Assembly: GCA_001897425.1 (NCBI GenBank)
Contig: MKSW01000033.1
Coordinates: 292,717 to 356,716 of the forward strand
From: Actinobacteria bacterium 69-20
GTDB taxonomy: Bacteria; Actinomycetota; Actinomycetes; Mycobacteriales; Nakamurellaceae
Reading direction: 5' to 3'
Length of the DNA: 64,000 nucleotides
Under the pieces are notes generated by a model. It did not search any database and had not been told where the DNA came from. It saw only the letters and a list, made by a program, of their open reading frames with translations. Positions 1 to 64,000 of this stretch are shown in pieces (position 1 is the first letter of the stretch; every line of letters starts with the position of its first letter). The translations under genes were made by a program, and so were the position numbers.

Positions 1-162
1 ATGGAGCTTGTGCTCTTCCATCTCGGGGTGCCCGTCTTCGCCGACGCCGAGGAGATAGTGAACCTGGGAACGGTCGCCGTCGTGCTCTTCGTCGCCTCCG
101 CGATATTCGGCGTGCTGCACAGGCGTGACGCCAAATCGGCACAGCCGCGAGGTGCGCGGTGA
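1..162 (+). CDS. C-terminal end of a membrane protein, partial
   Basis: An open frame runs in from the left edge and stops at TGA 160-162, giving 53 visible residues. They contain one hydrophobic stretch (about residues 20-40, LGTVAVVLFVASAIFGVL) followed by a basic tail, as at the cytoplasmic end of a polytopic membrane protein. The shape is loosely like the last helix of NhaA-type Na+/H+ antiporters, but this is weak. The ATG at position 1 may be internal. The stop overlaps the start of the next gene by 4 bases, so the two are probably co-translated. Confidence 0.5.
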   Translation: MELVLFHLGVPVFADAEEIVNLGTVAVVLFVASAIFGVLHRRDAKSAQPRGAR

Positions 163-542
163 GCCATCCCACCGTCGAACTCGACGACACGGTTCACCAA
201 CGAACCCGTCTCGGCATCCTCGCCATTCTGTCCCGCGGCGATCGCGTCGAGTTCGGTTATCTCCAAGAGGTTTTGGGTCTCTCGGCGGGAAACCTGTCTC
301 GGCATCTGACCACGCTGATCGAGGCCCGGTTGGTGACCGTCGACAAGGGCTATCAGGGCCGCCGCCCACGCACCTGGATATCCATCACAAAGACGGGCAA
401 GAACGCCTATGACGGCGAGATGGCGATCCTCCGATCACTGCTCGCCCTGCAAGATGCACCCCGCGATGAGGACCCCAACGCGTCCGAAACGGACGATGTC
501 GACCAGCACCCAGACGGCGACCGCGAGCAGACCTCTTCATGA
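159..542 (+). CDS. Winged-helix transcriptional regulator (HTH_34/MarR-like)
   Basis: A 127-residue protein starting at GTG inside the stop of the upstream membrane gene. Residues about 13-90 form a compact winged helix: a first helix around TRLGILAILSRGDRVEFG, a recognition segment LGLSAGNLSRHLTTLIEA, then a basic wing with GRRPRTWISITKTGK. This matches the small DNA-binding-only winged-helix family found beside membrane proteins in actinobacteria. The tail (about 105-127) is acidic and likely disordered. It probably controls the operon it sits in. No ligand domain is visible. Confidence 0.75.
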   Translation: MSHPTVELDDTVHQRTRLGILAILSRGDRVEFGYLQEVLGLSAGNLSRHLTTLIEARLVTVDKGYQGRRPRTWISITKTGKNAYDGEMAILRSLLALQDAPRDEDPNASETDDVDQHPDGDREQTSS

Positions 543-686
543 ACTCACTCCAAAATAACCCTGTGCCGACATCGGGCGCAGCCCAAGGGTTCTCGATCAA
601 ATCCAGTCTCTGTCCCCTATCCGCAGCCCGCGGTGAATAGGCTGGTGGCAGTCAGAGCGTCGCACCGGCGACGGGAGGTGCCGTAC

Positions 687-869
687 ATGAAAGACCAAGC
701 CCATACCCGACCGCGACGTCGCCGACCGGTGGCGCACGACTACACACGCCTTCCCGAAGACCGTCCCGACCTCAATAAGGTGTTTCTCGCCGTCGATGTC
801 GGCAGCACTGCCCCGCCTGGAACAGACGCCACCGAAGCCACCTGGGTCGTGCGCTACAGCAACGGATAG
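687..869 (+). CDS. Small hypothetical protein
   Basis: A possible 60-residue protein beginning at an ATG with a good ribosome site (GGGAGG at 673-678, about 8 bases upstream). The product is basic at the N-terminus (RPRRRRP) and ends WVVRYSNG. I recognise no domain. The start with its Shine-Dalgarno site is the main support. Codon use is not decisive and it may be non-coding. Confidence 0.3.
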   Translation: MKDQAHTRPRRRRPVAHDYTRLPEDRPDLNKVFLAVDVGSTAPPGTDATEATWVVRYSNG

Positions 870-1221
870 CCCCGCAGGTCGATTCCGTTCGGGGGGTGAA
901 CTCCGGGCCGGCGGCACACCACGACCGCAGGTGCGCCTCAAGGGTGCGCGGCGATGAGGGATCGGCCCAGCTCGCCGGAACGGCGACGAACAGCGTCATA
1001 CTCGGCCTTGCCGATATCGGAGGCCACCGCGAATTCCCGGGCCGTCGACAACCCGGCGTCGGCTGGTCGGCGGTCGGAGCGGTACCGGACGCGCCCGCGC
1101 GAGGTCGCGCATAACGTCGACATACGATGTGGCGTCAAGGGTGTCGGATGCGGGCGGGTGATCGGATGGCCACCGTGCGTGACGTCGCCGGCAACGTGAT
1201 CGCGGCGTCGGTTCGTCGGGT
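870..1221. other. Intergenic gap with one long-form motif copy
   Basis: I see no credible gene in these 352 bases. The gap holds a reverse-strand copy of the dispersed motif (core 994-1000) in its 30-base long form, 971-1000, also found at 3941-3970 and 6347-6376. The last base of the gap is the first base of another core (1221-1227) that spans the start codon of the phosphate transporter. Confidence 0.6.
971..1000 (-). repeat. 30-bp long-form dispersed motif, copy 1
   Basis: The plus strand reads CTCGCCGG, one variable base, ACGGCGACGA, then ACAGCGTCATA. The same 30 bases recur at 3941-3970 and 6347-6376 with only a few differences. Read on the minus strand the core is TATGACGCTGTTCGTCGCC. 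All three copies are intergenic. Confidence 0.8.
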
Positions 1222-2283
1222 ATGACGATCCTGCTGGTCGCCGTGGCGGTGGCATTCGCGGTCAGCATGGGCGCGCACTACACCGGCGCGTGCATGGGCA
1301 TGCCGCACGCGCTCGGCGCCGTGTCCTCGCGCGCGGCGCTATGGATCATGGCACCGCTGACGCTGCTCGGCGCGGCGCTGGCCTCGCACGGCGTGCAGCA
1401 CACGGTCGGCTTCGACCTGGTGACCCGCCCGCTGACGGTCGTGGCGGCGGTGATCGTGCTCGGCGTCGCGTTCGCGCTGACCTCGCTGTTCAACGTGCTG
1501 CGGATCCCCTCGTCCACGATCCAGATCCTGGTGTTCAGCGTGGCCGGGGCGGCGCTCGCCGGGCACGCCGGGGTGCGCTGGGGCACGATCGTCACGCTAG
1601 CCGTCGTGTGGGTGATCGCCCCGCCCGTTGCGGCGGTGGTCGGGTTCGCGGCGACTCGGGCGCTCGACCGTGTTCCGGGGATCCGCCCGCTCACCACCGT
1701 CACCGGGAGCGCCGCTGCGGTGGCCGCTGCGGTGCCTGCTGTCCCGGCTGCGACCGATGCCGAATCCGCGACCGGCGCGGAATCCGGACCCGCGACCCTG
1801 CGAGGCGCCGCGATGGTCGGGGTCGCGTTGACGGCGGTCGGCGCGGCCGCGTCGTTCACGATGGGCGCCAACGACGTCGCGAACGCCGCCGGGTCGCTGG
1901 TCGGTACCGGCACGTTCACCGCGTTGACCGCGGGCGCCGTGTGCGGAGCAGGTTTGGCCGTCGGAGTACTCACCTGGGGCCGGCCGCTACTGCGCAAGGT
2001 CGCGTTCGACATCGTCACCGTCGACCGCCCGATGGCCACCGCCGCGCAACTCGTGCAGGCCGTCGTCGTCCTCTGCGCGGTAGCGTTCGGTTTGTTCACG
2101 TCGATGAATCAAGCGCTGGTCGGGGCAATGGCCGGCGCCGGCATGGCCCGCGGCCGCCACGCCGTCAAGACCGCCAGCCTGTACGGCATCCTGCGCGGCT
2201 GGCTCATCGGCCCGGCTGCCGGGATCGCCGCCGCCTACCTGATCACCCTCGCGGTCGGCGCCGCCGGCGTTGCCGTGGCGTGA
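1222..2283 (+). CDS. PiT-family inorganic phosphate transporter
   Basis: A 353-residue polytopic membrane protein that should take up phosphate by cation symport. The second PiT signature GANDVANA is intact at residues 215-222 and is followed by GSLVGTGTF. The first half carries only a degenerate form of the signature (GAHYTGACMG near residue 17), where PiT proteins normally have GANDxANA. The two halves flank a variable cytoplasmic loop rich in Ala/Pro/Glu (about 165-195). The start chosen is ATG 1222, which lies inside the dispersed motif (CGGGTATGACG). Confidence 0.85.
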   Translation: MTILLVAVAVAFAVSMGAHYTGACMGMPHALGAVSSRAALWIMAPLTLLGAALASHGVQHTVGFDLVTRPLTVVAAVIVLGVAFALTSLFNVLRIPSSTIQILVFSVAGAALAGHAGVRWGTIVTLAVVWVIAPPVAAVVGFAATRALDRVPGIRPLTTVTGSAAAVAAAVPAVPAATDAESATGAESGPATLRGAAMVGVALTAVGAAASFTMGANDVANAAGSLVGTGTFTALTAGAVCGAGLAVGVLTWGRPLLRKVAFDIVTVDRPMATAAQLVQAVVVLCAVAFGLFTSMNQALVGAMAGAGMARGRHAVKTASLYGILRGWLIGPAAGIAAAYLITLAVGAAGVAVA

Positions 2284-2412
2284 CGATTCGGTCTGCTACA
2301 GCGGTCGGTGCGGCCGTGGGTACTCGGCTGTCGACCGAACTCGCGTCAGCCGTGCTCCTCCATCGCATGCCACCCGCGTCAGGAGACTCTCGGAGCAACA
2401 CCGTTCTTTAGG

Positions 2413-2433
2413 AGTAGTACGGCACAGTAGTAC
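2413..2433 (+). promoter_or_regulatory. Direct repeat upstream of vapB, probable operator
   Basis: Two copies of AGTAGTAC (2413-2420 and 2426-2433), 13 bases apart start to start, lie just ahead of the antitoxin ATG at 2443. Type II antitoxins usually autoregulate through such repeats, so this is the likely VapBC binding site. That is inferred from position. Confidence 0.45.
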
Positions 2434-2442
2434 GCTGTCGGC

Positions 2443-2718
2443 ATGCGACAGGTGCCCGTCCGCGAGCTGAATCAACATACCGCCGATGTGCTGGCGCGCG
2501 TCGAGATGGGTGAGCGGATCGAAATCACGCGCAACGGGGTGAGCGTCGCAATCATCGAACCCGCACAGCCGAACCCGCTCGGCGAGTTGATCGGATCAGG
2601 CGAGTTCCGCCCGGCCCGCGGCGAGCTTCCGTTGCTCGCCACCGGCTCCACCGTCGCATCCGACACCGCCGGACTGGACGCCGTCCTGGCGGACCGCTAC
2701 GGCGGGGAGCGCTGGTAA
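2443..2718 (+). CDS. vapB: Phd/YefM-type antitoxin of a VapBC pair
   Basis: A 91-residue antitoxin. The N-terminus QVPVRELNQHTADVLARVE followed by GERIEITRNGVSVAII is the typical Phd/YefM dimerisation and DNA-binding fold, and the C-terminal half is the flexible toxin-binding part. It lies 6 bases before a PIN-domain toxin. It should neutralise that toxin and repress the operon from the repeats at 2413-2433. Confidence 0.85.
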   Translation: MRQVPVRELNQHTADVLARVEMGERIEITRNGVSVAIIEPAQPNPLGELIGSGEFRPARGELPLLATGSTVASDTAGLDAVLADRYGGERW

Positions 2719-2724
2719 TCCACC

Positions 2725-3135
2725 GTGATCTACATCGACACGTCCGCCGCAATGAAACTCGTGCGACCCGAGACCCACAGTGACGACCTTTCGAACTGGC
2801 TGAGGGAGCGGCGCCATCATCCGGTGCTGTCATCGGTGTTGATCGAGGTGGAACTGATCCGCGCCACGCAGCGCAGCGCACCCGAGAAGCTGCACCGCGC
2901 GGCGGAAGTCCTCCGCGGCGTCGGAACAGTGACCCTGTCGCCTCCGGTCGTTACGCGAGCCGCCGCCTACTCTGAAATGAGCCTCCGATCGCTCGACGCC
3001 ATCCACGTGGCCACGGCTGAGCACGTGGTCGCCGTGACCAAGGTCGGGCTCGAAGCCTTCGTCGCATACGACGATCGGCTGCTCGATGCGGCCCGAAGCG
3101 TGGGGCTACCGACGGTCGCCCCGGGCATCGCCTGA
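2725..3135 (+). CDS. vapC: PIN-domain ribonuclease toxin (VapC)
   Basis: A 136-residue PIN-domain protein starting at GTG. Acidic residues expected for the metal site are present: Asp5 in MIYIDTSAAMK, Glu in SSVLIEVELIR, Asp in RSLDAIHVATA and Asp in FVAYDDRLLDAA. VapC toxins cut RNA, commonly tRNA or rRNA. Length and gene order (antitoxin first, short gap) are standard and nothing looks damaged. Confidence 0.9.
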   Translation: MIYIDTSAAMKLVRPETHSDDLSNWLRERRHHPVLSSVLIEVELIRATQRSAPEKLHRAAEVLRGVGTVTLSPPVVTRAAAYSEMSLRSLDAIHVATAEHVVAVTKVGLEAFVAYDDRLLDAARSVGLPTVAPGIA

Positions 3136-3260
3136 TCGTTCCGGCATCCGATATCGGCCATCGCCAACCGAACCCATGTCAGTAGTGCTCGCGAGCCTGC
3201 AGCTTCGGGTGGGAGGTTCCGTACCGGCCGACGTTCCGACTGCTCTCGTACCACGTTCAG

Positions 3261-3596
3261 TCAGAGGCCGAGTAGGAGGCGCAAAGCGTGCTCGGCGCGA
3301 TCGAGGCGATCGGCGGGCACCAGGCCGAGCCGTCGAATCAGCCGCTGGGTGGACACGGACTTGATGTCTTCGGTCTTGGCATAGCTCGTGTGGTCCAGGC
3401 CCGACTCGCCCGCTTCGATCTCAATGTGGGAGGGCAATCCGCGGCGCGTGCTGGTGATGGGAAGAACGACCGCCAACTCGGCGCGGCTCCGGTTGAACCG
3501 GTCCACCGAGATCACCGCCGCGGGCCGTCGATAGCCCTGCTCATGCCCGATCGGTTCGCCGAAGTCGACCAGCCACACCTCTCCGCGATGTGCCAT
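3261..3596 (-). CDS. mazF: MazF/PemK-type endoribonuclease toxin
   Basis: A 111-residue toxin with the MazF layout: RGEVWLVDFGEPIGHEQGYRRPAAVIS at the start, a central VVLPITSTRRGLPSHIEI strand pair, and TEDIKSVSTQRLIRRLG near the end. It starts 3 bases after the stop of its antitoxin on the minus strand, so the pair is one transcript. MazF enzymes cut mRNA at short sites. The frame is intact, unlike the second mazF at 14494. Confidence 0.9.
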   Translation of the reverse strand: MAHRGEVWLVDFGEPIGHEQGYRRPAAVISVDRFNRSRAELAVVLPITSTRRGLPSHIEIEAGESGLDHTSYAKTEDIKSVSTQRLIRRLGLVPADRLDRAEHALRLLLGL

Positions 3597-3599
3597 CGA

Positions 3600-3845
3600 T
3601 CAGGGCTTGTCGAGGTGATCGGCCAATGCGGGTGCTTCGCCTGCTCGCTCGGCTTGAACCTCGGCCCACTGCTCGGGATCGTCGGCAAGGCGCTGGTAGC
3701 CGGAGTCGAATGCCGTCCAGAACACGTCGGCCTCGTATGCCACGACGGCGTCCTCGACGATGGTCTGGATGCGTCGTCCGGTGGCATCGGCGAGCGTTAC
3801 GAGGCGTTCATGCGTTTCCTCGCTGACGCGCACGGTCGTACTCAC
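3600..3845 (-). CDS. mazE: Ribbon-helix-helix antitoxin (MazE-like)
   Basis: An 81-residue protein beginning STTVRVSEETHERLVTLAD, a ribbon-helix-helix start, followed by an acidic C-terminus that should wrap the toxin. The start is GTG at 3845. Two GAGTCTAC repeats just upstream are a likely operator. Adjacent mazF supports the assignment. Confidence 0.85.
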   Translation of the reverse strand: MSTTVRVSEETHERLVTLADATGRRIQTIVEDAVVAYEADVFWTAFDSGYQRLADDPEQWAEVQAERAGEAPALADHLDKP

Positions 3846-3850
3846 GCCAT

Positions 3851-3884
3851 GAGTCTACTCACCGGTAGATCGTAGCGAGTCTAC
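3851..3884 (-). promoter_or_regulatory. Repeat pair upstream of mazE, probable operator/promoter
   Basis: GAGTCTAC occurs at 3851-3858 and again at 3877-3884, with a related GTAGATCGTAG between. The block covers the expected promoter of mazEF, so it is a likely autoregulation site. This is inferred from position and repetition. Confidence 0.4.
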
Positions 3885-3940
3885 AAATTCGCTGTATCGC
3901 GATGGCCCGAACGCGCGCAGGCGATCAGGACACGGCCCGA

Positions 3941-3980
3941 CTCGCCGGGACGGCGACGAACAGCGTCATCCCCGTCATAT
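3941..3980 (-). repeat. Long-form dispersed motif, copy 2, plus a second core
   Basis: The 30-base long form is at 3941-3970 with core variant GATGACG. It is followed at once by another core in the same orientation (CGTCATA, 3973-3979). A similar double core occurs inside the DUF2339 gene at 54283-54298. The site lies between the glyoxalase-fold gene and mazE. Confidence 0.8.
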
Positions 3981-4028
3981 CCGGCCGTGTCGCTCACGGA
4001 CTGCCCCCCGCGGCCGGTCAACGCACTG

Positions 4029-4865
4029 TCAGCTCGGAGCCACGAACTGGTTGACCGTGAACGTCGCGCCGGCCGGGTCGGCGATCACCGCATACTTCAC
4101 CCATGGCGCGTCCGTGGGTGGAATGAGCACCGATCCGCCCAGCTCGGTCGCCCGTGCCGCGATCGCCTCCGCGTCGTCGACGCCGAACGCCACGCCCCAG
4201 GAGGCTGGTCCGCCACCACGCGGCATCACCCTAGCCACAACATCCTCGAACCCCTCGGGAGCACCCATCTCCCGCATCCCGGCGCGAAGACCCGGGGTGA
4301 GTTCCTCCAGGTGGTCGCCATAGCCGGGCAGCGTCCACGCCGGCGACCCCGTTCCGAAATCGAGTGCATTCCAACCGAAGACGGCGTGGTAGAAGGTCTT
4401 CGCAGTTTCGACATCGTCGGTGTGCAGGTCGTTGAAGTTCACCGCGCCGTGCTCGTTGACGGCCGCGCTGCCCCGGTGCAGGCCGGGCTGCCAGACGCTG
4501 AACACCGCGCCCTCCGGATCGGCGAACACGGCCATGCGCCCGGCGTCGAACACGTCGAACGGCTCCGACAGGACGCTGCCGCCCGCGGCCCGGACCCGTT
4601 CGGCGGCCTCGTCGGCGGAGGTCACCCGCACGTAGGTGTTCCACCTCGCCTGCGACGGCGCGCCCTGCGGGATCGAGGAGATCGCCGCCGTGTCGCGCCC
4701 GCCGATGCGGGCCATGAAGTAGTGGCCGCCGGAGTCGGGCGGCATCTCGTCCGTTGTCTCCCACCCGAACAGATCCGCATAGAAGCGCGCAGCGGCAGCG
4801 GGATCGGGCTGATTCGTGTCCACCCAGCACGGAACGCCGGCGGGGTAATCGTTGCGTGTACTCAT
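4029..4865 (-). CDS. VOC-superfamily (glyoxalase-fold) two-domain protein
   Basis: A 278-residue protein made of two tandem VOC modules. Module one (about 10-130) has PCWVDTNQPDPAAAARFYADLFGWE. Module two (about 140-270) has AVNFNDLHTDDVETAKTFY and ends GATFTVNQFV. The layout resembles the mycobacterial secreted antigen CFP30B and related hydroxylase/glyoxalase-like proteins. Metal ligands are not obvious and substrate is unknown. Monocistronic, with a motif copy downstream at 3957-3979. Confidence 0.8.
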   Translation of the reverse strand: MSTRNDYPAGVPCWVDTNQPDPAAAARFYADLFGWETTDEMPPDSGGHYFMARIGGRDTAAISSIPQGAPSQARWNTYVRVTSADEAAERVRAAGGSVLSEPFDVFDAGRMAVFADPEGAVFSVWQPGLHRGSAAVNEHGAVNFNDLHTDDVETAKTFYHAVFGWNALDFGTGSPAWTLPGYGDHLEELTPGLRAGMREMGAPEGFEDVVARVMPRGGGPASWGVAFGVDDAEAIAARATELGGSVLIPPTDAPWVKYAVIADPAGATFTVNQFVAPS

Positions 4866-5296
4866 TGCAGCAGGCTACAACTTCGGTCCGACACTCCGCC
4901 GGAAACAGCTCCCGTCGGGCAAACAACGCAGGTCGCGCGGTCTGCTCGTCCGCCCTCGTTCCGTTGCGTCGTGGCGATGATCGACCGAGTATGACGATGT
5001 TCGCGGCTCACGCCGGCCGGGCGGAAATCCGCTCGCCCGAGCCCGGGACGGCCGCCGAATGACACCGGCACGGGGCGCAGGCCCGGGGTATCGAAAGGGC
5101 GCTGGCCAGAGCAGCGCCGGCCGAAGCGGCACTGGCCGAAGCGGCGATCGAGGCGTTATAGTTCCCGATCGCGGCACGCGCGAGACGGCCCCGATCCGCC
5201 CGGTTCGTCCGAACCACCTGGTCCACCCGGTAAACCCGCCCCGCCCGCGCTGCCGTGGCAGTCCCCCTCCGTCGGCGCGACCATCGGGGAGGCACG
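4866..5296. other. Divergent intergenic region with a motif copy
   Basis: There is no credible gene in 431 bases between the divergent VOC and DUF2235 genes. A forward motif copy is at 4986-5006 (CGAGTATGACGATGTTCGCGG). A small direct repeat, GGCCGAAGCGG, occurs twice within about 5118-5145. The region should hold promoters for both flanking genes, but I see no clear -35/-10 pair. Confidence 0.5.
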
Positions 5297-6334
5297 ATGG
5301 GCAAGCGACTCGTCATCTGCTGTGACGGCACCTGGAACACGAAGCGGCAGACCTCGCCGACCAACGTGGTGCGCTTCTGCGACATGATCGTGCCGCACGG
5401 CGCGGACGGCACCGAACAGCGTGCCTTCTACCACTCGGGGGTGGGCACCGGTCGGTGGGATCGGTTGCGCGGCGGCGCTTTCGGGTTCGGCCTGTCGCGG
5501 ATCGTCAAGGACGCCTACCGCATCGTCGTGAACAACTACGACCCCGGCGACGAGCTGTTCTTCCTCGGATTCTCCCGCGGCGCGTTCACCGCGCGGAGCA
5601 CGGCGGGCCTCATCCGCAACGCCGGAATCCTGCGGCGCGACCAGGCCGCGCACATCGACGACGCGTACGCGCTGTACCGCACCAAGGAGGGTCCTGACGC
5701 ACCGGCCGCCGTGGAGTTCCGGCGCCAGTATTCGCTCTCCGACCGGACGCCGATCCGCTTCATCGGCGTCTGGGACACCGTCGGGTCGCTCGGCATCCCG
5801 AACCTGGGAATCCCGCTCCTCGGCCCCGTCGCCCGCTGGGTGAACCGGCGCTGGGCCTTCCACGACGTGAAGCTGTCCAGTCGCGTGGCGTCCGCATTCC
5901 AGGCGCTGTCGATCGACGAGGCCCGCCGCCCCTTCGAGCCGACCCTGTGGCAGCAGCAGCCGCACTCCGACGGCCAGCAGCTGGCGCAGGTGTGGTTCGC
6001 GGGGGACCACTCCGACATCGGCGGCGGCTATGCGGACCGCCGGCTGGCGGAGATCGCCCTGTGGTGGTTGACCGCCCGCGCGCGCGACTGCGGCCTGGCG
6101 TTCCGGGACGATCCGGGCGAACCGCTGGACGAGTCCCTCGCGACGGGTCCGGTCCACGACTCCCGCACGGGGCTCTTCCGCCTCATCCGCCCGGTAGTGC
6201 GACGGCTGGGCGCGGTCGATCCGGGCCATGAATCGGCGGCGTCCTCCGCGATCGGCAGGCAGCGCGGCGGGGGCTACGACCCACCGGGGCTCGCCGCCTA
6301 TCTCGCCGGGACGTACCATGAAGCCATGCTCTGA
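5297..6334 (+). CDS. DUF2235-domain alpha/beta hydrolase (Tle1-like catalytic fold)
   Basis: A 345-residue protein of the DUF2235 family. It opens KRLVICCDGTWNT, has a nucleophile elbow GFSRGA with Ser93, and a later FAGDHSDIGGGY that supplies the acidic residue and histidine typical of Tle1-type phospholipases. The start is ATG 5297 because a strong ribosome site (GGGGAGG) lies 5 bases ahead of it. A longer reading from 5255 lacks one. No type VI secretion genes are nearby, so a housekeeping or lipid-related hydrolase is more likely than an effector. There is no signal peptide. Confidence 0.85.
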   Translation: MGKRLVICCDGTWNTKRQTSPTNVVRFCDMIVPHGADGTEQRAFYHSGVGTGRWDRLRGGAFGFGLSRIVKDAYRIVVNNYDPGDELFFLGFSRGAFTARSTAGLIRNAGILRRDQAAHIDDAYALYRTKEGPDAPAAVEFRRQYSLSDRTPIRFIGVWDTVGSLGIPNLGIPLLGPVARWVNRRWAFHDVKLSSRVASAFQALSIDEARRPFEPTLWQQQPHSDGQQLAQVWFAGDHSDIGGGYADRRLAEIALWWLTARARDCGLAFRDDPGEPLDESLATGPVHDSRTGLFRLIRPVVRRLGAVDPGHESAASSAIGRQRGGGYDPPGLAAYLAGTYHEAML

Positions 6335-6570
6335 CACATTCGCCCACTCGCCGGTACGGCGACGATCAGCGTCATATTCGTTGCGTCCCAACCTGATTCG
6401 ATGGCCTACCGCACACCGGCCGCCCCCGGAACCGTGACGGAACCGCGATCAACGACCGGGTATGACGACGTTCGCGGCTCAGGTCGACCAGGAAACCGCA
6501 CCCGGCGAGGCCACATCGAATTGCGGTCTCGCCGGGCAGGCGCACTCCGACCCCCCTTCACACACCCGGC
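6335..6570. repeat. Inverted pair of dispersed motifs between convergent genes
   Basis: The gap between two convergent genes carries a reverse long-form copy (6347-6376) and a forward copy (6458-6478, CGGGTATGACGACGTTCGCGG), arranged tail-out as an inverted pair about 85 bases apart. The arms could pair in RNA from either strand, so the site may serve as a loose bidirectional terminator. No gene is visible. Confidence 0.6.
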
Positions 6571-8328
6571 TCAGCCGCAGACCGCGCCCTTCGACGCGGA
6601 CTGCACCAGCTTGGCGAACTTAGCCAGCACGCCGCGGGTGTAACGCGGGGGGAGCGGCTGCCAGCCGGCCTTCCGCCGCTCCAGCTCCTCGGGATCCACC
6701 AGCAGGTCGAGCGTGCGGTTCGTGAGGTCGATGCGGATCTGGTCGCCGTCCCGCACGAACGCGATGGGGCCGCCGTCGGTCGCCTCGGGCGCCACGTGCC
6801 CCACGCACAGTCCGGTGGTGCCGCCGGAGAACCGGCCGTCGGTCAGCAGCAGCACGTCCTTGCCGAGACCGGCACCCTTGATCGCACCGGTGATCGCCAG
6901 CATCTCGCGCATGCCGGGGCCGCCCTTCGGGCCCTCGTAGCGGATCACCACCGCATCGCCCGCGGTGATGGTGCCGTCCTCCAGCGCGTCGAGCGCACCG
7001 CGTTCACGGTCGAAGACCCGTGCGGTGCCGGTGAAGACCTGCGTATCGAAGCCGGCCGACTTCACCACCGCGCCCTCCGGGCAGAGCGACCCGCCGAGAA
7101 TCGTGATGCCGCCGGTCTTGTGGATGGGTTTGGACATCTCGTGCAGCACAGTGCCGTCCAACTTCGGCGGGGCGAGCTCTTCCAGGTTCTCCGCCATGGT
7201 CTTGCCTGTGACGGTGGGCACGTCCCCGTGCAGCAGTCCCGCGTCGAGCAGCGCCTTCATGATCACCGGCACGCCGCCGATGCGGTCCACATCGACCATG
7301 ACGTGCCGGCCGAACGGCTTGACATCGGCGAGCAGCGGCACCTTCTCGCCGATCCGGTTGAAGTCCTCCAGCTCCAGGTCGACGTCCGCCTCGTGCGCGA
7401 TCGCCAGCAGGTGCAGCACCGCGTTCGTGGATCCGCCGAACGCCATCAGCACGGTGATCGCGTTCTCGAACGCCTCCCGCGTCATGATCTGCCGGGCGGT
7501 GAGCCCCTGGCGCAGCATGCCGACCACGGCCTCGCCGGAGCGGTGCGCGAAGTTGTCCCGGCGCCGGTCGGTTGCGGGCGGCGACGCGCTGCCGGGGAGC
7601 GACATGCCCAGCGCCTCAGCGCAACTCGCCATCGTGTTGGCCGTGTACATGCCGCCGCAGGCTCCCTCGCCGGGGCAGATCGCACGCTCGATCGCGTCGA
7701 GGTCGGAATGCGGCATGAGTCCGCGGGCGCACGCACCGACCGCCTCGAACGCGTCGATGATGGTGACTTCCTTCTCGGTGCCGTCGTGCAGCTTGGCGGT
7801 GCCGGGCAGGATCGAGCCGGCGTACAGGAACACCGAGGCGAGGTCGAGGCGGGCCGCGGCCATCAGCATGCCGGGCAGCGACTTGTCGCACCCCGCAAGC
7901 AGAACCGAGCCGTCCAGCCGCTCGGCGCTCATCACGGTCTCGACGGAATCGGCGATCACCTCGCGGGACACCAGCGAGAAGTGCATCCCCTCGTGGCCCA
8001 TCGAGATGCCGTCGGAGACCGAGATGGTGCCGAACTCGAGTGGGTAGCCGCCGGCCGCGAACACGCCCTGCTTGCAGGCCTTGGCCAGCCGGTCCAGCGA
8101 CAGGTTGCAGGGGGTGATCTCGTTCCAGCTGGAACCGATGCCGATCTGCGGCTTCGCGAAATCCTCGTCGCCGAGCCCGACGGCGCGGAGCATGCCGCGC
8201 GCGGCGGTCGCCTCGTCACCGTCGGTCACCTGTCGGCTTCGGGGCTTGATGTCGACGCCGGGTGCGGCGGTCATGGAGGTGGATGGCGCGGCGTGGGATT
8301 CTGCGACGGTATGCGAAGCGACAGACAT
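6571..8328 (-). CDS. ilvD: Dihydroxy-acid dehydratase
   Basis: This enzyme makes the 2-oxo acid precursors of valine, isoleucine and (through the valine branch) leucine by dehydrating dihydroxy acids, using an iron-sulfur cluster. The 585-residue protein is close to the mycobacterial form along its length: [33 protein letters not shown] and [20 protein letters not shown] carry the cluster cysteines, and [15 protein letters not shown] is near the end. ATG 8328 gives the usual length with a short leader. A frame 32 residues longer is open upstream but looks non-coding. No other ilv genes lie in the window. Confidence 0.96.
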
Positions 8329-8440
8329 GGCCTTGAGTCTAGGACGCAGCGCGCACCCGCTGGGCAGGTCTCCCGGCATGTGGGTTTCGGAGGACGGACC
8401 GACACGATCGGCGGCATCCGGCACGCCCCGGGGCGCGGGG

Positions 8441-9880
8441 TCAGTGTCGCAGGCCGGCGCGCCCGCGTAGTGCGGCGAGGATTCCAGCAGCCGCCGCGAC
8501 CGCCGCGAGAAACCATGCGGCAGCGGTGAAACCGCCCACGACGAGGTCCGGGGAGTGCGGGTTCTCGCCGGCGATGGCCCCGAACACCAACCCGGTGAAC
8601 GCCAGCCCCATCGCGGTGCCCATGCCCCGGGTCATGTTCAACACACCGGCGGCGACCCCCGACCGGTCGGGCGGCGCGGCCGCCATGATCGCGGCATTGT
8701 TCGGCGGGGTGAACAGCCCCATGCCGATGCCGAGCAGAACGAGCCCTGAAAGGAACATCGTCATACTCGATCCGAGAAGCGCGAGACCGACCAAAGCGGC
8801 TGCGGACAGCGCCATCCCGGCCACGGTCAGCGGGCGCGCGCCGATCCGGTCGGCCCACCGCCCCGCCAGCGGCGCGGTCAGGCCGAGCAGCACCGGCATC
8901 ACCGTGAGCTCCACACCGGCGCGGCCGGGACCCTCGTGCAGGGCGCGCTGCAGGTAGAACGGCACCACGAACAGCACCCCGAACATCACCAGGTAGGACA
9001 GCAACCCGCTGGCGATCCCCGCCGAGAACGGCACCCGGCTAAACAGTGCGAGATCGAGCATCGGGTGCGCGGCGCGGCGCTGCCGGGCAAGGAAAATTAT
9101 GGCGAGCGCGACCGCGAGGGCGAACAGGCCGAGGATCAGCGGGGAAGTCCAGCCGGCGTCGTTGCCCAGCGAGATCCCGGCGAGCAGCGCCACCACCGCC
9201 GGGAAGAACAAGGCGAGCCCCCACCAGTCGAACTGGGTGCGGCGGGCCAGGTTTCGCGAGCGCGGGATGAAGAACCAGCCGAGCGCCACGCCCAGGAGGC
9301 CCATCGGCACGTTGACCCAGAAGATCCACCGCCAGCCGCCCGCCGCCACCAACAGACCCCCGACCGTCGGCCCGAGCGCCAAGCCGAGCGCCTGCGCCGC
9401 GCCCTGGATCCCGATACCGCGACCGAGATTGTCGGGCGGCATCGCGAGATAGATGATCGCGACGCTGTTCGCCTGCAGCATCGCGGCGCCGATCGCCTGC
9501 AACCCGCGAAACACATCGAGCATGACGAGGTTCGGCGCGAACCCGCACAAGGCGGAGCCGACGATGAACACCGCAAAACCGTAGGTGTACAGCAACTTTC
9601 GGCCGACCATGTCCGCGAGCCGGCCCACCGCCGTCACCAACGCGACCAACACCAATAGATACGTGAGACCCACCCACGTCACCGCACCGATGCTCGCCCG
9701 GAACTCCTGCTCCAACGCGGGAAAAGCGAGAGTCACGATGCTCGCATCCAACTGCCCCATGAACGCGCCGATACACACCGTGCCCACCGCGAACCAGTGC
9801 GCGTTCGGATGGTCCCGGATGGCGGCGGGCCGGGCGGGTTCGGTGGTCAGGCCGCTCCGGATCCGGCGCCAATCGGGCAT
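8441..9880 (-). CDS. MFS drug/proton antiporter, DHA2 (14-TM) type
   Basis: A 479-residue permease of the EmrB/QacA branch, expected to export drugs or metabolites against protons. It shows [16 protein letters not shown] in the first helix, the loop motif [16 protein letters not shown], and the antiporter segment [13 protein letters not shown]. About 14 hydrophobic segments can be counted. The start is set at ATG 9880 ([10 protein letters not shown]). A longer frame to 10015 runs through the hairpin at 9942-10003 and is unlikely to be translated. One motif copy lies inside the gene (8759-8765). The gene is divergent from the glycosylase. Confidence 0.9.
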
Positions 9881-9941
9881 GGGGCCAAGAGTAGGCGGGC
9901 CGCCCGCGCCCTCCGTTCGGACCATCCGTTCGGCGAACGTT

Positions 9942-10003
9942 CGTCGAGTGGGAGTCCTGCAGAGAAATCTGGCGCCCAGACTCTGCACAACTCCCACTCG
10001 ACG
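9942..10003. repeat. Long nested inverted repeat (26 paired bases)
   Basis: Arms 9942-9955 (CGTCGAGTGGGAGT) and 9990-10003 are perfect complements. Inside them TGCAGAG (9958-9964) pairs with CTCTGCA (9981-9987), and inside that TCTGG (9968-9972) with CCAGA (9976-9980). This gives 26 pairs with only small bulges and a 3-base loop. It lies between divergent genes, so it is not an ordinary terminator. It could be a cruciform, a regulator site or a miniature element. Confidence 0.85.
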
Positions 10004-10053
10004 GCACATGTCCACCCGTTGCCGGCCACTGCGCGGTGCGGAACACTCAGGCC

Positions 10054-10935
10054 ATGCCCGAACTGCCGGAGATCACCGCTCTCGCCGCGTTCCTGGTCGA
10101 CCACGCAGCGGGGGCGCAGATTGCCGCCGTGAACGTCGCATCGCTGAACGCCCTCACCACGTTCGACCCGCCGGCATCCGCGCTGGTGGGCCGGACGATC
10201 GCGGGCGCGACGCGGCACGGCAAGTTCCTGGATATCGCTACGACCGGGCCGGCGCCGGCGGAACTCCACCTCGTGGTGCACCTCGCCCGCGCCGGCTGGC
10301 TGCAGTGGTCCGATGCGTTGCCCGTCGCGCCGCCGAAGTTGCACGGCCGCATAGCACTGCGGGTGCGCCTGGCGACCGGATCCGGGTTCGACATCACCGA
10401 GGCCGGAACGAAGAAGGCGGTGACGGCCGCGGTGGTGGCGGACCCGACGGATGTGCCGGGCGTCGCCCGGCTCGGGCCGGACGCGCTCGGACCGGACGGG
10501 GCCGGTTTGGACGCAGAGCAGCTGGCCGCGATCCTCGCCGGGCAGACGAGCCGGATCAAGACGGTGCTCACCGATCAGAAGGCGATCGCCGGGATCGGCA
10601 ACGCCTACTCGGACGAGATCCTGCACACCGCAAGGCTTTCGCCGTTCGCGGCCGCGGGGACGCTCGATCCTGCAGCGGTCGAGCGGCTGGCCGACGCGAT
10701 GCGTGATGTGCTCACGGACGCGGTGCGGCGCAGCGTGGGTGAGAAGGCCGCACGGCTGAAGGGCGAGAAGCGCAGCGGCCTTCGGGTGCACGCCCGGAGT
10801 GGCCTGCCCTGCCCGGTGTGCGGCGAGACGATCGCGGAGGTCGCGTATGCGGATCACTCGTTTCAGTACTGCCCGGGATGCCAGACCGGTGGTCGGGTAC
10901 TCGCGGACCGCCGCCGCTCCAGGTTTCTGCGCTGA
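10054..10935 (+). CDS. Fpg/Nei-family DNA glycosylase/AP lyase
   Basis: A base-excision repair enzyme of 293 residues. The start MPELPE places the catalytic proline and glutamate at positions 2 and 3, which fixes ATG 10054 over the upstream ATG at 10036. A helix-two-turns-helix region (QTSRIKTVLTDQKAIAGIGNAY) precedes a C-terminal zinc finger CPVC...CPGC (C-x2-C, 16 residues, C-x2-C). The sequence between differs from canonical MutM, so it fits the actinobacterial Fpg/Nei-like group; the lesion preference is unknown. A motif copy follows 5 bases after the stop. Confidence 0.93.
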   Translation: MPELPEITALAAFLVDHAAGAQIAAVNVASLNALTTFDPPASALVGRTIAGATRHGKFLDIATTGPAPAELHLVVHLARAGWLQWSDALPVAPPKLHGRIALRVRLATGSGFDITEAGTKKAVTAAVVADPTDVPGVARLGPDALGPDGAGLDAEQLAAILAGQTSRIKTVLTDQKAIAGIGNAYSDEILHTARLSPFAAAGTLDPAAVERLADAMRDVLTDAVRRSVGEKAARLKGEKRSGLRVHARSGLPCPVCGETIAEVAYADHSFQYCPGCQTGGRVLADRRRSRFLR

Positions 10936-11422
10936 CCGGGTATGACGCTGATGGCGCTGTCCGCCGCGGTGGGCGGGGTGCGTGGGTGCGCGGGCGCGAG
11001 TTGACCGTGCGCGCGGGGGCGTGGGTTGACTGGGGCGTTTGCTGAGGGACGGGGCTCCGCGCCGGCCCTACGCTGGGGTGTGCATCCTGCAGCAATCTGC
11101 CCGAATCGTCCCGGTTACACGCACACTCGTCTGCAGCATTCACACCGACGTCGATGGGTGTGAATCCTGCAGCGCGTGTTCGGCGTGTCGCTCTGCTGGA
11201 CTCACACCGCTGGGGGCGGGCGCCGGAGTTAATGCTCCCGACCCTCATGACGGTGTGCATCCTGCAGCGCGTGTCCGGCGTGTCGCTCTGCTGGGCTCAC
11301 ACCCCTCGAGGCATATGCCGGAGTCAGCGCTCCCGGCCCTCATGACGGTGTGCATCCTGCAGCATTCTGTCCAATATGTCCCAGTTACATGCACACCGAC
11401 TCTGCCCGAACAACCGATCCCC
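10936..11422. other. Intergenic region with motif copy and repeat cluster 1
   Basis: A 487-base gap between convergent genes. A forward motif copy (core 10941-10947) comes first, then four 49-50 bp elements described separately. I see no gene. Frames crossing the repeats give non-conserved cysteine-rich peptides and change frame between copies. Confidence 0.7.
11078..11396 (+). repeat. Cluster of four 49-50 bp elements with GTGTGC/GCACAC ends
   Basis: Copies lie at 11078-11126, 11158-11207, 11253-11302 and 11348-11396. The first and last are type 1 (GTGTGCATCCTGCAGCA, then a TCTG-CC-TCCC-GTTACA core, then GCACAC). The middle two are type 2, which share the ends and CCTGCAGC but have a core reading GTGTTCGGCGTGTCGCTC. 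Copies 2, 3 and 4 start exactly 95 bases apart, and the two 45-base spacers between them are alike, ending CCCTCATGACG. Spacers that resemble each other rule out a CRISPR array. Confidence 0.9.
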
Positions 11423-12352
11423 CTACCCGGCCGGGGCCAGCACGAAGGAATCGGTCTCCGAGGTGTCGTCGGCGATCTCCTCCAGGTCGAGAGTCGGCGG
11501 GCGTGACTCGAACAGCGCCTGCGCGATGTGGCCCTTCTCGGGCGTCGTCCAGAACTCCTCCCCGGGGAACGGGACGCGGAGCGCGTAGAACTTGCTGCCC
11601 TCCGTCCACTTCTGCTCGCCGAACAGCGGCGTGGTGATGATCCCGAGGAAGCGCTGCCACTCGTCCTCCTCGCTCACGTCCCCGCACACGCCTTTCACCG
11701 CTGTGGTCTCCTGTTTCCAGAACTCGCTGACATCGCTGATCGTCATCTCGCCCTGCAGCACCGGCGCATTGATGCCGTTGGTGTCGGAGTACCGCAGCGT
11801 GACGGCGACGCGGCCGGGGCGCTTCGCCGTCATGTCGAAGTCGGACTTCGTGGTGCACGGAAGATTGCCGTTGCTCATGGTGGTGACCTCGTCGCCGTGC
11901 TTCCACGTCGCGCGTTTCCAGGCCAGCGGCCCGGTCCCCGAGTAGCTCTTGCCGCTGGGGTCGAGGGTAAGCGGAACCGTTGCCACCAACTGGATGTCGC
12001 GAAATTCCCAGGCGGTGCCGCCCTCGATCGTGCCGCTGCCGTCGATGTAGCTCTGGTGCTCGTACACGAAGGTCAGGTGCTCCGGCGGGGTGACGGACGT
12101 CGGTCCCGTCGTCGAGGTGGTCGTCGATGTATCCGTCGATGACGATGTGTCCGTGGTAGGCCCCGATCGGGGCGCCGATGCGCCGGAAACCGGTGCCTGC
12201 TGTGCCTTCTCGGCGCTTCCGGCCGCACCGCCGTCGCGGCAGGCGGCGAGCAGCAGCGGCAGGGCCAAGATCGTCAGTGCGGCGATGGCGCCGCGGGCCG
12301 CGGGCGCGACGCGGCGCCGCGGCGATCGGGGTTGCTGGGAGGTTTTCGACAT
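11423..12352 (-). CDS. Secreted lipoprotein of unknown function
   Basis: A 309-residue protein with a basic N-terminus, a hydrophobic signal segment and lipobox LLAAC (Cys38), so it should be exported and lipid-anchored. A Ser/Thr-rich linker (about 60-90, TSSSTDTSTTTSTTG) precedes a folded domain of about 215 residues with two cysteines (PCTTKS and KGVCGD) that may form a disulfide. I recognise no family. The start is ATG 12352 after a good GGGAGG on the complement. A longer frame to 12394 only adds arginines. Confidence 0.75.
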   Translation of the reverse strand: MSKTSQQPRSPRRRVAPAARGAIAALTILALPLLLAACRDGGAAGSAEKAQQAPVSGASAPRSGPTTDTSSSTDTSTTTSTTGPTSVTPPEHLTFVYEHQSYIDGSGTIEGGTAWEFRDIQLVATVPLTLDPSGKSYSGTGPLAWKRATWKHGDEVTTMSNGNLPCTTKSDFDMTAKRPGRVAVTLRYSDTNGINAPVLQGEMTISDVSEFWKQETTAVKGVCGDVSEEDEWQRFLGIITTPLFGEQKWTEGSKFYALRVPFPGEEFWTTPEKGHIAQALFESRPPTLDLEEIADDTSETDSFVLAPAG

Positions 12353-12576
12353 GCGCCGACGGTACGAACTCGCGCGGCGCCTGCCCATCCGCAAAGTGCG
12401 CCAACTCCCGGATCATCACCCGTGCGGCAACGACGGCAACGACGACGCAACGCCGATCCGCCTGCCACCCGGATATGACGCGGTTCGCGGCCCCCGGCCG
12501 AACGGCGAACATCACGCATCACCCGACCTCGGCCTACCGTGGGCGGAGGCAGTCCCGTCGAGCCGGAGGTGCCACG
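12353..12576. other. Divergent intergenic region with a motif copy
   Basis: 224 bases between the lipoprotein start and a small frame on the other strand. A forward motif copy is at 12469-12490 (CCCGGATATGACGCGGTTCGCGG). Nothing else is recognisable. Confidence 0.5.
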
Positions 12577-12747
12577 ATGCCGCAACCCGATCCCGTCGCC
12601 GTGGACTCCGCACCGCTGCTCGACCGGTTGACCCGCGACGGCACCCTGTCCCGGCCGCTCCGCTCGACCCGCCCTACCGCATCGGATGCGAAGCGCGTAT
12701 CCGCGACCCGCCCGGTATCCGATCTGGTTTCCGAGCAACGGCGCTGA
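12577..12747 (+). CDS. Small hypothetical protein or gene fragment
   Basis: A possible 56-residue product starting at ATG 12577 with GGAGG about 7 bases upstream. It reads PQPDPVAVDSAPLLDRLTRDG and then an Arg/Ser/Thr-rich tail with no recognisable domain. The good ribosome site suggests a real start. The tail looks like an out-of-frame extension, so this may be the head of a decayed gene. Confidence 0.3.
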   Translation: MPQPDPVAVDSAPLLDRLTRDGTLSRPLRSTRPTASDAKRVSATRPVSDLVSEQRR

Positions 12748-12853
12748 CCTGCGTCATGCCGATCAGGTATTTCGACCCCGCCAGCGAGGATTGCTTCGCC
12801 AACAACGGTGGCGATCGACAACGCGAACCGTTCGAGGCTTGTACCGTGGTGCG

Positions 12854-13399
12854 GTGCCGCTCGCCTCGAAACCTCATGCCGCGCGCCGGATTCTCGTCTA
12901 CGGGGTCACCGGGAGCGGGAAGAGCACGGCGGCGCAGCACATCGCCGAGCGCACCGGACTGCCGCTGTTCCTGGCCGACGGGTTCTGCTGGGAGCCGGGT
13001 TGGACGCCGGTATCCGAGGAGCGCCAGCGCGAGCGCTTCGAGGCGGCGACCGCTGGTGACGCGTGGGTGCTGGATACCGCCTACGGGACCTCACTCGACA
13101 TCGCGGTGCCGCGGGCCGAGCTGATCGTGGCCCTCGACTACCCGCGCTGGTTTTCCCTGCAGCGGCTGGTGCGCCGGTCCGTCCGTCGCGCCGACACCCA
13201 ACAGCCGATCTGCAACGGGAATACCGAATCCTGGCGTCGACTGGCGTCGCGGGACTCCATCCTGCGCTGGCACTTTCGCAGCTTCGCCCGCAAGCGCGAC
13301 CGCATCCGGCAGTGGGCAGCAGCGTCCGACGGCCCGCCGGTGCTGGTGCTTCGCCGTCCCCGCGCACTCGAAGAGTTCATCGCGACCTTGCAACGCTGA
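12854..13399 (+). CDS. Adenylate-kinase-like P-loop protein
   Basis: A 181-residue P-loop NTPase: Walker A GVTGSGKST at residues 17-25, then ERTGLPLFLADGFCWEPGW and, near residue 100, the LVRRSVRRAD lid-like stretch. This matches the small group annotated as adenylate kinase or topology-modulation (FlaR-like) proteins, whose substrate is not settled. GTG 12854 is chosen because it keeps the strand before the P-loop. The longer frame from 12686 has non-coding character. Confidence 0.75.
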   Translation: MPLASKPHAARRILVYGVTGSGKSTAAQHIAERTGLPLFLADGFCWEPGWTPVSEERQRERFEAATAGDAWVLDTAYGTSLDIAVPRAELIVALDYPRWFSLQRLVRRSVRRADTQQPICNGNTESWRRLASRDSILRWHFRSFARKRDRIRQWAAASDGPPVLVLRRPRALEEFIATLQR

Positions 13400-13485
13400 T
13401 CGCTGCGAGTATGACGTCATTCTCCGCACCGCCCGTGCGGCTTACCCTGGAGCGGAGGGCCTGTGCCTACCGGGGAGAGTTGATC

Positions 13486-13946
13486 ATGCCGCCGAAGACG
13501 ACCGCCGTCGCCCAGGGCGACCTGCCGTCCGGCGAGCAGTGGGTGCTGCATGCGGGCGGCATCGCAGAAGACTTCAGCACGTCGCTGGAGACGATTCACC
13601 CGGACGGGCATCGAGACCAGGGCGGTATGGCCGGACCCGCGCTGTACCCCGACACCCTCTCAACGTCTACACCGGTGGCGCGGACCGCGGACTGCGCCGC
13701 GTGCTCGTTCGCGCCGACACCCGGGTCACGCGCATCGAGATCCGGCTGGCGGACGGCGATCTCGTATCCCTCGCCCCGGCGGCCACCTGGCCTGACCCGC
13801 CGCTCGCGCTCTTCGCCGCGCTGCTCCCGCCGACCGCGCACCTGGCCTCCATCACCGCGCTCGACGCCGCGGGCCGAAATCTCGAGGAGAACGACCTCAC
13901 CCGGCACGAGGCCGCCTGGCGCCGCTTCACGGGCGGTACACAATGA
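13486..13946 (+). pseudogene. Frameshifted hypothetical gene
   Basis: The N-terminal part starts at ATG 13486 behind GGGGAGAG and reads MPPKTTAVAQGDLPSGEQWV to about GPALYPDTL. At about 13655-13662 (ACCCTCTCAACG) the coding signal moves to the next frame, continuing LNVYTGGADRGLRRVLVRAD and ending TRHEAAWRRFTGGTQ at 13946. One missing base in the CTCTC run explains the break. The joined product would be about 153 residues with no family I recognise. It could be a true pseudogene, a sequencing error or a programmed shift. Confidence 0.6.
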
Positions 13947-14191
13947 ACGGCCTCGGCGTCGGGCGGCGCCCGCGAGGCAAGGATGACGCACCACCCAAGG
14001 TCACCGAGGGGCAGAGCGGCGCGCTCACATCACGGCCGACACCCCCGGTGCCGGCCGATCAAGCGTGGTTCTGGATGGAGCACCAGCAGGCACGTGAGCG
14101 CGAGGTTGACGAGCACGTGGCCGCCGGTCGGGTGACGGTGCACGACTCGACGGAGGCATTCCTCGCCCACCTCGATGAATCTCGCGCGTGA
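13943..14191 (+). CDS. Antitoxin remnant, C-terminal half of an AbrB/MazE-type protein
   Basis: 82 residues, with its start overlapping the previous stop by 4 bases. The stretch VPADQAWFWMEHQQAREREV, then AAGRVTVHDSTEAFLAHLDE, is typical of the tail of actinobacterial AbrB/MazE-type antitoxins. The usual AbrB DNA-binding N-terminus is missing and replaced by a charged unstructured head. No toxin gene follows directly. It is probably a truncated antitoxin in a decaying region. Confidence 0.5.
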   Translation: MNGLGVGRRPRGKDDAPPKVTEGQSGALTSRPTPPVPADQAWFWMEHQQAREREVDEHVAAGRVTVHDSTEAFLAHLDESRA

Positions 14192-14279
14192 CGTTCGAGA
14201 CCACGTCGACCGACGTGCGTTGTCTCTTGAGGATTGTCTTGCGGTGCCGTACACGACGCGTGCCATGTAACACTTCGGT

Positions 14280-14501
14280 ATGCCTGACGCTGTGAACGGA
14301 CGCATGGCGCAATATCGTGCGCGATTGCGGGCGCAGGGTATGCGGCTGCTGCAGATCTGGGTGCCCGACACCAGCGCTCCAGGCTTCGATGAGGAGTGCC
14401 ATCGCGAATCCGCGGCACTGGCCGCGAGCCAGTATGCCGAACAGGACCAGGCGTTCGTCGATTCGGTCTCGCAGTTCCCGGACGAGATGGACGATGAGTA
14501 A
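14280..14501 (+). CDS. mazE: MazE-type antitoxin (DUF3018 family)
   Basis: 73 residues with the signature RMAQYRARLRAQGMRLLQIW, then PDTSAPGFDEECHRESAAL, characteristic of the DUF3018 group of MazE antitoxins, and an acidic tail FPDEMDDE. Its last codons overlap the apparent start of mazF (ATGAGTAA at 14494-14501). The antitoxin frame itself is intact. Confidence 0.85.
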   Translation: MPDAVNGRMAQYRARLRAQGMRLLQIWVPDTSAPGFDEECHRESAALAASQYAEQDQAFVDSVSQFPDEMDDE

Positions 14502-14821
14502 AACGCGGGCAGCTGTGGACGCTGGCCGCCCCCGGTGACGACACGAGCAAACCTCGTCCAGCGTTGATCCTGCAGTCGGACAGATTCGACGCCACGAACT
14601 CCGTCGCCGTCTGCCCGCCGACGTCGGATCCGACCGAGAGCCTGCTGCGCATCGCCATCGACCCCACCGAAGCGAACGGCCTGACGACAGCGAGCCGGAT
14701 CATGATCGACAAGATCACCCCGCTGCGTCGCGACAGATTCAGCCACGCCATCGGGGCGCTGACCGACGCCCAGATGCTGTCCGTGAACCGATCGATCCTC
14801 GTCTTCCTCGGCATCGCCTAG
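14494..14821 (+). pseudogene. mazF: MazF toxin gene with a frameshift at codon 3
   Basis: From about 14503 one frame encodes a nearly full MazF: KRGQLWTLAAPGDDTSKPRP, then ALILQSDRFDA, SRIMIDKITPLRRDRFSHAIG and a conserved end SVNRSILVFLGIA. The natural start, ATG 14494 overlapping mazE, is in the wrong frame: ATG AGT AAA A CGC. Removing one A from the AAAA run at 14500-14503 restores MSKRGQLWTL. As written, translation could begin only at TTG 14564, losing the N-terminal strand and RG motif. It is either inactivated or a homopolymer error. Confidence 0.75.
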
Positions 14822-15049
14822 AGCCCCAGCGGCTTGGCCCATCTGCTCGACATAGGCGCAGATATCGCGGAATCACGCCGCGGCCGAGAGCCCTCGACCC
14901 GGCCCGGTGACCCGACATCACCCGACGTCGCTTAACGTGCCGACGAAGTGACCTGTTGGCCGTCGTCGCGTCATCGCTCGCGGTTCGGCGACTGCGACGA
15001 CATAGATCGTCTGCTGGCGGTTCGCGCCAGCGGGAGGAATCATGCGCAT
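14822..15049. other. Intergenic region, nothing recognised
   Basis: 228 bases between mazF and a lipoprotein gene. A ribosome site CGGGAGGAAT (15031-15040) at its end precedes two ATGs, 15042 (3 codons long) and 15050 (the lipoprotein). Confidence 0.4.
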
Positions 15050-16165
15050 ATGAGGTGGCGAGCGGGATGTCTCCTTGCCTGTCTGGTGATGATCGCGTCA
15101 GCGTGCGGCGGCACCACACAGATCCGCGACGGGAGTTCACCGCGGCCGAGCGCGACGGTCGGCCTGATCGGGGCTCCTGGCGCGTTCGTCGCCGTCCGCG
15201 CCGTTGCGCCGCCGGGCGACTCGCGGGAGGTGACGATCTCCGATGCGCACACGGGCCGGATGCTGCGGGTCGTCCTGCCGGATCCGTGGCATGGCATGCA
15301 GGTGCAAGCGACCGCGGTGGCCTCCGGGAAGGTGTGGGTGACGCTGTCGAGCGGGCCCCGCTGCAGCAGTGGCGTGGAGGGCTGCGGACCGGTACCCGGC
15401 TCCTGCGCCGGCCAGGTCATCACGATCGCACCGACGGACGGCACACCCTCAGTCGCCCTCACCGCACCGGCCGACGAACTCATCGCCGACGCGAAGCCCA
15501 GCCCGGACGGATCTCTCCTCGCCTACCTGGACGGCAGCTGCGACAGCTCGTACTTCAACCAGCACCTGCAGGTACGCGACCTCCGCACCGGCCGGTCCTG
15601 GTCCATCGGCGCCGCCCTTGCGATGTGCCACAGCCTCGGCAGCATCTCCTGGACACCCAACGGCCAGAACCTGGTCGTCGCCTACGGCCCGTCCACCCTC
15701 CCCCCGGGCGCAGCCGGCGACTACGGTCACGGCACCTGCCAATCGCCCGGCCCCGCCCAGTTGGCGGTGGTCCCCGCCCTTCAGGGCGCCCCGGACCTAC
15801 CGGGGGTTCACACGGCGATGGACGCCGACTGCCAGGCAGCGGCCGTCACCGCAACCAAAGACGGCTACGCGGCGATCGAGGCGTGCGGCTCTCCGGACTA
15901 CCTGTCCGGACCTGCCCTTCTCCTGGCTCTCGACCCGACACTGCACATCACCAAACGAACATCTATCGGGGCATGTGTCGACGGCGCCGAACTGACGGCC
16001 GGCAGCGACTTCACCGACCTGCTGGGATCGAGCTACCAATTCTGCAACCCACCGGGCACCACCCCGCCGCGCACCCGGACCTTCACCGACACCGGCATCG
16101 GGCCACACACCGTCATCGACACAGCCAACAGCGGCACTGACGCGGTGACGGCGATCAGCTGGTAA
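15050..16165 (+). CDS. Lipoprotein with beta-propeller-like repeats
   Basis: A 371-residue exported protein. The signal segment is followed by SAC at Cys19, a plausible lipobox. The mature part has repeated strand-like units with TolB/WD40-like phrasing (KPSPDGSLLAYLDGSCDSSY, SISWTPNGQNLVVAY) and eight or more cysteines in pairs, which suggests disulfides outside the membrane. Function unknown. ATG 15050 is in frame with the signal; the nearer ATG 15042 makes only MRI and may tune initiation. Confidence 0.75.
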   Translation: MRWRAGCLLACLVMIASACGGTTQIRDGSSPRPSATVGLIGAPGAFVAVRAVAPPGDSREVTISDAHTGRMLRVVLPDPWHGMQVQATAVASGKVWVTLSSGPRCSSGVEGCGPVPGSCAGQVITIAPTDGTPSVALTAPADELIADAKPSPDGSLLAYLDGSCDSSYFNQHLQVRDLRTGRSWSIGAALAMCHSLGSISWTPNGQNLVVAYGPSTLPPGAAGDYGHGTCQSPGPAQLAVVPALQGAPDLPGVHTAMDADCQAAAVTATKDGYAAIEACGSPDYLSGPALLLALDPTLHITKRTSIGACVDGAELTAGSDFTDLLGSSYQFCNPPGTTPPRTRTFTDTGIGPHTVIDTANSGTDAVTAISW

Positions 16166-16257
16166 GGCGCCATCACGTCCCCCGCGCGACCCACACTCGA
16201 GCACATCCGCTGCCCGATCCACGGCGGAAGGCTCACGTAGCGATCACGCCGTCATTC

Positions 16258-16271
16258 TGTCAAAATTGACA
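16258..16271. promoter_or_regulatory. Palindromic operator at the vapB start
   Basis: TGTCAAAATTGACA is a 6-base inverted repeat around AA and ends 2 bases before the antitoxin ATG at 16274. It is AT-rich against its surroundings. Position and symmetry fit autorepression by the ribbon-helix-helix antitoxin encoded next. Confidence 0.6.
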
Positions 16272-16273
16272 TC

Positions 16274-16537
16274 ATGACGCGCAGGAAAACCACGGTGTAC
16301 ATCGATGACGCGCTGCTGCGCGCGGCGAAGGTCACCGCGGCACGCACCGGAAAGCGCGAGTACGAGATCTTCGAGGATGCGCTGCGCGAACACCTCGGGC
16401 TGGCCGGTGTCGTCGAACGTATCTGGGCCGGCATCGACGCCGCACACGCCCCGGACGAGACCGAGGCCGCTCGAATCGCGGCCGATGAGCTGACAGCCGT
16501 CCGCGCGGAAGGCCCCGTTCGTCACCGGGCGGGCTGA
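16274..16537 (+). CDS. VapB-like ribbon-helix-helix antitoxin
   Basis: 87 residues beginning RRKTTVYIDDALLRAAKVTA, the strand-helix start of ribbon-helix-helix repressors, and a longer C-terminal helix with acidic residues (IDAAHAPDETEAARIAADEL). It should bind the palindrome at 16258-16271. A PIN-domain coding region follows in the same reading frame after its TGA. Confidence 0.85.
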   Translation: MTRRKTTVYIDDALLRAAKVTAARTGKREYEIFEDALREHLGLAGVVERIWAGIDAAHAPDETEAARIAADELTAVRAEGPVRHRAG

Positions 16538-16540
16538 GCA

Positions 16541-16999
16541 CTGGCCGGGCCGCTGCGGGTCGTCATCGACCCGAACGTATGGGTGTCAGGACTGATCAAC
16601 CCGTTCGGCACGCCCGCCCGCGTGATCGAGGCCGTCATGACTCATCGCTGCACCGCCATCGTTACGCACCACCTGCTGGACGAGCTGGGTGCCGTGCTGG
16701 CCCGCCCGAAGTTCCGGCGATGGATCGCGATCGAGGATGCAGTCGCGTTCGTCGTGGCTCTGAAGCGCGAGGGCGATCTGCGACCAGACCCCGAAGAAAC
16801 GCCGAGCATGGTGCGCGATCCCGACGACGACTACCTTGCCGCGCTCGCCAACGCGCAGGCCGCCGAAATCGTCACCGGCGACGCCGACCTCCTTGACGCC
16901 GATCTGACACCCCCGGCGATCACCCCTCGCCAGTTGATCGACCGGCTCGAACAAGCCGGACCATGTCACCAGGCGGCACCGAACTTGCCGAGGAAGTGA
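16541..16999 (+). CDS. PIN-domain toxin with a non-standard start
   Basis: The PIN domain begins LRVVIDPNVWVSGLINPFG and keeps its acidic residues (Asp in IDPN, Glu in LLDELG, Asp in RDPDDDYLAAL, Asp in TGDADLLD). Upstream of the essential aspartate there is no ATG, GTG or TTG in frame. The first such codon, GTG 16583, falls after it. I set the start at CTG 16541, just past the antitoxin TGA (16535-16537), which is in the same frame. Expression by CTG initiation, coupling or TGA readthrough are all possible. Confidence 0.65.
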   Translation: MAGPLRVVIDPNVWVSGLINPFGTPARVIEAVMTHRCTAIVTHHLLDELGAVLARPKFRRWIAIEDAVAFVVALKREGDLRPDPEETPSMVRDPDDDYLAALANAQAAEIVTGDADLLDADLTPPAITPRQLIDRLEQAGPCHQAAPNLPRK

Positions 17000-17027
17000 T
17001 CGTCCGGCGCGGCGACGTCGCCAGACC

Positions 17028-18464
17028 TTACTGCGCCTGGGAGACCGACGACATGTGGAAGCCGTCGACGCGGATCGCCGGCATCGCCGAGCGGGTGAAG
17101 AAGTCGCTCCACTCCCGGGACAGGCACCGCTCGGTGCGGCCGACGTCCACCGAGTGGCGCAGCACGTCGAAGGGCGAGACGTTGAACCGGAAGTTGTTCA
17201 CGGCCGCGGTCACCTCGCCGTGCTCGATCAGGAACACCCCGTCCCGGGTGAGCCCGGTCAGCAGCAGCGTCATCGGGTCCACCTCACGGATGTACCACAG
17301 CGATGTCAACAGCAGACCCCGCTCCACACCCGCGACAAGATCTGCGGTAGAACGGGTCTCGTCCCCGCCGGTGAGGATCAGGTTGTCCGGCACGGGGGTG
17401 AAGGCCGCGCCGTACTCGGCCGCCGAGGCGCGGGTGTGGACGAGGTCGTGCAGCACGCCGCCCTTCACCAATTCGATCCGCCCGGCCGGCGTGCCGTTGT
17501 CGAACACCGAGACCTCGTCGGAGGAATGCGCCGTCTCGACGAACGGGGAACACTCCAGCCCCGGCGCGTGCGGGTCGCCATACAGGTCAAGCGCCCGGTC
17601 CGTCAGACGTTCGCCGCTGCGGGTACCGCCGGCGGAGGCGAACGCCGACCGGCCCTCGTGGGCCGGGCGGGCCGCCGCGCTCCATGCCAGGTAGATCAGG
17701 AAATCCGCGACCGAGGTCGGCGGCAGCACCGTGTCGTACCGGCCGGGCGGCAGGTCCACCCGCCGCTCGGCCCACCGCAAGCGCTCACTGAGTTCGAGAC
17801 CCGCTGCCGCAACGTCGATGTCGGTGAAATCGACGGTCGACGCCCCCGTCCACGCCGACCGCGCCAGGTCGGCCGACTTCGCGTTCAACTCGAACGTTCC
17901 GGTGGGTTGCACCCAGCGGCGGCGCAGCCCCGTGGACGTGCCCAGATGCACTGTCCGCATCTCGTGCCGCGCGAACCCGTAGAGCACCCGGCTCCCGGCA
18001 CGGGCGTCGTCGAACGCGGCCGCCAGCGACGGGAGCACGCCCGAAAACACATCGAAGGACGTGGGAACGGCGTCATCAGAGAAACCGGACTCCATGCCGG
18101 ACGAGTTCCCGGTTCCGAAGAGCGCCATGGCATCTCGCGCCGCCCCGCCGGCCGAGGCTGCTCGCGCGGCGTCCTCCGCCGCCCGCACCACGGCCTCGAC
18201 CATGACGGCGGATGCGGCATCCGCCGAGGAGCCCGCGACCGTCGCGGCCGCCCGTCCCGAAGGGGTGTCCACCACGGCGACGACGTAGAAGTCCACCGAG
18301 GTGGCCATGCCGCTCGTCGTCACGGTGTTGTTGGCCCAGCGCGCATTTGCTTGGGATGTCGAGTGCACCACCACGACGCAGCCGTCGGTCCGCGACGCGG
18401 CGAGTCCGGCCTCGACGATCTGCTCCGGTGTCAACAGGCCCGCAGGGACCCGGTCGCCCATCAT
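17028..18464 (-). CDS. TldE/PmbA-type subunit of the TldD/TldE protease
   Basis: 478 residues of the PmbA/TldE family, the non-catalytic partner in the heterodimeric zinc peptidase that trims unfolded or modified peptides in other bacteria. Features include the N-terminal SQANARWANNTVTTSG region, a central DLPPGRYDTVLPP strand, and the C-terminal NLILTGGDETRSTADLVAGV block. It lacks HExxxH, as expected. Its ATG overlaps the stop of tldD by 4 bases, so the two are made together. Confidence 0.9.
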   Translation of the reverse strand: MMGDRVPAGLLTPEQIVEAGLAASRTDGCVVVVHSTSQANARWANNTVTTSGMATSVDFYVVAVVDTPSGRAAATVAGSSADAASAVMVEAVVRAAEDAARAASAGGAARDAMALFGTGNSSGMESGFSDDAVPTSFDVFSGVLPSLAAAFDDARAGSRVLYGFARHEMRTVHLGTSTGLRRRWVQPTGTFELNAKSADLARSAWTGASTVDFTDIDVAAAGLELSERLRWAERRVDLPPGRYDTVLPPTSVADFLIYLAWSAAARPAHEGRSAFASAGGTRSGERLTDRALDLYGDPHAPGLECSPFVETAHSSDEVSVFDNGTPAGRIELVKGGVLHDLVHTRASAAEYGAAFTPVPDNLILTGGDETRSTADLVAGVERGLLLTSLWYIREVDPMTLLLTGLTRDGVFLIEHGEVTAAVNNFRFNVSPFDVLRHSVDVGRTERCLSREWSDFFTRSAMPAIRVDGFHMSSVSQAQ

Positions 18465-19981
18465 GCCGCACCCCCAGCAGTGTGACCCTCGGCGAGCGTG
18501 TTCAGCACCGTGATCCCGCGGAACCGCGCCGACGGGCATCCGTGCGAGACCGGCGCCACCTGCCCGGGCTGTCCCTTGCCGCAGTTGAACGCCCCGCCGA
18601 GAACATACGTCGATGGCCCGCCGACGGCGTCCATAGCCCCCCAAAAGTCGGTAGTCGTTGCCTGGTAGGCGATATCGCGCAGCTGACCGTCCAACTTCCC
18701 GGCACGGATGCGGTAGAAGCGCTGCCCGGTGAACTGGAAGTTGTACCGCTGCATGTCGATCGACCAGGACTTGTCGCCGACGATGTAGATGCCGTCATCG
18801 ACGCCCGCGATCAGGTCGTCCGTCGAGCCGCCCGAAGGGTCGGGTTGCAGGGACACGTTGGCCATCCGCTGGATCGGAATGTTCCCCGGCGAATCCGCGT
18901 AGGCGCACCCGTTCGACCGATCCAGCCCGAGCTTCCGCGCGAACACCCGGTCCACCTGGTAGCCCACCAGCACGCCGTCGCGGATCAGGTCCCACTGCTG
19001 GGCGGCCACGCCGTCGTCGTCGAAACCCACCGTCGCGAGGCCGTGCACGGCATTGCGGTCCCCGGTAACGTTCATGACGGCCGAACCGTATCGCAGCGAC
19101 CCCAGCTTGTCCGGGGTCGCGAAAGACGTTCCGGCATAAGCGGCCTCGTAGCCGATCGCCCTGTCGTACTCGGTGGCGTGGCCGATCGATTCGTGGATCG
19201 TCAGGAAGAGGTTGGACGGGTCGATCACCAGGTCGTACCGGCCCGGTTCGACGGACGGCGCCTTCGTCTTCTCGGCCAGCGTGTCGGCGATCACCGGGAT
19301 CTCCGCGTCGAAGTCCCAGCCGCCGGTGACGTACTCCCACCCGCGACCCGCCGGCGGGGCGAGCGACTTCATCGTCTCGAACCCGCCGGAGTCGGCATTC
19401 ACCGCGATCGCCTGCAGTTCGGGCTGCAGCCGTACCCGCTGCTGGGTGGTGGTCGTCCCCGCGGTATCCGCGTAGAAAGTGTTCTCCTTGACGCAGTGCA
19501 CCGAGGCCACCGTGTGCGTCACGCCGTCGCGAGCCAGCAGCCGCTCGGACCGGTCCAGCAGCAGCCCGACCTTCTCCGACGCGGGCACCGCGAACGGATC
19601 GACGTCATAATCGCTGACCCATATCGCGTCGTGGTAAACGGGTTCCGGAGCGCGCTCGACCCGTTCGGCGACCACACCGGCGAGCGCCCGCGCGATCTCG
19701 ACGGCCTGGTGGGCGGTCGCGGCGGCGGCGTCGGGGGTGGCCAGCACCGAGGCGGCGAAGCCCCAGACGCCGTCCACGATCACGCGCACCGCGTATCCCG
19801 TGGTCACGGCCTCGGTCGCCGCCTGCACCGCCGTATCCCGGACGGCGAGCATCGAGGTCTGCAGCCGGTGGAAGCGGAAATCGGCGAATGAGGCGCCGGA
19901 CGAGCGGGCGGCCGCGAGCGCTGCGTCGGCCAGCACGCGGAGCGGCAGGGCCGTAAACGATGCGTCGACGGAAGGTGACAT
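18461..19981 (-). CDS. tldD: TldD-type metallopeptidase, catalytic subunit
   Basis: 506 residues. The zinc motif HESIGH (His263, Glu264, His268) lies in LFLTIHESIGHATEYDRA, with downstream RMANVSLQP and GIYIVGDKSWSID typical of TldD. With the adjoining TldE it should form a chamber that degrades peptides. The target here is unknown because no RiPP cluster is in view. The start is ATG 19981 (MSPSVDASFT), preceded by GGTGA-type context; the frame continues open upstream but looks non-coding. Confidence 0.93.
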   Translation of the reverse strand: MSPSVDASFTALPLRVLADAALAAARSSGASFADFRFHRLQTSMLAVRDTAVQAATEAVTTGYAVRVIVDGVWGFAASVLATPDAAAATAHQAVEIARALAGVVAERVERAPEPVYHDAIWVSDYDVDPFAVPASEKVGLLLDRSERLLARDGVTHTVASVHCVKENTFYADTAGTTTTQQRVRLQPELQAIAVNADSGGFETMKSLAPPAGRGWEYVTGGWDFDAEIPVIADTLAEKTKAPSVEPGRYDLVIDPSNLFLTIHESIGHATEYDRAIGYEAAYAGTSFATPDKLGSLRYGSAVMNVTGDRNAVHGLATVGFDDDGVAAQQWDLIRDGVLVGYQVDRVFARKLGLDRSNGCAYADSPGNIPIQRMANVSLQPDPSGGSTDDLIAGVDDGIYIVGDKSWSIDMQRYNFQFTGQRFYRIRAGKLDGQLRDIAYQATTTDFWGAMDAVGGPSTYVLGGAFNCGKGQPGQVAPVSHGCPSARFRGITVLNTLAEGHTAGGAA

Positions 19982-20083
19982 GGCCTCCACCCTACGGGCC
20001 GCGGCCGGCCGGGGCCCCGGGCGAGACGGGCGGGCCCCGGCGCGCACCGCCCGGTTCTGGTGGCGATCGTCGGAGCCGCGATA

Positions 20084-20128
20084 CGCCGAACAGCGCCATA
20101 CCACCCGGGTATGACGCTGTTCGCGGCG
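20084..20128. repeat. Hairpin made of two inverted dispersed motifs
   Basis: A reverse motif variant at 20084-20100 (CGCCGAACAGCGCCATA) faces a full forward copy at 20110-20128 (TATGACGCTGTTCGCGGCG), leaving a 9-base loop. The arms pair almost throughout, with one mismatch and a 2-base bulge. It follows the stop of the ABC ATPase gene (minus strand) and precedes tldD, so it could terminate transcription. Confidence 0.75.
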
Positions 20129-20158
20129 TGCCGCCGGTGGGCCGGCGACCGATCGGTG

Positions 20159-20851
20159 TTACGCAGCCGGCACGGGTTCCGGCGCGTCGACCAACCGGCC
20201 GTCATGCACGTGCACGACTCGATCCGTCAGGTGCACGTGCGCCAGATCGTGCGTCACCATGAGGGTTGCCAGGTTCTGCTCGCGGGTGACCTCGGCGAGC
20301 AGCGTCACGATGGCCTCCCCGCGGTCGCGGTCCAGTGCCGAGGTGGGCTCGTCCACCAGCAGCAGCGCCGGGGAGCCCATCAGCGCGCGGGCGACGTTCA
20401 CGCGTTGCCGCTCCCCGCCGGAGAGCCGCGCGGGCCGGCGGTGGGCCTTGTCGGCCAGGCCCACGCGCTCCAGCAGCTCCGACGCCCGTGTGCGTGCGGC
20501 GGCCTTGTCGTCACCGCTCAGATCGGCGACGAGCAGCAACTGGTCGAGTGCGGTGAGCGAGGCGAGCAGGTTCGCCTGCTGGAATACGAACCCGATCGAC
20601 TCCAGCCGGAGCCGGTCGCGGGCGGCCGAGCTGAGCGGGCCGGCGTCGACCCCGGCGATCTCCACCCGGCCGGAGTCCGGGGCGATCAGCGTGCCGGCGA
20701 CCGCCAGCAGGCTGGACTTGCCCGAACCGGATGGGCCGGTCACGGCGATGAATTCGCCGGCGGACACGTGCAGGCTCACGTCGTCCAGAGCGGTGAGGCG
20801 GCTGTCGCCGTCGGGGTAGGTCAGGTTGACGGATTCGAGGGTCAGGCTCAT
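20159..20851 (-). CDS. ABC transporter ATP-binding protein, MacB/LolD type
   Basis: 230 residues. Walker A GPSGSGKSS (39-47), a Q-loop at FVFQQANLLASLT, signature LSGGERQRV, Walker B LLLVDEPTSALD and a switch histidine in VTHDL are all intact. This subfamily powers MacB/FtsX-like permeases that export or extract substrates without classical transport. It overlaps the permease gene upstream by 4 bases. The hairpin at 20084-20128 lies just downstream. Confidence 0.93.
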   Translation of the reverse strand: MSLTLESVNLTYPDGDSRLTALDDVSLHVSAGEFIAVTGPSGSGKSSLLAVAGTLIAPDSGRVEIAGVDAGPLSSAARDRLRLESIGFVFQQANLLASLTALDQLLLVADLSGDDKAAARTRASELLERVGLADKAHRRPARLSGGERQRVNVARALMGSPALLLVDEPTSALDRDRGEAIVTLLAEVTREQNLATLMVTHDLAHVHLTDRVVHVHDGRLVDAPEPVPAA

Positions 20852-21900
20852 CGTGAGGCTCCTAGGGCAGTCAGCGGGTCGATGGTGGAGATGCGCCGGG
20901 TCGAGGCGGCCGCGCCGACCAGGCCGGCGACGATCATCACGACCATCGGCAGGGCGAGGGTGGCGGCGGACAGTGTGAACGGCACAACGTTGGCGGCGAG
21001 CAGGCCGAGCACCGCGGCCAGGCCGGCGCCCACTCCGGCGCCGAGCACCATGATCAGCAGGGCCTGCCCGAGCGCGTCGCGCAACAGGTAGCGGCGGCTG
21101 CCGCCGATGGCTCGCACCACGGCCAGATCACCGGCACGCTGCATGGTCCACACCGTGAAGAAGCTGCCCACGACCAGCACCGACACGGCGACCAGCAGGA
21201 GGCGGATCAGGTTCAGCGAGCCCTGTTCGGCGCTGTAGCCGCCGACGGCGCCGAACGCCGCGCTCTTGCTCACCACGGTCACGCCGGGGACATCGTGGGT
21301 GGGCGTGCCGGTCAGGCCGACGGCGGTGATGGTGTCGGTGTGTGCGATCTGCCGCCAGGTGTCGACGGAGGTATAGACCGTGGGCATGTGGCTGAAGGAG
21401 GTGTCCTCGACGGTCGCCGAGACGGTGAATCTCGTTCCGCCAAGGGTCACGGTGTCGCCGACGTGTACGTGCGCGTCCTTCGTCAGCGCCCCGGCCACGG
21501 CGATCTGGCCGGCCGCGGGCGTTCGCCCGGCGGTCAGCGGGGGCAGCAGCCCCGGGTCGGTGCCGATCACGGTGACCGCCGCTGCGGCGTCGCCATTCTC
21601 CAACTGGGTGGTGGCCACGCCGAGCGGATGGGCTGCGGTCACGCCGGGCACAGCAGCCAGCTGGCCGACGGTGTCTGCCGGCAAGGCCGAACCGGTGAAG
21701 GACACCGCCTGGCCGGCCGCCGGTTTGGCGAACGCGATGCTGTCGACGGGCAGGTCGCGCACCGCGGAGATGCTGGCCGAGCCGAGCCCGGCGGTCAGGC
21801 CGGAGAGCATCACCACCAGGAACGTCATCAGAGCTATCACGGCGCCGATCAGGGCGAACCGGCCACGGGCGAAACGAAGGTCTCGAATTGCTATGAACAT
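20848..21900 (-). CDS. ABC transporter permease, MacB/FtsX type
   Basis: 350 residues with the MacB/FtsX layout: one N-terminal helix (RFALIGAVIALMTFLVVMLSG), a large extracytoplasmic domain (about 50-230), then three helices, with AVVRAIGGSRRYLLRDALGQ between the first and second. It should form an exporter with the adjoining ATPase. The start is ATG 21900 (MFIAIRDLRF). The divergent two-component system beginning at 22034 is a natural candidate to regulate it. Confidence 0.9.
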   Translation of the reverse strand: MFIAIRDLRFARGRFALIGAVIALMTFLVVMLSGLTAGLGSASISAVRDLPVDSIAFAKPAAGQAVSFTGSALPADTVGQLAAVPGVTAAHPLGVATTQLENGDAAAAVTVIGTDPGLLPPLTAGRTPAAGQIAVAGALTKDAHVHVGDTVTLGGTRFTVSATVEDTSFSHMPTVYTSVDTWRQIAHTDTITAVGLTGTPTHDVPGVTVVSKSAAFGAVGGYSAEQGSLNLIRLLLVAVSVLVVGSFFTVWTMQRAGDLAVVRAIGGSRRYLLRDALGQALLIMVLGAGVGAGLAAVLGLLAANVVPFTLSAATLALPMVVMIVAGLVGAAASTRRISTIDPLTALGASR

Positions 21901-22033
21901 GCCTCCATGGTTTCCGGCAACGGGGCCGCGCACATCGGGCGCACGATCGGTCTTCGCGCGCCGGACGGCGCACGTCCGGATCAACCGAAAGTTGCAGGCG
22001 CCCACGGCCCGGACGGGCTACCGTAGCGCCACG

Positions 22034-23389
22034 ATGAGCGAATCCGCCGCAGTGCCGCCTGCCGAGCCACCGACCGGGGCCGGGTCGGCGGAACTATCGG
22101 CGGCACCGTCAGCGGCACCGTCAGCGGCGCCGCCGGCCGGGCCGCCGCCGCGCACGCACCCGCTGACGTCGCCGTCCGCCGTCGTGCTGCTGCGGCGCGC
22201 GGAGCATGTGCTGTTCGCGGGGCTGCTCGTATTCGGCGCGGCCCAATCCGTCACGGCCCGGACCCGGCCGCTCGCCGCGTGCCTCGTCGCCGCCGCAGTG
22301 GCGGCCTGGTACGGATACGGCGCCGTGCTCTCTCGCCGAGGCCGGGCCGGGGGGGCCGACAGTGCCGACCGTGCCGGCCGAGCCGGCCGAGCCGGCAGTG
22401 GTGCCGGAGACGCGTGGCTGCTGGTCCTCGCCGTGGGCTGGGTCGCGCTCGCCTGGCTGTCGGTGTCGTTCGTCTGGCTGGTGTTCCCGGTCCTGCTGCT
22501 GGCCTGGCAGCTCCTGCCGACCCGATACGCGGTCCCGAGCGTCGTCGGGCTCACGGCAGCAGCCATCGCCGCGTTCGCCATGCACGAGGGCGGGTTCACC
22601 GCGGCCGGGGTGCTGGGTCCGTCGATCGGTGCCGCCGTCGCCGTCGTCATCAGCGTCGTCTACCAGCAACTGCGGGACGAGAACGAGCGCCGTGCAAACC
22701 TTCTCATGAGCCTCGCCGCCGCACAGGAGCAGCTGTCGGCGATCCAGCGGCAGGCAGGCACACTGGCCGAACGCGAACGCCTCGCCGGCGAAATCCACGA
22801 CACCATCGCGCAATCGCTGGCGAGCATCGTCCTACTGCTGCGATCGGTCACGGCACAGGCGGCCCCGCTCCCGGAGGCCGCGCGCAAGCAGCTCGACACC
22901 GCCGCCGGCGCCGCCCGCACTGCGCTGGAGGACACCCGCCGCCTCGTCCGCGCCCTGCACCCGGCGGACCTCGCCGGACAATCCCTGACCGAGGCGCTGC
23001 GCCGGCTGGCCGACGACACCACCCAGGTCGGCATCGCCACCGACCTCGCCGTCGACGGCGAGCCGTACGAGCTCCCCGCCCCGATCGCCGTCGCTCTGCT
23101 GCGCACCGCCCAGGGCGCCGTAGGCAACATCGTCGCGCACGCGCAGGCCACCCGCGCGCGCCTGACCCTCACCTACCAGCCCGGGCAGCTCCGTCTCGAC
23201 ATCGTCGACAACGGGCGCGGTTTCGACCCGGATCAGCCGCTCCGGGACCCCAAGGCGGGGACCGGGATCGGGCTCGCCGCCATGCGCCACCGGCTCGCCG
23301 CCGTCGCGGGTACCCTCACCATCGAATCCACCCCCGGCGGCGGAACCGCCATCGGCGCCAGCATTCCCGTGGAGGCATCCCGTGACTGA
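22034..23389 (+). CDS. NarL-class sensor histidine kinase
   Basis: 451 residues. A Pro/Ala-rich head with short repeats (AAPSAAPSAAPPAG) is followed by about five membrane segments (60-215), a short coiled coil, a HisKA_3 dimerisation helix with phospho-acceptor His255 (GEIHDTIAQSLASI), and a HATPase domain with DNGRGFDP and GTGIGLAAMRHR. A loop at about 105-120 has a DRAGRAGRAG tandem. It overlaps its response regulator by 8 bases and should phosphorylate it. Stimulus unknown; the divergent ABC exporter is a likely target. Confidence 0.92.
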   Translation: MSESAAVPPAEPPTGAGSAELSAAPSAAPSAAPPAGPPPRTHPLTSPSAVVLLRRAEHVLFAGLLVFGAAQSVTARTRPLAACLVAAAVAAWYGYGAVLSRRGRAGGADSADRAGRAGRAGSGAGDAWLLVLAVGWVALAWLSVSFVWLVFPVLLLAWQLLPTRYAVPSVVGLTAAAIAAFAMHEGGFTAAGVLGPSIGAAVAVVISVVYQQLRDENERRANLLMSLAAAQEQLSAIQRQAGTLAERERLAGEIHDTIAQSLASIVLLLRSVTAQAAPLPEAARKQLDTAAGAARTALEDTRRLVRALHPADLAGQSLTEALRRLADDTTQVGIATDLAVDGEPYELPAPIAVALLRTAQGAVGNIVAHAQATRARLTLTYQPGQLRLDIVDNGRGFDPDQPLRDPKAGTGIGLAAMRHRLAAVAGTLTIESTPGGGTAIGASIPVEASRD

Positions 23390-24071
23390 GCCGACAACTG
23401 GGCCGACGACACGGCCGTCGACCGGGCCGGTCATCGGACCGACAACTGCGCCGATCCGGATCATGATCGTCGACGACCACCCCATCGTCCGGACCGGCCT
23501 GCGCGCCGCGCTCGAGAACGACGCCACCGTCGCCGTTATCGCCGAAGCCTCGACCGGCGTCGATGCCGTCACCGCCGCTCGGGCAGCCCGGCCGGATGTG
23601 GTGCTCATGGACCTGCACCTCGGCGCGGGCATCGACGGCGCCGAGGCCACCCGGCAGCTCGTCGCGCTGGACACTCCACCCCGCGTGCTCGTGCTCACCG
23701 CCTACGAGAACGAGGCCGACATCCTCGCCGCCATCCAGGCGGGCGCCACCGGCTACCTGCTCAAGGACGCCGCCGCCGCCGACCTCATCGACGCCATCCA
23801 CACGGCCGCCACCGGGGAGACCGTCCTCGCCCCCACCGTCGCAACCCGCCTCGTCTCCCGGGTGCGCAAGCCCCAGCAGGCGCTCACCCCGCGCGAGTCC
23901 GAGATCCTCCAGCACGTGGCCGAGGGCGCCGGCAACCAGGCGATCGCGCGCGACCTCTTCATCACCGAGGCCACCGTCAAGTCGCACCTCGTCCAGATCT
24001 TCAGCAAGCTCGGCGTCGACTCGCGCACCGCCGCCGCCGCCGAGGCCCGCCGCCGGGGCCTGATCCGGTAG
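23382..24071 (+). CDS. NarL/LuxR-type response regulator
   Basis: 229 residues starting at GTG inside the kinase gene. A receiver domain (about 25-140) has the acidic pair DD31-32 and phospho-acceptor Asp77 (VVLMDLHL). The C-terminal LuxR-type HTH begins LTPRESEILQHVAEGAGNQA. The first 24 residues are an unusual Thr/Gly/Pro repeat (TTGPTTRPSTGPVIGPTT) not normal in this family. If GTG 23382 is not used, the next start would cut into the receiver, so the extension is probably real. Confidence 0.93.
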   Translation: MTEPTTGPTTRPSTGPVIGPTTAPIRIMIVDDHPIVRTGLRAALENDATVAVIAEASTGVDAVTAARAARPDVVLMDLHLGAGIDGAEATRQLVALDTPPRVLVLTAYENEADILAAIQAGATGYLLKDAAAADLIDAIHTAATGETVLAPTVATRLVSRVRKPQQALTPRESEILQHVAEGAGNQAIARDLFITEATVKSHLVQIFSKLGVDSRTAAAAEARRRGLIR

Positions 24072-24408
24072 CCCCTGCCCGATCATGTGCCCGGCCAGCA
24101 CCGGACCCACCGGGTATGACGACGTTCCGGGCCGCGCCCCCGCGCCCCCGCACCGCCGCCGCGAAGCCCTCGCATCCCGTAGGCTCGTCGGCGGATTACG
24201 GGCACATCCCCAGGCGATTCGGGGCAAACCCTGACCCGCCGGGGCGCGCCGGCATGGGATCGTGGAACGGCGGAACAGCGGTCTGCGCCGCACGTCCAGA
24301 TATCGGTCGGCGGACACAGCCGGGACAATTGCCCCGCACTGCCCCGGTGACCGTGGCCGGTGCGGAACACGCCCGCAACGAGAACAGCGTCATACCCGAA
24401 AGGACCCC
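24072..24408. other. Intergenic region with two facing motif copies
   Basis: 337 bases between a response regulator and an ABC gene on the same strand. A forward motif copy is at 24111-24130 (CGGGTATGACGACGTTCCGG) and a reverse copy at 24381-24397, which ends just before the ABC ribosome site (GAAAGGA, 24398-24404). No gene or clear promoter is visible. Confidence 0.55.
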
Positions 24409-25497
24409 ATGACGATCGAAGTACGCGACCTGACGAAGGTGTACGGCAAGACTCTCGCCGTGGACCACCTGTCGTTCGAGGTGCGCCCCGGCATGGTCAC
24501 CGGCTTCCTCGGCCCGAACGGCGCCGGCAAGTCCACGACGATGCGCATGATCCTCGGCCTCGACCGACCGACCTCCGGCAGGTCGCTGATCGACGGCAAG
24601 CCGTATCACGACCTGCACGATCCGCTGACCCGGGTCGGCTCGCTGCTGGACGCGAACTGGGTGCACCCGAACCGCTCGGCACGGGCGCACCTGAGGTGGA
24701 TGGCGCGGTCCAACGGGCTGCCGACGTCGCGCGTGGACGAGGTGCTGGAGCTGGTGGGCCTGCACGACGTGGCCGGCAAGAGCGCGGGGCAGTACTCGCT
24801 CGGCATGAAGCAGCGCCTGGGGCTGGCCGGCGCACTGCTCGGCGACCCGGGGGTGCTGCTCTTCGACGAGCCGGTCAACGGACTCGACCCCGAGGGCATC
24901 CTGTGGATCCGCACGCTCATGCGAAACCTGGCGGCGCAGGGTCGCACGGTGCTCGTGTCGTCTCATCTGCTGTCCGAGATGGCTTTGACGGCAGACCATC
25001 TCGTGGTGATCGGGCGCGGCCGGCTGATCGCTGACGCGCCGACGGCGGAGTTCATCTCGGCGGCGACGCGGTCGACGGTGCGGGTGCGGTCGCCGCGCAT
25101 CACCGAACTCGTGCCGCTGCTGCAGGCGCAACTGGCGGCCACCGTAGAACCGGTCGACGGCGCACCGGACGCGGCGACGGTGTCGGGTGCGGCGATCGAC
25201 CGGATCGGCGAGGCCGCGGCGGCGGCAGGCATTGCGCTGCATGAGCTTTCGCCGCAGAACGGGTCGCTGGAGCAGGCGTTCATCGAGCTCACGGCGGGGT
25301 CTGCGGAGTTCGCGTCGCATCCCGGCCCGTCGGGTACGGCGCCGTCGGCGGGGCAAGGTCCGTCGGTTCCGGGCCGTGCCGCGCAGTGGTCACCCGATGG
25401 TTCGACGCTCGCGCCTGACGGATCCGCTGTTGCACCACCGACACCTGATGCATACCAGCCCGCGGCCGCGCGCCACACCGCCCCAGAAGGGAACTGA
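24409..25497 (+). CDS. ABC transporter ATP-binding protein (ABC-2 export type)
   Basis: 362 residues. Walker A GPNGAGKST (35-43), signature YSLGMKQRLGLAGALLG, Walker B VLLFDEPVNGLD and the switch VSSHLLSEMALTADH are intact. The usual protein ends near residue 300. Here a 60-residue Ser/Pro/Gly/Ala tail (HPGPSGTAPSAGQGPSVPG) with no predicted fold is added. The permease follows after 6 bases. The pair resembles drug or antibiotic efflux systems of actinobacteria; substrate unknown. Confidence 0.92.
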   Translation: MTIEVRDLTKVYGKTLAVDHLSFEVRPGMVTGFLGPNGAGKSTTMRMILGLDRPTSGRSLIDGKPYHDLHDPLTRVGSLLDANWVHPNRSARAHLRWMARSNGLPTSRVDEVLELVGLHDVAGKSAGQYSLGMKQRLGLAGALLGDPGVLLFDEPVNGLDPEGILWIRTLMRNLAAQGRTVLVSSHLLSEMALTADHLVVIGRGRLIADAPTAEFISAATRSTVRVRSPRITELVPLLQAQLAATVEPVDGAPDAATVSGAAIDRIGEAAAAAGIALHELSPQNGSLEQAFIELTAGSAEFASHPGPSGTAPSAGQGPSVPGRAAQWSPDGSTLAPDGSAVAPPTPDAYQPAAARHTAPEGN

Positions 25498-25503
25498 CCC
25501 GCC

Positions 25504-26268
25504 ATGAGACTCCTTGCCGTGGAACGCATCAAGCTGTTCTCGACGCGCTCTCCGTACTGGTGCCTGGCGGTCGTCCTGGCGGCCGCGCTGCTGTTCGCGA
25601 TCCTGATGGGTACGTTGCAGAACGGGGAGAACGCGAGCGTCTTCACCTCGCAGTCCGGCCTGGGGCTGGGCATGTCGGTGTTCATGGTGCTGGCGACACT
25701 CGCCGTGACCACCGAGTACCGGTTCGGCACCATCCGCACCTCCTTCCAGGCCGTGCCGCGCCGCGCCAACGTGCTGCTGGCGAAGACCGGGCTCCTCGTG
25801 GTGCTCGCCGCGGTGACCGCCACGGTCAGTTCGTTCGCCGCGTTCTTCCTCGTGAAGGCGCTCGCTCACTCGCCGGCGGAACCGCTCACGCTCGCGACCG
25901 GCGGGGACTGGCGCGCGGTGCTGGGCCATGCGGCACTGTTCCCGATCGCCGCGGTGATCGCGCTCGCGGTCGGTGTACTGGTCCGGCAATCCGCCGGGGC
26001 GATCACCATCGTCTTGGTCTGGCCGCTGCTGATCGAGAGCCTGGTCCGGCTGATCCCCAAGGTGGGCAGCGACATCAGCAATTGGATGCCGTTCAACGCC
26101 GGTTCGAAGTTCGTCACGTACATCTCTTCGGGCGGGCTGCCACAGGAGGCCCTGAGCCAGGTGCTCTCGGGCGGGCCGACGCCGCTGGAAGGGTTGGCGG
26201 TCTTCGCGGGCACGGCGGTGGCGCTGTGGATCGTGGCTCTGCTGGTGCTGCAGCGCCGCGACGCGTGA
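25504..26268 (+). CDS. ABC-2 type permease
   Basis: 254 residues with about six hydrophobic segments, starting MRLLAVERIKLFSTRSPYWC, the usual lead-in of ABC-2 permeases next to this ATPase type. The TEYRFGTIRTSFQAVPRRANV cytoplasmic stretch between helices is also characteristic. It partners the ATPase at 24409. Its stop overlaps the GTG of trmB by 4 bases, so a tRNA methyltransferase is translationally coupled to a transporter. Confidence 0.88.
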   Translation: MRLLAVERIKLFSTRSPYWCLAVVLAAALLFAILMGTLQNGENASVFTSQSGLGLGMSVFMVLATLAVTTEYRFGTIRTSFQAVPRRANVLLAKTGLLVVLAAVTATVSSFAAFFLVKALAHSPAEPLTLATGGDWRAVLGHAALFPIAAVIALAVGVLVRQSAGAITIVLVWPLLIESLVRLIPKVGSDISNWMPFNAGSKFVTYISSGGLPQEALSQVLSGGPTPLEGLAVFAGTAVALWIVALLVLQRRDA

Positions 26269-27101
26269 CGGACTCGACGAGTTCGGTACACGGCGGGCCG
26301 GGGGCATCGAACGAGCCGGGCGCGTCCGGTGAGGCGAGCGCGGCTTCGAGCGAGCGCGGCCACCGGCCGATCGTGAGCTTCCAGCCGCGCGGCGGGCGGA
26401 TGAACGACGTCCAGAAGCGCGCGTGGGAGGCGTACTCCGAGCGCTGGCTGGTGGAACGCGACCAGCTTTCACCGGCTCACCCTGGGCGCGCCGCCGGTCT
26501 CGCCGCGCCGGATTCACTGCCGGATTCATCTCTGATCGGCATCGACCAGATGACGCTGTTCGGACGCGTCGCCCCTCTGGTCGTCGAGATCGGTCCCGGC
26601 ATGGGTGACGCGACCGCAGCCATGGCCCTCGTTCGCCCCGAGATCAACCTGCTCGCGATCGAGGTGTACAAACCCGGTATCGCGCAGACGTTCTCCCACC
26701 TGGCCCGGCTGGGCGTGACGAACGTGCGGGTGCTGCGGGCCGACGCGGCCGAGGTGATGCGGAATGTCGTCATACCCGATTCGTTGGCCGAGTTGTGGCT
26801 GTTCTTCCCGGATCCCTGGCGCAAGCGCAAACATCACAAGCGGCGCATCGTCACACCGGAGTTCGCGGATCTCGTGGCATCGCGGCTTCAGCCAGGCGGC
26901 TCGTGGTACCTGGCCACGGATTGGGAGCACTACGCGCGGCAGATGCTGAAGGTGGTGTCCTCCTGCGAGGCGCTCAGCAATCCGCATGCCGCAGCCGGCG
27001 GGTGGGCGCCGCGAGCCCCGTTCCGGCCCGAGACCCGTTTCGAGAAGCGGGGTCTCGGCGCGGAGCGGGCGATCTTCGACCTGCACGTCGTCCGCCGCTG
27101 A
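26265..27101 (+). CDS. trmB: tRNA (guanine-N7-)-methyltransferase
   Basis: 278 residues. The enzyme methylates G46 of tRNA using S-adenosylmethionine. Visible marks are VVEIGPGMGDATAAMA (SAM-binding loop), the WLFFPDPWRKRKHHKRRIV motif of TrmB, and a C-terminal TRFEKRG. The first 40 residues are a Ser/Gly/Ala-rich extension, giving a GTG start that overlaps the ABC permease stop. ATG 26401 (MNDVQKRAWEAYS) is an alternative start nearer the family length. Two motif copies lie in the coding region (26549 and 26768-26774). Confidence 0.93.
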   Translation: MTDSTSSVHGGPGASNEPGASGEASAASSERGHRPIVSFQPRGGRMNDVQKRAWEAYSERWLVERDQLSPAHPGRAAGLAAPDSLPDSSLIGIDQMTLFGRVAPLVVEIGPGMGDATAAMALVRPEINLLAIEVYKPGIAQTFSHLARLGVTNVRVLRADAAEVMRNVVIPDSLAELWLFFPDPWRKRKHHKRRIVTPEFADLVASRLQPGGSWYLATDWEHYARQMLKVVSSCEALSNPHAAAGGWAPRAPFRPETRFEKRGLGAERAIFDLHVVRR

Positions 27102-27128
27102 CAGCGTTCTCCTTGCGCCATCCCCTTT

Positions 27129-27192
27129 CGCCGAGCGGTGCGAAATGTCGGGCAAATCGGGCGCGGAGCGGTGCATTCCGCACCGCTCGGCG
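27129..27192. terminator. Bidirectional terminator-like hairpin between convergent genes
   Basis: CGCCGAGCGGTGCG (27129-27142) is perfectly complementary to 27179-27192. A second left arm, GAGCGGTGC at about 27166-27174, can pair with the same right arm across a 5-base loop. Two competing stems share one partner. The site lies between trmB and the convergent gene at 27205, as expected for a shared terminator. There is no U-tract. Confidence 0.6.
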
Positions 27193-27204
27193 CGAGGCCC
27201 GGAG

Positions 27205-28599
27205 TCAGCTTGCGTCGATCGCCCACGTGATGATCGGCCTGTCGGCGCCGTCGCGCAGCTGCAGCGTGCCGGAGGTCGCCTTGGTGTCGAAGGCCAGGTG
27301 GCCGCTCTCGGCCGCGGCCGCGTCGATGGAGACGAACGAGAAGACATCGTTCACCCCGCCGGATGCGGGGAACATGCTCGGCGCGCCGTCCGGCACGAAC
27401 ACGAACGCCTCACGGTCCACATTTCCCAGGTGGCCGGCCGTGCCATCGTTCGGCGTGAAGTCGACCGGTAGCACCAGAAACTGCCCCGACGTCGGGTGGT
27501 GGCCGAGCCGTGCGTCGCCGTCGGGCACCACCTCTGCCTTTCCGACGGTCACGGTGAATCCCGGGCGGGAGATCTCGGCCTGCGCGCCCTCGCCGACCAC
27601 CCCGGCCACCGGCTTCGGTGTGGTCGCGTTGAGCTGCCAGGTGGCGAGCCCCACCCCGTACACTTCGCCCGCGACGGTGAGCGACGTCGACGTGACCGAG
27701 GTGGCGAAAGTGACGAAGCCGCGCGCGGTTTCGCCGCCCACCAGGCGAGGCCCGGCCAGATCCGGCCGGTAGTTCGTGATGATGTCACCGGCCACCCGCT
27801 TGCCGCCCGTGCCGACTACCGACCAGTTCCAACCGGTGAACTCGACGGGGTCGGTCCCCGCATCGGTGCGGCTGATCTGCGCGTCGACCACCAGCACCGG
27901 GTCGCTGCCCGCCCGTGCGTACCCCCATGCGTCACCCGGCTGACTGGCCGCGCCGAACACCGTGACGTCGTAGGCGGCGTCCTTGGTCCGGATCGAGACC
28001 GGCTGGCCGAGAGGAGTCGCACCGACGTGCCGCCCGGCGACACCATCGGGCGAGGTGCGCGCCTTCGCATCGGCGGTCAGTGATGTCGCCGCCGAGACCG
28101 CTTTATACACCGCGAATCCCGCCGGGACCAGGATGGCAACGAGGATGATGAGGACGAGCAATCCGCCACGACGCTTCCGGGGGCCCGCGGCGAGCGCCGC
28201 CTGGATCCTCGCGGCCGTTGCCGGATCGAGCCCGCCGACAGCGATCGGCGCCTGCCGGCTCTGGCCCAGCACCTGCTGGATCTCCGCGATCGACGCCGGG
28301 TCGAGTCCCCCCGCCCCGGGCGCCGCTTGTGGAGCCGGCTCGGGTTGTCGAACCGGCCCGGTCGAGAACGGCGTCATACCAGGCGGTGTCGGCGGATCGG
28401 TGCTCAGCGGCATCGACGGGCCGGCCGAGTATGACGGGCTTCCGGGGCCGGGCGGTGTCTGGAAGGACCCCTCACTGTCCGCACCCCACATCACACCCTG
28501 GTACGCACCCGGCGCCGCACCGTCCACTCCCGGGGCGCTGACCGGCGCGTCACCGGTGTACAGGCCCTGCGCGTCCCGTTTCCTGCTGAACAGTCCCAT
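27205..28599 (-). CDS. Single-pass membrane protein with DUF4352-like extracellular domain
   Basis: 464 residues. The first 140 are cytoplasmic and Pro/Gly/Ser-rich with two near-repeats (GGLDPASIAEIQQVLGQSRQ and GGLDPATAARIQAALAAG). One transmembrane helix follows at about 145-167 (GGLLVLIILVAILVPAGFAVY). The remaining 290 residues form two telokin-like beta domains as in DUF4352 lipoproteins and membrane proteins. Role unknown. Motif copies fall in the Pro-rich head (28372-28378 and 28430-28436), where the protein is least constrained. Confidence 0.75.
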   Translation of the reverse strand: MGLFSRKRDAQGLYTGDAPVSAPGVDGAAPGAYQGVMWGADSEGSFQTPPGPGSPSYSAGPSMPLSTDPPTPPGMTPFSTGPVRQPEPAPQAAPGAGGLDPASIAEIQQVLGQSRQAPIAVGGLDPATAARIQAALAAGPRKRRGGLLVLIILVAILVPAGFAVYKAVSAATSLTADAKARTSPDGVAGRHVGATPLGQPVSIRTKDAAYDVTVFGAASQPGDAWGYARAGSDPVLVVDAQISRTDAGTDPVEFTGWNWSVVGTGGKRVAGDIITNYRPDLAGPRLVGGETARGFVTFATSVTSTSLTVAGEVYGVGLATWQLNATTPKPVAGVVGEGAQAEISRPGFTVTVGKAEVVPDGDARLGHHPTSGQFLVLPVDFTPNDGTAGHLGNVDREAFVFVPDGAPSMFPASGGVNDVFSFVSIDAAAAESGHLAFDTKATSGTLQLRDGADRPIITWAIDAS

Positions 28600-28666
28600 G
28601 CACCCTCCCCGCCCGGCCCGGAATGTCGTGATCTGACGCTAGTGCACGTATTGGCAGAAGATCACG

Positions 28667-30529
28667 TCAAACCCATTCGCGCTCAAGGTCCCGGTCGCTC
28701 TGCGACGTTCGATCGGCGAATCGCACCCGCTCGCCGGGGCGCAGTTGGGCGGCACGGTCGGCGGCGTCATCGGTGAGGACGGCGATCACCGGATACCCGC
28801 CGGTCACCGGGTAATCGGCGAGGAAGAGGACCAGCTCATCGGACGGCGTTACCTGCACCGCACCGCGGACCAGGCCCTGGCTGGGAAGTTCGCCCGCCCG
28901 CGCGCGATCGAGCTGTGGGCCGGCGAGCCGCAGGCCCACCCGATTCGAGGCAGGGCTGACCGTCCACGAGTCGGTCGAGAGGTGCGCGATCGCGCCGCTG
29001 TTGAGCCAATCCCGTTGCGGCCCTGGCGCTATCGCGAGCTCTACTTGCGGCTCCGGGTCGGAGTCGGTCGCGTCGGTCGGCTCGTCGCGTTTCCCGCCCG
29101 GTGCGGCGGGCGACGCATCATCGAGCCTGGCAAAGCGCGGATCTCCGGCGAACTTGCTTGCCGGGATGGACGTTTCACCTACTGGGAGCACATCACCGGC
29201 GCGCAAGGGAGCCGGTCCGAGACCGGCGAGCGTGTCGGCCGAGCGGGAGCCGAGCACCGGCGTGACCAGGAAACCACCGCGGGCGGCAAGGTAGGTCCGC
29301 AGCCCGGTTCGCGGCCTGCCGATGCGCAGCCGGGTGCCCGCGGAAAGCGCCATGGCGCCATCGCTCTCGAACGACTCGGCTGCACCACCGGGCGTCGCTG
29401 CTCCTACACCGGTGAGCGCCGCACCCGCGCCGGCGGGCGTCGCCCGTACGCAGGTAAGAGCCGCACTTGCTCCGGTGACGGCGACCACCACGTCCGCCCG
29501 CGCTTCGAACTCCGCGCCGCCGTTGAGGATCTCCAGCACCGCGGCGTCGGCCGGATTGCCGACCAGGTTGTTGGCCCGCGCGGCGGCACCCTGATCCGCC
29601 ACGCCCGACGGGCTCACGCCCATCGATGCGAATCCCGGGCGACCGAGATCCTGCACGGTGCACTGCATTCCGGGCCGCACGACCACCAGCGCGGGTGTCC
29701 CGTCGATCGGCGGCGGAGCGGGGGGTGGCAGGTCGTCCCGCGACGCGGGCGCCGCGCTCGGGGCTGCGACCGTCCCCGAGAACACCGTCACCGACGGTCG
29801 GATAGGACGAAAGCGAACCGTCATACCCGGCCGCAACAGCGCAGGCGCGTCGCGGCGCAGGTCCCACAGGTCGGCGTCGGTGCGGCCGATCAGCTGCCAC
29901 CCGCCGGGCGACCGACGCGGGTAGACCCCCGAGTACTCGCCGGCGAGACCGACGGCGCCGGAAGGCACCTCGGCACGCGGCGACTCCCGGCGCGGCACGT
30001 GCAACCGCGGATCGCCGCCGGCGAGGTAACCGAACCCGGGCGAAAAACCGCAGAACGCGACCCGCCACGGCGTACCGGTGTGGGCGGCGACGACGCCGCC
30101 CCGGCCCAGGCCAGTCAGGTCGCCGACCTCGTCGAGATCCGGCCCGTCGTAGACCACGTCCAGCACCACGTCGATCTCGGCGTGTCCCGGACCCGCACCT
30201 GGTCGCCCCTGGGCTCGCGCGCCTTGTTGCCCGCTCGCCCGCCCCGTTGATTGCCGCTCTGGATGTTCTTCGGATCGTTCACCGGGTAGCCTCCCTGACG
30301 ACCCCGCGGGTTGGGCGCCCCAGAGTGCGCCACAGCGCTCTTTCAGGCACCCAATCCGGGTGGCCGGGACGGCGCCATCGAACATCACCAGCAGCGACTC
30401 CGCACCGGGCACCAGATCGACCTGGCCGGGGATCGGGTCCGCCGTCAGGTCCGCGTACAGCGCCAGTACACGGTCCAGGTCGGGAAGTTCCACCAGCAGG
30501 GCTCGTTCACCCATGGACACCACGCGCAT
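28667..30529 (-). CDS. Fused PxpB-PxpC (KipI-KipA) 5-oxoprolinase subunit
   Basis: 620 residues joining two proteins usually encoded separately. The PxpB/KipI part (1 to about 240) has VVSMGERALLVELPD and FCGFSPGFGYLAGGDPRLHV. The PxpC/KipA part (about 278-610) has VVRPGMQCTVQDLGRPGFAS, ANNLVGNPADAAVLEI and YPVTGGYPVIAVL. PxpABC open 5-oxoproline with ATP; relatives are allophanate hydrolases. Residues about 50-115 are an extra Gly/Arg/Ser/Gln-rich insertion, and its first part is encoded by a copy of the 52-bp repeat (30325-30376). Fusion is known in the family; the insertion is not usual. Confidence 0.88.
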   Translation of the reverse strand: MRVVSMGERALLVELPDLDRVLALYADLTADPIPGQVDLVPGAESLLVMFDGAVPATRIGCLKERCGALWGAQPAGSSGRLPGERSEEHPERQSTGRASGQQGARAQGRPGAGPGHAEIDVVLDVVYDGPDLDEVGDLTGLGRGGVVAAHTGTPWRVAFCGFSPGFGYLAGGDPRLHVPRRESPRAEVPSGAVGLAGEYSGVYPRRSPGGWQLIGRTDADLWDLRRDAPALLRPGMTVRFRPIRPSVTVFSGTVAAPSAAPASRDDLPPPAPPPIDGTPALVVVRPGMQCTVQDLGRPGFASMGVSPSGVADQGAAARANNLVGNPADAAVLEILNGGAEFEARADVVVAVTGASAALTCVRATPAGAGAALTGVGAATPGGAAESFESDGAMALSAGTRLRIGRPRTGLRTYLAARGGFLVTPVLGSRSADTLAGLGPAPLRAGDVLPVGETSIPASKFAGDPRFARLDDASPAAPGGKRDEPTDATDSDPEPQVELAIAPGPQRDWLNSGAIAHLSTDSWTVSPASNRVGLRLAGPQLDRARAGELPSQGLVRGAVQVTPSDELVLFLADYPVTGGYPVIAVLTDDAADRAAQLRPGERVRFADRTSQSDRDLEREWV

Positions 30530-30651
30530 CGCTACGCCCACCCACCGGCTCGCCCACGTGAAAGCCCGTCGAGTTGTCCCGCGAGTCGGGTGCGCCAGTG
30601 TGCACCATGGCGCCCTTTCAGGCACCCAACCCCCGGGGCCGGGACGGCGCC
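30325..30651 (+). repeat. Two copies of a 52-bp repeat
   Basis: Copy 1 is at 30325-30376, inside the pxpBC coding region. Copy 2 is at 30600-30651, in the gap upstream of that gene. They share CTTTCAGGCACCCAA and GGCCGGGACGGCGCC and match at about 84% overall by eye. A shorter resemblance (TTCTTCAGGCACC) occurs near 31528 ahead of pxpA. Confidence 0.8.
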
Positions 30652-30697
30652 GGCGAGAGCGGCGCCGGCCGGGCGCGAGGGCTCCGCTCGGCGCCGG

Positions 30698-31507
30698 CTA
30701 CGGCGCACAGCTCGGCTCCACGAAGGGACGGAGCGCAATGCCCGCCTCGATCAATGCATCGCGCACGGCCCGCGCCATCGCGACGGCGCCCGGCGAATCA
30801 CCATGGACGCACAGCGATCTCGCGCTCACCGATACGGCTTCGCCGCCGACAGAATCGACGGTGCCGTCGCGCACCAGCCGAACCGCGCGCCGAGCAGCTC
30901 GCAACGGGTCGTCGATGAGCGCGCTGGCTTGGTCGCGTGGCACCAGCGTCGCGTCGGCGCGATAACCCCTATCCACGAATGCTTCTCGCACCGTTTCGAG
31001 CCCCGCCGCGGACGCGCGGCGTAGCAGCGCCGAGCCGGGCAGGCCGAGTATCGGCAGAGCGTCGTCATAAGCGATGACGGCCTCGACCACGGCGGCGGCC
31101 TGCTCCTCGTGGTGCACGACCGAGTGATACAGCGCCCCATGGGGTTTCACGTACCGAACGCGCGAGCCGGCGGCCCGGCACAGCCCGTCCAGGGCGCCGA
31201 TCTGGTACAGCACGGCGGCGGTCAGGTCGGTGGGCGCGATATCGATGAAGCGCCGCCCGAAGCCGACGAGATCGGGGTACGAGACCTGCGCACCGATCAC
31301 CACGGCGCGTGCGGCGGCGGCCCGGACCGTCTGCAACAGCGTGGTCGGATCACCGGCATGGAACCCGCAGGCGACGTTGGCGCTGGTCACGACGTCGAGC
31401 AGGGCATCGTCGTCGCCGAGTGTCCAGCGACCGTACGACTCGCCGAGATCGGCGTTCAGGTCGATGCCCAGACCCGGAACTTCGTCATGGCCGTCCATGC
31501 CGCCCAT
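30698..31507 (-). CDS. pxpA: PxpA (LamB/YcsF family) 5-oxoprolinase subunit
   Basis: 269 residues. Family marks are GIDLNADLGESYGRW, SANVACGFHAGDP, GAQVSYPDLVGFGRRF, YVKPHGALYH and CVHGDSPGAV. PxpA works with PxpB and PxpC to hydrolyse 5-oxoproline to glutamate with ATP. It precedes the fused pxpBC by 168 bases on the same strand. The start is ATG 31507; ATG 31498 is equally possible. The preceding gene is a ring-opening amidohydrolase, so the real substrate could be a different lactam. Confidence 0.93.
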   Translation of the reverse strand: MGGMDGHDEVPGLGIDLNADLGESYGRWTLGDDDALLDVVTSANVACGFHAGDPTTLLQTVRAAAARAVVIGAQVSYPDLVGFGRRFIDIAPTDLTAAVLYQIGALDGLCRAAGSRVRYVKPHGALYHSVVHHEEQAAAVVEAVIAYDDALPILGLPGSALLRRASAAGLETVREAFVDRGYRADATLVPRDQASALIDDPLRAARRAVRLVRDGTVDSVGGEAVSVSARSLCVHGDSPGAVAMARAVRDALIEAGIALRPFVEPSCAP

Positions 31508-31762
31508 CCTGCCAGCAGGGCCCCGTTCTTCAGGCACCGCTGCCACGCGCTCACGGTTCCGGGGTCTTCCCTGCACAGCCGCGATCCGTTGGCGGGTGCG
31601 CTTCCCATCGCAAGCGCATCCTGACGAACAGAGCGCAAATGGGCGTGGGACGCCGCGACGGGACACGGGCGCGGCCAGAAAATCAGCCGCAAGACGACCC
31701 GGCCCCGGGCAGCGCGCTCGCACCGCCCGGGGCCGGGACTCGGTAAACCAGCGAAAACCCGC

Positions 31763-32896
31763 TCAGGGCTGCGGATATCCGGTCGGCGGCTCGCCACGAT
31801 CGATGATCGCGATGACAGGCCCGCCGCCCTCCGGGCCCTGGTGATCGGCCGCGATCGACACGAACACCGCCGGGTCGCCGGTGACCGCCGCCGTCACGCC
31901 GCCGACGGTGGCCTTGATCTGCCGGTGCCAGCTCACGTCCGAATCGTCCAGCATGGCGTTGCGGCGGCCGCGGACCGTGCCGTCCTTGGAGGCCTCGCAC
32001 TTCAGGAACACGTTGACCAGCCGACCCTTGAGGTCCGTCCAGTGCGGACGCTCCGGCAGGTCGAGGCCGGCGCTGCGGATCGCATTCCAGATGCCGTCGG
32101 CGTCGAGCGCGTCGTTCATCACGGAGTGCCCGATCTGGTAGCGGCCGCCGATGCCACGCACGTTGCCGACGACCACGATCTGCGCCCGGTCCAGCTCCAC
32201 GCCGGACGAGCAGGACGCGACGGACGAGTACAGATCGAAGTTCGTCATCACGTCGGCATCGGTCGGCATCTCTATCTCGCCGAGCGCCACCGCGATGCCG
32301 AGACCCGCTGTCCCGTTGGACAACTCCATCGACTTGAGCGTGTCGGTGGTCCACACGGTCTTGCCGCGCGAGTGGGCGTCGTTGATGGAGTCGATGGTGA
32401 GCAGCGGCGTCTTGGTCTGCACGTAGTGCACGTCGGCCACGTCGGTGATGCCGGCGCGTTTCATCGCGACTTTCACTCCGGCAGCGACCTTTTCGATCAT
32501 GGCGACGCGACCGATGTCCTCCGGCAGGATCTGCTCGCTCATCGCGAAACCGACGGACACGCGCGGCTCGTCGGTCTTCTCGACCTTGTCGCCCGGCACC
32601 GTGGCGAAGATCGTCGCGTGCGGGGAGATGATGCCGTCCGTGCCGCCCGACCACACGATCGGGATCTGCTTGACCTCCGCGGCCGAGCGGGTGCCCTTCG
32701 CCTGAATCACCTCTCGGAAGGCCCGATCGGCGATGATCCGGGTGTAGTCGTTGACCCCACCGTTGCCCTCCGTCTTGCCGATCACGGCGACGACGCGGTC
32801 TGCTTCGAGCACGCCGTCGTCGATCAGCTTGGCGAGTTCGGATGCGTCAGAAACGTTGTGCAGCGGTACCTTTCGTACCTCGATGGCGTCTGGCAT
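31763..32896 (-). CDS. Ring-opening amidohydrolase (barbiturase/cyanuric acid hydrolase family)
   Basis: 377 residues of the AtzD/TrzD/barbiturase family, enzymes that hydrolyse a six-membered cyclic imide such as barbiturate or cyanurate. The three-fold layout is visible, with conserved stretches [46 protein letters not shown] and [14 protein letters not shown]. Wording is closest to what I recall of Rhodococcus barbiturase, which acts in oxidative pyrimidine breakdown, but the two substrates cannot be told apart by eye. It lies between carbamate kinase and pxpA on the same strand. Confidence 0.87.
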
Positions 32897-32968
32897 TGAG
32901 AATTGCTCCTTCTTGTCGGTCGTTGACGTACTGCCCTGAAAGTCTTATCGAGTATGACGACGTTCGTG
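32897..32968 (+). repeat. Short gap with one motif copy
   Basis: The 72-base gap between carbamate kinase and the amidohydrolase contains TCGAGTATGACGACGTTCG (32949-32967). The amidohydrolase ribosome site (AGGAGCAATTCTC on the complement) lies at about 32900-32912. Confidence 0.6.
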
Positions 32969-34114
32969 TCATCGCCCGTTCGCGCCGGCCGCAGCCCCGC
33001 CGGCGGGTTCGGGCGGTCCGGCCATCGTGATCACGGTGCCCACCGCGCCGAGCGGCGAGGTGAAGACCTCGCCGAGTTTCTCTAGGCTCGTGATCACCGA
33101 CGCGTGCCCACCTCCCGCGACGAAGGCGCAGGCCGCCTCAACCTTCGGGCCCATGGATCCCGCGCCGAAGTGCCCGGCAGCGGCCAGTTCTCGCATCTCC
33201 GCCAGCGAGACATGGCCCAGCGCACGCGCTTCCGGCGTGCCGAAGCCGATCACCGCAGCCGGGACATCGGTTGCGATCACCAACACGTCAGCGCCGAGCT
33301 CGGCGGCGAGAATCGCTGCGGCACGGTCCTTGTCGATCACCGCCTCGACGCCGGCGAGGCCGGATGGCTGCTCGACGACGGGGATACCGCCTCCGCCGGA
33401 CAGGATCACCACGTAGCCGAGATCTAGCAGTTGCCGCCCGGTGGACGCGTCCAGCACGCGCACCGGCTTGGGCGAGGGGACCACGCGGCGCCAGCCGCGG
33501 TCGCCGAAATCGCGCCACTGCTGGCCCGCGTCGATCAGCGGCTGCGCCTCGTCCTTCATGCGGAACCGTCCGACGGGCTTGTCGGGATTTTCGAACGCAG
33601 GATCGGCCGCATCCACCAGCGTGCGAGTGACGAGGGCCGCCGTCGGCCGGCTCACCCCGTGCCGGTCGAACTCCCGCGCGAGCGCGTTCTGCAGCACGAA
33701 CCCGACGGTGCCCTGGGTGTTGGCGCCGCACCAATCGAGCGAGACCGGCGGGACGATCCCGGCGGCGATCTCGTTCTTCACCAGTAGATTGCCGACCTGC
33801 GGCCCGTTTCCGTGGGTGATCGCGACATCGAACCCGGCCTCGACCAGGCGCGCGATGTGCCCCGCGGCCACGCCGAGCGCCGCGATCTGGTCGGCCTCGG
33901 TGGCGGACCCGTCCGGCGCCGACATCGCATTGCCGCCGAGCGCCACCAGGATGCGATGCGCCCAGCGTGCGCCCGAGGACGCATCGGTAGGCGTCGCAGT
34001 CGCGGAGCCAGTCTCTGCGGCCGCCGCAGCGGACGGTGTCGTCGATGGCGCAGTCGACGGCACCGCAAACGGCACAGAAGACGCGGACGACCCCGACGGC
34101 ACAGACACAGCCAC
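32969..34114 (-). CDS. arcC: Carbamate kinase
   Basis: 381 residues. It should interconvert carbamoyl phosphate + ADP with carbamate + ATP; the catabolic direction would harvest ATP from carbamoyl groups. Conserved stretches: ILVALGGNA, AITHGNGPQVGNLL, VILSGGGGIPVV, IDKDRAAAILAAELGADVL and GSMGPKVEAACAFV. The known enzyme is about 310 residues. This one has a 50-residue Ser/Ala/Pro/Thr N-terminal extension (VPSTAPSTTPSAAAAAETG) of no clear function. It heads an apparent operon with the amidohydrolase and pxp genes. No arginine deiminase gene is nearby. Confidence 0.93.
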   Translation of the reverse strand: MAVSVPSGSSASSVPFAVPSTAPSTTPSAAAAAETGSATATPTDASSGARWAHRILVALGGNAMSAPDGSATEADQIAALGVAAGHIARLVEAGFDVAITHGNGPQVGNLLVKNEIAAGIVPPVSLDWCGANTQGTVGFVLQNALAREFDRHGVSRPTAALVTRTLVDAADPAFENPDKPVGRFRMKDEAQPLIDAGQQWRDFGDRGWRRVVPSPKPVRVLDASTGRQLLDLGYVVILSGGGGIPVVEQPSGLAGVEAVIDKDRAAAILAAELGADVLVIATDVPAAVIGFGTPEARALGHVSLAEMRELAAAGHFGAGSMGPKVEAACAFVAGGGHASVITSLEKLGEVFTSPLGAVGTVITMAGPPEPAGGAAAGANGR

Positions 34115-34226
34115 GCCATGAGCCTAGGGAGCCCGCTGACGGAACCCTTGGGCAGAAGTTGACTACGATCCCGCGATCGTCCGGCAAGTGCACGCCACCG
34201 GCCCCGCCGCCCGATACCCTGGATCG

Positions 34227-35057
34227 GTGCATACCGTCCGCGACGCCGAGCCCGGTCTCGTGACCTGGAGCTGCTTCGACCCCGCTCGCATCCAGGTGGT
34301 CTGCAGTACCCGCGATGGCGGGGTCTCGACGGGTCGGTTCGCGACGCTCAACCTCGGCCTGCACGTTGGCGACGAGGATCGCGCGGTCGTTGAAAACAGG
34401 CGCCGGGTCGCAGAAACAGTGGGCGCCGCGCTGGATGATTTCGTGTTCTGCCAGCAGGTGCACGATCGCGCCGTCGCCGTCGTGGACGACACATTCCGCG
34501 GCCGGGGTAGTCGTTCGGCGGCCGATGCCGTGCCCGCCTCGGACGCCATCGTCACCCGCGCGGCCGGGCTCGTACTCGCCGTGCTGGTCGCCGACTGCGC
34601 GCCGATCGTGCTGCACGATCCGGTGACGCAAACCCTGGCGCTCGTCCATGCGGGCTGGCGTGGCACCGTGCGCGGCGTGACTTCGGCTGCGGTGCAGGAG
34701 ATGTCGCGGCTCGGGTGCGATCCGGCGACCGTCATCGCGCTGATCGGTCCGGCCATCTCCCGCGACGTGTACCAGGTGGGCGACGAGGTGGTTGACGCCG
34801 CGCGCGCGGCGTTCGGCAGCACCATGGCCGACGCAGCATGGCACTCGATCCTCCGACCGGACAGGACCGGGCGCTACCTGTTCGACCTCCCACGCGCGGC
34901 GCGCACCCAGCTGCGGGCCGCGGGCCTTCGCGACGACAACATCCACGAATCGGGCCTGGCCACCGGACCGGACACACCGTTCTATAGCCACCGACTCGAA
35001 GGCCCGACCGGACGCTTCGCCATGTGCGCCCGACTGCTACCGGAAGCCACGGCATGA
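34227..35057 (+). CDS. pgeF: Peptidoglycan editing factor, YfiH/laccase-domain family
   Basis: 276 residues. The zinc-site motifs of the family are present: FCQQVHD, VADCAPIVLHD and VHAGWRGTVRG. PgeF is reported to remove wrongly inserted L-serine from UDP-MurNAc precursors and also shows purine nucleosidase-type activity. It is coupled by a 4-base overlap to murL, then murD2, which fits a role in peptidoglycan precursor quality. I use GTG 34227 after a GATACCCT -10-like box; GTG 34188 is an alternative start. Confidence 0.88.
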   Translation: MHTVRDAEPGLVTWSCFDPARIQVVCSTRDGGVSTGRFATLNLGLHVGDEDRAVVENRRRVAETVGAALDDFVFCQQVHDRAVAVVDDTFRGRGSRSAADAVPASDAIVTRAAGLVLAVLVADCAPIVLHDPVTQTLALVHAGWRGTVRGVTSAAVQEMSRLGCDPATVIALIGPAISRDVYQVGDEVVDAARAAFGSTMADAAWHSILRPDRTGRYLFDLPRAARTQLRAAGLRDDNIHESGLATGPDTPFYSHRLEGPTGRFAMCARLLPEATA

Positions 35058-36502
35058 AATCCCAAACCCTTGACGTCGCATCGCGTTTCGTTTATGACGC
35101 TTTTCGCATTGATGCCTCTTCGAACACCCTCAGCTGCCACTACCGGCTCGACGACTGGCACTTCACGGAAACCATCACCCTGCCCGGCAGCGGGGACTGG
35201 TCGACGCCAGCAGTGCACGAAGCCGCTAGGCTCGTCTTCCTGTTGGCCGGCGTCTCCTATTACAAGGCAGGCGCGCCGCCGGTGATCGACCTCGGCGACC
35301 ACGCGGTGACGGACGTCGAGCGCGCATTCCTCCGCGAGTATTACGTCGACGGGCTCGGCGAGTTCGCGTACCGCTCACAGCCGCGGCTCGACCTGACGGG
35401 GCTCGAGATCCGCGGACCCCGACTGGAACGACCTGCGCCAGTGGGCTTTTCACCCCGGGCCGGGTCGCCGCTCATCCCGTTCGGCGGCGGCGTGGATTCG
35501 ATCGTCACAGTGGAGCTGCTGCGCGGCCACGCGAGCCATGCGTCGTTGTTCGTGGTGAACCGCCCGGGCGACCGGTTCGATGCGATCGAGAAGCCTGCAG
35601 CAGTCACCGGTCTGCCGATGGTGCGCGCCGAGCGCATGCTCGACCCCAAGATCCTCCGATCGGCCGAGCTGGGCTTCCGCAACGGGCACGTTCCGGTGAC
35701 GGGCGTGATCTCGGCGATCGCCGTGCTAGCGGCCGCCGTCGGCGGGCACGATGCCGTCGTGATGAGCAACGAGTGGTCGGCTTCCGTGGGCACCGTCCAA
35801 CTGGACGGCCGCTCGATCAACCATCAGTACTCCAAGTCGATGTCGTTCGAAACCGGTTTCCGCCAGGTGATCTCGGACGCCATCGGCGGAAACGCCGCCC
35901 GCGGTGCCGGCGACGGGACCGGCGCGAGCACCCGGGCGGGCATCGAATACTTCTCCATGCTTCGGCCGTTCACCGAGCTGTGGATCGCCCGCCGTTTCGC
36001 CGAACTGCCGCAGTACTTCGGCACGTTCCGGAGCTGCAACCGGGCCTTCCACATCGATCACGCGAAACGACTGGACCACTGGTGCGGCCGGTGCGACAAG
36101 TGCGCCTTCATCGATCTGATCCTTGCCCCGTTCGTCGACGCAGCAACCCTGCGTGAGGTGTTTGAGCCTAGTGCCGAGCCGCTCGAGAATCCCGCGATGG
36201 TAGCCAGTTTCGGCACGCTTCTCGGTTTGATCCCGGATGCGAAGCCGTGGGAGTGCGTCGGCGACGTGAACGAGTGCCGCGTCGCGGTGCAACTCGCCGC
36301 GCTTCGCCCCGACCGAGCCCACACGCACCTGGTCCAGGATCTGGCGCTACGGGTGTCCGACCCCGGCGGTTCCGCCCGCGTCGAGCCCACGATCGCCGCG
36401 GACGCGCTGCTGAAACCCGTTGGCCAGCACCACATCCCGCACCGGTATCTGCCGAGCGACCTGGTGCCGGTCGACACCGCTGCCCCGGATTCGGCCCGGT
36501 AA
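35054..36502 (+). CDS. murL: UDP-MurNAc-L-Ala-L-Glu epimerase (MurL-like)
   Basis: 482 residues. MurL flips the terminal L-Glu of the nucleotide precursor to D-Glu, replacing glutamate racemase in some bacteria. I see a PP-loop-like GGGVDS (144-149), a conserved VVMSNEWSAS region, NHQYSKSMSFE, and a late cysteine cluster WCGRCDKC (Cys344, 347, 350). The assignment rests on these and on the murD-like gene 3 bases downstream, the pairing known for MurL and MurD2. Overlaps pgeF by 4 bases and carries one motif copy (35093-35099). Confidence 0.8.
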   Translation: MKSQTLDVASRFVYDAFRIDASSNTLSCHYRLDDWHFTETITLPGSGDWSTPAVHEAARLVFLLAGVSYYKAGAPPVIDLGDHAVTDVERAFLREYYVDGLGEFAYRSQPRLDLTGLEIRGPRLERPAPVGFSPRAGSPLIPFGGGVDSIVTVELLRGHASHASLFVVNRPGDRFDAIEKPAAVTGLPMVRAERMLDPKILRSAELGFRNGHVPVTGVISAIAVLAAAVGGHDAVVMSNEWSASVGTVQLDGRSINHQYSKSMSFETGFRQVISDAIGGNAARGAGDGTGASTRAGIEYFSMLRPFTELWIARRFAELPQYFGTFRSCNRAFHIDHAKRLDHWCGRCDKCAFIDLILAPFVDAATLREVFEPSAEPLENPAMVASFGTLLGLIPDAKPWECVGDVNECRVAVQLAALRPDRAHTHLVQDLALRVSDPGGSARVEPTIAADALLKPVGQHHIPHRYLPSDLVPVDTAAPDSAR

Positions 36503-36505
36503 CCG

Positions 36506-37843
36506 ATGCCCCGCCCCACCCTGCGCTGGGCCGACCTGCCCGGACGGCGCGTCGGGATCTACGGCCTGGGCGTGGAGGGCCGAGCGAGCCTCGCGGCCTG
36601 TCGCGCGCTCGGCATCGAGCCGATCCTTGTCGACGACAACCCCAATGCTGAAACGGATCTGGACGCTAGGGTACTGACGATCGGCGACGGCGGACTCGAT
36701 GCACTGCGCGCCTGCGAGGTCGTGATCAAGTCGCCGGGCATCAGCCGCTACGGCGAGGCGGTACACGCACTGCAGGCCGCCGGCGCGACGACCGTCGGCG
36801 GACTCGGCCTCTGGCTGCCGAGTGCGGACCTCGCCCGCGTCCTGGTGATCACCGGTACCAAGGGAAAGTCCACCACCACGGCGATCGCCGGACACCTATT
36901 GTCCCGCTGGGGATACCGCGCGTTCGTCGGCGGGAACATCGGTCGACCACCGTTCGACCCGGCCGTCGGCGACGAATACGACTACTGGGTGATCGAGGTG
37001 TCCAGCTACCAGGCCACCGACCTGCCGGTATCACCGCCGGTGACGGCCGTCACGTCGCTGAATCCGGACCACTTGCCGTGGCACGCAGACGATGTCGAGA
37101 CCTACTACCGGGACAAGCTCTCGGCGACCTCGCAGCCCGGCGCCCGCATCACGGTGGCCAACGGCGACAGCCCGCTGCTCCGCGCCCACCGGGCCATGCT
37201 CGGCCCCGAAGTCGAGTGGGTGCATGCCGACGACGAACCCGACGCCCGCTGGGTGGACGGCCTGGGGCTGATCGGCGCACACAATCGGCGGAACGCCCTG
37301 ATCGCGCGGCACGCGCTGTCCGAGATGGGCATCCAGGAAGCGTCCGACGACGCAGCCATCGCGACCGCTGCCGCTGGCTTCGCCGGGTTGCCGCACCGTC
37401 TTCAGGTCGTCGGCCGGCGCGGCGACGTCATCTTCGTCGACGACAACCTCTCCACGAACGTGCTTCCCGCGCTCGCAGCCGTCGACGCGTTCCCCGACCG
37501 TCGCGTGGCGCTTCTGGTCGGTGGCCAGAGCCGCGGGATCGATTACGCGCCACTGGGAGTTGGTCTGCGCACGCGGACCGCACCGCTGCTGCTGGTGACC
37601 ATGCCGACGAACGGGCCGGAGATCCACGCGCAAGTCGATGCGGCCGCGTCAGCATCAGCGGTCACCATCGCGGACGCCGATTCGCTGGCCGAGGCGGTCC
37701 GACTGGCCGCGGACTGGGCCGCACCGGACGGCGTGGTGCTGCTGTCGCCGGCCGCACCGAGCTTCGACCTGTTCCACGACTATCGCGCCCGCGGAGCGGC
37801 TTTCACCGACGCGATGCGGACTATCGGCGGCACCCCGTCATAA
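36506..37843 (+). CDS. murD2: Mur ligase, MurD2-like (UDP-MurNAc-L-Ala:L-Glu ligase)
   Basis: 445 residues with an N-terminal nucleotide-binding domain (GIYGLGVEGRASLAACRALG), ligase P-loop GTKGKST (117-123), central IEVSSYQATDLP and TSLNPDHLPWH, and C-terminal LPHRLQVVGRRGDVIFVDDN. It is MurD-like but lies alone with murL rather than in a dcw cluster, so L-Glu addition (MurD2) is more likely than the D-Glu addition of ordinary MurD. A normal murD elsewhere in the genome cannot be excluded. Confidence 0.82.
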   Translation: MPRPTLRWADLPGRRVGIYGLGVEGRASLAACRALGIEPILVDDNPNAETDLDARVLTIGDGGLDALRACEVVIKSPGISRYGEAVHALQAAGATTVGGLGLWLPSADLARVLVITGTKGKSTTTAIAGHLLSRWGYRAFVGGNIGRPPFDPAVGDEYDYWVIEVSSYQATDLPVSPPVTAVTSLNPDHLPWHADDVETYYRDKLSATSQPGARITVANGDSPLLRAHRAMLGPEVEWVHADDEPDARWVDGLGLIGAHNRRNALIARHALSEMGIQEASDDAAIATAAAGFAGLPHRLQVVGRRGDVIFVDDNLSTNVLPALAAVDAFPDRRVALLVGGQSRGIDYAPLGVGLRTRTAPLLLVTMPTNGPEIHAQVDAAASASAVTIADADSLAEAVRLAADWAAPDGVVLLSPAAPSFDLFHDYRARGAAFTDAMRTIGGTPS

Positions 37844-38017
37844 CCCAGCGAGGCCCCGGCCCCCCGCGACCTCCGACTCCGCTACACGAACACGACCGCT
37901 GTGAGCCGCGGCCTCGCTCTTACGGCCCCACGCATGCCAGGGGGCCGCGGCCGGGAACATCGAGCCGCGCGAGTGCCAGTGCGTCGGCGGACCCTCGTCA
38001 TAGCTGTGCGGCGCAGC
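37844..38017. other. Intergenic region between convergent genes
   Basis: 174 bases. A weak motif copy overlaps the end of murD2 (CGTCATA 37836-37842) and another is at 37996-38002, both in the same orientation. There is no clear terminator hairpin and no gene. Confidence 0.4.
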
Positions 38018-39604
38018 TCATTCTGGTTGGCGCTCGAGGAAGCGGAGCACCTCGGTCAGGTCCACGCCGGGGAAGACGCCCGGCGGCATCGCGGCCAACA
38101 GATGCGAATGCGCGCGGGCACTGGGCCAGGCCAGGCCCGCCCAGCGCTCGGCCAACTCCCGCGGCGGGCTCGCGCAGCAGGACGGGTCGGGGCACCGCGA
38201 CACGGACCGCTGCGTCGTGTCGCGGCCGCGCATCCACTTCACGTCGGCGTACCGGACGCCAACACTCACCGAGAACAACCCATCGGGGGTCGGGTCGACA
38301 GCCGATGTGCACCAATAGGTTCCAGTGGTCGTATCGGTGTATTGCTGGTACGCCGCGGACAGGTCCGGCTGTTCGAAGACCTGACGCGCCGTCCAGTACC
38401 GGCAGACGCGTCCGCCCTCGATCGCGCCGGTCGCATCCGCGGGAAATCGGACCCCGTCGTTGGCATATGCCTTATAGACGATGCCGGCCGCCGAGATGCG
38501 CATGAAGTGCACGGGGATGCCGAGATGGTGCGTCGCCAGATTCGTGAAGCGGTGCGCCGCCGTCTCGTAGGACACGGCGTAGGCGTCCCGCAGGTCCTCG
38601 ATCGCAATATCCTTGCGAGCCTTCGCATCTCGGAGCATGGCGACCGCGCTGTGCTCCGGAATGAGCAGCGCCGCCGCGAAGTAGTTGATAGCGACCCGCT
38701 GTGCGAGGAACTCCGCGTAGTCGGCCGGTGTGCCGTGTCCCAGCACTACGGACCCCAACGCCTGCAACGCCAGAGCGCGCGAATCGTGTTGCCCCGCCTC
38801 GGGTTGCGGCAGGTAGATGCGCCGGTGCTTCAGGTCGGTGACGCTGCGAGCCGAGGATGGAAGGTCCGCCCGGTGCGCCAGGGTGAAGCCGAGGTGGGCG
38901 GCCATCCGGTCGACGACGCTGCGGGTGATCGGCCCGGCGTCGTGCCCCGTCGCCCGGAGGAGGTCCGCTGCCGCGCGTTCGATGTCTCCGAAGTAGTTGT
39001 CCCGCGCGCGCATCGTCTCCCGCAACTCGGCGTTGGCGCGGCGCGCATGTTCGGGGGTCGCGACGCGTTCCGCGTGCACGTCGGCGAGCGCATGGTGTAG
39101 CCCGACAAGCGCCTCCAGTGCCTCGGTGGGCAGTCTAGGCCCGATGCGAATCGCCGGGATACCCAGCGCCGCAAAGGATTCCGTGCGCTGAATGTGCTCC
39201 AGCTCGACCTCGAGGGTCGCTCGGCGGTTCGGCGGCGGCGCCGTCAGCAGGTGCGCGACCGTCACGCCGAGCGCCTGTGCGATGGTCGTCAGCGCGGAGA
39301 TCTTCGGTTCACGCCGGCCGTTCTCGATCAGCGACAGTGCCGACGGCGACATGCCGGTGCGCTCGGCTAGATCGTCGAGGGTCAACCCTGCCGCGCGGCG
39401 CAGGTGCCGCACTCGGCGGCCGAGCGCCACGCTGTCCGATGGCGCGTTCTGAGCGCCGGAGACCGCCCGCGCTCGCGTGGCGCGCCCGGTGGAGGCGGGC
39501 AGGCCTACCGACGCCGGGCTGGCCGAGGATCGGCCCTGCGGAGTTCGGCCCGCCGTGGACCGGCCGGTCGTGCGCTGGGCGGCGACAGGAGCGCGGAGTG
39601 TCAT
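38018..39604 (-). CDS. ramB: RamB-type regulator of acetate metabolism
   Basis: 528 residues. An XRE-type helix-turn-helix (61-116: [20 protein letters not shown], then [19 protein letters not shown]) is followed by a middle IrrE-like domain and a C-terminal domain with cysteines ([19 protein letters not shown]) typical of this acyl-responsive family. RamB in Corynebacterium and Mycobacterium controls glyoxylate-shunt genes. Here it is divergent from aceA-aceB, which supports the assignment. About 55 extra Ser/Arg/Ala-rich residues precede the HTH. Start ATG 39604. Confidence 0.9.
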
Positions 39605-39779
39605 TGCTGCACAATATCGCAAGAATCGCGAATCTTTACGTCACATCTCGTGGACATGTGATTCACGCATGCTGAACCGTGGAGTACATCGGATCTTCAC
39701 TTCAGTTTTGACCATCGGCGGCAACCCCGCAGCGCATGCGTCGAGCTCGTCACCGACCGGAACGAGGGACTCTCCCGCC
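39605..39779. promoter_or_regulatory. ramB-aceA divergent control region
   Basis: 175 relatively AT-rich bases between the divergent regulator and isocitrate lyase genes. It contains TCGCAAGAATCGCGAATCTT (39617-39636), with a repeated CGCRA half-site, and TTTTGACC near 39706 as a possible -35. This is the expected place for RamB binding, but I cannot define an operator by eye. Confidence 0.45.
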
Positions 39780-41261
<1,482 letters not shown>

Positions 41262-41315
41262 GCCGGCCGAACCGCACCTCACCCGCCATCACCCGAAACT
41301 GACACGGAGCACACC

Positions 41316-43034
41316 ATGACCATCCCGCTGACCACCCCGCAGATCCGCGGCACCCTGCACCCGCGGTTCGACACGATCCTCACGCCCGACGCCCTCGCCT
41401 TCATCGCGCAGCTCGACGGCGCCTTCGCCGGGCGGCGCGCCGAGCTCCTCCGCACCCGCCGCGAGCGCGCCCGCCGCATCAGCGCCGGCGAGGACCTCGG
41501 CTTCCTCCCGGACACGGCCGCTATCCGCGCCGACACCTCTTGGCGCGTCGCCGATCCCGCGCCAGGACTCACCCGTCGCCTGGTCGAGATCACCGGCCCC
41601 GCCACCCGCACCATGACGGTCAACGCGCTCAACTCCGGCGCCGACGTCTGGATGGCCGACCTGGAGGACGCCACCGCCCCGACGTGGTTCAACGTCATCG
41701 ATAGCCAGCTCAACGTGTATGACGCTATTCGCGGCCAAGCCGATTTCGTGTCCGAGAACGGTAAGGAATATCGCGTCGGCGAACGGACCCCCACGATCGT
41801 GCTGCGCCCGCGCGGGTGGCACCTGTGCGAGAAGCACCTCTCGATCGACGCGCGGCCGCTGTCGGCCTCACTCGTCGACTTCGGGCTGTATTTCTTCCAC
41901 AATGCACGCCGGCTCATCGCGAACGGAGCCGGCCCGTACTTCTACCTGCCGAAGCTCGAATCACACCTCGAGGCGCGGCTGTGGAACGATGTGTTCGCGG
42001 TCGCCGAGGAACTCCTGGACATCCCACGCGGCACCATCCGCGCCACTGTCCTCATCGAAACCTTGCCCGCCGCAATGGAAATGGACGAGATCCTGTACGA
42101 GTTGCGGGAGTACTCGTCCGGGCTCAACGCCGGCCGGTGGGACTACATCTTCTCCTACATCCGCACGTTCGCGCGCCGCGGCATCGAGCACGTGCTGTCC
42201 GATCGCGGCGCCGTCACCATGACGACTCCGTTCCTCCGCGCCTACACGGAACTGCTGGTGCAGACCTGCCACAAGCGGGGCGCGCACGCCATCGGCGGCA
42301 TGGCGGCGTTCGTTCCGGACCGGGCGGATCCGGCCACCACCGAGCGGGCACTGGCCAAGGTGCGCGCCGACAAGGATCGCGAGGCGGCTGACGGCTTCGA
42401 CGGATCCTGGGTCGCCCACCCCGGCCTGGTCCAGACGTGCCGGGACGCGTTCACGGCCGTGCTCGCCGACCGAGCCGATCAACGCGACCGGCTCCGCCCC
42501 GAGGTCGACGTCACACCAGCCGATCTCACCCGTGTCGATGGCACTCGGGCGACGGTGACGCTGGCCGGTGTGCAGACCAATGTGTCCGCCGCGCTGCGGT
42601 ACCTGTCCCGCTGGGTCGGCGGAGCCGGCGCCGTGGCGATCGACGCGCTCATGGAAGACGCTGCGACGGTGGAGATCTCGCGCGCGCAACTGTGGCAGTG
42701 GATCGCGAATGGCACACGGGCCACTGACGGCCAGGTCGTGACGCGCGACCTCGTCGCGGAGAAGATCGACGCCGAGGCGCAGCGGCTCGCCGCGTCCGGA
42801 CAGTGGGGTTCGGCGGATGAGATCGCCGCAGCCGTCGACATTCTCACCGAGGTCGCGCTTGGCGAGACGATGCCCGGCTTCTTCACGCCGTACGCCTACG
42901 TCAAGTACCTGACCGAGCGGCCGCTGCGCATGAGCGGGCACCCGACCGGTGACGAACTCCGCCAGTCCGAGCGCGTGCCGAGCGCGGGCGAGCACTCCGC
43001 GGTGGACAGCACGGTGGACAGCGCTGCCGCCTGA
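41316..43034 (+). CDS. aceB: Malate synthase, A type
   Basis: 572 residues. It condenses glyoxylate with acetyl-CoA to malate, the second glyoxylate-shunt step. Marks include VNALNSGADVWMADLEDATA, FYLPKLESHLEARLWNDVF, TVLIETLPAAMEMDEILYEL and LNAGRWDYIFSYI; Asp/Arg catalytic residues are within these. It is the A isoform, shorter than the G isoform known from mycobacteria. A motif copy lies in frame at 41718-41724, reading VYDAIRGQA. The tail after TGDELRQSE is low-complexity. The repeat cluster at 43086-43279 follows. Confidence 0.96.
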   Translation: MTIPLTTPQIRGTLHPRFDTILTPDALAFIAQLDGAFAGRRAELLRTRRERARRISAGEDLGFLPDTAAIRADTSWRVADPAPGLTRRLVEITGPATRTMTVNALNSGADVWMADLEDATAPTWFNVIDSQLNVYDAIRGQADFVSENGKEYRVGERTPTIVLRPRGWHLCEKHLSIDARPLSASLVDFGLYFFHNARRLIANGAGPYFYLPKLESHLEARLWNDVFAVAEELLDIPRGTIRATVLIETLPAAMEMDEILYELREYSSGLNAGRWDYIFSYIRTFARRGIEHVLSDRGAVTMTTPFLRAYTELLVQTCHKRGAHAIGGMAAFVPDRADPATTERALAKVRADKDREAADGFDGSWVAHPGLVQTCRDAFTAVLADRADQRDRLRPEVDVTPADLTRVDGTRATVTLAGVQTNVSAALRYLSRWVGGAGAVAIDALMEDAATVEISRAQLWQWIANGTRATDGQVVTRDLVAEKIDAEAQRLAASGQWGSADEIAAAVDILTEVALGETMPGFFTPYAYVKYLTERPLRMSGHPTGDELRQSERVPSAGEHSAVDSTVDSAAA

Positions 43035-43317
43035 CCCCCGACGAACTCCCGCTCCCACCCAGAGTCAGCCATCGTCCCCACTCGAGTGTGCATATAACTG
43101 GGCCATTTCGGACAGAATGCTGCAACACTCACACCGTTCGTCTTGAGAGTGTGCATCCTGCAGGCGGGTGTGTATAGAACAGCGACATTTCGGACAGATT
43201 GCTGCAGGATGCACACCCTTCGTCTTGAGAGCGTGCATCCTGCAGCAATCTGTCTCATTCGTCCCGGTTATACGCACACTCTCTCCGCACTCCGAGTGGG
43301 GCCCGGAGCGGGCGGGG
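43035..43317. other. Intergenic region holding repeat cluster 2
   Basis: 283 bases between convergent aceB and tetR, mostly filled by three 49-bp elements and a partial copy. No gene. The short spacer YTTCGTCTTGAGA appears twice (about 43136 and 43218). Confidence 0.7.
43086..43279. repeat. Three 49-bp elements of the GTGTGC/GCACAC family
   Basis: Copies at 43086-43134 (reverse), 43168-43216 (reverse) and 43231-43279 (forward), each exactly 49 bp, match the type 1 copies at 11078 and 11348. A fragment carrying only GTGTGCATCCTGCAGG begins at 43149. Consensus: GTGTGCATCCTGCAGCA, WTCTGTCCGAAWNGTC, then CCRGTTATAYGCACAC. The reverse and forward copies face each other and could form a larger stem. 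Confidence 0.9.
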
Positions 43318-44199
43318 CTATCTGGCGCCGGCGAGGCCGTGCGCGATCACATCGAGCACCGTGTCGAGCATCTGCTCCTGCATCTCGCGGCCAGCCTGCG
43401 CCAGCGGCCCGTCCAGGCACAACACGGCCAGGCCGTGCACCGACGACCACAACGCGATGTCGACCTGGAGGGCCCGCCGCTCAGGGCTGATCACCCCCGC
43501 GTCGACGAGCTCGTCAAGCACCTCGGTCAGCACACCAAAGGCGGCCGGATCGGGCAGCCGGTCGTCGGCCGATTCCGACGGTGCCGGGCGCAGGTCCGGC
43601 AGGTGCACCGTCTCCGGCAGCGGCAGGCCGATGCAAAAGCAGCGGAACAGGCCGGGCTCGGACAGTGCGAAAGTGAAGTACGCCCGGCCGATCGCCTCGA
43701 GTCGGCGCCATGCCCGCTCCTGTGGCGACCCGGGCTCGACGCCCGGCAGGGCGACACGATCGGCGCCGCTTCGGGTCTCGGCCCGGCCCAACGCGCCGTT
43801 GCCCTCGTGACCTCCGCCGCGATGATCTCCACCCCCACGGCCACTGCCGCCCGGCCCACCACCGACATGACCGTCCCCGACATGACCACCTTCGCCGCCA
43901 CGGCTGCCGCCTCGATCGCCACCGCCGTCATCACCGTCGTACGGGGTCAACGCCGCCCGCATGTACTCTGCGAGCCGTCCGAGGGAGGCCTTCTTCACCT
44001 CCTCGATCAGGCCCGACTGACCGTTGAAGTGCCGGTACGCAGCCGTCGGCGAGACGCCCACCCGGCGCGCCACCTCGCGTAGCACGACGGCCTCGGGGCC
44101 CCCTTCGGCCGCCATTTCGAGCCCCGCATCGATCAATGCGGCGGCCAGGTTCCCGTGGTGATACGGCCGATGCACGCGGTCCGCCACGGGTTCACCCAT
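43318..44199 (-). CDS. TetR-family repressor with a Gly/His-rich insertion
   Basis: 293 residues. The TetR DNA-binding helices (15-65) show LIDAGLEMAAEGGPEAVVLR and REVARRVGVSPTAAYRHFNG. A C-terminal TetR ligand domain runs from about 155 to the end. Between them residues 89-136 are mostly glycine with His, Asp and Arg (GGDRGGSRGGEGGHVGDGHV), absent from ordinary TetR proteins. It could be a flexible linker or bind metal. Divergent from mmpL, which it probably represses. The start ATG 44199 is crowded against its GGAGG, so initiation may be inefficient. Confidence 0.88.
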   Translation of the reverse strand: MGEPVADRVHRPYHHGNLAAALIDAGLEMAAEGGPEAVVLREVARRVGVSPTAAYRHFNGQSGLIEEVKKASLGRLAEYMRAALTPYDGDDGGGDRGGSRGGEGGHVGDGHVGGGPGGSGRGGGDHRGGGHEGNGALGRAETRSGADRVALPGVEPGSPQERAWRRLEAIGRAYFTFALSEPGLFRCFCIGLPLPETVHLPDLRPAPSESADDRLPDPAAFGVLTEVLDELVDAGVISPERRALQVDIALWSSVHGLAVLCLDGPLAQAGREMQEQMLDTVLDVIAHGLAGAR

Positions 44200-44208
44200 C
44201 CTCCGAAT

Positions 44209-44247
44209 GTTGACAGTGTTACCATCAAGGCTTAAGTTGACGCTGTT
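44209..44247. promoter_or_regulatory. tetR-mmpL operator/promoter
   Basis: GTTGACAGTGTT (44209-44220) recurs as GTTGACGCTGTT (44236-44247), 27 bases apart. On the plus strand TTGACA (44210-44215), a 17-base spacer and TAAGTT (44233-44238) make a credible promoter for the MMPL gene, so a repressor on these repeats would block it. Confidence 0.55.
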
Positions 44248-44280
44248 CACATCATAGACTTCGATCCCGCGGGAGTCCCT

Positions 44281-46503
44281 ATGCCAACGCCAGGTCGCCA
44301 CCGGCGAACCGTCGGTGCCTCGATCCCCGCGGGCGCCCCCATGCTGTACCGACTCGGCCTGGCCGTCGCCCACCACGCCAAACTGGTACTCATCCTCGGC
44401 GCGGTGTTCCTGATCGCGGCCGTCGCCGTCGGCTCCCGCGCCTTCGGCGAGCTGTCCTCCGGCGGGTTCGACGATCCGGCATCGCAGTCCAGCCGCGCGA
44501 ATGCGCTGTCCGTCGAACATTTCGGCGCAGGGCCGAACCTCGTCATGGTCGTCACGGCGGACCACGGGACGATCGATGCGCCGACCACCGTCGCGGCCGG
44601 CCAGACGCTGACGGCAGAGCTCGCCGCAGAGAGCGGCGTCACCATCTCCGCGTCCTACTTCGCGACCCCCGCGCCGGCACTCGTATCCACGGACCACCGG
44701 TCGGCGATGGTGCTCGCCGTGATCGCCGGCAGTCAGGGCGAGATGGTTGACCGCGGCGGGCAACTCATCGACAAGTACGCCGGCGACCACGACGGGCTGA
44801 CGGTCCGATTCGGCGGCCCGGCCGGCCTATACGGCGATATCAACGCCCAGGTGGGCAAGTCGCTGGTGATCGCCGAGTCCGTGGCCGTGCCACTGACTCT
44901 CCTCCTGCTGCTCCTCGTGTTCGGCTCGATCGTCGCCGCGCTGTTACCGCTGTTGATCGGCGGCGTCGCGATCGCGGGGACGTTTGCGGAGCTCGCGATC
45001 ATCGGAAACCTCACGGACGTATCGGTTTTCGCGATCAACCTGACCACCGCGCTGGGCCTCGGCCTCGGTATCGACTACGCGCTGCTGATCGTCGCGCGCT
45101 TCCGGGAACAGATTCTCGCCGGCGACGACGTCCCGGTCGCGGTCGCCCGCACCGTCGCGACAGCCGGTCGCACCATTGCCTTCTCGGCCGCAGCAGTGGG
45201 CTGCGCGCTGGCCACGCTCATGGTGTTCCCGATGTTCTTCCTGTCCTCCTTCGGCTACGCGGGGATCGGCGTGGTGGTGGTCGCCGCGCTCGGCGCGCTG
45301 TTCCTCACCCCGGCGATGCTCGCCCTGCTCGGCCAGCGCGTGAACGCCGGAAAGATGCCCTGGAAGGGCACCGCCCAAGGATCCGCATCGCTTTTCTGGA
45401 AGCGGGTGGCACACACCGTCTTTCACAAGCCGTGGCGCACCGCAGCGCCCGTCCTCGCCGTGCTGCTCATCATCGCCTCGCCGATCCTCGGCATCTCGTT
45501 CTCACTGCCCGACCAGACCGTGCTCCCGCCGTCCGCACAGAGCCGGCAGGTGGCAGACCTTGTGCAGCAACAGTTTCCGGCGCAGGCACATGCCACGATC
45601 CCCGTCATACTCGCCGGGCCGGCCACCCCGCAGACCGCAGCCGACTACGCGCTTGCCCTGTCGACGGTGCCGCACGTCTCCGCGGTCGCGGCACCGGATA
45701 TGACGGCGATCGCCGGCTCCGCCGGGCCGGCCGATCCCGCGGCCGGGCCGCTCACGGCGGGCGGCTGGCAGCGACTGATGGTGCTCACCGATGTGGACGG
45801 CGGCACCGACGGGGCACGACAGGTGATCGACGGCCTGCGCGCGGTCCACATCGATTCCGGCCCAGGGATTCTCGTCGGCGGCGCGGATGCGACACTGGCC
45901 GACGCGCTCAGCTCCATCGGCCGCCCGCTGCCGCTGGCCCTCGGGATCATCGTGCTCACCACGTTCGTGCTGCTGTTCCTGTTCACCGGCAGCGTGCTGC
46001 AACCGCTGCGCGCGCTCGTGGTGAACGGGCTGTCGCTGACCGCCGCCGTCGGCATCGTGACGTGGATATTCCAAGACGGGCACCTGATCTCGCTGTTCGG
46101 AGCGACCGCGCGGCCGATGGACGCGTCCATGACGGTGCTATTGCTGTGCATCACGTTCGGCCTGTCGATGGACTACGAGGTGTTCCTGTCCAGCCGGATC
46201 ACCGAGATGTTCCACGGGGGCAAGCCTCTCCCGGACGCGGTGATCGACGGGACGGCGCACACCGGTCGCATCGTGACCTCCGCGGCGGCGCTGCTGGCGG
46301 TGTCGTTCTTCGCGTTCGCCACGTCGTCCGTGTCGATGCTGCAGCTTTTCGGGTTCGGGGCGGGCATGGCCGTGCTGATCGACGCGACGCTGATCCGCGG
46401 TGTGCTGGTGCCAGCCGCGATGCGCCTGCTGGGCCGCGCGAACTTCTGGGCGCCACGGCCGCTGCGCGCGGTGTACCGGAAGATCGGGCTGTCCGAGAGC
46501 TAG
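44281..46503 (+). CDS. MMPL/RND-family transporter
   Basis: 740 residues with the two-half RND layout: helix, large external loop, then five helices, repeated. The proton-relay segments GLGIDYALLIVARFRE and GLSMDYEVFLSSRITE (Asp-Tyr pair in each half) are intact. MMPL proteins export lipids or siderophores or provide drug efflux in mycolic-acid bacteria; this short form, without extra C-terminal domain, is usually lipid or drug related. The start is ATG 44281 behind GGGAG; ATG 44341 lacks a ribosome site. Regulated by the divergent TetR. Confidence 0.92.
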   Translation: MPTPGRHRRTVGASIPAGAPMLYRLGLAVAHHAKLVLILGAVFLIAAVAVGSRAFGELSSGGFDDPASQSSRANALSVEHFGAGPNLVMVVTADHGTIDAPTTVAAGQTLTAELAAESGVTISASYFATPAPALVSTDHRSAMVLAVIAGSQGEMVDRGGQLIDKYAGDHDGLTVRFGGPAGLYGDINAQVGKSLVIAESVAVPLTLLLLLLVFGSIVAALLPLLIGGVAIAGTFAELAIIGNLTDVSVFAINLTTALGLGLGIDYALLIVARFREQILAGDDVPVAVARTVATAGRTIAFSAAAVGCALATLMVFPMFFLSSFGYAGIGVVVVAALGALFLTPAMLALLGQRVNAGKMPWKGTAQGSASLFWKRVAHTVFHKPWRTAAPVLAVLLIIASPILGISFSLPDQTVLPPSAQSRQVADLVQQQFPAQAHATIPVILAGPATPQTAADYALALSTVPHVSAVAAPDMTAIAGSAGPADPAAGPLTAGGWQRLMVLTDVDGGTDGARQVIDGLRAVHIDSGPGILVGGADATLADALSSIGRPLPLALGIIVLTTFVLLFLFTGSVLQPLRALVVNGLSLTAAVGIVTWIFQDGHLISLFGATARPMDASMTVLLLCITFGLSMDYEVFLSSRITEMFHGGKPLPDAVIDGTAHTGRIVTSAAALLAVSFFAFATSSVSMLQLFGFGAGMAVLIDATLIRGVLVPAAMRLLGRANFWAPRPLRAVYRKIGLSES

Positions 46504-46528
46504 ACCGGCTCCGCGCGCGGATGAAGAG

Positions 46529-47389
46529 CTACCCGCCTCGGTGATCGTGCAGGGCGAGGAGTCGTTCGGGATGCTTCGGCTGTGGGCGGTCGCTGTCGAG
46601 CCAGGCGATCGTCGAACCGCGTGCCCTGTCGATGAGCTGCCGGGCGCGCCCGAAGTCGAGGGGAGCTACCTCGAGCGGGCACAGCGGCGGCAGCACGATC
46701 AGCGACACCCGTGTCGCGTAGTGCGCCACATCACGGATCAACTGATTCTGGATCAGGAGCGTTAGGGCCTGCAGCGCGATGGCCACCGGATGGGTCGGCG
46801 CGCGAGTGAGTGCGCAGGCGTTGCCGCCGGGGAGCACATAGATCGTGTCGGCTCCGAGGTTCACCGCCTGTGAGATCGCGGCATTGTCGGCAAGTCCGCC
46901 GTCGACATAAGTCGATCCGCCGCGCGCCACCGGCGGGAAGATTCCCGGAATCGCACAGCTGGCCAGGATCGCGCTGCGCGCCTCACCCGTGGAGAAGAGC
47001 GTCTCCATCCCGGTAATGAGGTCGGTCGCGACCACGTGCACGGGAATGGCGGCGTCTTCGAGCCGGCGATACGAGAGGTGCGCGTCGACGAGTCGGCGGA
47101 TCCCGCGATCCGAGCACAGCGACGACCGAAACCCGCTGAGCGCCAACAACTCGTGCGCCGGCTGGATGGGGAAGACGTCCTTGCGACGTAGTTCGGTCCA
47201 CACCTGTGCGAGCTCGCCGAGGCCGTCCGGCCAGACCCCGGGTCCCGCGACGAAGGCTGCGTTCACGGCGCCCGCGGATGTCCCGATCAGCAGGTCCGGT
47301 CGGATCCCACGGTCGGCCAATGCCTGCAACATGCCGACTTGGACGGCGCCGAGACTGCCGCCGCCGGACAGCACGAACGCCGTCGTCAC
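46529..47389 (-). CDS. Patatin-like phospholipase
   Basis: 286 residues. The oxyanion motif SGGGSLGAVQ at the very start, nucleophile Ser38 in GTSAG and the Asp of YVDGGLADN form the Ser-Asp dyad of bacterial patatin/RssA-type lipases. The start is GTG 47389 (VTTAFVLSGGG), matching the usual length. A frame open to ATG 47521 would add 44 residues over a motif copy (47464-47470) and looks non-coding. Convergent with mmpL. Confidence 0.9.
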   Translation of the reverse strand: MTTAFVLSGGGSLGAVQVGMLQALADRGIRPDLLIGTSAGAVNAAFVAGPGVWPDGLGELAQVWTELRRKDVFPIQPAHELLALSGFRSSLCSDRGIRRLVDAHLSYRRLEDAAIPVHVVATDLITGMETLFSTGEARSAILASCAIPGIFPPVARGGSTYVDGGLADNAAISQAVNLGADTIYVLPGGNACALTRAPTHPVAIALQALTLLIQNQLIRDVAHYATRVSLIVLPPLCPLEVAPLDFGRARQLIDRARGSTIAWLDSDRPQPKHPERLLALHDHRGG

Positions 47390-47629
47390 GGCAACCCCGG
47401 CGTCCGCGGGCGAGTGCCTGCCCCCGCGCGCCGATGCGCCAGGCGGAGCCCCAACACGAACGGCGTCATACGCGATCCGCCCATGACGACATTCTACAAT
47501 CAACTTCCATTGCGTAAACAATGCGAGCGAGCCACGGCGGTCCGCGCCCGCACGGTGTCAGTGCCCGCGCGGGCCGTATCCTGAGGACGGAATCTTTCCT
47601 CATCTCTCTGCGCTGGTAGGGGCTCGAAC
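47390..47629. other. Divergent intergenic region
   Basis: 240 bases between patatin and permease genes with one reverse motif copy (CGAACGGCGTCATACGCG, 47457-47474). An AT-rich patch (47488-47520) may contain a promoter. No gene recognised. Confidence 0.4.
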
Positions 47630-48640
47630 ATGGTGGCGCGCGGCGGATCCGGCGCGGGGTGGGCGTTGGCGCTGGGGTCGTCGGCCTGTTTCGGCATCGC
47701 GGGCAGTTTCGCCACCCCGCTGATCCACGCCGGCTGGTCCCCGGGGGCGGCGGTGACGGCCAGGGTCACGCTCGCGGCGCTGGTGCTGCTCGGGCCCGCG
47801 ATACGCGTGCTGCGCGGCCGGTGGCACCTGCTGCGACGCAATATCGGGCTGATCGCCTCGTACGGGCTGATCGCGGTCGCCGGCTGCCAACTGTTCTACT
47901 TCAATGCGCTCGCCACCCTCGACGTGGGCGTGGCGCTGCTGCTCGAATACCTCGGCATCATCATGGTCGTCGGCTGGCTGTGGCTGCGGCACGGGCAACG
48001 CCCGCGGGCGCTCACGCTGGCCGGCGCGGCGCTGGCCATGGCCGGGCTGGTGTTCGTGCTGAACCTGATCGGCGGCGGGGTTCGCGTCGATATGGTCGGC
48101 ATCCTGTGGGGCCTCGCCGCAGCGGTGGGACTGGCCGTGCACTACATACTGTCGGCGCGGCCCGCGCACGGCCTTCCGCCGCTCGCACTGGCGGCGGGTG
48201 GCCTGGCCATCGCCGCGGTCGCGTTGTGGGTGGGTGGCTCGGTCGGCATCATTCCGCTCCACGCGACCTGGGGGGACGTGGCCCTGGCCCGCCATGCCGT
48301 GCCGTGGTGGGTGCCGATCCTCGGGCTAGCCGTGATCGCGGCGGCGATCGCGTATGTGGCGGCGATCGGCGCGGTGCGGATCCTCGGCTCGAAACTCAGC
48401 TCGTTCGTCGGGCTCGCGGAGGTGCTGTTCGCGATCCTGTTCGCGTGGATCCTGCTGGGCCAATTGCCGGGGCTCGCGCAGCTGTTCGGCGGGGTGCTCA
48501 TCGTGCTCGGGGTGATCCTGGTGCGCACCGACGAGATGCGTTGGGGGCGGCCGGGAACCGACCGCACCATCGCCCGTTCCGGCAGCGGCGCGGACGCCAC
48601 GGCAGGCCCGATCGAACAGGCGGACCCCGCCGGGGCATAG
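47630..48640 (+). CDS. EamA (DMT superfamily) permease
   Basis: 336 residues with ten hydrophobic segments in two EamA halves. The first opens GWALALGSSACFGIAGSFATPL; the second closes LSSFVGLAEVLFAILFAWIL, then GQLPGLAQLFGGVLIVLGVI. This is the usual mark of DMT exporters of amino acids or metabolites. A hydrophilic tail of about 40 residues follows. Substrate unknown. Confidence 0.9.
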   Translation: MVARGGSGAGWALALGSSACFGIAGSFATPLIHAGWSPGAAVTARVTLAALVLLGPAIRVLRGRWHLLRRNIGLIASYGLIAVAGCQLFYFNALATLDVGVALLLEYLGIIMVVGWLWLRHGQRPRALTLAGAALAMAGLVFVLNLIGGGVRVDMVGILWGLAAAVGLAVHYILSARPAHGLPPLALAAGGLAIAAVALWVGGSVGIIPLHATWGDVALARHAVPWWVPILGLAVIAAAIAYVAAIGAVRILGSKLSSFVGLAEVLFAILFAWILLGQLPGLAQLFGGVLIVLGVILVRTDEMRWGRPGTDRTIARSGSGADATAGPIEQADPAGA

Positions 48641-48755
48641 GCGCACCCGGCTCGTGCGCATCGGGGCTCGTGTGTCCGACGTGGCGGGATAGCGCCACCT
48701 GGCACGAGGCGAAGAAAGCCGTCCAGCGGCGTGTGGTCCGGGTTCGGCCGCTGCC

Positions 48756-50270
48756 TCAGAAGGCGTATCGCCCGGCGCGGCGGGCGAGCCGTTGGCTCTC
48801 CGGGCGGGTCGACAGGACCGCGATCTCCTGGGCCAGCACGGCACCCATCCGCCGGGCGAACGCCGCCGGCTCGTCGGCCGCGTCGTCATGCTCGGGCACC
48901 AGCCGGTCGACGATCCCGCGCCGGCGCATATCCACCGCTCGGATCTGCTGCGCCGCGGCCATCTCCGCCGCGAATGACGGGTCGCCGCGGTGCACGATCG
49001 CCGACGCGCCCTCCGGCGGAAGCGGCGAGAGCCACGCGTGCCGGGCCGCGATCACCCGGTCGGCCGGGAGCAGCGCCATGGCGCCGCCACCCGAGCCCTC
49101 GCCGAGCAACACGCACACGGTCGGCGCCGGCAGCGCGACGAGATCCGCCAGACAGCGCGCGATCTCGCCGGCCAGGCCACCCTCCTCGGCCTCCTGGGAC
49201 AGCGCCGCGCCGGGGGTGTCGATCACCGAGACCAGCGGCAGATCCAGTTCGTCGGCCAGGCGCATGCCGCGCCGCGCGACCCGCAGCGCCTCCGGGCCGA
49301 GCGGGCCGTTCTTGCCCTGCCAGGCGCGATCCTGGCCGAGCAGCACGCACGGCATCCCGGAGAACCGCGCGAGCACCAGCATCAGCCCGGGCTGCGCCTC
49401 GCCCTGGCCGGTGCCGTTCAGCGGCACCACGTCGGTCGCGGCGAAGCGCAGCAGCTCGCGCACGCCGGGGCGCTCCGGCCTGCGCGTCCGCCGGATCGAC
49501 TCCCACGCGGACTCCTCCGGCTGCTCCTCCTCCGCGGCGGCGTCGACGGGCGGCATGCCCCGGCGGCGGGCACTGAGCACCGTGAGCGCGCGGGACGCGA
49601 TCTCCGGCAAGCGGTGCGCCGGCAGCACTGCGTCGAGAAGGCCGTGCCGCAACAGGTTCTCGGCCTGCTGCACCCCGGGCGGGAAGGGCTTGTTGTACAG
49701 CGCCTGGAAGACCTTGGGCCCGAGGAAGCCGATCAGCGCGCCCGGCTCGCCGACCGTCACATGCCCGAGCGACCCCCACGAGGCGAACACCCCGCCGGTG
49801 GTGGGATGCCGCAGGTACACCAGATACGGCAGGCCGGCGGCGCGATGCGCGGCGATCGCGTCGGTGATCCGCACCATCTGCACGAACGCCGCGGTGCCCT
49901 CCTGCATCCGCGTTCCGCCGGATGCGGTGGCGGCCAGCAGCGGCAGACCCTCGGCCGTCGCGCGCCGGATAGCGGCATCCAGCCGGTCCGCCGCGGCGAT
50001 GCCGATGGACCCCGCTAGGAAGCGAAACTCGTTGGCCACCACGGCAACCCGGAATCCCCGGATCGTGCCGGAGCCGGTGAGGATCGCCTCGTCGACGCCG
50101 GACTTCTCCTCCGCCGCGCGGATGTCCGCCAGGTACTCCGGGTCGAGATCGTCCGGCCGCACGATCGGCGAGTCCCAGCTGACGAACGATCCCGCGTCCA
50201 GCACGGTGTCGATCAACTCGGGCGCGGACAGCCGAGGAGGCTTCCCGGCCTCGGCCGCGGATGTCGTCAT
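48756..50270 (-). CDS. accD3: Acyl-CoA carboxylase carboxyltransferase subunit, AccD3-like
   Basis: 504 residues containing both halves of a carboxyltransferase. The first half has ATASGGTRMQEGTAAFVQM and YLRHPTTGGVFASWGSLGH. The second has SVIDTPGAALSQEAEEGGLA, then EGSGGGAMALLPADRV and PPEGASAIVHR. The layout is that of mycobacterial AccD3, whose physiological acyl-CoA is unclear. Its ATG lies in a motif copy (GAGTATGACGACATCC) and overlaps the CoA-transferase stop by 4 bases. No biotin carboxylase subunit is nearby. Confidence 0.9.
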   Translation of the reverse strand: MTTSAAEAGKPPRLSAPELIDTVLDAGSFVSWDSPIVRPDDLDPEYLADIRAAEEKSGVDEAILTGSGTIRGFRVAVVANEFRFLAGSIGIAAADRLDAAIRRATAEGLPLLAATASGGTRMQEGTAAFVQMVRITDAIAAHRAAGLPYLVYLRHPTTGGVFASWGSLGHVTVGEPGALIGFLGPKVFQALYNKPFPPGVQQAENLLRHGLLDAVLPAHRLPEIASRALTVLSARRRGMPPVDAAAEEEQPEESAWESIRRTRRPERPGVRELLRFAATDVVPLNGTGQGEAQPGLMLVLARFSGMPCVLLGQDRAWQGKNGPLGPEALRVARRGMRLADELDLPLVSVIDTPGAALSQEAEEGGLAGEIARCLADLVALPAPTVCVLLGEGSGGGAMALLPADRVIAARHAWLSPLPPEGASAIVHRGDPSFAAEMAAAQQIRAVDMRRRGIVDRLVPEHDDAADEPAAFARRMGAVLAQEIAVLSTRPESQRLARRAGRYAF

Positions 50271-51730
50271 ACTCGGTCACCTTCGTTCGCGGCGACGCCC
50301 AACCAATCGAGCACGGCCGCGGTGTGCTGGCCGAGCAGCGGCGGGGCGAGATGATCGCGGTGCCATTCGGAGCCGTCGCCGTCGAAGAACCGCAGTGGCG
50401 GACCGGGTAGTTCGACCGTGCCGAGCACCGGATGGTCGACGTCGATCAGCAGGCCCTGCGACCTCGTTTGCTCCCACTCGTAGACCTGCTGCAGGTTCTT
50501 GACCTGCCCGGACGGCACGCCGATCTCGTCGAGTTTGGCGAGCAGATCGCGGCAGGTGTATCCGGCGAACGCGGCGTCGACGGCGGCCCGCACGGCGGCG
50601 GCGTTCCGCACCCGGTCCGCGTTGGTGGCGAAGCCGTCCGCGTCGACGGGCAGGCCGAACGCCGGGGCGAACTTCTGCCACAGGCCCTCCGAGCCGATGG
50701 AAATCTGCACGGCGCCGTCGGACGCGTGGAACAGGCCGTAGGGGCAGATCGAGGGATGGTGCGGCCCTTGCGCTTTCGGGATTTCGCCGGCCACGGTCCA
50801 GCGGGTGCCCTGGTAGGCGTGCACGCCCACGACGGCGGCGAGCAGCGAGGTGCGCACCAGGCCGCCCTTCCCGGTGATCGACCGCTCGTGCAGCTTGCCG
50901 AGTACGCCGAACGCGCCGTACATGCCGGAGAGCAGGTCGGAGATCGGCACGCCCATCTTGGTCGGGGTCTCCGGGTCGGGGCCCGTCATCGACATGAGAC
51001 CGCCTTCGCCCTGGGCGATCTGGTCGTAGCCGGCGCGGCCGCCCTCGGGCCCATCGTGGCCGAAGCCGGAGATCGAGAGCACCACCAGGCCGGGGTTCAG
51101 CTCCATGAGCCGCGCGAGGGGGAAGCCGAGCCGGTCGAGCACACCGGGCCGGAAGTTCTCCAGCAGCACATCGGACCGCCGCACCAGCTCGGTGAGAGCC
51201 GCGACACCGAGATCGCTCTTCAGGTCCAGCGCGACGGATTCCTTGTTCCTGTTGCAGGACAGGAAGTATGTGGAGATCGGGTCGGTGTTCGTGTCGCTGT
51301 CCGCGTTGGTGCCGGTGCCCCTGTCGCTGCCCCTGTCGTCGCCCTGGGCGCGATCGGCAGCTGCGGCCTCCGTATCGCCGGAAGAATCGCCTATGACGTT
51401 GTTCCGGGCCGCACCCCCGGCGGCCCCGGTGACCCCGTCGGCCCCCTCCGTGCCGGCGCCCGCTGCCGCGACGGCTCGGCGCGCGGCCACATCCGCGGCT
51501 GCACCGCGACGCCGCTCCGCAAGCTCCGCTGCTGTACCACGGCGCCGCTCCGCAAGCTCCGCTGCGGTGACGAACGGCGGCCCCCAGCCACGGGTGTCGT
51601 CCCCGCGGCCGGGCGTCTCGATCTTGATCACGCGGGCACCGAGGTCGCCGAGCATCATGGCGGCGTGCGGCCCCGCCAGGGCCCGGGTCAGGTCCAGCAC
51701 GGTGATATCGGACAGCGGGCCTGCACTCAC
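50267..51730 (-). CDS. CoA-transferase family III (CaiB/BaiF) with an inserted segment
   Basis: 487 residues. CaiB marks: LDLTRALAGPHAAMMLGDLG, IKIETPGRGDDTRGWGPPF, SCNRNKESVALDLKS, and GYDQIAQGEGGLMSMTG with the catalytic aspartate. Family members pass from the GPPF region directly to YFLSCNRNK. Here residues 55-151 are an added Ala/Arg/Gly/Asp-rich stretch, including two tandem TAAELAERRRG units (about 51500-51568) and a motif copy (51392-51398). Such an insert in a surface loop may be tolerated. Coupled to accD3, so the pair may process an acyl-CoA. Confidence 0.9.
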   Translation of the reverse strand: MSAGPLSDITVLDLTRALAGPHAAMMLGDLGARVIKIETPGRGDDTRGWGPPFVTAAELAERRRGTAAELAERRRGAAADVAARRAVAAAGAGTEGADGVTGAAGGAARNNVIGDSSGDTEAAAADRAQGDDRGSDRGTGTNADSDTNTDPISTYFLSCNRNKESVALDLKSDLGVAALTELVRRSDVLLENFRPGVLDRLGFPLARLMELNPGLVVLSISGFGHDGPEGGRAGYDQIAQGEGGLMSMTGPDPETPTKMGVPISDLLSGMYGAFGVLGKLHERSITGKGGLVRTSLLAAVVGVHAYQGTRWTVAGEIPKAQGPHHPSICPYGLFHASDGAVQISIGSEGLWQKFAPAFGLPVDADGFATNADRVRNAAAVRAAVDAAFAGYTCRDLLAKLDEIGVPSGQVKNLQQVYEWEQTRSQGLLIDVDHPVLGTVELPGPPLRFFDGDGSEWHRDHLAPPLLGQHTAAVLDWLGVAANEGDRV

Positions 51731-51782
51731 GGAGGCTCCCGTCGGTTGCGAGCGCGTGCCGGCCTGCGACCGGGGCGCTGTA

Positions 51783-51812
51783 TGGAAAAACTCTGTGTGG
51801 AAAAACTCTGTG
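51783..51812 (+). repeat. Perfect 15-bp tandem duplication
   Basis: TGGAAAAACTCTGTG occurs twice head to tail in the region upstream of the CoA-transferase gene. It is strikingly AT-rich for this sequence and lies about 55 bases before the start codon, so it could be a promoter element or a regulator site. The rest of the gap 51731-51976 shows nothing else. Confidence 0.7.
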
Positions 51813-51976
51813 GACTAGCCGCGTCGACTAGCTCGGCCCGAGCCTAAGCAACGGGCGCGACTGCGTCGCCGTCGGTGGTGCACCATGTTGCCGAGGTCGC
51901 ATTGGCAACTTGTCGGCGTCGCTCGGGACATGAGGTGCTGCAGCCGGCGGCGCGAGTCTCCGCGGCGGTCCGACGA

Positions 51977-54454
51977 TCAGCCCTGTTCATCGGGCGCCGG
52001 GCGTGGGCCTCCGACGCTGCGGAGACCCGCGCCCCCGACGCGCGACAGTGCCGCGAGGTAGGCGACGGCACCGAGCAAGAGCAGCACCCCGACCCCGATG
52101 ACGGTGATCGCGCGCGGCAACGCCTCGAGGGTGCTCGTGTCCAGGAGGAGGAGCTTCGCGACTGCCACGGCGGCGAGCCCGAGGCCACCGAGCCGAACGA
52201 TCAACCGCCGGAAACCCTGCCACAGCAGGGCCAGCGCCACGAGCGTCACGAAGATCGTCACCACGATCTGCCCGGCCTGATGCCCGGCATGGGTCGGCGA
52301 TACGGCGTATGCGAGCACCATCGTGACGGCCAGCAGCCCGTAACAGGCCACCGCGCTGCAGCCCACCAAGGTCCAGCCCATGACGGTGGTGCGGTGCTGT
52401 TCGGGCGTCACGGTGCCGGCGGGCACAGCCGTCGGCCCACGATAGGGCACATCGGCGCGGTCGGCCCCGACGCGGTCCGTCCCGTCGTGTGCGGCGGCGA
52501 CCCGGACAGCAGTCACCCGTGCTGCTGTCACTCGTGCGACGGCCCACCAGGCGGCAAAGCACATGGCGATGACGCAGATGCCGCCCGGCAGCACCACGGT
52601 CCAGCCGCGCATCAGCAGACCGCCGCCGTCCACGAGCCCGGGCGCTGGCCAGCCCAGCAGATCGGATGGGTGCAGGGCGGGCCCCGCCGCGAGCAGGGCG
52701 ACGCCCGCCGCGGCGAGAGCCGGTGCGATGAGCCAGGTGAGCCGCTCGACGGCCACGATCACCAGGATCACCGTCGCCAGCACGACCCACGACACGCTGC
52801 GGGCATCCCCGCCCAGCAGCCGTAGCAGCGAGACGCCCGCGAGCGCGATCGTCCCGCACCATGCGACGACGCGGGTCGAGGTATGTGCCAGCGGCGCGTG
52901 CCGCCCGCTCGCCCACGCCACGATGGCGAAGAGCACCGTGAGCACCGCCGAGATCATGCCGGCGGTCAGATTCTGTACCCCCGCCGGCTCGACCACCACG
53001 AGCGCAACGGCGAGCAGCCCGGCACCGATCGACAGCGAGACCGTGGCCACCGCGCTGTGCAAGCGGGCCTCGTCGCGGCGCCGATTGTGCTCGTGGAAAT
53101 CGGCGTAGTCCCGAGCGACCTGTTCCGGATCGTGCGAGCGGGGGCGCACGGGGAACGGACCTGGATCGATCGGCACACGGCCCATGGCCCAGCGGCCGAT
53201 GAACGTGGCCCACGCGATGGCCACGACCACGATCGTCAGCACGAGTCCGACAGGCGTGAATACATCGAGGGCCATGGCCATGAGGAAGGCGAAGACGGCC
53301 GCGATCCCGGCGCCCGCCCACGCGAAGATTCCGAGCCCGAGCAGCAGGCACGCCGCACCGCCGGCGACCATGACTGCCTCGAAACCGAGGACGCTCGCGG
53401 AGAACCCTCCCCCCACCACCGGAGCGAGCAGGCCGCTCACCGCGAAGGATGCGCCCGCCAGCCAAGGTTCGCGCCACGCGACCGCCATGCTCACCGCGAC
53501 GACGACGATCAACGCGGACGCGCCGTGCCCGACGAGCGGTGGAAATAGGTCGGCGAGCCGCACAGCTCCCACCACGGCCAGATACTCGACGGCAAGCCCC
53601 GTACACCCGATCGTCACGGCGAGCGTTCCGTGCGCCGGTCGGCGGTGCAGCAGAGCGGCACCGCCGACCAGAACAGCGCCGAGGACGAGGCCGATGATCA
53701 CGCGCGCGAGCGGGCCGAGGATCCCCTGTTGAGCGGCGATCACCAGCAGCAACACGATGCCGAGCACCGTGACGCCGCCGCCGACCCAGCCCAGCACCTT
53801 GAGCCCGGCGGTATCGGCCCAGGAGGCGCCTGCCTTCGGCACTGGTATCGACGCGGCCGTCGGCGCTCCGGGCGGCGCCGCGGTCGGCATCTCACCGGGA
53901 TGCGGACGGACAGTCGCGCCGGCCCAGGACGGAGACGGGGGAGGCGCACCGGGCGCGGCAACGTCCGCCGCAGCCCGATCGCCGGCCGGATGCCGCCAGT
54001 GCGGATCAGCCGGCGCCGCGGGTCTGCCCGCGGCCGGCGGCCCCGCAGCCGCACTGCCGGGCGCGCCGATCGCGCTCTTCGGCACGGCGCCCTGCGGCAC
54101 CGGCCACGGAACGGCCGGCGGCGCAAGGACCGGGCCAGGCGGAACAGGCTGCGGCGCCACGGGTATCGGCCCCGCCGTCACAGGACTGGAGGGCGGCTCA
54201 GCGCCGGGCGGCGCCGGCGCCGGCGATCGACCGATGCCCGGCCCGGGTTCGGCCGCCGGGACATCGCCCGGCCCCGGAACGTCGTCATATCCGTCATATC
54301 CGGGGACCACCGGCCCGGACGCCTGTCGCCGCGCGACCTCGTCCACACGCGCGGCGACATCGTTCAGTTGCGCGGCGAGGGCGGCCAGCGACCGTTGCAG
54401 CTCCGCCAGCTCCGTCGGGTCGACGCGCGCCGCCGGGTCGGTGCCATCGCTCAC
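51977..54454 (-). CDS. DUF2339-domain multi-pass membrane protein
   Basis: 825 residues. A short coiled coil (about 13-45, PTELAELQRSLAALAAQLND) is followed by about 190 Pro/Ala/Gly-rich residues and then some 20 or more hydrophobic segments to the end, the layout of DUF2339 proteins. Function is unknown in general. The Pro-rich part encodes a doubled motif copy (54283-54298). Start GTG 54454, preceded by GAGGGGG, is favoured over the upstream ATG 54514. Confidence 0.82.
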   Translation of the reverse strand: MSDGTDPAARVDPTELAELQRSLAALAAQLNDVAARVDEVARRQASGPVVPGYDGYDDVPGPGDVPAAEPGPGIGRSPAPAPPGAEPPSSPVTAGPIPVAPQPVPPGPVLAPPAVPWPVPQGAVPKSAIGAPGSAAAGPPAAGRPAAPADPHWRHPAGDRAAADVAAPGAPPPSPSWAGATVRPHPGEMPTAAPPGAPTAASIPVPKAGASWADTAGLKVLGWVGGGVTVLGIVLLLVIAAQQGILGPLARVIIGLVLGAVLVGGAALLHRRPAHGTLAVTIGCTGLAVEYLAVVGAVRLADLFPPLVGHGASALIVVVAVSMAVAWREPWLAGASFAVSGLLAPVVGGGFSASVLGFEAVMVAGGAACLLLGLGIFAWAGAGIAAVFAFLMAMALDVFTPVGLVLTIVVVAIAWATFIGRWAMGRVPIDPGPFPVRPRSHDPEQVARDYADFHEHNRRRDEARLHSAVATVSLSIGAGLLAVALVVVEPAGVQNLTAGMISAVLTVLFAIVAWASGRHAPLAHTSTRVVAWCGTIALAGVSLLRLLGGDARSVSWVVLATVILVIVAVERLTWLIAPALAAAGVALLAAGPALHPSDLLGWPAPGLVDGGGLLMRGWTVVLPGGICVIAMCFAAWWAVARVTAARVTAVRVAAAHDGTDRVGADRADVPYRGPTAVPAGTVTPEQHRTTVMGWTLVGCSAVACYGLLAVTMVLAYAVSPTHAGHQAGQIVVTIFVTLVALALLWQGFRRLIVRLGGLGLAAVAVAKLLLLDTSTLEALPRAITVIGVGVLLLLGAVAYLAALSRVGGAGLRSVGGPRPAPDEQG

Positions 54455-54569
54455 GACGCCCCCTCGGGCTCGAATGCCGCGCCTGTCGCGGGTCGCATCA
54501 GGATAAGCGACCACCCGGATGCCGGACCCGAATTGCGCACAAAGCGCAGGTGGGCGCGATCAACCGTGA

Positions 54570-55397
54570 TCAGCGGTGCGTTTCGACCCAGGCGCGCCAG
54601 GTGGTCGGCGGCCGGTGCAGCAGGGCAGCGAGAACGGTGCCGTTGCCGCAGATCCCGTGCAGGTCGTAGTAGTCGAACATGGCCTGCAGCCGGGGCGGGA
54701 GGGTAGCCGCGACGATCGGGTCCCAGTGGTTTTCGACGGTCACGTTGCGGCCGAGCACCTCCGCGGCGATCTCGGCCATCTCCGCCGTGGTCAACACCTC
54801 GGGCCCGGCAAGCTCGTAGGTGGCGAACCGGTGTCGCGGGTCGGTGAGCGCGCAGGCGGCGACCTCCGCGACGTCGTCCAGCGCCACCGACGTGAACGGC
54901 GCCTGCGCGGTGTACGGCAGCGGCCAGATCCCGTTGTCCCGCACGGAATCCCAGACGCCCAGGGCATTCTCGAAATACGAGGCCGGTTGCAGAATGGTCC
55001 AGTCGAGATCGGAGGTCTGCAGCGCCGCCTCGACCTCGGCCTTGGCAAGGTGGTGCGGCATGTCGGGCGCGTACGGGTGGATCACCGAGTGGTAGACCAG
55101 GCGCGTCAGTCCGGACTGCTCACAGGCGCCCATGACGCTGTTCGCGAGCGCTACCTCGTCCGGAAACATGTTGGGCGCGATGAGGTACACCGCGTCGGTG
55201 CCCTGCAGCGCGTCGCCCACAGCCTCCGTGTCCGTGAGGTCGACGGCGACCGCCTCGGCCGCGCCCGGCACTCCGGCCGCGGCCTGCTCCGGGCGGTGCA
55301 CCAGGGCGCGCACCGACACGCCGCGGCGCGAGAGTGCCGCTGTCACGGCGCGTCCCGTCTTGCCGGCCGCACCGGTCACGGCGATCAGCCCCACCAC
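54570..55397 (-). CDS. NmrA-like NAD(P)-binding protein
   Basis: 275 residues with a Rossmann start IAVTGAAGKTGRAVTAALSR (GxxGxxG) and NmrA-type features: GTDAVYLIAPN, LVYHSVIHPYAPDMPHHLAK and WTILQPASYFENAL. Members act as quinone or NAD(P)H-sensing reductases or regulators. The active-site Tyr of classical SDRs is not at the usual place. Monocistronic. A motif-like sequence CATGACGCTGTTCGCGAGC lies within it (55130-55148). Confidence 0.87.
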   Translation of the reverse strand: MVGLIAVTGAAGKTGRAVTAALSRRGVSVRALVHRPEQAAAGVPGAAEAVAVDLTDTEAVGDALQGTDAVYLIAPNMFPDEVALANSVMGACEQSGLTRLVYHSVIHPYAPDMPHHLAKAEVEAALQTSDLDWTILQPASYFENALGVWDSVRDNGIWPLPYTAQAPFTSVALDDVAEVAACALTDPRHRFATYELAGPEVLTTAEMAEIAAEVLGRNVTVENHWDPIVAATLPPRLQAMFDYYDLHGICGNGTVLAALLHRPPTTWRAWVETHR

Positions 55398-55475
55398 CGA
55401 ATCACCCCTTCGAGTCTGTCCTGAGCTTCGATTCTGGTCCCGGATGGGGCGTCCCCGGGTGTGTGATGGCGCACC

Positions 55476-57425
55476 CTAGACACCCGACCCGGGGAGCAAT
55501 GACAACAGGTCGACCTCCGCGAAGTGCTTCCCGCCCGCCAATGTCGCGTACCCCGGACCGCGGTCGAAGAATGCGGCCTCCGTTCCGGCTGCGATCGCGG
55601 CCTGCCGTTCGGCGCGCTTGGCGGCGCGTAGCGCATCGGTTGCCGCCTCGTCCACGCGTATCTCGCCACCCGGCCCGCCGGACAGCACCACCCCGTAGTC
55701 GTCCCGCGCTCCGACCACGGACACCTTGCCCCAGCGCACATCTCGCGCGACTTCGGTGATCGGCCGATCGTACGGGTCGCCCCATCCGCCGCCGCCGGTG
55801 GTGCGCACCCGGATCACCTCACCCGCGCGAACCGGCGCGGCGTCCTCCAGGCCCTCGACCTCGCGTTCGTTCGGCCCGCCCGGGTCGATGGTCACCTGGA
55901 AAAGCTTGCCGGCGCGGCCGCCCTTCACGCCCCAGCAGGACAGGATGGACCGGTCGGCGACGCACATGAAGTCGGTGTCGATCTCCATGCGGTAATGCTT
56001 CTCATAGCCCAGGCCGCCGCGGTAGCGTCCCGCGCCGCCGGAATCGACTGCCAGGCCTAGCCTTTCGATGCGGAACGGGAACCGGGACTCCGTCACCTCC
56101 GTCGGCACGTTGGAGGAGTCCGGCACCACGTGCACCGTGTCCTCACCGTCGGCGTAGTAGCGTCCCCCGGAGCCGCCGCCGAGGATTTCCCGCATCAGGT
56201 AAGGGTTTCCGTCGCGATCCATGCCGTGGAAGCCGACGTAGCGGATGGTCTCCTGGTCGGCGGGCATCTTGCCGTCGACGGCCTTGGCGATCACCCCGGC
56301 CAGCACGCCGAGGAGCCGCAATATGACGAACGTTCGGGCATTGGTCGGCGCCGGGAAGACCGGGGTCAGCAGCGTGCCCGGTCCGGGGAAGCGCATCTCG
56401 ATGAGCGGCACCACGCCCTCATTGACGTCGAGTTCGGCCATCCGCTCGGGGGTGTCGGCGAGGTTCCGCAGGATCGGCGCCAGCCACTTGGCCAGGAAGA
56501 CGCCGTCGGAGTAGTTGGCGCAGTGGTTGATCGGCCCCTTGGCCTGCGGCCCGGTCCCGGTGAAGTCGAGGATGATCCGGCCGTTCGTCACCCCATCCCC
56601 GTCCGAGAGCTTGGTGAGGGTGATGCGCTGCCGGTGCAGCTTCGGCTCCTCGACGCCGTCGTGTTCGGCGTAGTCCTCCCAGACATAGCTGCCGTCGGGG
56701 ATCTTGGACAGGATCTCGGTGCGGTAGATGTCGGTGGTGTTCTCGATGATCGCGTCGAAGCAGGCCTGCACCGTGTCCACGCCGTAGCGGGTGAAGAGCT
56801 CCCCCAGGCGCCGGGCGCCCATCAGGCAGGCGGAGCACTCCGCGTCCAGGTCCGCGGCCAGCGATTCCGGCATGCGCGTGTTCCGCGTCATGATGGTGAG
56901 CGCGGCCTGGTTCGGCACGCCCTGGTCCCACAGCTTGATGGGCGGGACCATCAGGCCCTCTTCATAGACGCTGCGGGCGTGCGACGGCATGGAACCCGGT
57001 ACGGCGCCGCCGATGTCGTCGTGATGGCCGAACGCCTGCACGAAGGCGACGACCTTCGGCTCGCCGCCTTTCTCGCTGTGGAAGACCGGCACCGTGACGC
57101 ACATGTCCGGCAGGTGCCCGATGCCGCCCTCGGAGGAGTAGACGTCGTTGTGGAAGAAGACGTCACCGGGTTTCATGGTGTCGATCGGGAAGTCCCGGAC
57201 GATCGGCTGCACCAGCGCCGAGTAGGAGCGGCCGGTGAGCTTGCGGAGGGAGATGTCGTGGATGCCGGCGCGGAAGTCGTGCGCGTCGCGGATCATCGGG
57301 GAGCGGGAGGTGCGGCCGATCGCCGTCTCGACCTCTTTCTCGACGGAAGCCAGTGTGCCGGCGACGATCTCGACCAGAACAGGATCGGCAGCCGGCTTCG
57401 GCGCCTCGGCCGTGGTGGCGGTCAT
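55476..57425 (-). CDS. Hydantoinase/oxoprolinase B subunit
   Basis: 649 residues of the HyuB family. Marks include IGRTSRSPMIRDAHDFRAGI, GDVFFHNDVYSSEGGIGHLP, FGHHDDIGGAVPGSMP and a C-terminal GGGGWGDPYDRP. With HyuA it forms an ATP-dependent lactam- or hydantoin-opening enzyme or an acetone/acetophenone-carboxylase-like complex. Its ATG overlaps the HyuA stop by 4 bases. A dipeptide-type ABC transporter lies about 1.1 kb further on. A motif copy is at 56322-56328. Confidence 0.92.
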   Translation of the reverse strand: MTATTAEAPKPAADPVLVEIVAGTLASVEKEVETAIGRTSRSPMIRDAHDFRAGIHDISLRKLTGRSYSALVQPIVRDFPIDTMKPGDVFFHNDVYSSEGGIGHLPDMCVTVPVFHSEKGGEPKVVAFVQAFGHHDDIGGAVPGSMPSHARSVYEEGLMVPPIKLWDQGVPNQAALTIMTRNTRMPESLAADLDAECSACLMGARRLGELFTRYGVDTVQACFDAIIENTTDIYRTEILSKIPDGSYVWEDYAEHDGVEEPKLHRQRITLTKLSDGDGVTNGRIILDFTGTGPQAKGPINHCANYSDGVFLAKWLAPILRNLADTPERMAELDVNEGVVPLIEMRFPGPGTLLTPVFPAPTNARTFVILRLLGVLAGVIAKAVDGKMPADQETIRYVGFHGMDRDGNPYLMREILGGGSGGRYYADGEDTVHVVPDSSNVPTEVTESRFPFRIERLGLAVDSGGAGRYRGGLGYEKHYRMEIDTDFMCVADRSILSCWGVKGGRAGKLFQVTIDPGGPNEREVEGLEDAAPVRAGEVIRVRTTGGGGWGDPYDRPITEVARDVRWGKVSVVGARDDYGVVLSGGPGGEIRVDEAATDALRAAKRAERQAAIAAGTEAAFFDRGPGYATLAGGKHFAEVDLLSLLPGSGV

Positions 57426-59563
57426 GCGGACGCTCCTTCGCTCGCGGCGCCGACGCTCGAACCGCCGTCACGCGTAATGATGAGGTTGCCGAACCGGTCG
57501 ACCTCCGCGGCGAATCCGGGGTGCACCGGTACGGTGGAGCCGAACTCCTGCACCACTGCCGGGCCCGAAACCCGGTGCCCCGCACCGAGTTTCGACCGGT
57601 CGTAGATCGTGGCCGGCCTCCACGAGTCGTAGAACACCTGCCGAGTCTCGATCACGGCCGAGGCGACATCGCCTGCCGCGGCGGCAATCTCGCGAATCTC
57701 GGGGCGCGGGATCGGCCCGATCCCGGTGGCCCGCAGGTTGACCCACTCGACCGGCTGATCGGCGCGGCCGGCGAAGTCGTATCCGTACAGAGCGTGGTGC
57801 GCGGCATGGAATGCCGCCTCGACGGCATCGGCCCACTCCGCGGTGATCGCACCGTCCGGACAGCCGACCCGCACCTCGTAGGCCTGGCCGAAGTACCGCA
57901 GGTCGGCCGTGCGCTCGAAGAGGTGATCGGAGTCCGCGAATCCCTCCAGACGCAGCGCGTCCGCGGCCTTGCCGGTGAGGTCGGCGTAGATGGCGCCGAC
58001 CGCGGCCAGGTCGAGCGAATCGTGTCGCGCGACATACGTTTGCACGTAATCATTCCGGACGTCCACGGTGAGCAGCCCGTAGGCCGACACGTTGCCGGGA
58101 TTCGGCGGGACGAGCACCGCGGGCAGGTTCAGGATGTCCATCAGCCGGCACGCGAGCAGCGACCCGGAGCCGCCGAACGTCACCATCGGGAAGTCCCGCA
58201 CGTCCAGGCCGCGTTTCACCGTCACCTGGCGCAGCGCATTCGCCTGGTTCCACGCGGAGATCTCGAGAATGCCTGCCGCGCAGGCTTCCAGCTCCAGATC
58301 GAGTTTCGCGGCGAGCTCCGTCATACCCGATGTCGCGGCATCGATGTCGAGCGGAATCTCTCCACCCAACAGGTGCGGCGGAATACGGCCGAGCACCAGG
58401 TGCGCGTCGGTGATCGTGGGTTCGGTGCCGCCCTTGCGGTAGCACAGCGGACCGGGGTCGGCGCCGGCGGACTGCGGGCCGACCTTGAGCGTGCCCTCCG
58501 GCGAGATCCAGCCGATGGAACCGCCGCCCGCGCCGACGGTCACCACGTCGATCATCGGGATGCGCGACGGGTACGGGCCCACCCGGCCCTCGGTGGTGAG
58601 CGACGGCCGGCTGTCCTGGATCACGGTGACGTCGGTCGAGGTGCCACCGCCGTCGCAGGTCACCACGGACGGGTATCCGGCCTTCGCGGCGATCACCGCG
58701 GCGCCGAGCGCACCGGCCGCAGGACCCGATAGCACCGTCGTGATCGGTTGGTGCACCACCTCTTCCGCCGACAGCACCCCGCCGTTGGACCGCATGATGG
58801 AGAACGGGATGTGCCGGCCAGGGTCGAGTTCGGCGAGCCGCGCGGAGATGTTCGCGACGTAGGCGGCGACCTTCGGCTTGACGGACGCATCGACCAGGGT
58901 CGTCATCGACCGCTCGTATTCGCGGTATTCGCGTAACACCTGACTGGACAGCGACACGACCGCCTCCGGCATGATCTCGCGGATCACGTCCCGCATGGCG
59001 CGCTCGTGCGCGTCGTTCGCGTAGGAATGCAGCAGGCAGACGCCGAGCGTCGTGATCCCCTCGGCCTGGAAGGCCTCGACGGCGGCGCGCGCGGACTCCC
59101 GGTCGAACGGCCGGATCTCGTTGCCACGGAAGTCGAGTCGCCCGCCGACGGTGCGTACCCGGTCCGCCGGCACGATGCGCGGCGGCTTCACCCAGAAATA
59201 CGAGTTGCCGTATCCGTCGGGCACCGACTGGCGCGCGATCTCCAGCACGAACTCGAACCCCTCGGTGGTGATGAACCCGAGATCGCCGACCTTGCCCTCC
59301 AGGAGCTGGTTCGTGGCGACCGTGGTGCCGTGCGAGATGGACTCGATATCGGCGGGCGTCGCCCCGATCTGGCCGAGGATCTTGTCGATGCCGGTCAGGA
59401 AGCCCTCGGCTGGGTTGGCCGGCGTCGATGGCGTCTTCGTGGTGGCGAGCGCGCCGGTGATCGTGTCCACCGCGACGATGTCGGTGAACGTGCCGCCGGT
59501 GTCCACGCCGATCCGGACGTGCCCGGTGGCCCGCCCGGTGTGGATCTGCTGCTCAGGGTTCAC
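57422..59563 (-). CDS. Hydantoinase/oxoprolinase A subunit
   Basis: 713 residues. The N-terminal ATP-binding phosphate loop IGVDTGGTFTDIVAVD, ISHGTTVATNQLLEGK, a central PSVVTCDGGGTSTDVTVIQD and DVVTVGAGGGSIGWI are those of HyuA/OplAH-type enzymes. It pairs with HyuB downstream. The substrate of the pair is not predictable; 5-oxoproline, hydantoins or carboxylation of small ketones are family options. Start GTG 59563 behind GAGAGGGA; a frame to 59677 is open but crosses a motif copy. Confidence 0.92.
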   Translation of the reverse strand: MNPEQQIHTGRATGHVRIGVDTGGTFTDIVAVDTITGALATTKTPSTPANPAEGFLTGIDKILGQIGATPADIESISHGTTVATNQLLEGKVGDLGFITTEGFEFVLEIARQSVPDGYGNSYFWVKPPRIVPADRVRTVGGRLDFRGNEIRPFDRESARAAVEAFQAEGITTLGVCLLHSYANDAHERAMRDVIREIMPEAVVSLSSQVLREYREYERSMTTLVDASVKPKVAAYVANISARLAELDPGRHIPFSIMRSNGGVLSAEEVVHQPITTVLSGPAAGALGAAVIAAKAGYPSVVTCDGGGTSTDVTVIQDSRPSLTTEGRVGPYPSRIPMIDVVTVGAGGGSIGWISPEGTLKVGPQSAGADPGPLCYRKGGTEPTITDAHLVLGRIPPHLLGGEIPLDIDAATSGMTELAAKLDLELEACAAGILEISAWNQANALRQVTVKRGLDVRDFPMVTFGGSGSLLACRLMDILNLPAVLVPPNPGNVSAYGLLTVDVRNDYVQTYVARHDSLDLAAVGAIYADLTGKAADALRLEGFADSDHLFERTADLRYFGQAYEVRVGCPDGAITAEWADAVEAAFHAAHHALYGYDFAGRADQPVEWVNLRATGIGPIPRPEIREIAAAAGDVASAVIETRQVFYDSWRPATIYDRSKLGAGHRVSGPAVVQEFGSTVPVHPGFAAEVDRFGNLIITRDGGSSVGAASEGASA

Positions 59564-59890
59564 GCAGGTGTCCCTCTCGTCCGTATATGACGCTGTTCGC
59601 ACGCTTCGCGTGGCGGGCCGGTTCCGGGCGATCCGGCTGCGCCGCGAACAACGCCCTACCCGATCAACCATGCCCATTCAATCGTGCCCGCGGACGGCCC
59701 AGGGACGGCAGAACCTGCCAACGGGGCGCCCGTTGATCGGTGGCTCGCTGGCTCACCTGTCGGCACCGGTCGTGGCGCGGGCAACGCTGTCGTACCTCGA
59801 TGCGATCCTGCTGGTAGTGGGCCGACGAGCTGTCGAAAGGATCGCATCTATGGCACTAGATCGCTTCCATCTATGCGACTGGAGTAATCT
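59564..59890. other. Divergent intergenic region with an inverted motif pair
   Basis: 327 bases between hyuA and hicA. A forward motif copy CGTATATGACGCTGTTCGC is at 59582-59600. A degenerate reverse copy GCCGCGAACAACGCCCTACC follows at 59641-59660, giving an inverted pair about 40 bases apart. A probable hicAB operator is at 59842-59878. No gene seen. Confidence 0.55.
59842..59878. promoter_or_regulatory. Imperfect palindrome upstream of hicA
   Basis: TCGCATCTATGG (59842-59853) faces CCATCTATGCGA (59867-59878); the ends TCGCAT/ATGCGA are perfectly symmetric and CTATG occurs on both sides. TAATCT, a -10-like box, sits just ahead of the GTG start (59891). It is likely bound by the HicB-type antitoxin. 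Confidence 0.5.
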
Positions 59891-60100
59891 GTGAAGCGAG
59901 CGGCCGTGATTCGTAGGTTGCGCGCGGAGGCTCGCCGCCAAGGGTTGGAGTTCGCGGTGACGGAGCTGGCGAACCACACCGGTATCACGGTCGGCAGTGT
60001 GCGTTCCACGCTGAAACGGCATCGCGAAATCGATGACGTGACGGCGCGGCGATTCTTCGAGCAGTTCGCGGGCGTTTTGGGGAAGGGCTGGTGGCGATGA
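59891..60100 (+). CDS. hicA: HicA-like toxin
   Basis: 69 residues. The sequence RAAVIRRLRAEARRQGLEFA, then TELANHTGITVGSVRSTLKR and HREIDDVTARRFF, follows the HicA double-stranded-RNA-binding-like fold, with the conserved histidine in ELANH and the RHREI strand. HicA cuts mRNA. Starts at GTG and overlaps the next gene by 4 bases (toxin first, typical for hicAB). Confidence 0.75.
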   Translation: MKRAAVIRRLRAEARRQGLEFAVTELANHTGITVGSVRSTLKRHREIDDVTARRFFEQFAGVLGKGWWR

Positions 60101-60474
60101 CGCTGTATCACGTCACCGCGGAGCGCGGCATCGGGCCGGTGTGGGTGTTCCAGTGCACCGAGGTACCGGGAGCGCTATCGCAAGGTCACCGGCTCGCCGA
60201 CGCAGATTCCCTGATGCGTGAGGCCATTGCGTGGGTCGCCGGCGTGGACCCGACAACGGTCGAGGTCGCGTTGGATGTCAAGCTCCCCGCCGACCTGCAG
60301 CGTCGAGCGGTGGCGCTCAAGGCGCTGTCCGCCGAGGTGGACGAGAAGCGGCGGACCGTGGCTGCCGAATCTCGCGACCTTGCCAAGGAGCTCGCGGAGA
60401 CCTTCGGCGGGGCCGATACAGCGCGCATCCTCGGCCTCAGTCCGCAACGAGTTTCGCAGCTGGTGCGGTCATGA
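60097..60474 (+). CDS. hicB: HicB-like antitoxin
   Basis: 125 residues. The N-terminal half (WVFQCTEVPGALSQGHRLAD and then DSLMREAIAWVAGV) is the degenerate RNase-H-like HicB fold. The C-terminal half carries a short HTH, GGADTARILGLSPQRVSQLV, that should bind the palindrome at 59842-59878. The start ATG 60097 lies in the hicA stop; its sequence ATGACGCTGTATCACG resembles the dispersed motif. Confidence 0.8.
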   Translation: MTLYHVTAERGIGPVWVFQCTEVPGALSQGHRLADADSLMREAIAWVAGVDPTTVEVALDVKLPADLQRRAVALKALSAEVDEKRRTVAAESRDLAKELAETFGGADTARILGLSPQRVSQLVRS

Positions 60475-60674
60475 GCGATGACGAACAGGCCGAGGCCGGC
60501 GGGAGAACCGCTCGGCTGGTCGAAGTGGACGGCCGTCTGGTCATTGCCGGCTCCACGCCGATCACCGACGCAGATATCAGGGCACTCATCGATGATCTGC
60601 GCGAGGAGCCCTACCGCCGCATCATGAGAAGTCTCGGAGGCGGAGAGAGTTGCTCACCACGAACACGGAGCTGA
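60471..60674 (+). CDS. Third small gene of the hicAB operon, unknown
   Basis: 67 residues starting at ATG 60471 in the hicB stop (ATGA overlap). It reads DDEQAEAGGRTARLVEVDGR, LVIAGSTPITDADIRALIDDLREEP and a basic end. No family recognised. The tight coupling suggests an accessory part of the TA module. Just downstream, at about 60650-60710, a further frame (TTG start) looks like a truncated remnant. Confidence 0.55.
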   Translation: MSDDEQAEAGGRTARLVEVDGRLVIAGSTPITDADIRALIDDLREEPYRRIMRSLGGGESCSPRTRS

Positions 60675-60710
60675 AGGCCATGGCGGCGCCAGGCCTCCGT
60701 CATCTGCGCG

Positions 60711-61718
60711 TCAGGCGAGCGGGAAGTGACAGGCGACGGCGGAGCCGGCGGGATCGGCGAGCGGCGGCGTGGCGGCCCTGCACACCACCCGATCCGGATG
60801 GGTCAATGGGCCGATCGGGCACCGGGTGTGGAAGCGGCAGCCGGCCGGCGGGTGGTGCGGGTCGGGCAGATCACCGGCCAGATGCACCCGATCGGCCCGG
60901 TCTGTGGCCAGGCTCGGCGACGCATCAAGGAGGGCTCGTGTGTACGGATGACGGGGTGCGTCGTACAGGCTCTCGTCGCCGTTCTCCACGATCCGCCCGA
61001 GGTACATCACTGCCGTCCGATGGCTGAAATACCGTGCCACCGCGAGGTTGTGGGTGATCATCAAGACGGCGACGCCCGTGCGCTGCTGGATCTCGCGCAT
61101 CAAGTTCAAGATCGCCGCCTGCACCGAGACATCCAGCGCGGAGGTGATCTCGTCGGCGATCACCACCTCCGGCCCGGTGGCTAGCGCCCTGGCGATGGCG
61201 ATCCGCTGCCGCTGGCCGCCGGAGAACTCCGCCGGGTACTTGTCGGCAGCGGTACCCGTCATGGCCACCATGTCCAGCAGCTCGGCGATGCGAGAGCGCC
61301 GGCCGGACTTGGTGAGCTCGGTGTGCAACGCCAGCGCCTCGTCCAATGCCTCGGCGATCGTCATCCGCGGATTGAGCGAGGAGTACGGATCCTGGAAGAC
61401 CATCTGCACGCGCTGCCGGAATCGGGCCGCGTGGCGTTCCCGCTCGGTCGTCACCGTCGCGCCGTCCAGCATGATCCGCCCGCCGACCACCGGGGCCAGA
61501 CCGACGATCGCCTTGGCGATGGTGGACTTCCCGCAGCCCGACTCGCCGACCAGGGCCAGGGTGCGGCCGCGTGGTACGTCCAGGTCCACACCGTCGACCG
61601 CGGTCAGCGCCCGCGCACCGGCACCATAGGTCACCCGCAAGTCGCGCACCTGCAATCCGCCGGTGCGACCGTCGGCCGCCGGCACGGCTCCCTCCCCGCC
61701 ATGCAACACCGCCGTCAT
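60711..61718 (-). CDS. Oligo/dipeptide ABC transporter ATP-binding protein (OppF/DppF type)
   Basis: 335 residues. Walker A GESGCGKST, QMVFQDPYSSLNPRMT, signature FSGGQRQRIAIARAL and the C-terminal oligopeptide-transporter domain with CRFHTRCPIGPL are intact. The Walker B segment reads VVIADEITSALDVSVQ, where the family almost always has DEPTSALD; the proline is replaced by isoleucine but the catalytic Glu is kept. The start codon lies in a motif copy (GCGGGTATGACGGCG). Overlaps the fused gene by 4 bases. Confidence 0.93.
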   Translation of the reverse strand: MTAVLHGGEGAVPAADGRTGGLQVRDLRVTYGAGARALTAVDGVDLDVPRGRTLALVGESGCGKSTIAKAIVGLAPVVGGRIMLDGATVTTERERHAARFRQRVQMVFQDPYSSLNPRMTIAEALDEALALHTELTKSGRRSRIAELLDMVAMTGTAADKYPAEFSGGQRQRIAIARALATGPEVVIADEITSALDVSVQAAILNLMREIQQRTGVAVLMITHNLAVARYFSHRTAVMYLGRIVENGDESLYDAPRHPYTRALLDASPSLATDRADRVHLAGDLPDPHHPPAGCRFHTRCPIGPLTHPDRVVCRAATPPLADPAGSAVACHFPLA

Positions 61719-63661
61719 ACCCGCACCTGCCCGTTCTGAACCGACGCCGGCGCCGACGCCGACGTGACGTCGAAGTCGACCAGCGGATGCCAGCAGGCGA
61801 GTTCCCGCTCGCCATCAGCGGTCAGCGGCGGCATCGCCTCGCGACAGGTCTGGTCGGCGAACGCGCACCGCGGCGCGAATGGGCAACCCGGTGGCATCGC
61901 GGCGGGACTCGGCGGCTGGCCAGGGATGGCGACCAGGGGCTCGTCTCGCCCCGTCTGCAAGGTGGGCACGGCCGCCAGCAACGCGGCGGTGTAGGGGTGG
62001 CAGGGTTCGGCGATCACCTCGGCGGTCGGGCCTTGCTCCACGATCCGGCCGCCGTACATGACGATCACCCGGTGGCATAGCTCGCCCACCACCGAAACGT
62101 CGTGCGAGATCAACACAACGGCCGTGCCATGCTCGGCATTCAGCGTCCGGAGCAGATCGATGATCTGCGCTTGCACGGTGACATCGAGCGCGGTGGTCGG
62201 CTCGTCGGCGATCAGCAGGGTGGGGTCGCCCATCAGCCCCATGGCGATCATGACGCGCTGGCGCATGCCGCCGGACAGCTCGTGCGGGAACTGGTCGAGG
62301 CGACGTTCAGCGGCCGTGATGCGCATGTCGGTGAGCGCCACGATCGCGCGCTCGGAAGCCTCGGCCCGCGAGAGGCCCCCGTGCACCTCGAGTTTCTCGG
62401 TCAGCTGACGCCGCAACCGCAGCGCGGGGTTGAGCGAGGTCATGGGGTCCTGGAACACCATGGCGAGGTCGGTGCCGAGCAGCCTGCGCAACCGGTCGGG
62501 CCGGACGGTCGCCACATCGGTGCCGGCGATCTCCCGCCGGCGCACCTCGACACGACCGGGATACGGCACCAGGCCGGCGGCAGCCAACGCGGTCAGCGAC
62601 TTGCCGGACCCGGACTCCCCGACGATGCCGACCATCTCGCCCGCGCCGACGGTGATGCTGACCCCCTGCACCGGCGTCACCGGAGCGCCATCCGGGCCGG
62701 GGAACGTCACGGTCAGGTCCTCCAGCCGCAGCGCGACGGCTGGACCGTCGGCCCGCGGGGCCGGGGCCGCGGGCAGGCCGCGCCCGGGCAGCAGGGAACG
62801 GCCCATCCGCCGCACCGCGCGGGCCGAGACCGACCCGGAGCGGGAGTCGAAGCCGTGGGCCAGGGACTCGCCGAGCAGGTTGAATGCCAGCCCCGTCAGC
62901 ACGATCGCGGCGCCGGCGCCGAGCGCGATGGAGGGCGTGGTGTAGATGTCCTTCAGCCCCTCGCCGAGGACCCGCCCCCAGTCGTACGCCGGCGGCTGCA
63001 CGCCGAGACCCAGGTAGCTCAGCGCGGACAGCGCGATCAGCGAGTCGCTCGCCGCCATGGTCACCGTGATCAGCAGCGGCTCGGCGATGTTCGGCAGCAC
63101 GTACCGGCGGAGAAGCGCCCAGCGGCGCACCCCCAGCACGCGCGCCGCGGCGACATAGTCCGATCCGGCGACCGCGGTGCCCAAAGTCTGTGCCAGACGG
63201 GCGAACCCGGGAGCCATCGCCAGCCCGATGGCCAGCACGGCACCCAGCGCCCCGGCACCGATCACCGTGCTGATGACCAGGGCGGTGACGATGCCGGGAA
63301 ACGCCAGCCCGATCGCGATGCCACGGCCGGCCAACCGGCGCCCCCGGGGCGGTAGTAGCCCGGCCACCGCCCCGAGCGGGAAGCCGATCAGGGACCCGAG
63401 CAGCACGGCGGCCAGCGCGAGCAACAGCGAGATACGTGCGCTGGCAAGGATCCTGGCGAGCACGTCGCGGCCGAGGGTGTCGGTGCCGAGCAGGTGGCTG
63501 GCGGAGATCCCCTGGCGTGCCTCGACGACGTTCATCGCCATCGCGCGGTCCTGCCAGACCCACGGACCGATGATCGCCACCACCACCACGATCGCCAGCA
63601 CCACCAGACCGAACACGGTCCCGGGGGCCCGCAGCATGGAGCGCACGCGACGGGAGGCCAT
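61715..63661 (-). CDS. Fused DppC-type permease and DppD-type ATPase
   Basis: 648 residues combining two subunits normally encoded separately. Residues 1 to about 285 are a permease with an N-terminal helix, RQGISASHLLGTDTLGRDVL, and the coupling loop AAARVLGVRRWALLRRYVLP. Residues about 310-640 are an ATPase with Walker A GESGSGKS, signature LSGGMRQRVMIAMGL, Walker B LLIADEPTTALD and a cysteine-containing end (CPFAPRCAFADQTC). With the flanking genes it forms a full importer membrane core; the binding protein is probably past the window edge. Confidence 0.93.
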   Translation of the reverse strand: MASRRVRSMLRAPGTVFGLVVLAIVVVVAIIGPWVWQDRAMAMNVVEARQGISASHLLGTDTLGRDVLARILASARISLLLALAAVLLGSLIGFPLGAVAGLLPPRGRRLAGRGIAIGLAFPGIVTALVISTVIGAGALGAVLAIGLAMAPGFARLAQTLGTAVAGSDYVAAARVLGVRRWALLRRYVLPNIAEPLLITVTMAASDSLIALSALSYLGLGVQPPAYDWGRVLGEGLKDIYTTPSIALGAGAAIVLTGLAFNLLGESLAHGFDSRSGSVSARAVRRMGRSLLPGRGLPAAPAPRADGPAVALRLEDLTVTFPGPDGAPVTPVQGVSITVGAGEMVGIVGESGSGKSLTALAAAGLVPYPGRVEVRRREIAGTDVATVRPDRLRRLLGTDLAMVFQDPMTSLNPALRLRRQLTEKLEVHGGLSRAEASERAIVALTDMRITAAERRLDQFPHELSGGMRQRVMIAMGLMGDPTLLIADEPTTALDVTVQAQIIDLLRTLNAEHGTAVVLISHDVSVVGELCHRVIVMYGGRIVEQGPTAEVIAEPCHPYTAALLAAVPTLQTGRDEPLVAIPGQPPSPAAMPPGCPFAPRCAFADQTCREAMPPLTADGERELACWHPLVDFDVTSASAPASVQNGQVRV

Positions 63662-63664
63662 TGA

Positions 63665-64000
63665 TCAATCCTCCTTGAGCGTCGAGCGTGGATCGACGGC
63701 CGCGATGATGAGGTCGACGGCGGCGTTGACGATCAGTACGGCGGCACCCAGGATCAGGATGATGGTTTGCGCGACTGGGAAGTCATTGCCGGTGACCGCG
63801 AGCACCACTTGCGTTCCGATACCGGGCCAGTTGAAGACGTTCTCGATGATGACGGCGCCGCCCAGCAGACCGGGCAGCAGCATCCCGCCGATCGTCAACG
63901 TGGCGGTCAGCAGGTTCGGCAGGGTGTGGCGCAGGTAGAGCAGGCGGCCCGGCAGTTGCTTGGAGTGCGCGGTGCGCAGGTAGTCCTCGCCGAGCACCAC
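63665..64000 (-). CDS. DppB-type permease, C-terminal part (runs off the end)
   Basis: 111 visible residues of the first permease of the same transporter. The coupling loop EDYLRTAHSKQLPGRLLYLRH, ENVFNWPGIGTQVVLAV and a final AVDLIIAAVDPRSTL match DppB ends. The reading frame continues beyond position 64000, so the start is not in view. Its stop is 3 bases before the ATG of the fused gene. Confidence 0.93.
   Translation of the reverse strand: MVLGEDYLRTAHSKQLPGRLLYLRHTLPNLLTATLTIGGMLLPGLLGGAVIIENVFNWPGIGTQVVLAVTGNDFPVAQTIILILGAAVLIVNAAVDLIIAAVDPRSTLKED

What the first reader, a model, noticed from the sequence alone, without database searches (positions are those of the whole stretch)
1221..61719. 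Dispersed 20-base motif, core TATGACG, about tenfold over-represented on both strands
Seen directly: 34 exact TATGACG cores. Plus-strand starts: 1221, 4990, 6461, 10941, 12474, 13410, 20110, 24115, 28430, 32953, 35093, 41718, 45699, 51392, 56322, 59586. Minus-strand cores end at 1000, 3979, 6376, 8765, 24394, 26774, 28378, 29826, 31069, 37842, 38002, 45609, 47470, 50271, 54289, 54298, 58325, 61719. Base composition alone predicts about 3. About 14 extend to TATGACGNNGTTC, where well under one is expected. The consensus is near CCGRGTATGACGMYGTTCG. It has no strand bias, lies both in gaps and in frame inside conserved genes (aceB, trmB, murL), and is not itself palindromic. Spacing, both-strand use and inverted pairs resemble DNA uptake sequences of Neisseria or Pasteurellaceae, but a nucleoid-protein site, an R-M-related word or scars of a small element are alternatives. 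I know of no report of this in Mycobacteriales.
Basis: partly seen in the sequence, partly recalled or inferred. Interest (0 to 1): 0.92.

Follow-up and report, generated by a model that had tools for sequence, protein, structure and literature searches.

The report
DNA-uptake-like signal in Nakamurella
Two sister bacteria of the genus Nakamurella each carry over a thousand copies of one short, strictly kept DNA word, often followed by a small hairpin; it looks like a tag for recognising and taking up DNA of their own kind, as in Neisseria and Haemophilus, but uptake itself has not been tested.

Summary
TATGACG occurs 36 times in the window (3.6 expected); TATGACGNNGTTC occurs 555 times in the 4.48-Mb genome, the reversed word 0 times. 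The genus is Nakamurella. Sister genome G003 has 516 copies; the other 15 genus genomes have 0 to 5, and no other of 394 class genomes exceeds 10. The relaxed motif CGNN[TGC]ATGACGNN[GA][TAC][TC]C has 1280 copies in G000 and 1132 in G003, against 42 to 110 in the rest of the genus. Both strands are used equally; gaps between genes are favoured. In 91 kb aligned with G003, core positions changed at 1.4%, flanks at 9.4%. One-letter core variants are nearly absent. About a fifth of intergenic sites carry a hairpin starting exactly 14 bases after the core T, with varying but complementary stems. Both genomes encode ComEA, ComEC and a type IVa pilus with PilT. Best reading: an independently evolved, uptake-signal-like self-DNA tag. 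Uptake and receptor are unproven; three relatives with pilin and PilT genes lack the motif.

The parts
988..1004 (-). motif CGAGTATGACGCTGTTC
972..986 (-). hairpin, 6-bp stem and 3-nt loop, stem starts +14 from core T
3958..3974 (-). motif CGGGGATGACGCTGTTC
3942..3956 (-). hairpin, 6-bp stem, 3-nt loop
4986..5002 (+). motif CGAGTATGACGATGTTC
6364..6380 (-). motif CGAATATGACGCTGATC
6348..6362 (-). hairpin, 6-bp stem, 3-nt loop
6457..6473 (+). motif CGGGTATGACGACGTTC
8753..8769 (-). motif CGAGTATGACGATGTTC, inside a predicted MFS transporter gene
9517..9533 (+). motif CGAGCATGACGAGGTTC
12470..12486 (+). motif CGGATATGACGCGGTTC
12488..12500 (+). hairpin, 5-bp stem, 3-nt loop
13406..13422 (+). motif CGAGTATGACGTCATTC
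13424..13440 (+). hairpin, 6-bp stem, 5-nt loop
19597..19613 (-). motif CGATTATGACGTCGATC, inside a PmbA/TldD-type gene
20106..20122 (+). motif CGGGTATGACGCTGTTC
20124..20136 (+). hairpin, 5-bp stem, 3-nt loop
24111..24127 (+). motif CGGGTATGACGACGTTC, core and GTTC unchanged in sister genome G003
24382..24398 (-). motif CGGGTATGACGCTGTTC (GTCC, a tolerated variant, in G003)
26762..26778 (-). motif CGGGTATGACGACATTC, opposite strand of a TrmB-like gene
31057..31073 (-). motif CGCTTATGACGACGCTC, inside a LamB/YcsF-type gene
31043..31055 (-). hairpin, 5-bp stem, 3-nt loop (broken in G003)
31477..31493 (-). motif CGGCCATGACGAAGTTC
32949..32965 (+). motif CGAGTATGACGACGTTC, changed at position 9 in G003
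39902..39918 (-). motif CGGAGATGACGCTGTTC
41714..41730 (+). motif CGTGTATGACGCTATTC, inside malate synthase gene
44535..44551 (-). motif CGACCATGACGAGGTTC
45597..45613 (-). motif CGAGTATGACGGGGATC, inside an MMPL-type gene
45695..45711 (+). motif CGGATATGACGGCGATC, inside the same MMPL-type gene
45713..45725 (+). hairpin, 5-bp stem, 3-nt loop
47458..47474 (-). motif CGCGTATGACGCCGTTC
47478..47494 (+). motif CGCCCATGACGACATTC
50259..50275 (-). motif CGAGTATGACGACATCC
51388..51404 (+). motif CGCCTATGACGTTGTTC, inside a CoA-transferase gene, core and GTTC unchanged in G003
51406..51426 (+). hairpin, 7-bp stem, 7-nt loop (changed in G003)
54277..54293 (-). motif CGGATATGACGACGTTC with a tandem second core 9 bp away; the duplication is absent in G003
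55127..55143 (+). motif CGCCCATGACGCTGTTC
58313..58329 (-). motif CGGGTATGACGGAGCTC, inside a hydantoinase A-type gene
59582..59598 (+). motif CGTATATGACGCTGTTC, core and GTTC unchanged in G003
59600..59612 (+). hairpin, 5-bp stem, 3-nt loop, identical in G003

Best explanation
The motif is a genome-wide self-DNA tag that works like the DNA uptake sequences of Neisseriaceae and Pasteurellaceae, evolved separately in one lineage of Nakamurella. Inferred mechanism: a DNA receptor on the cell surface, most plausibly a minor pilin of the type IVa pilus, prefers double-stranded DNA carrying CGNN[T/G/C]ATGACGNNGTTC; PilT-powered retraction brings the DNA in, ComEA and ComEC pass one strand into the cell, and recombination replaces the resident allele. 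Because copies with a good site are taken up more often, sites arise and are kept by point substitution plus biased replacement (molecular drive), mostly where DNA is free to change (between genes and near gene ends). The hairpin that often begins 14 bases after the core T is a second module; its role is unknown, and I guess that it is either a bidirectional transcription terminator fused to the tag or a shape feature that the receptor favours. Shown here: the motif, its distribution, tolerance pattern, conservation between two species, hairpin covariation across sites, and the presence of pilus and com genes. Inferred: receptor, uptake, drive.
For: Genome-wide excess on both strands: 555 TATGACGNNGTTC against 0 reversed controls; 1280 relaxed sites against 10 controls. 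Clade-specific: 2 of 17 genus genomes; of 394 class genomes none but G000 above 10 copies. Intergenic preference: 106 of 156 strong sites in 1.20 Mb are not inside genes although 86% is coding. Inner core (CG at -4,-3; ATGACG; C at 12) nearly invariant, with specific tolerance elsewhere (T0 to G 65, to C 24, to A 0). Conservation: 39 of 49 G000 sites are functional in G003 and 39 of 42 G003 sites in G000; core substitution 1.35%, flank 9.4%, free N positions 14.9%; shuffled motifs 4 of 19 kept. In-gene sites (G000 and G003 together) lean to gene ends (quintiles antisense 42, 26, 21, 19, 46; sense 34, 24, 28, 28, 38). Genes of lowest GC3 have 88 sites per Mb, the next three quintiles 250 to 324; a 46-kb stretch without a relaxed site begins with about 30 kb that looks like an exopolysaccharide cluster. 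Machinery: ComEA- and ComEC-type genes; a type IVa pilus locus with PilB-, PilT-, PilC-, PilM- and pilin-type genes in both motif-bearing genomes. Literature parallels read as passages: H. influenzae USS about 1 per kb, inner core absolutely required, under-represented in new segments, molecular drive (PMC7811141); Neisseria DUS about 1900 copies, invariant CTG core, intergenic and stem-loop associated (PMC3630211).
Against: No uptake or transformation is shown and no receptor is identified. G001, G006 and G011 have N_methyl pilin, PilT and ComEC genes but not the motif, so the machinery does not predict the motif; the association (2 of 5 pilus-bearing, 0 of 12 others) has a chance of about 0.07 by hand calculation, and the two carriers are sisters. 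ComEA and ComEC are in all 17 genomes. No word of comparable density was found in 80-kb samples of 9 relatives, whereas Neisseriaceae show dialects; power there was limited. PMC2346458 (first of three parts) reports that one orientation of the uptake sequence is commoner in genes in all cases studied; here 117 sense and 118 antisense in G000, 35 and 36 in G003. Known uptake sequences pair with themselves to make hairpins; here the stem is not made of the motif. Relaxed sites are patchier than random (CV of gaps 1.06 to 1.50; 13 gaps over 12 kb, about 8.5 expected). Genes of highest GC3 also have fewer sites (151 per Mb), and the last third of the 46-kb empty stretch looks like ordinary housekeeping genes, so the scarcity in foreign DNA is not a clean signal.
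Confidence: 0.57

Rival explanations
1. Binding site of a chromosomal organiser or recombination/repair factor (a Chi-like or nucleoid site): a cellular protein reads the motif inside the cell, for example to pause a nuclease, load a recombinase or shape the chromosome.
For: Strict core, both strands, dense spread, strong conservation would all fit; the position-locked hairpin suggests recognition of a structure that can form in single-stranded or supercoiled DNA.
Against: Sites are concentrated between genes, unlike what I recall for Chi; counts per strand along two long contigs show no obvious bias by eye (not tested formally); a word with nine near-invariant bases is long for Chi (recalled); restricted to one sister pair of one genus, which is odd for a housekeeping role.
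Confidence: 0.18
2. A methylation- or restriction-linked word kept in high copy, like HIP1 of cyanobacteria with its orphan methyltransferases.
For: HIP1 shows that a word can be kept in great excess together with methyltransferases (PMC4390886, passages); the core holds two adenines on one strand.
Against: The motif is 17 bases with nine near-invariant positions, non-palindromic and hairpin-linked, unlike HIP1. Methyltransferase genes of G000 were not surveyed, so this is untested.
Confidence: 0.08
3. Remnants of a small mobile element (REP- or MITE-like) that spread the motif plus hairpin.
For: Some intergenic copies share hairpin letters (stem TCGCCG/CGGCGA at four sites, three in the window and one just left of it), and the genome carries other true dispersed hairpin repeats.
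Against: 11 of 13 changed sites against G003 are substitutions; the two gapped ones are one 9-bp tandem duplication (only sites inside blastn alignments could be judged). 52 different stems among 84. Hairpin covariation survives removal of similar copies. Single-mutant decay products nearly absent. No Y1 transposase match in G000 or G003. Sites also lie inside genes on both strands.
Confidence: 0.06
4. A transcription signal: terminator or regulator site.
For: Stems of 5 bp or more at +14 or +15 are commoner at intergenic strong sites facing a gene end (25 of 89) than between divergent genes (5 of 33).
Against: Intergenic strong sites show no orientation preference relative to genes (classes 21, 31, 37, 33 observed; 20.4, 33.5, 33.5, 34.7 expected); relaxed in-gene sites are 117 sense and 118 antisense in G000; stems of 5 bp or more at +14 or +15 also occur at 13 of 68 strong sites inside genes; T-tracts were not searched for.
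Confidence: 0.07

Closest known systems
DNA uptake sequence (DUS) of Neisseriaceae, receptor ComP
   Same: Over a thousand copies, both strands, intergenic preference, invariant inner core with tolerant outer bases, link to stem-loops, type IV pilus and com genes present.
   Different: Unrelated sequence; actinobacterium; hairpin lies beside the motif and is not formed by two motif copies; no receptor or uptake shown; no dialects found in the relatives sampled.
Uptake signal sequence (USS) of Pasteurellaceae
   Same: Long motif with a strict inner core and a weaker second part; sites tend towards gene ends.
   Different: Unrelated sequence; no A+T-rich flank in the intergenic logo; lower density (1280 relaxed sites in 4.48 Mb); no in-gene orientation bias; high-G+C host.
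HIP1, the highly iterated palindrome of cyanobacteria
   Same: A word kept in extreme excess in a lineage.
   Different: HIP1 is a palindromic octamer with orphan methyltransferases; this is a 17-base asymmetric word with a hairpin.
REP elements with RAYT transposases
   Same: Conserved sequence next to a hairpin, mostly between genes (recalled for REPs).
   Different: Stem sequences vary, no Y1 transposase match, sites change by substitution rather than insertion, many copies in genes.

Membership tests
DNA uptake sequence / uptake signal sequence | Short word in large genome-wide excess on both strands | tested here: met
   555 against 0 controls; 1280 against 10
DNA uptake sequence / uptake signal sequence | Preferential uptake or transformation of DNA that carries the word | not testable with these tools
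   needs an experiment
DNA uptake sequence / uptake signal sequence | Sequence-specific receptor (ComP in Neisseria) | tested here: inconclusive
   pilins and minor pilins found in G000 and G003, none shown to bind; the 191-aa minor pilin has relatives in G006 and G011, which lack the motif
DNA uptake sequence / uptake signal sequence | Uptake machinery encoded (type IV filament, ComEA, ComEC) | tested here: met
   PilB and PilC score below their NCBIfam equivalog cut-offs, PilT and PilM above; a prepilin peptidase was not searched for
DNA uptake sequence / uptake signal sequence | Invariant inner core, tolerant outer bases | tested here: met
DNA uptake sequence / uptake signal sequence | Under-represented in newly acquired DNA | tested here: inconclusive
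   lower in low-GC3 genes, and a 46-kb empty stretch includes an exopolysaccharide-type cluster, but the highest-GC3 genes are also lower and part of the stretch looks like housekeeping genes
DNA uptake sequence / uptake signal sequence | One orientation commoner inside genes (reported for known cases) | tested here: not met
   117 sense, 118 antisense in G000; 35 and 36 in G003
Known DUS or USS word | Same word as GCCGTCTGAA or AAGTGCGGT | tested here: not met
   compared by eye with the words printed
REP / RAYT elements | Y1-type transposase in the genome | tested here: not met
   PF01797 no match in G000 or G003; a match only in G016 of 17
REP / RAYT elements | Copies arise by insertion | tested here: not met
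   substitutions and one 9-bp tandem duplication, no whole-unit indel among 51 distinct loci inside blastn alignments; loci outside alignments not judged
HIP1-like methylation word | Cognate orphan methyltransferase | not tested
   methyltransferases not surveyed
Known structured RNA | Match to an Rfam family | tested here: not met
   0 matches in the window at gathering scores

The most novel reading that the evidence does not exclude
Probability: 0.3. Interest if true: 0.93.

Novelty: new variant of a known kind. Interest (0 to 1): 0.84.

Why it matters
In the papers whose passages I read, uptake sequences are described for Neisseriaceae and Pasteurellaceae. A separate case in Actinobacteria would show that biased self-DNA uptake evolves repeatedly, would make species-specific transformation testable in a group where it is little known, and offers a clean comparison: two sister species with the tag, three congeners with pilin and PilT genes without it. 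The position-locked hairpin beside the word appears in none of the passages I read.

Tried and rejected
REP/RAYT origin: rejected. Known RNA family: none in the window. Dialects in relatives: none of comparable density in 80 kb each of G001, G002, G004, G006, G011, G012, G013, G014, G016 (power limited, since coding-biased words dominate the whole-sequence lists and each sample holds only 7 to 13 kb of intergenic DNA). G007 was also sampled, but gene calling failed there and its top words come from a CRISPR-like array, so it was dropped and also left out of the background set. G005, G008, G009, G010, G015 were not sampled for dialects. IMG/VR scan with the extended consensus: 10 stretches, one match each; I took this as chance, without a control. 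Extra gene beside comEA-comEC: none seen, but the relatives' loci held under 4 kb each. Sense-strand RNA role: no strand bias. The reversed-word control is too lenient for coding DNA: with the PWM, Streptomyces and other relatives also exceed it, so other genomes were used as the background. No protein structure was predicted. Method limits: gene calls come from a simple codon-score caller of my own; the relaxed motif was defined on the same G000 data in which it was then counted; hairpin counts in genes fall to 12 of 210 against 5.0 +/- 2.1 after removing similar copies, and the highest of 500 swaps reached 12, so the hairpin claim rests on intergenic sites (27 of 120 against 4.6 +/- 2.0, highest swap 11). 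Of 9 hairpins aligned with G003, by eye about four keep all pairs and the rest have changed pairs, with no clear compensatory double change. Literature searches: 0 papers; 3 papers, none relevant by title and abstract start; 1767 papers hold the heptamer, 15 listed, none relevant by title; 4497 papers, 12 listed; 75 papers, 15 listed; 18 papers, 12 listed; 11 papers, 8 listed; 875 papers, 10 listed, none of the 10 with Nakamurella; 0 papers; the held open-licence library only.

Full report
OBSERVATION. TATGACG occurs 36 times in the 64-kb window, 3.59 expected from dinucleotide shuffles and 3.5 from a third-order Markov model. TATGACGNNGTTC occurs 14 times in the window and 555 times in the whole 4.48-Mb genome, 272 forward and 283 reverse, against 0 for the word read backwards.

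WHO HAS IT. The nearest named relatives by one protein are Nakamurella lactea and N. leprariae, which correspond by coordinates to G016 and G010; the window genome itself is not named. Of 17 genomes of the genus, G000 has 555 and G003 has 516 copies of TATGACGNNGTTC (controls 0 and 3); the other 15 have 0 to 5. The 44 further genomes of the order have at most 6. Of 394 class genomes (a sample; G000 included, G003 not), none except G000 has more than 10. G003 is about 90% identical to G000 in aligned DNA, the other genus members about 65 to 84% in the segments that aligned. The word therefore rose in the lineage of G000 and G003.

THE MOTIF. In 1.20 Mb of G000, CG..TATGACG..GTTC occurs 140 times, with 0 in a 2.20-Mb background of nine other Nakamurella (720 kb) and mostly Streptomyces loci (1.48 Mb). 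Changing one letter at C-4, A1, T2, G3, A4, C5, G6 or C12 leaves 0 to 3 copies per variant; G-3 to T leaves 8. Tolerated changes are T0 to G (65) or C (24) but not A (0), G9 to A (14), T10 to A (14) or C (11), and T11 to C (22). So the word is CGNN[TGC]ATGACGNN[GA][TAC][TC]C. Counted genome-wide it gives 1280 in G000 and 1132 in G003 (controls 10 and 9), and 42 to 110 in the other 15 (controls 5 to 14). It has no strand bias. Of 156 strong sites in 1.20 Mb, 106 are not inside genes although 86% is coding. In-gene relaxed sites in G000 lie 117 on the sense and 118 on the antisense strand; in G000 and G003 together they lean to gene ends. Tandem cores 9 bp apart on one strand occur 26 times among 1103 half-sites of the two genomes.

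CONSERVATION. In 91.5 kb aligned between G000 and G003, 49 relaxed sites of G000 align and 39 remain functional in G003; 42 sites of G003 align and 39 remain functional in G000. The nine core positions differ at 1.35%, flanks at 9.4%, the four free positions at 14.9%. Sixty shuffled motifs of the same make-up gave 19 sites, 4 kept. Of 13 non-conserved cases 11 are substitutions; the other two are one locus, a 9-bp tandem duplication, seen from either side. Only sites inside blastn alignments could be judged. A first, smaller comparison of exact TATGACGNNGTTC sites (71 kb) kept 7 of 11 in each direction under that strict pattern. This is the pattern of a recognised site, not of decaying insertion scars.

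THE HAIRPIN. Perfect stems of 5 or more base pairs start exactly 14 bases after the core T far too often: 40 of 190 intergenic relaxed sites (G000 and G003 together), against 6.0 +/- 2.2 when the downstream half is swapped between sites. Loops are mostly 3 or 4 bases (54 of 63 at that offset, all site classes); there are 52 different stems among the 84 sites with such a stem at +13 to +15. After removing similar copies and using G000 only: 27 of 120 intergenic against 4.6 +/- 2.0 (highest of 500 swaps 11); in genes 12 of 210 against 5.0 +/- 2.1 (highest swap 12). So the stems covary, mainly between genes, and the hairpin is position-locked to the motif. Most sites lack it. Of nine hairpins that could be aligned with G003, by eye about four keep all pairs and the rest have changed pairs without clear compensation, so the structure is not essential at every site.

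DISTRIBUTION ALONG THE GENOME. PWM sites at a low threshold are spread close to randomly (variance to mean about 1 per 20 kb in the two long contigs, 1.8 in the short one), but that set includes chance coding matches. Relaxed sites are patchier: gap CV 1.06 to 1.50 and 13 gaps over 12 kb where about 8.5 are expected, among them 46 kb without a site. By protein starts, not by a family search, the first 30 kb of that stretch look like an exopolysaccharide cluster and the rest like ordinary housekeeping genes. Genes with the lowest GC3 carry 88 sites per Mb, the next three quintiles 250 to 324, the highest quintile 151.

MACHINERY. ComEC (PF03772) and a ComEA-type HHH_3 protein are found in 17 of 17 genus genomes. 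N_methyl pilins (PF07963) and a PilT above its curated cut-off (TIGR01420) are found in the same 5 of 17: G000, G003, G001, G006, G011. The G000 and G003 loci (L327, L328) encode PilB-, PilT-, PilC- and PilM-type proteins, a small N_methyl pilin, a 614-aa minor pilin with a weak ComGE-like N-terminus and Ig domains, a 191-aa protein and a 528-aa protein with a ricin-B-type lectin domain (family scans on the G000 copies only). PilT and PilM pass their NCBIfam cut-offs; PilB and PilC match those families below the equivalog cut-offs. PilN, PilO, PilW- and PilX-like names rest on gene order and my recall. A prepilin peptidase was not searched for. The 191-aa protein has relatives in G006 and G011. 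Thus the machinery is present but does not by itself predict the motif.

INTERPRETATION. The nearest parallel is the uptake sequence. Passages of PMC7811141 state for H. influenzae a spacing of about 1 kb, an absolute need for the inner core, under-representation in new segments and sufficiency of molecular drive; passages of PMC3630211 state for Neisseriaceae about 1900 copies in N. meningitidis and N. gonorrhoeae, an invariant CTG core required for transformation, location in permissive and intergenic regions and stem-loop formation; the first of three parts of PMC2346458 describes a bias to gene ends in Pasteurellaceae and, in all cases, one orientation favoured in genes. Most of these have a counterpart here; the in-gene orientation bias does not, and the scarcity in new DNA is unclear. 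What is lacking is the defining test, uptake, and the receptor. I therefore say that it works like an uptake sequence with probability 0.57 and do not file it as a proven member. Rivals are an internal recognition site (0.18), a methylation-linked word (0.08), a transcription signal (0.07) and element remnants (0.06).

NOVELTY. Searches of the held library found no paper joining 'DNA uptake sequence' with 'actinobacteria' and 'overrepresented' or with 'Actinomycetota', and no relevant Nakamurella paper among those listed. PMC6370729 (passages) reviews uptake by type IV filaments and describes ComP of Neisseria as the pilin that prefers DUS; for the actinobacterium Micrococcus luteus it describes Flp pili. 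In PMC4322843 the searched terms 'uptake sequence' and 'sequence specific' do not occur. PMC5217627, a survey of spaced motifs, does not mention Nakamurella. The abstract and outline of PMC12040237 were seen. Subscription literature was not searched.

Noticed in passing
window 27129-27192: A 64-bp near-perfect hairpin repeat with 14 matches (itself included) in 1.20 Mb of G000, 77 to 100% identical, none wholly inside a predicted gene, also in G003; unrelated to the motif.
   Followed up: partly
window about 43083-43282: A family of roughly 81-bp units in tandem and inverted arrangement that folds into a very long hairpin, 35 blast pieces in 1.20 Mb of G000, also in G003.
   Followed up: partly
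L327:13635-14075 and L328:9434-9865: The N_methyl major-pilin-like protein of the pilus locus is only 62% identical between G000 and G003 while the other shared proteins of the locus are 83 to 98% identical.
   Followed up: no
L327:6663-8249 and L327:8932-10776: A pilus-locus protein of 528 aa carries a ricin-B-type lectin domain, and the 614-aa minor pilin carries Ig domains, suggesting an adhesive pilus tip.
   Followed up: no
G000:C3:244919-291222 (L148-L150): 46 kb without any relaxed motif site; by protein starts the first 30 kb or so look like an exopolysaccharide cluster.
   Followed up: partly
L191-L194 (G007): Words such as ATGTTCCCC and GTGCGGGGA repeat 60 to 76 times in 80 kb, as in a CRISPR array.
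   Followed up: no
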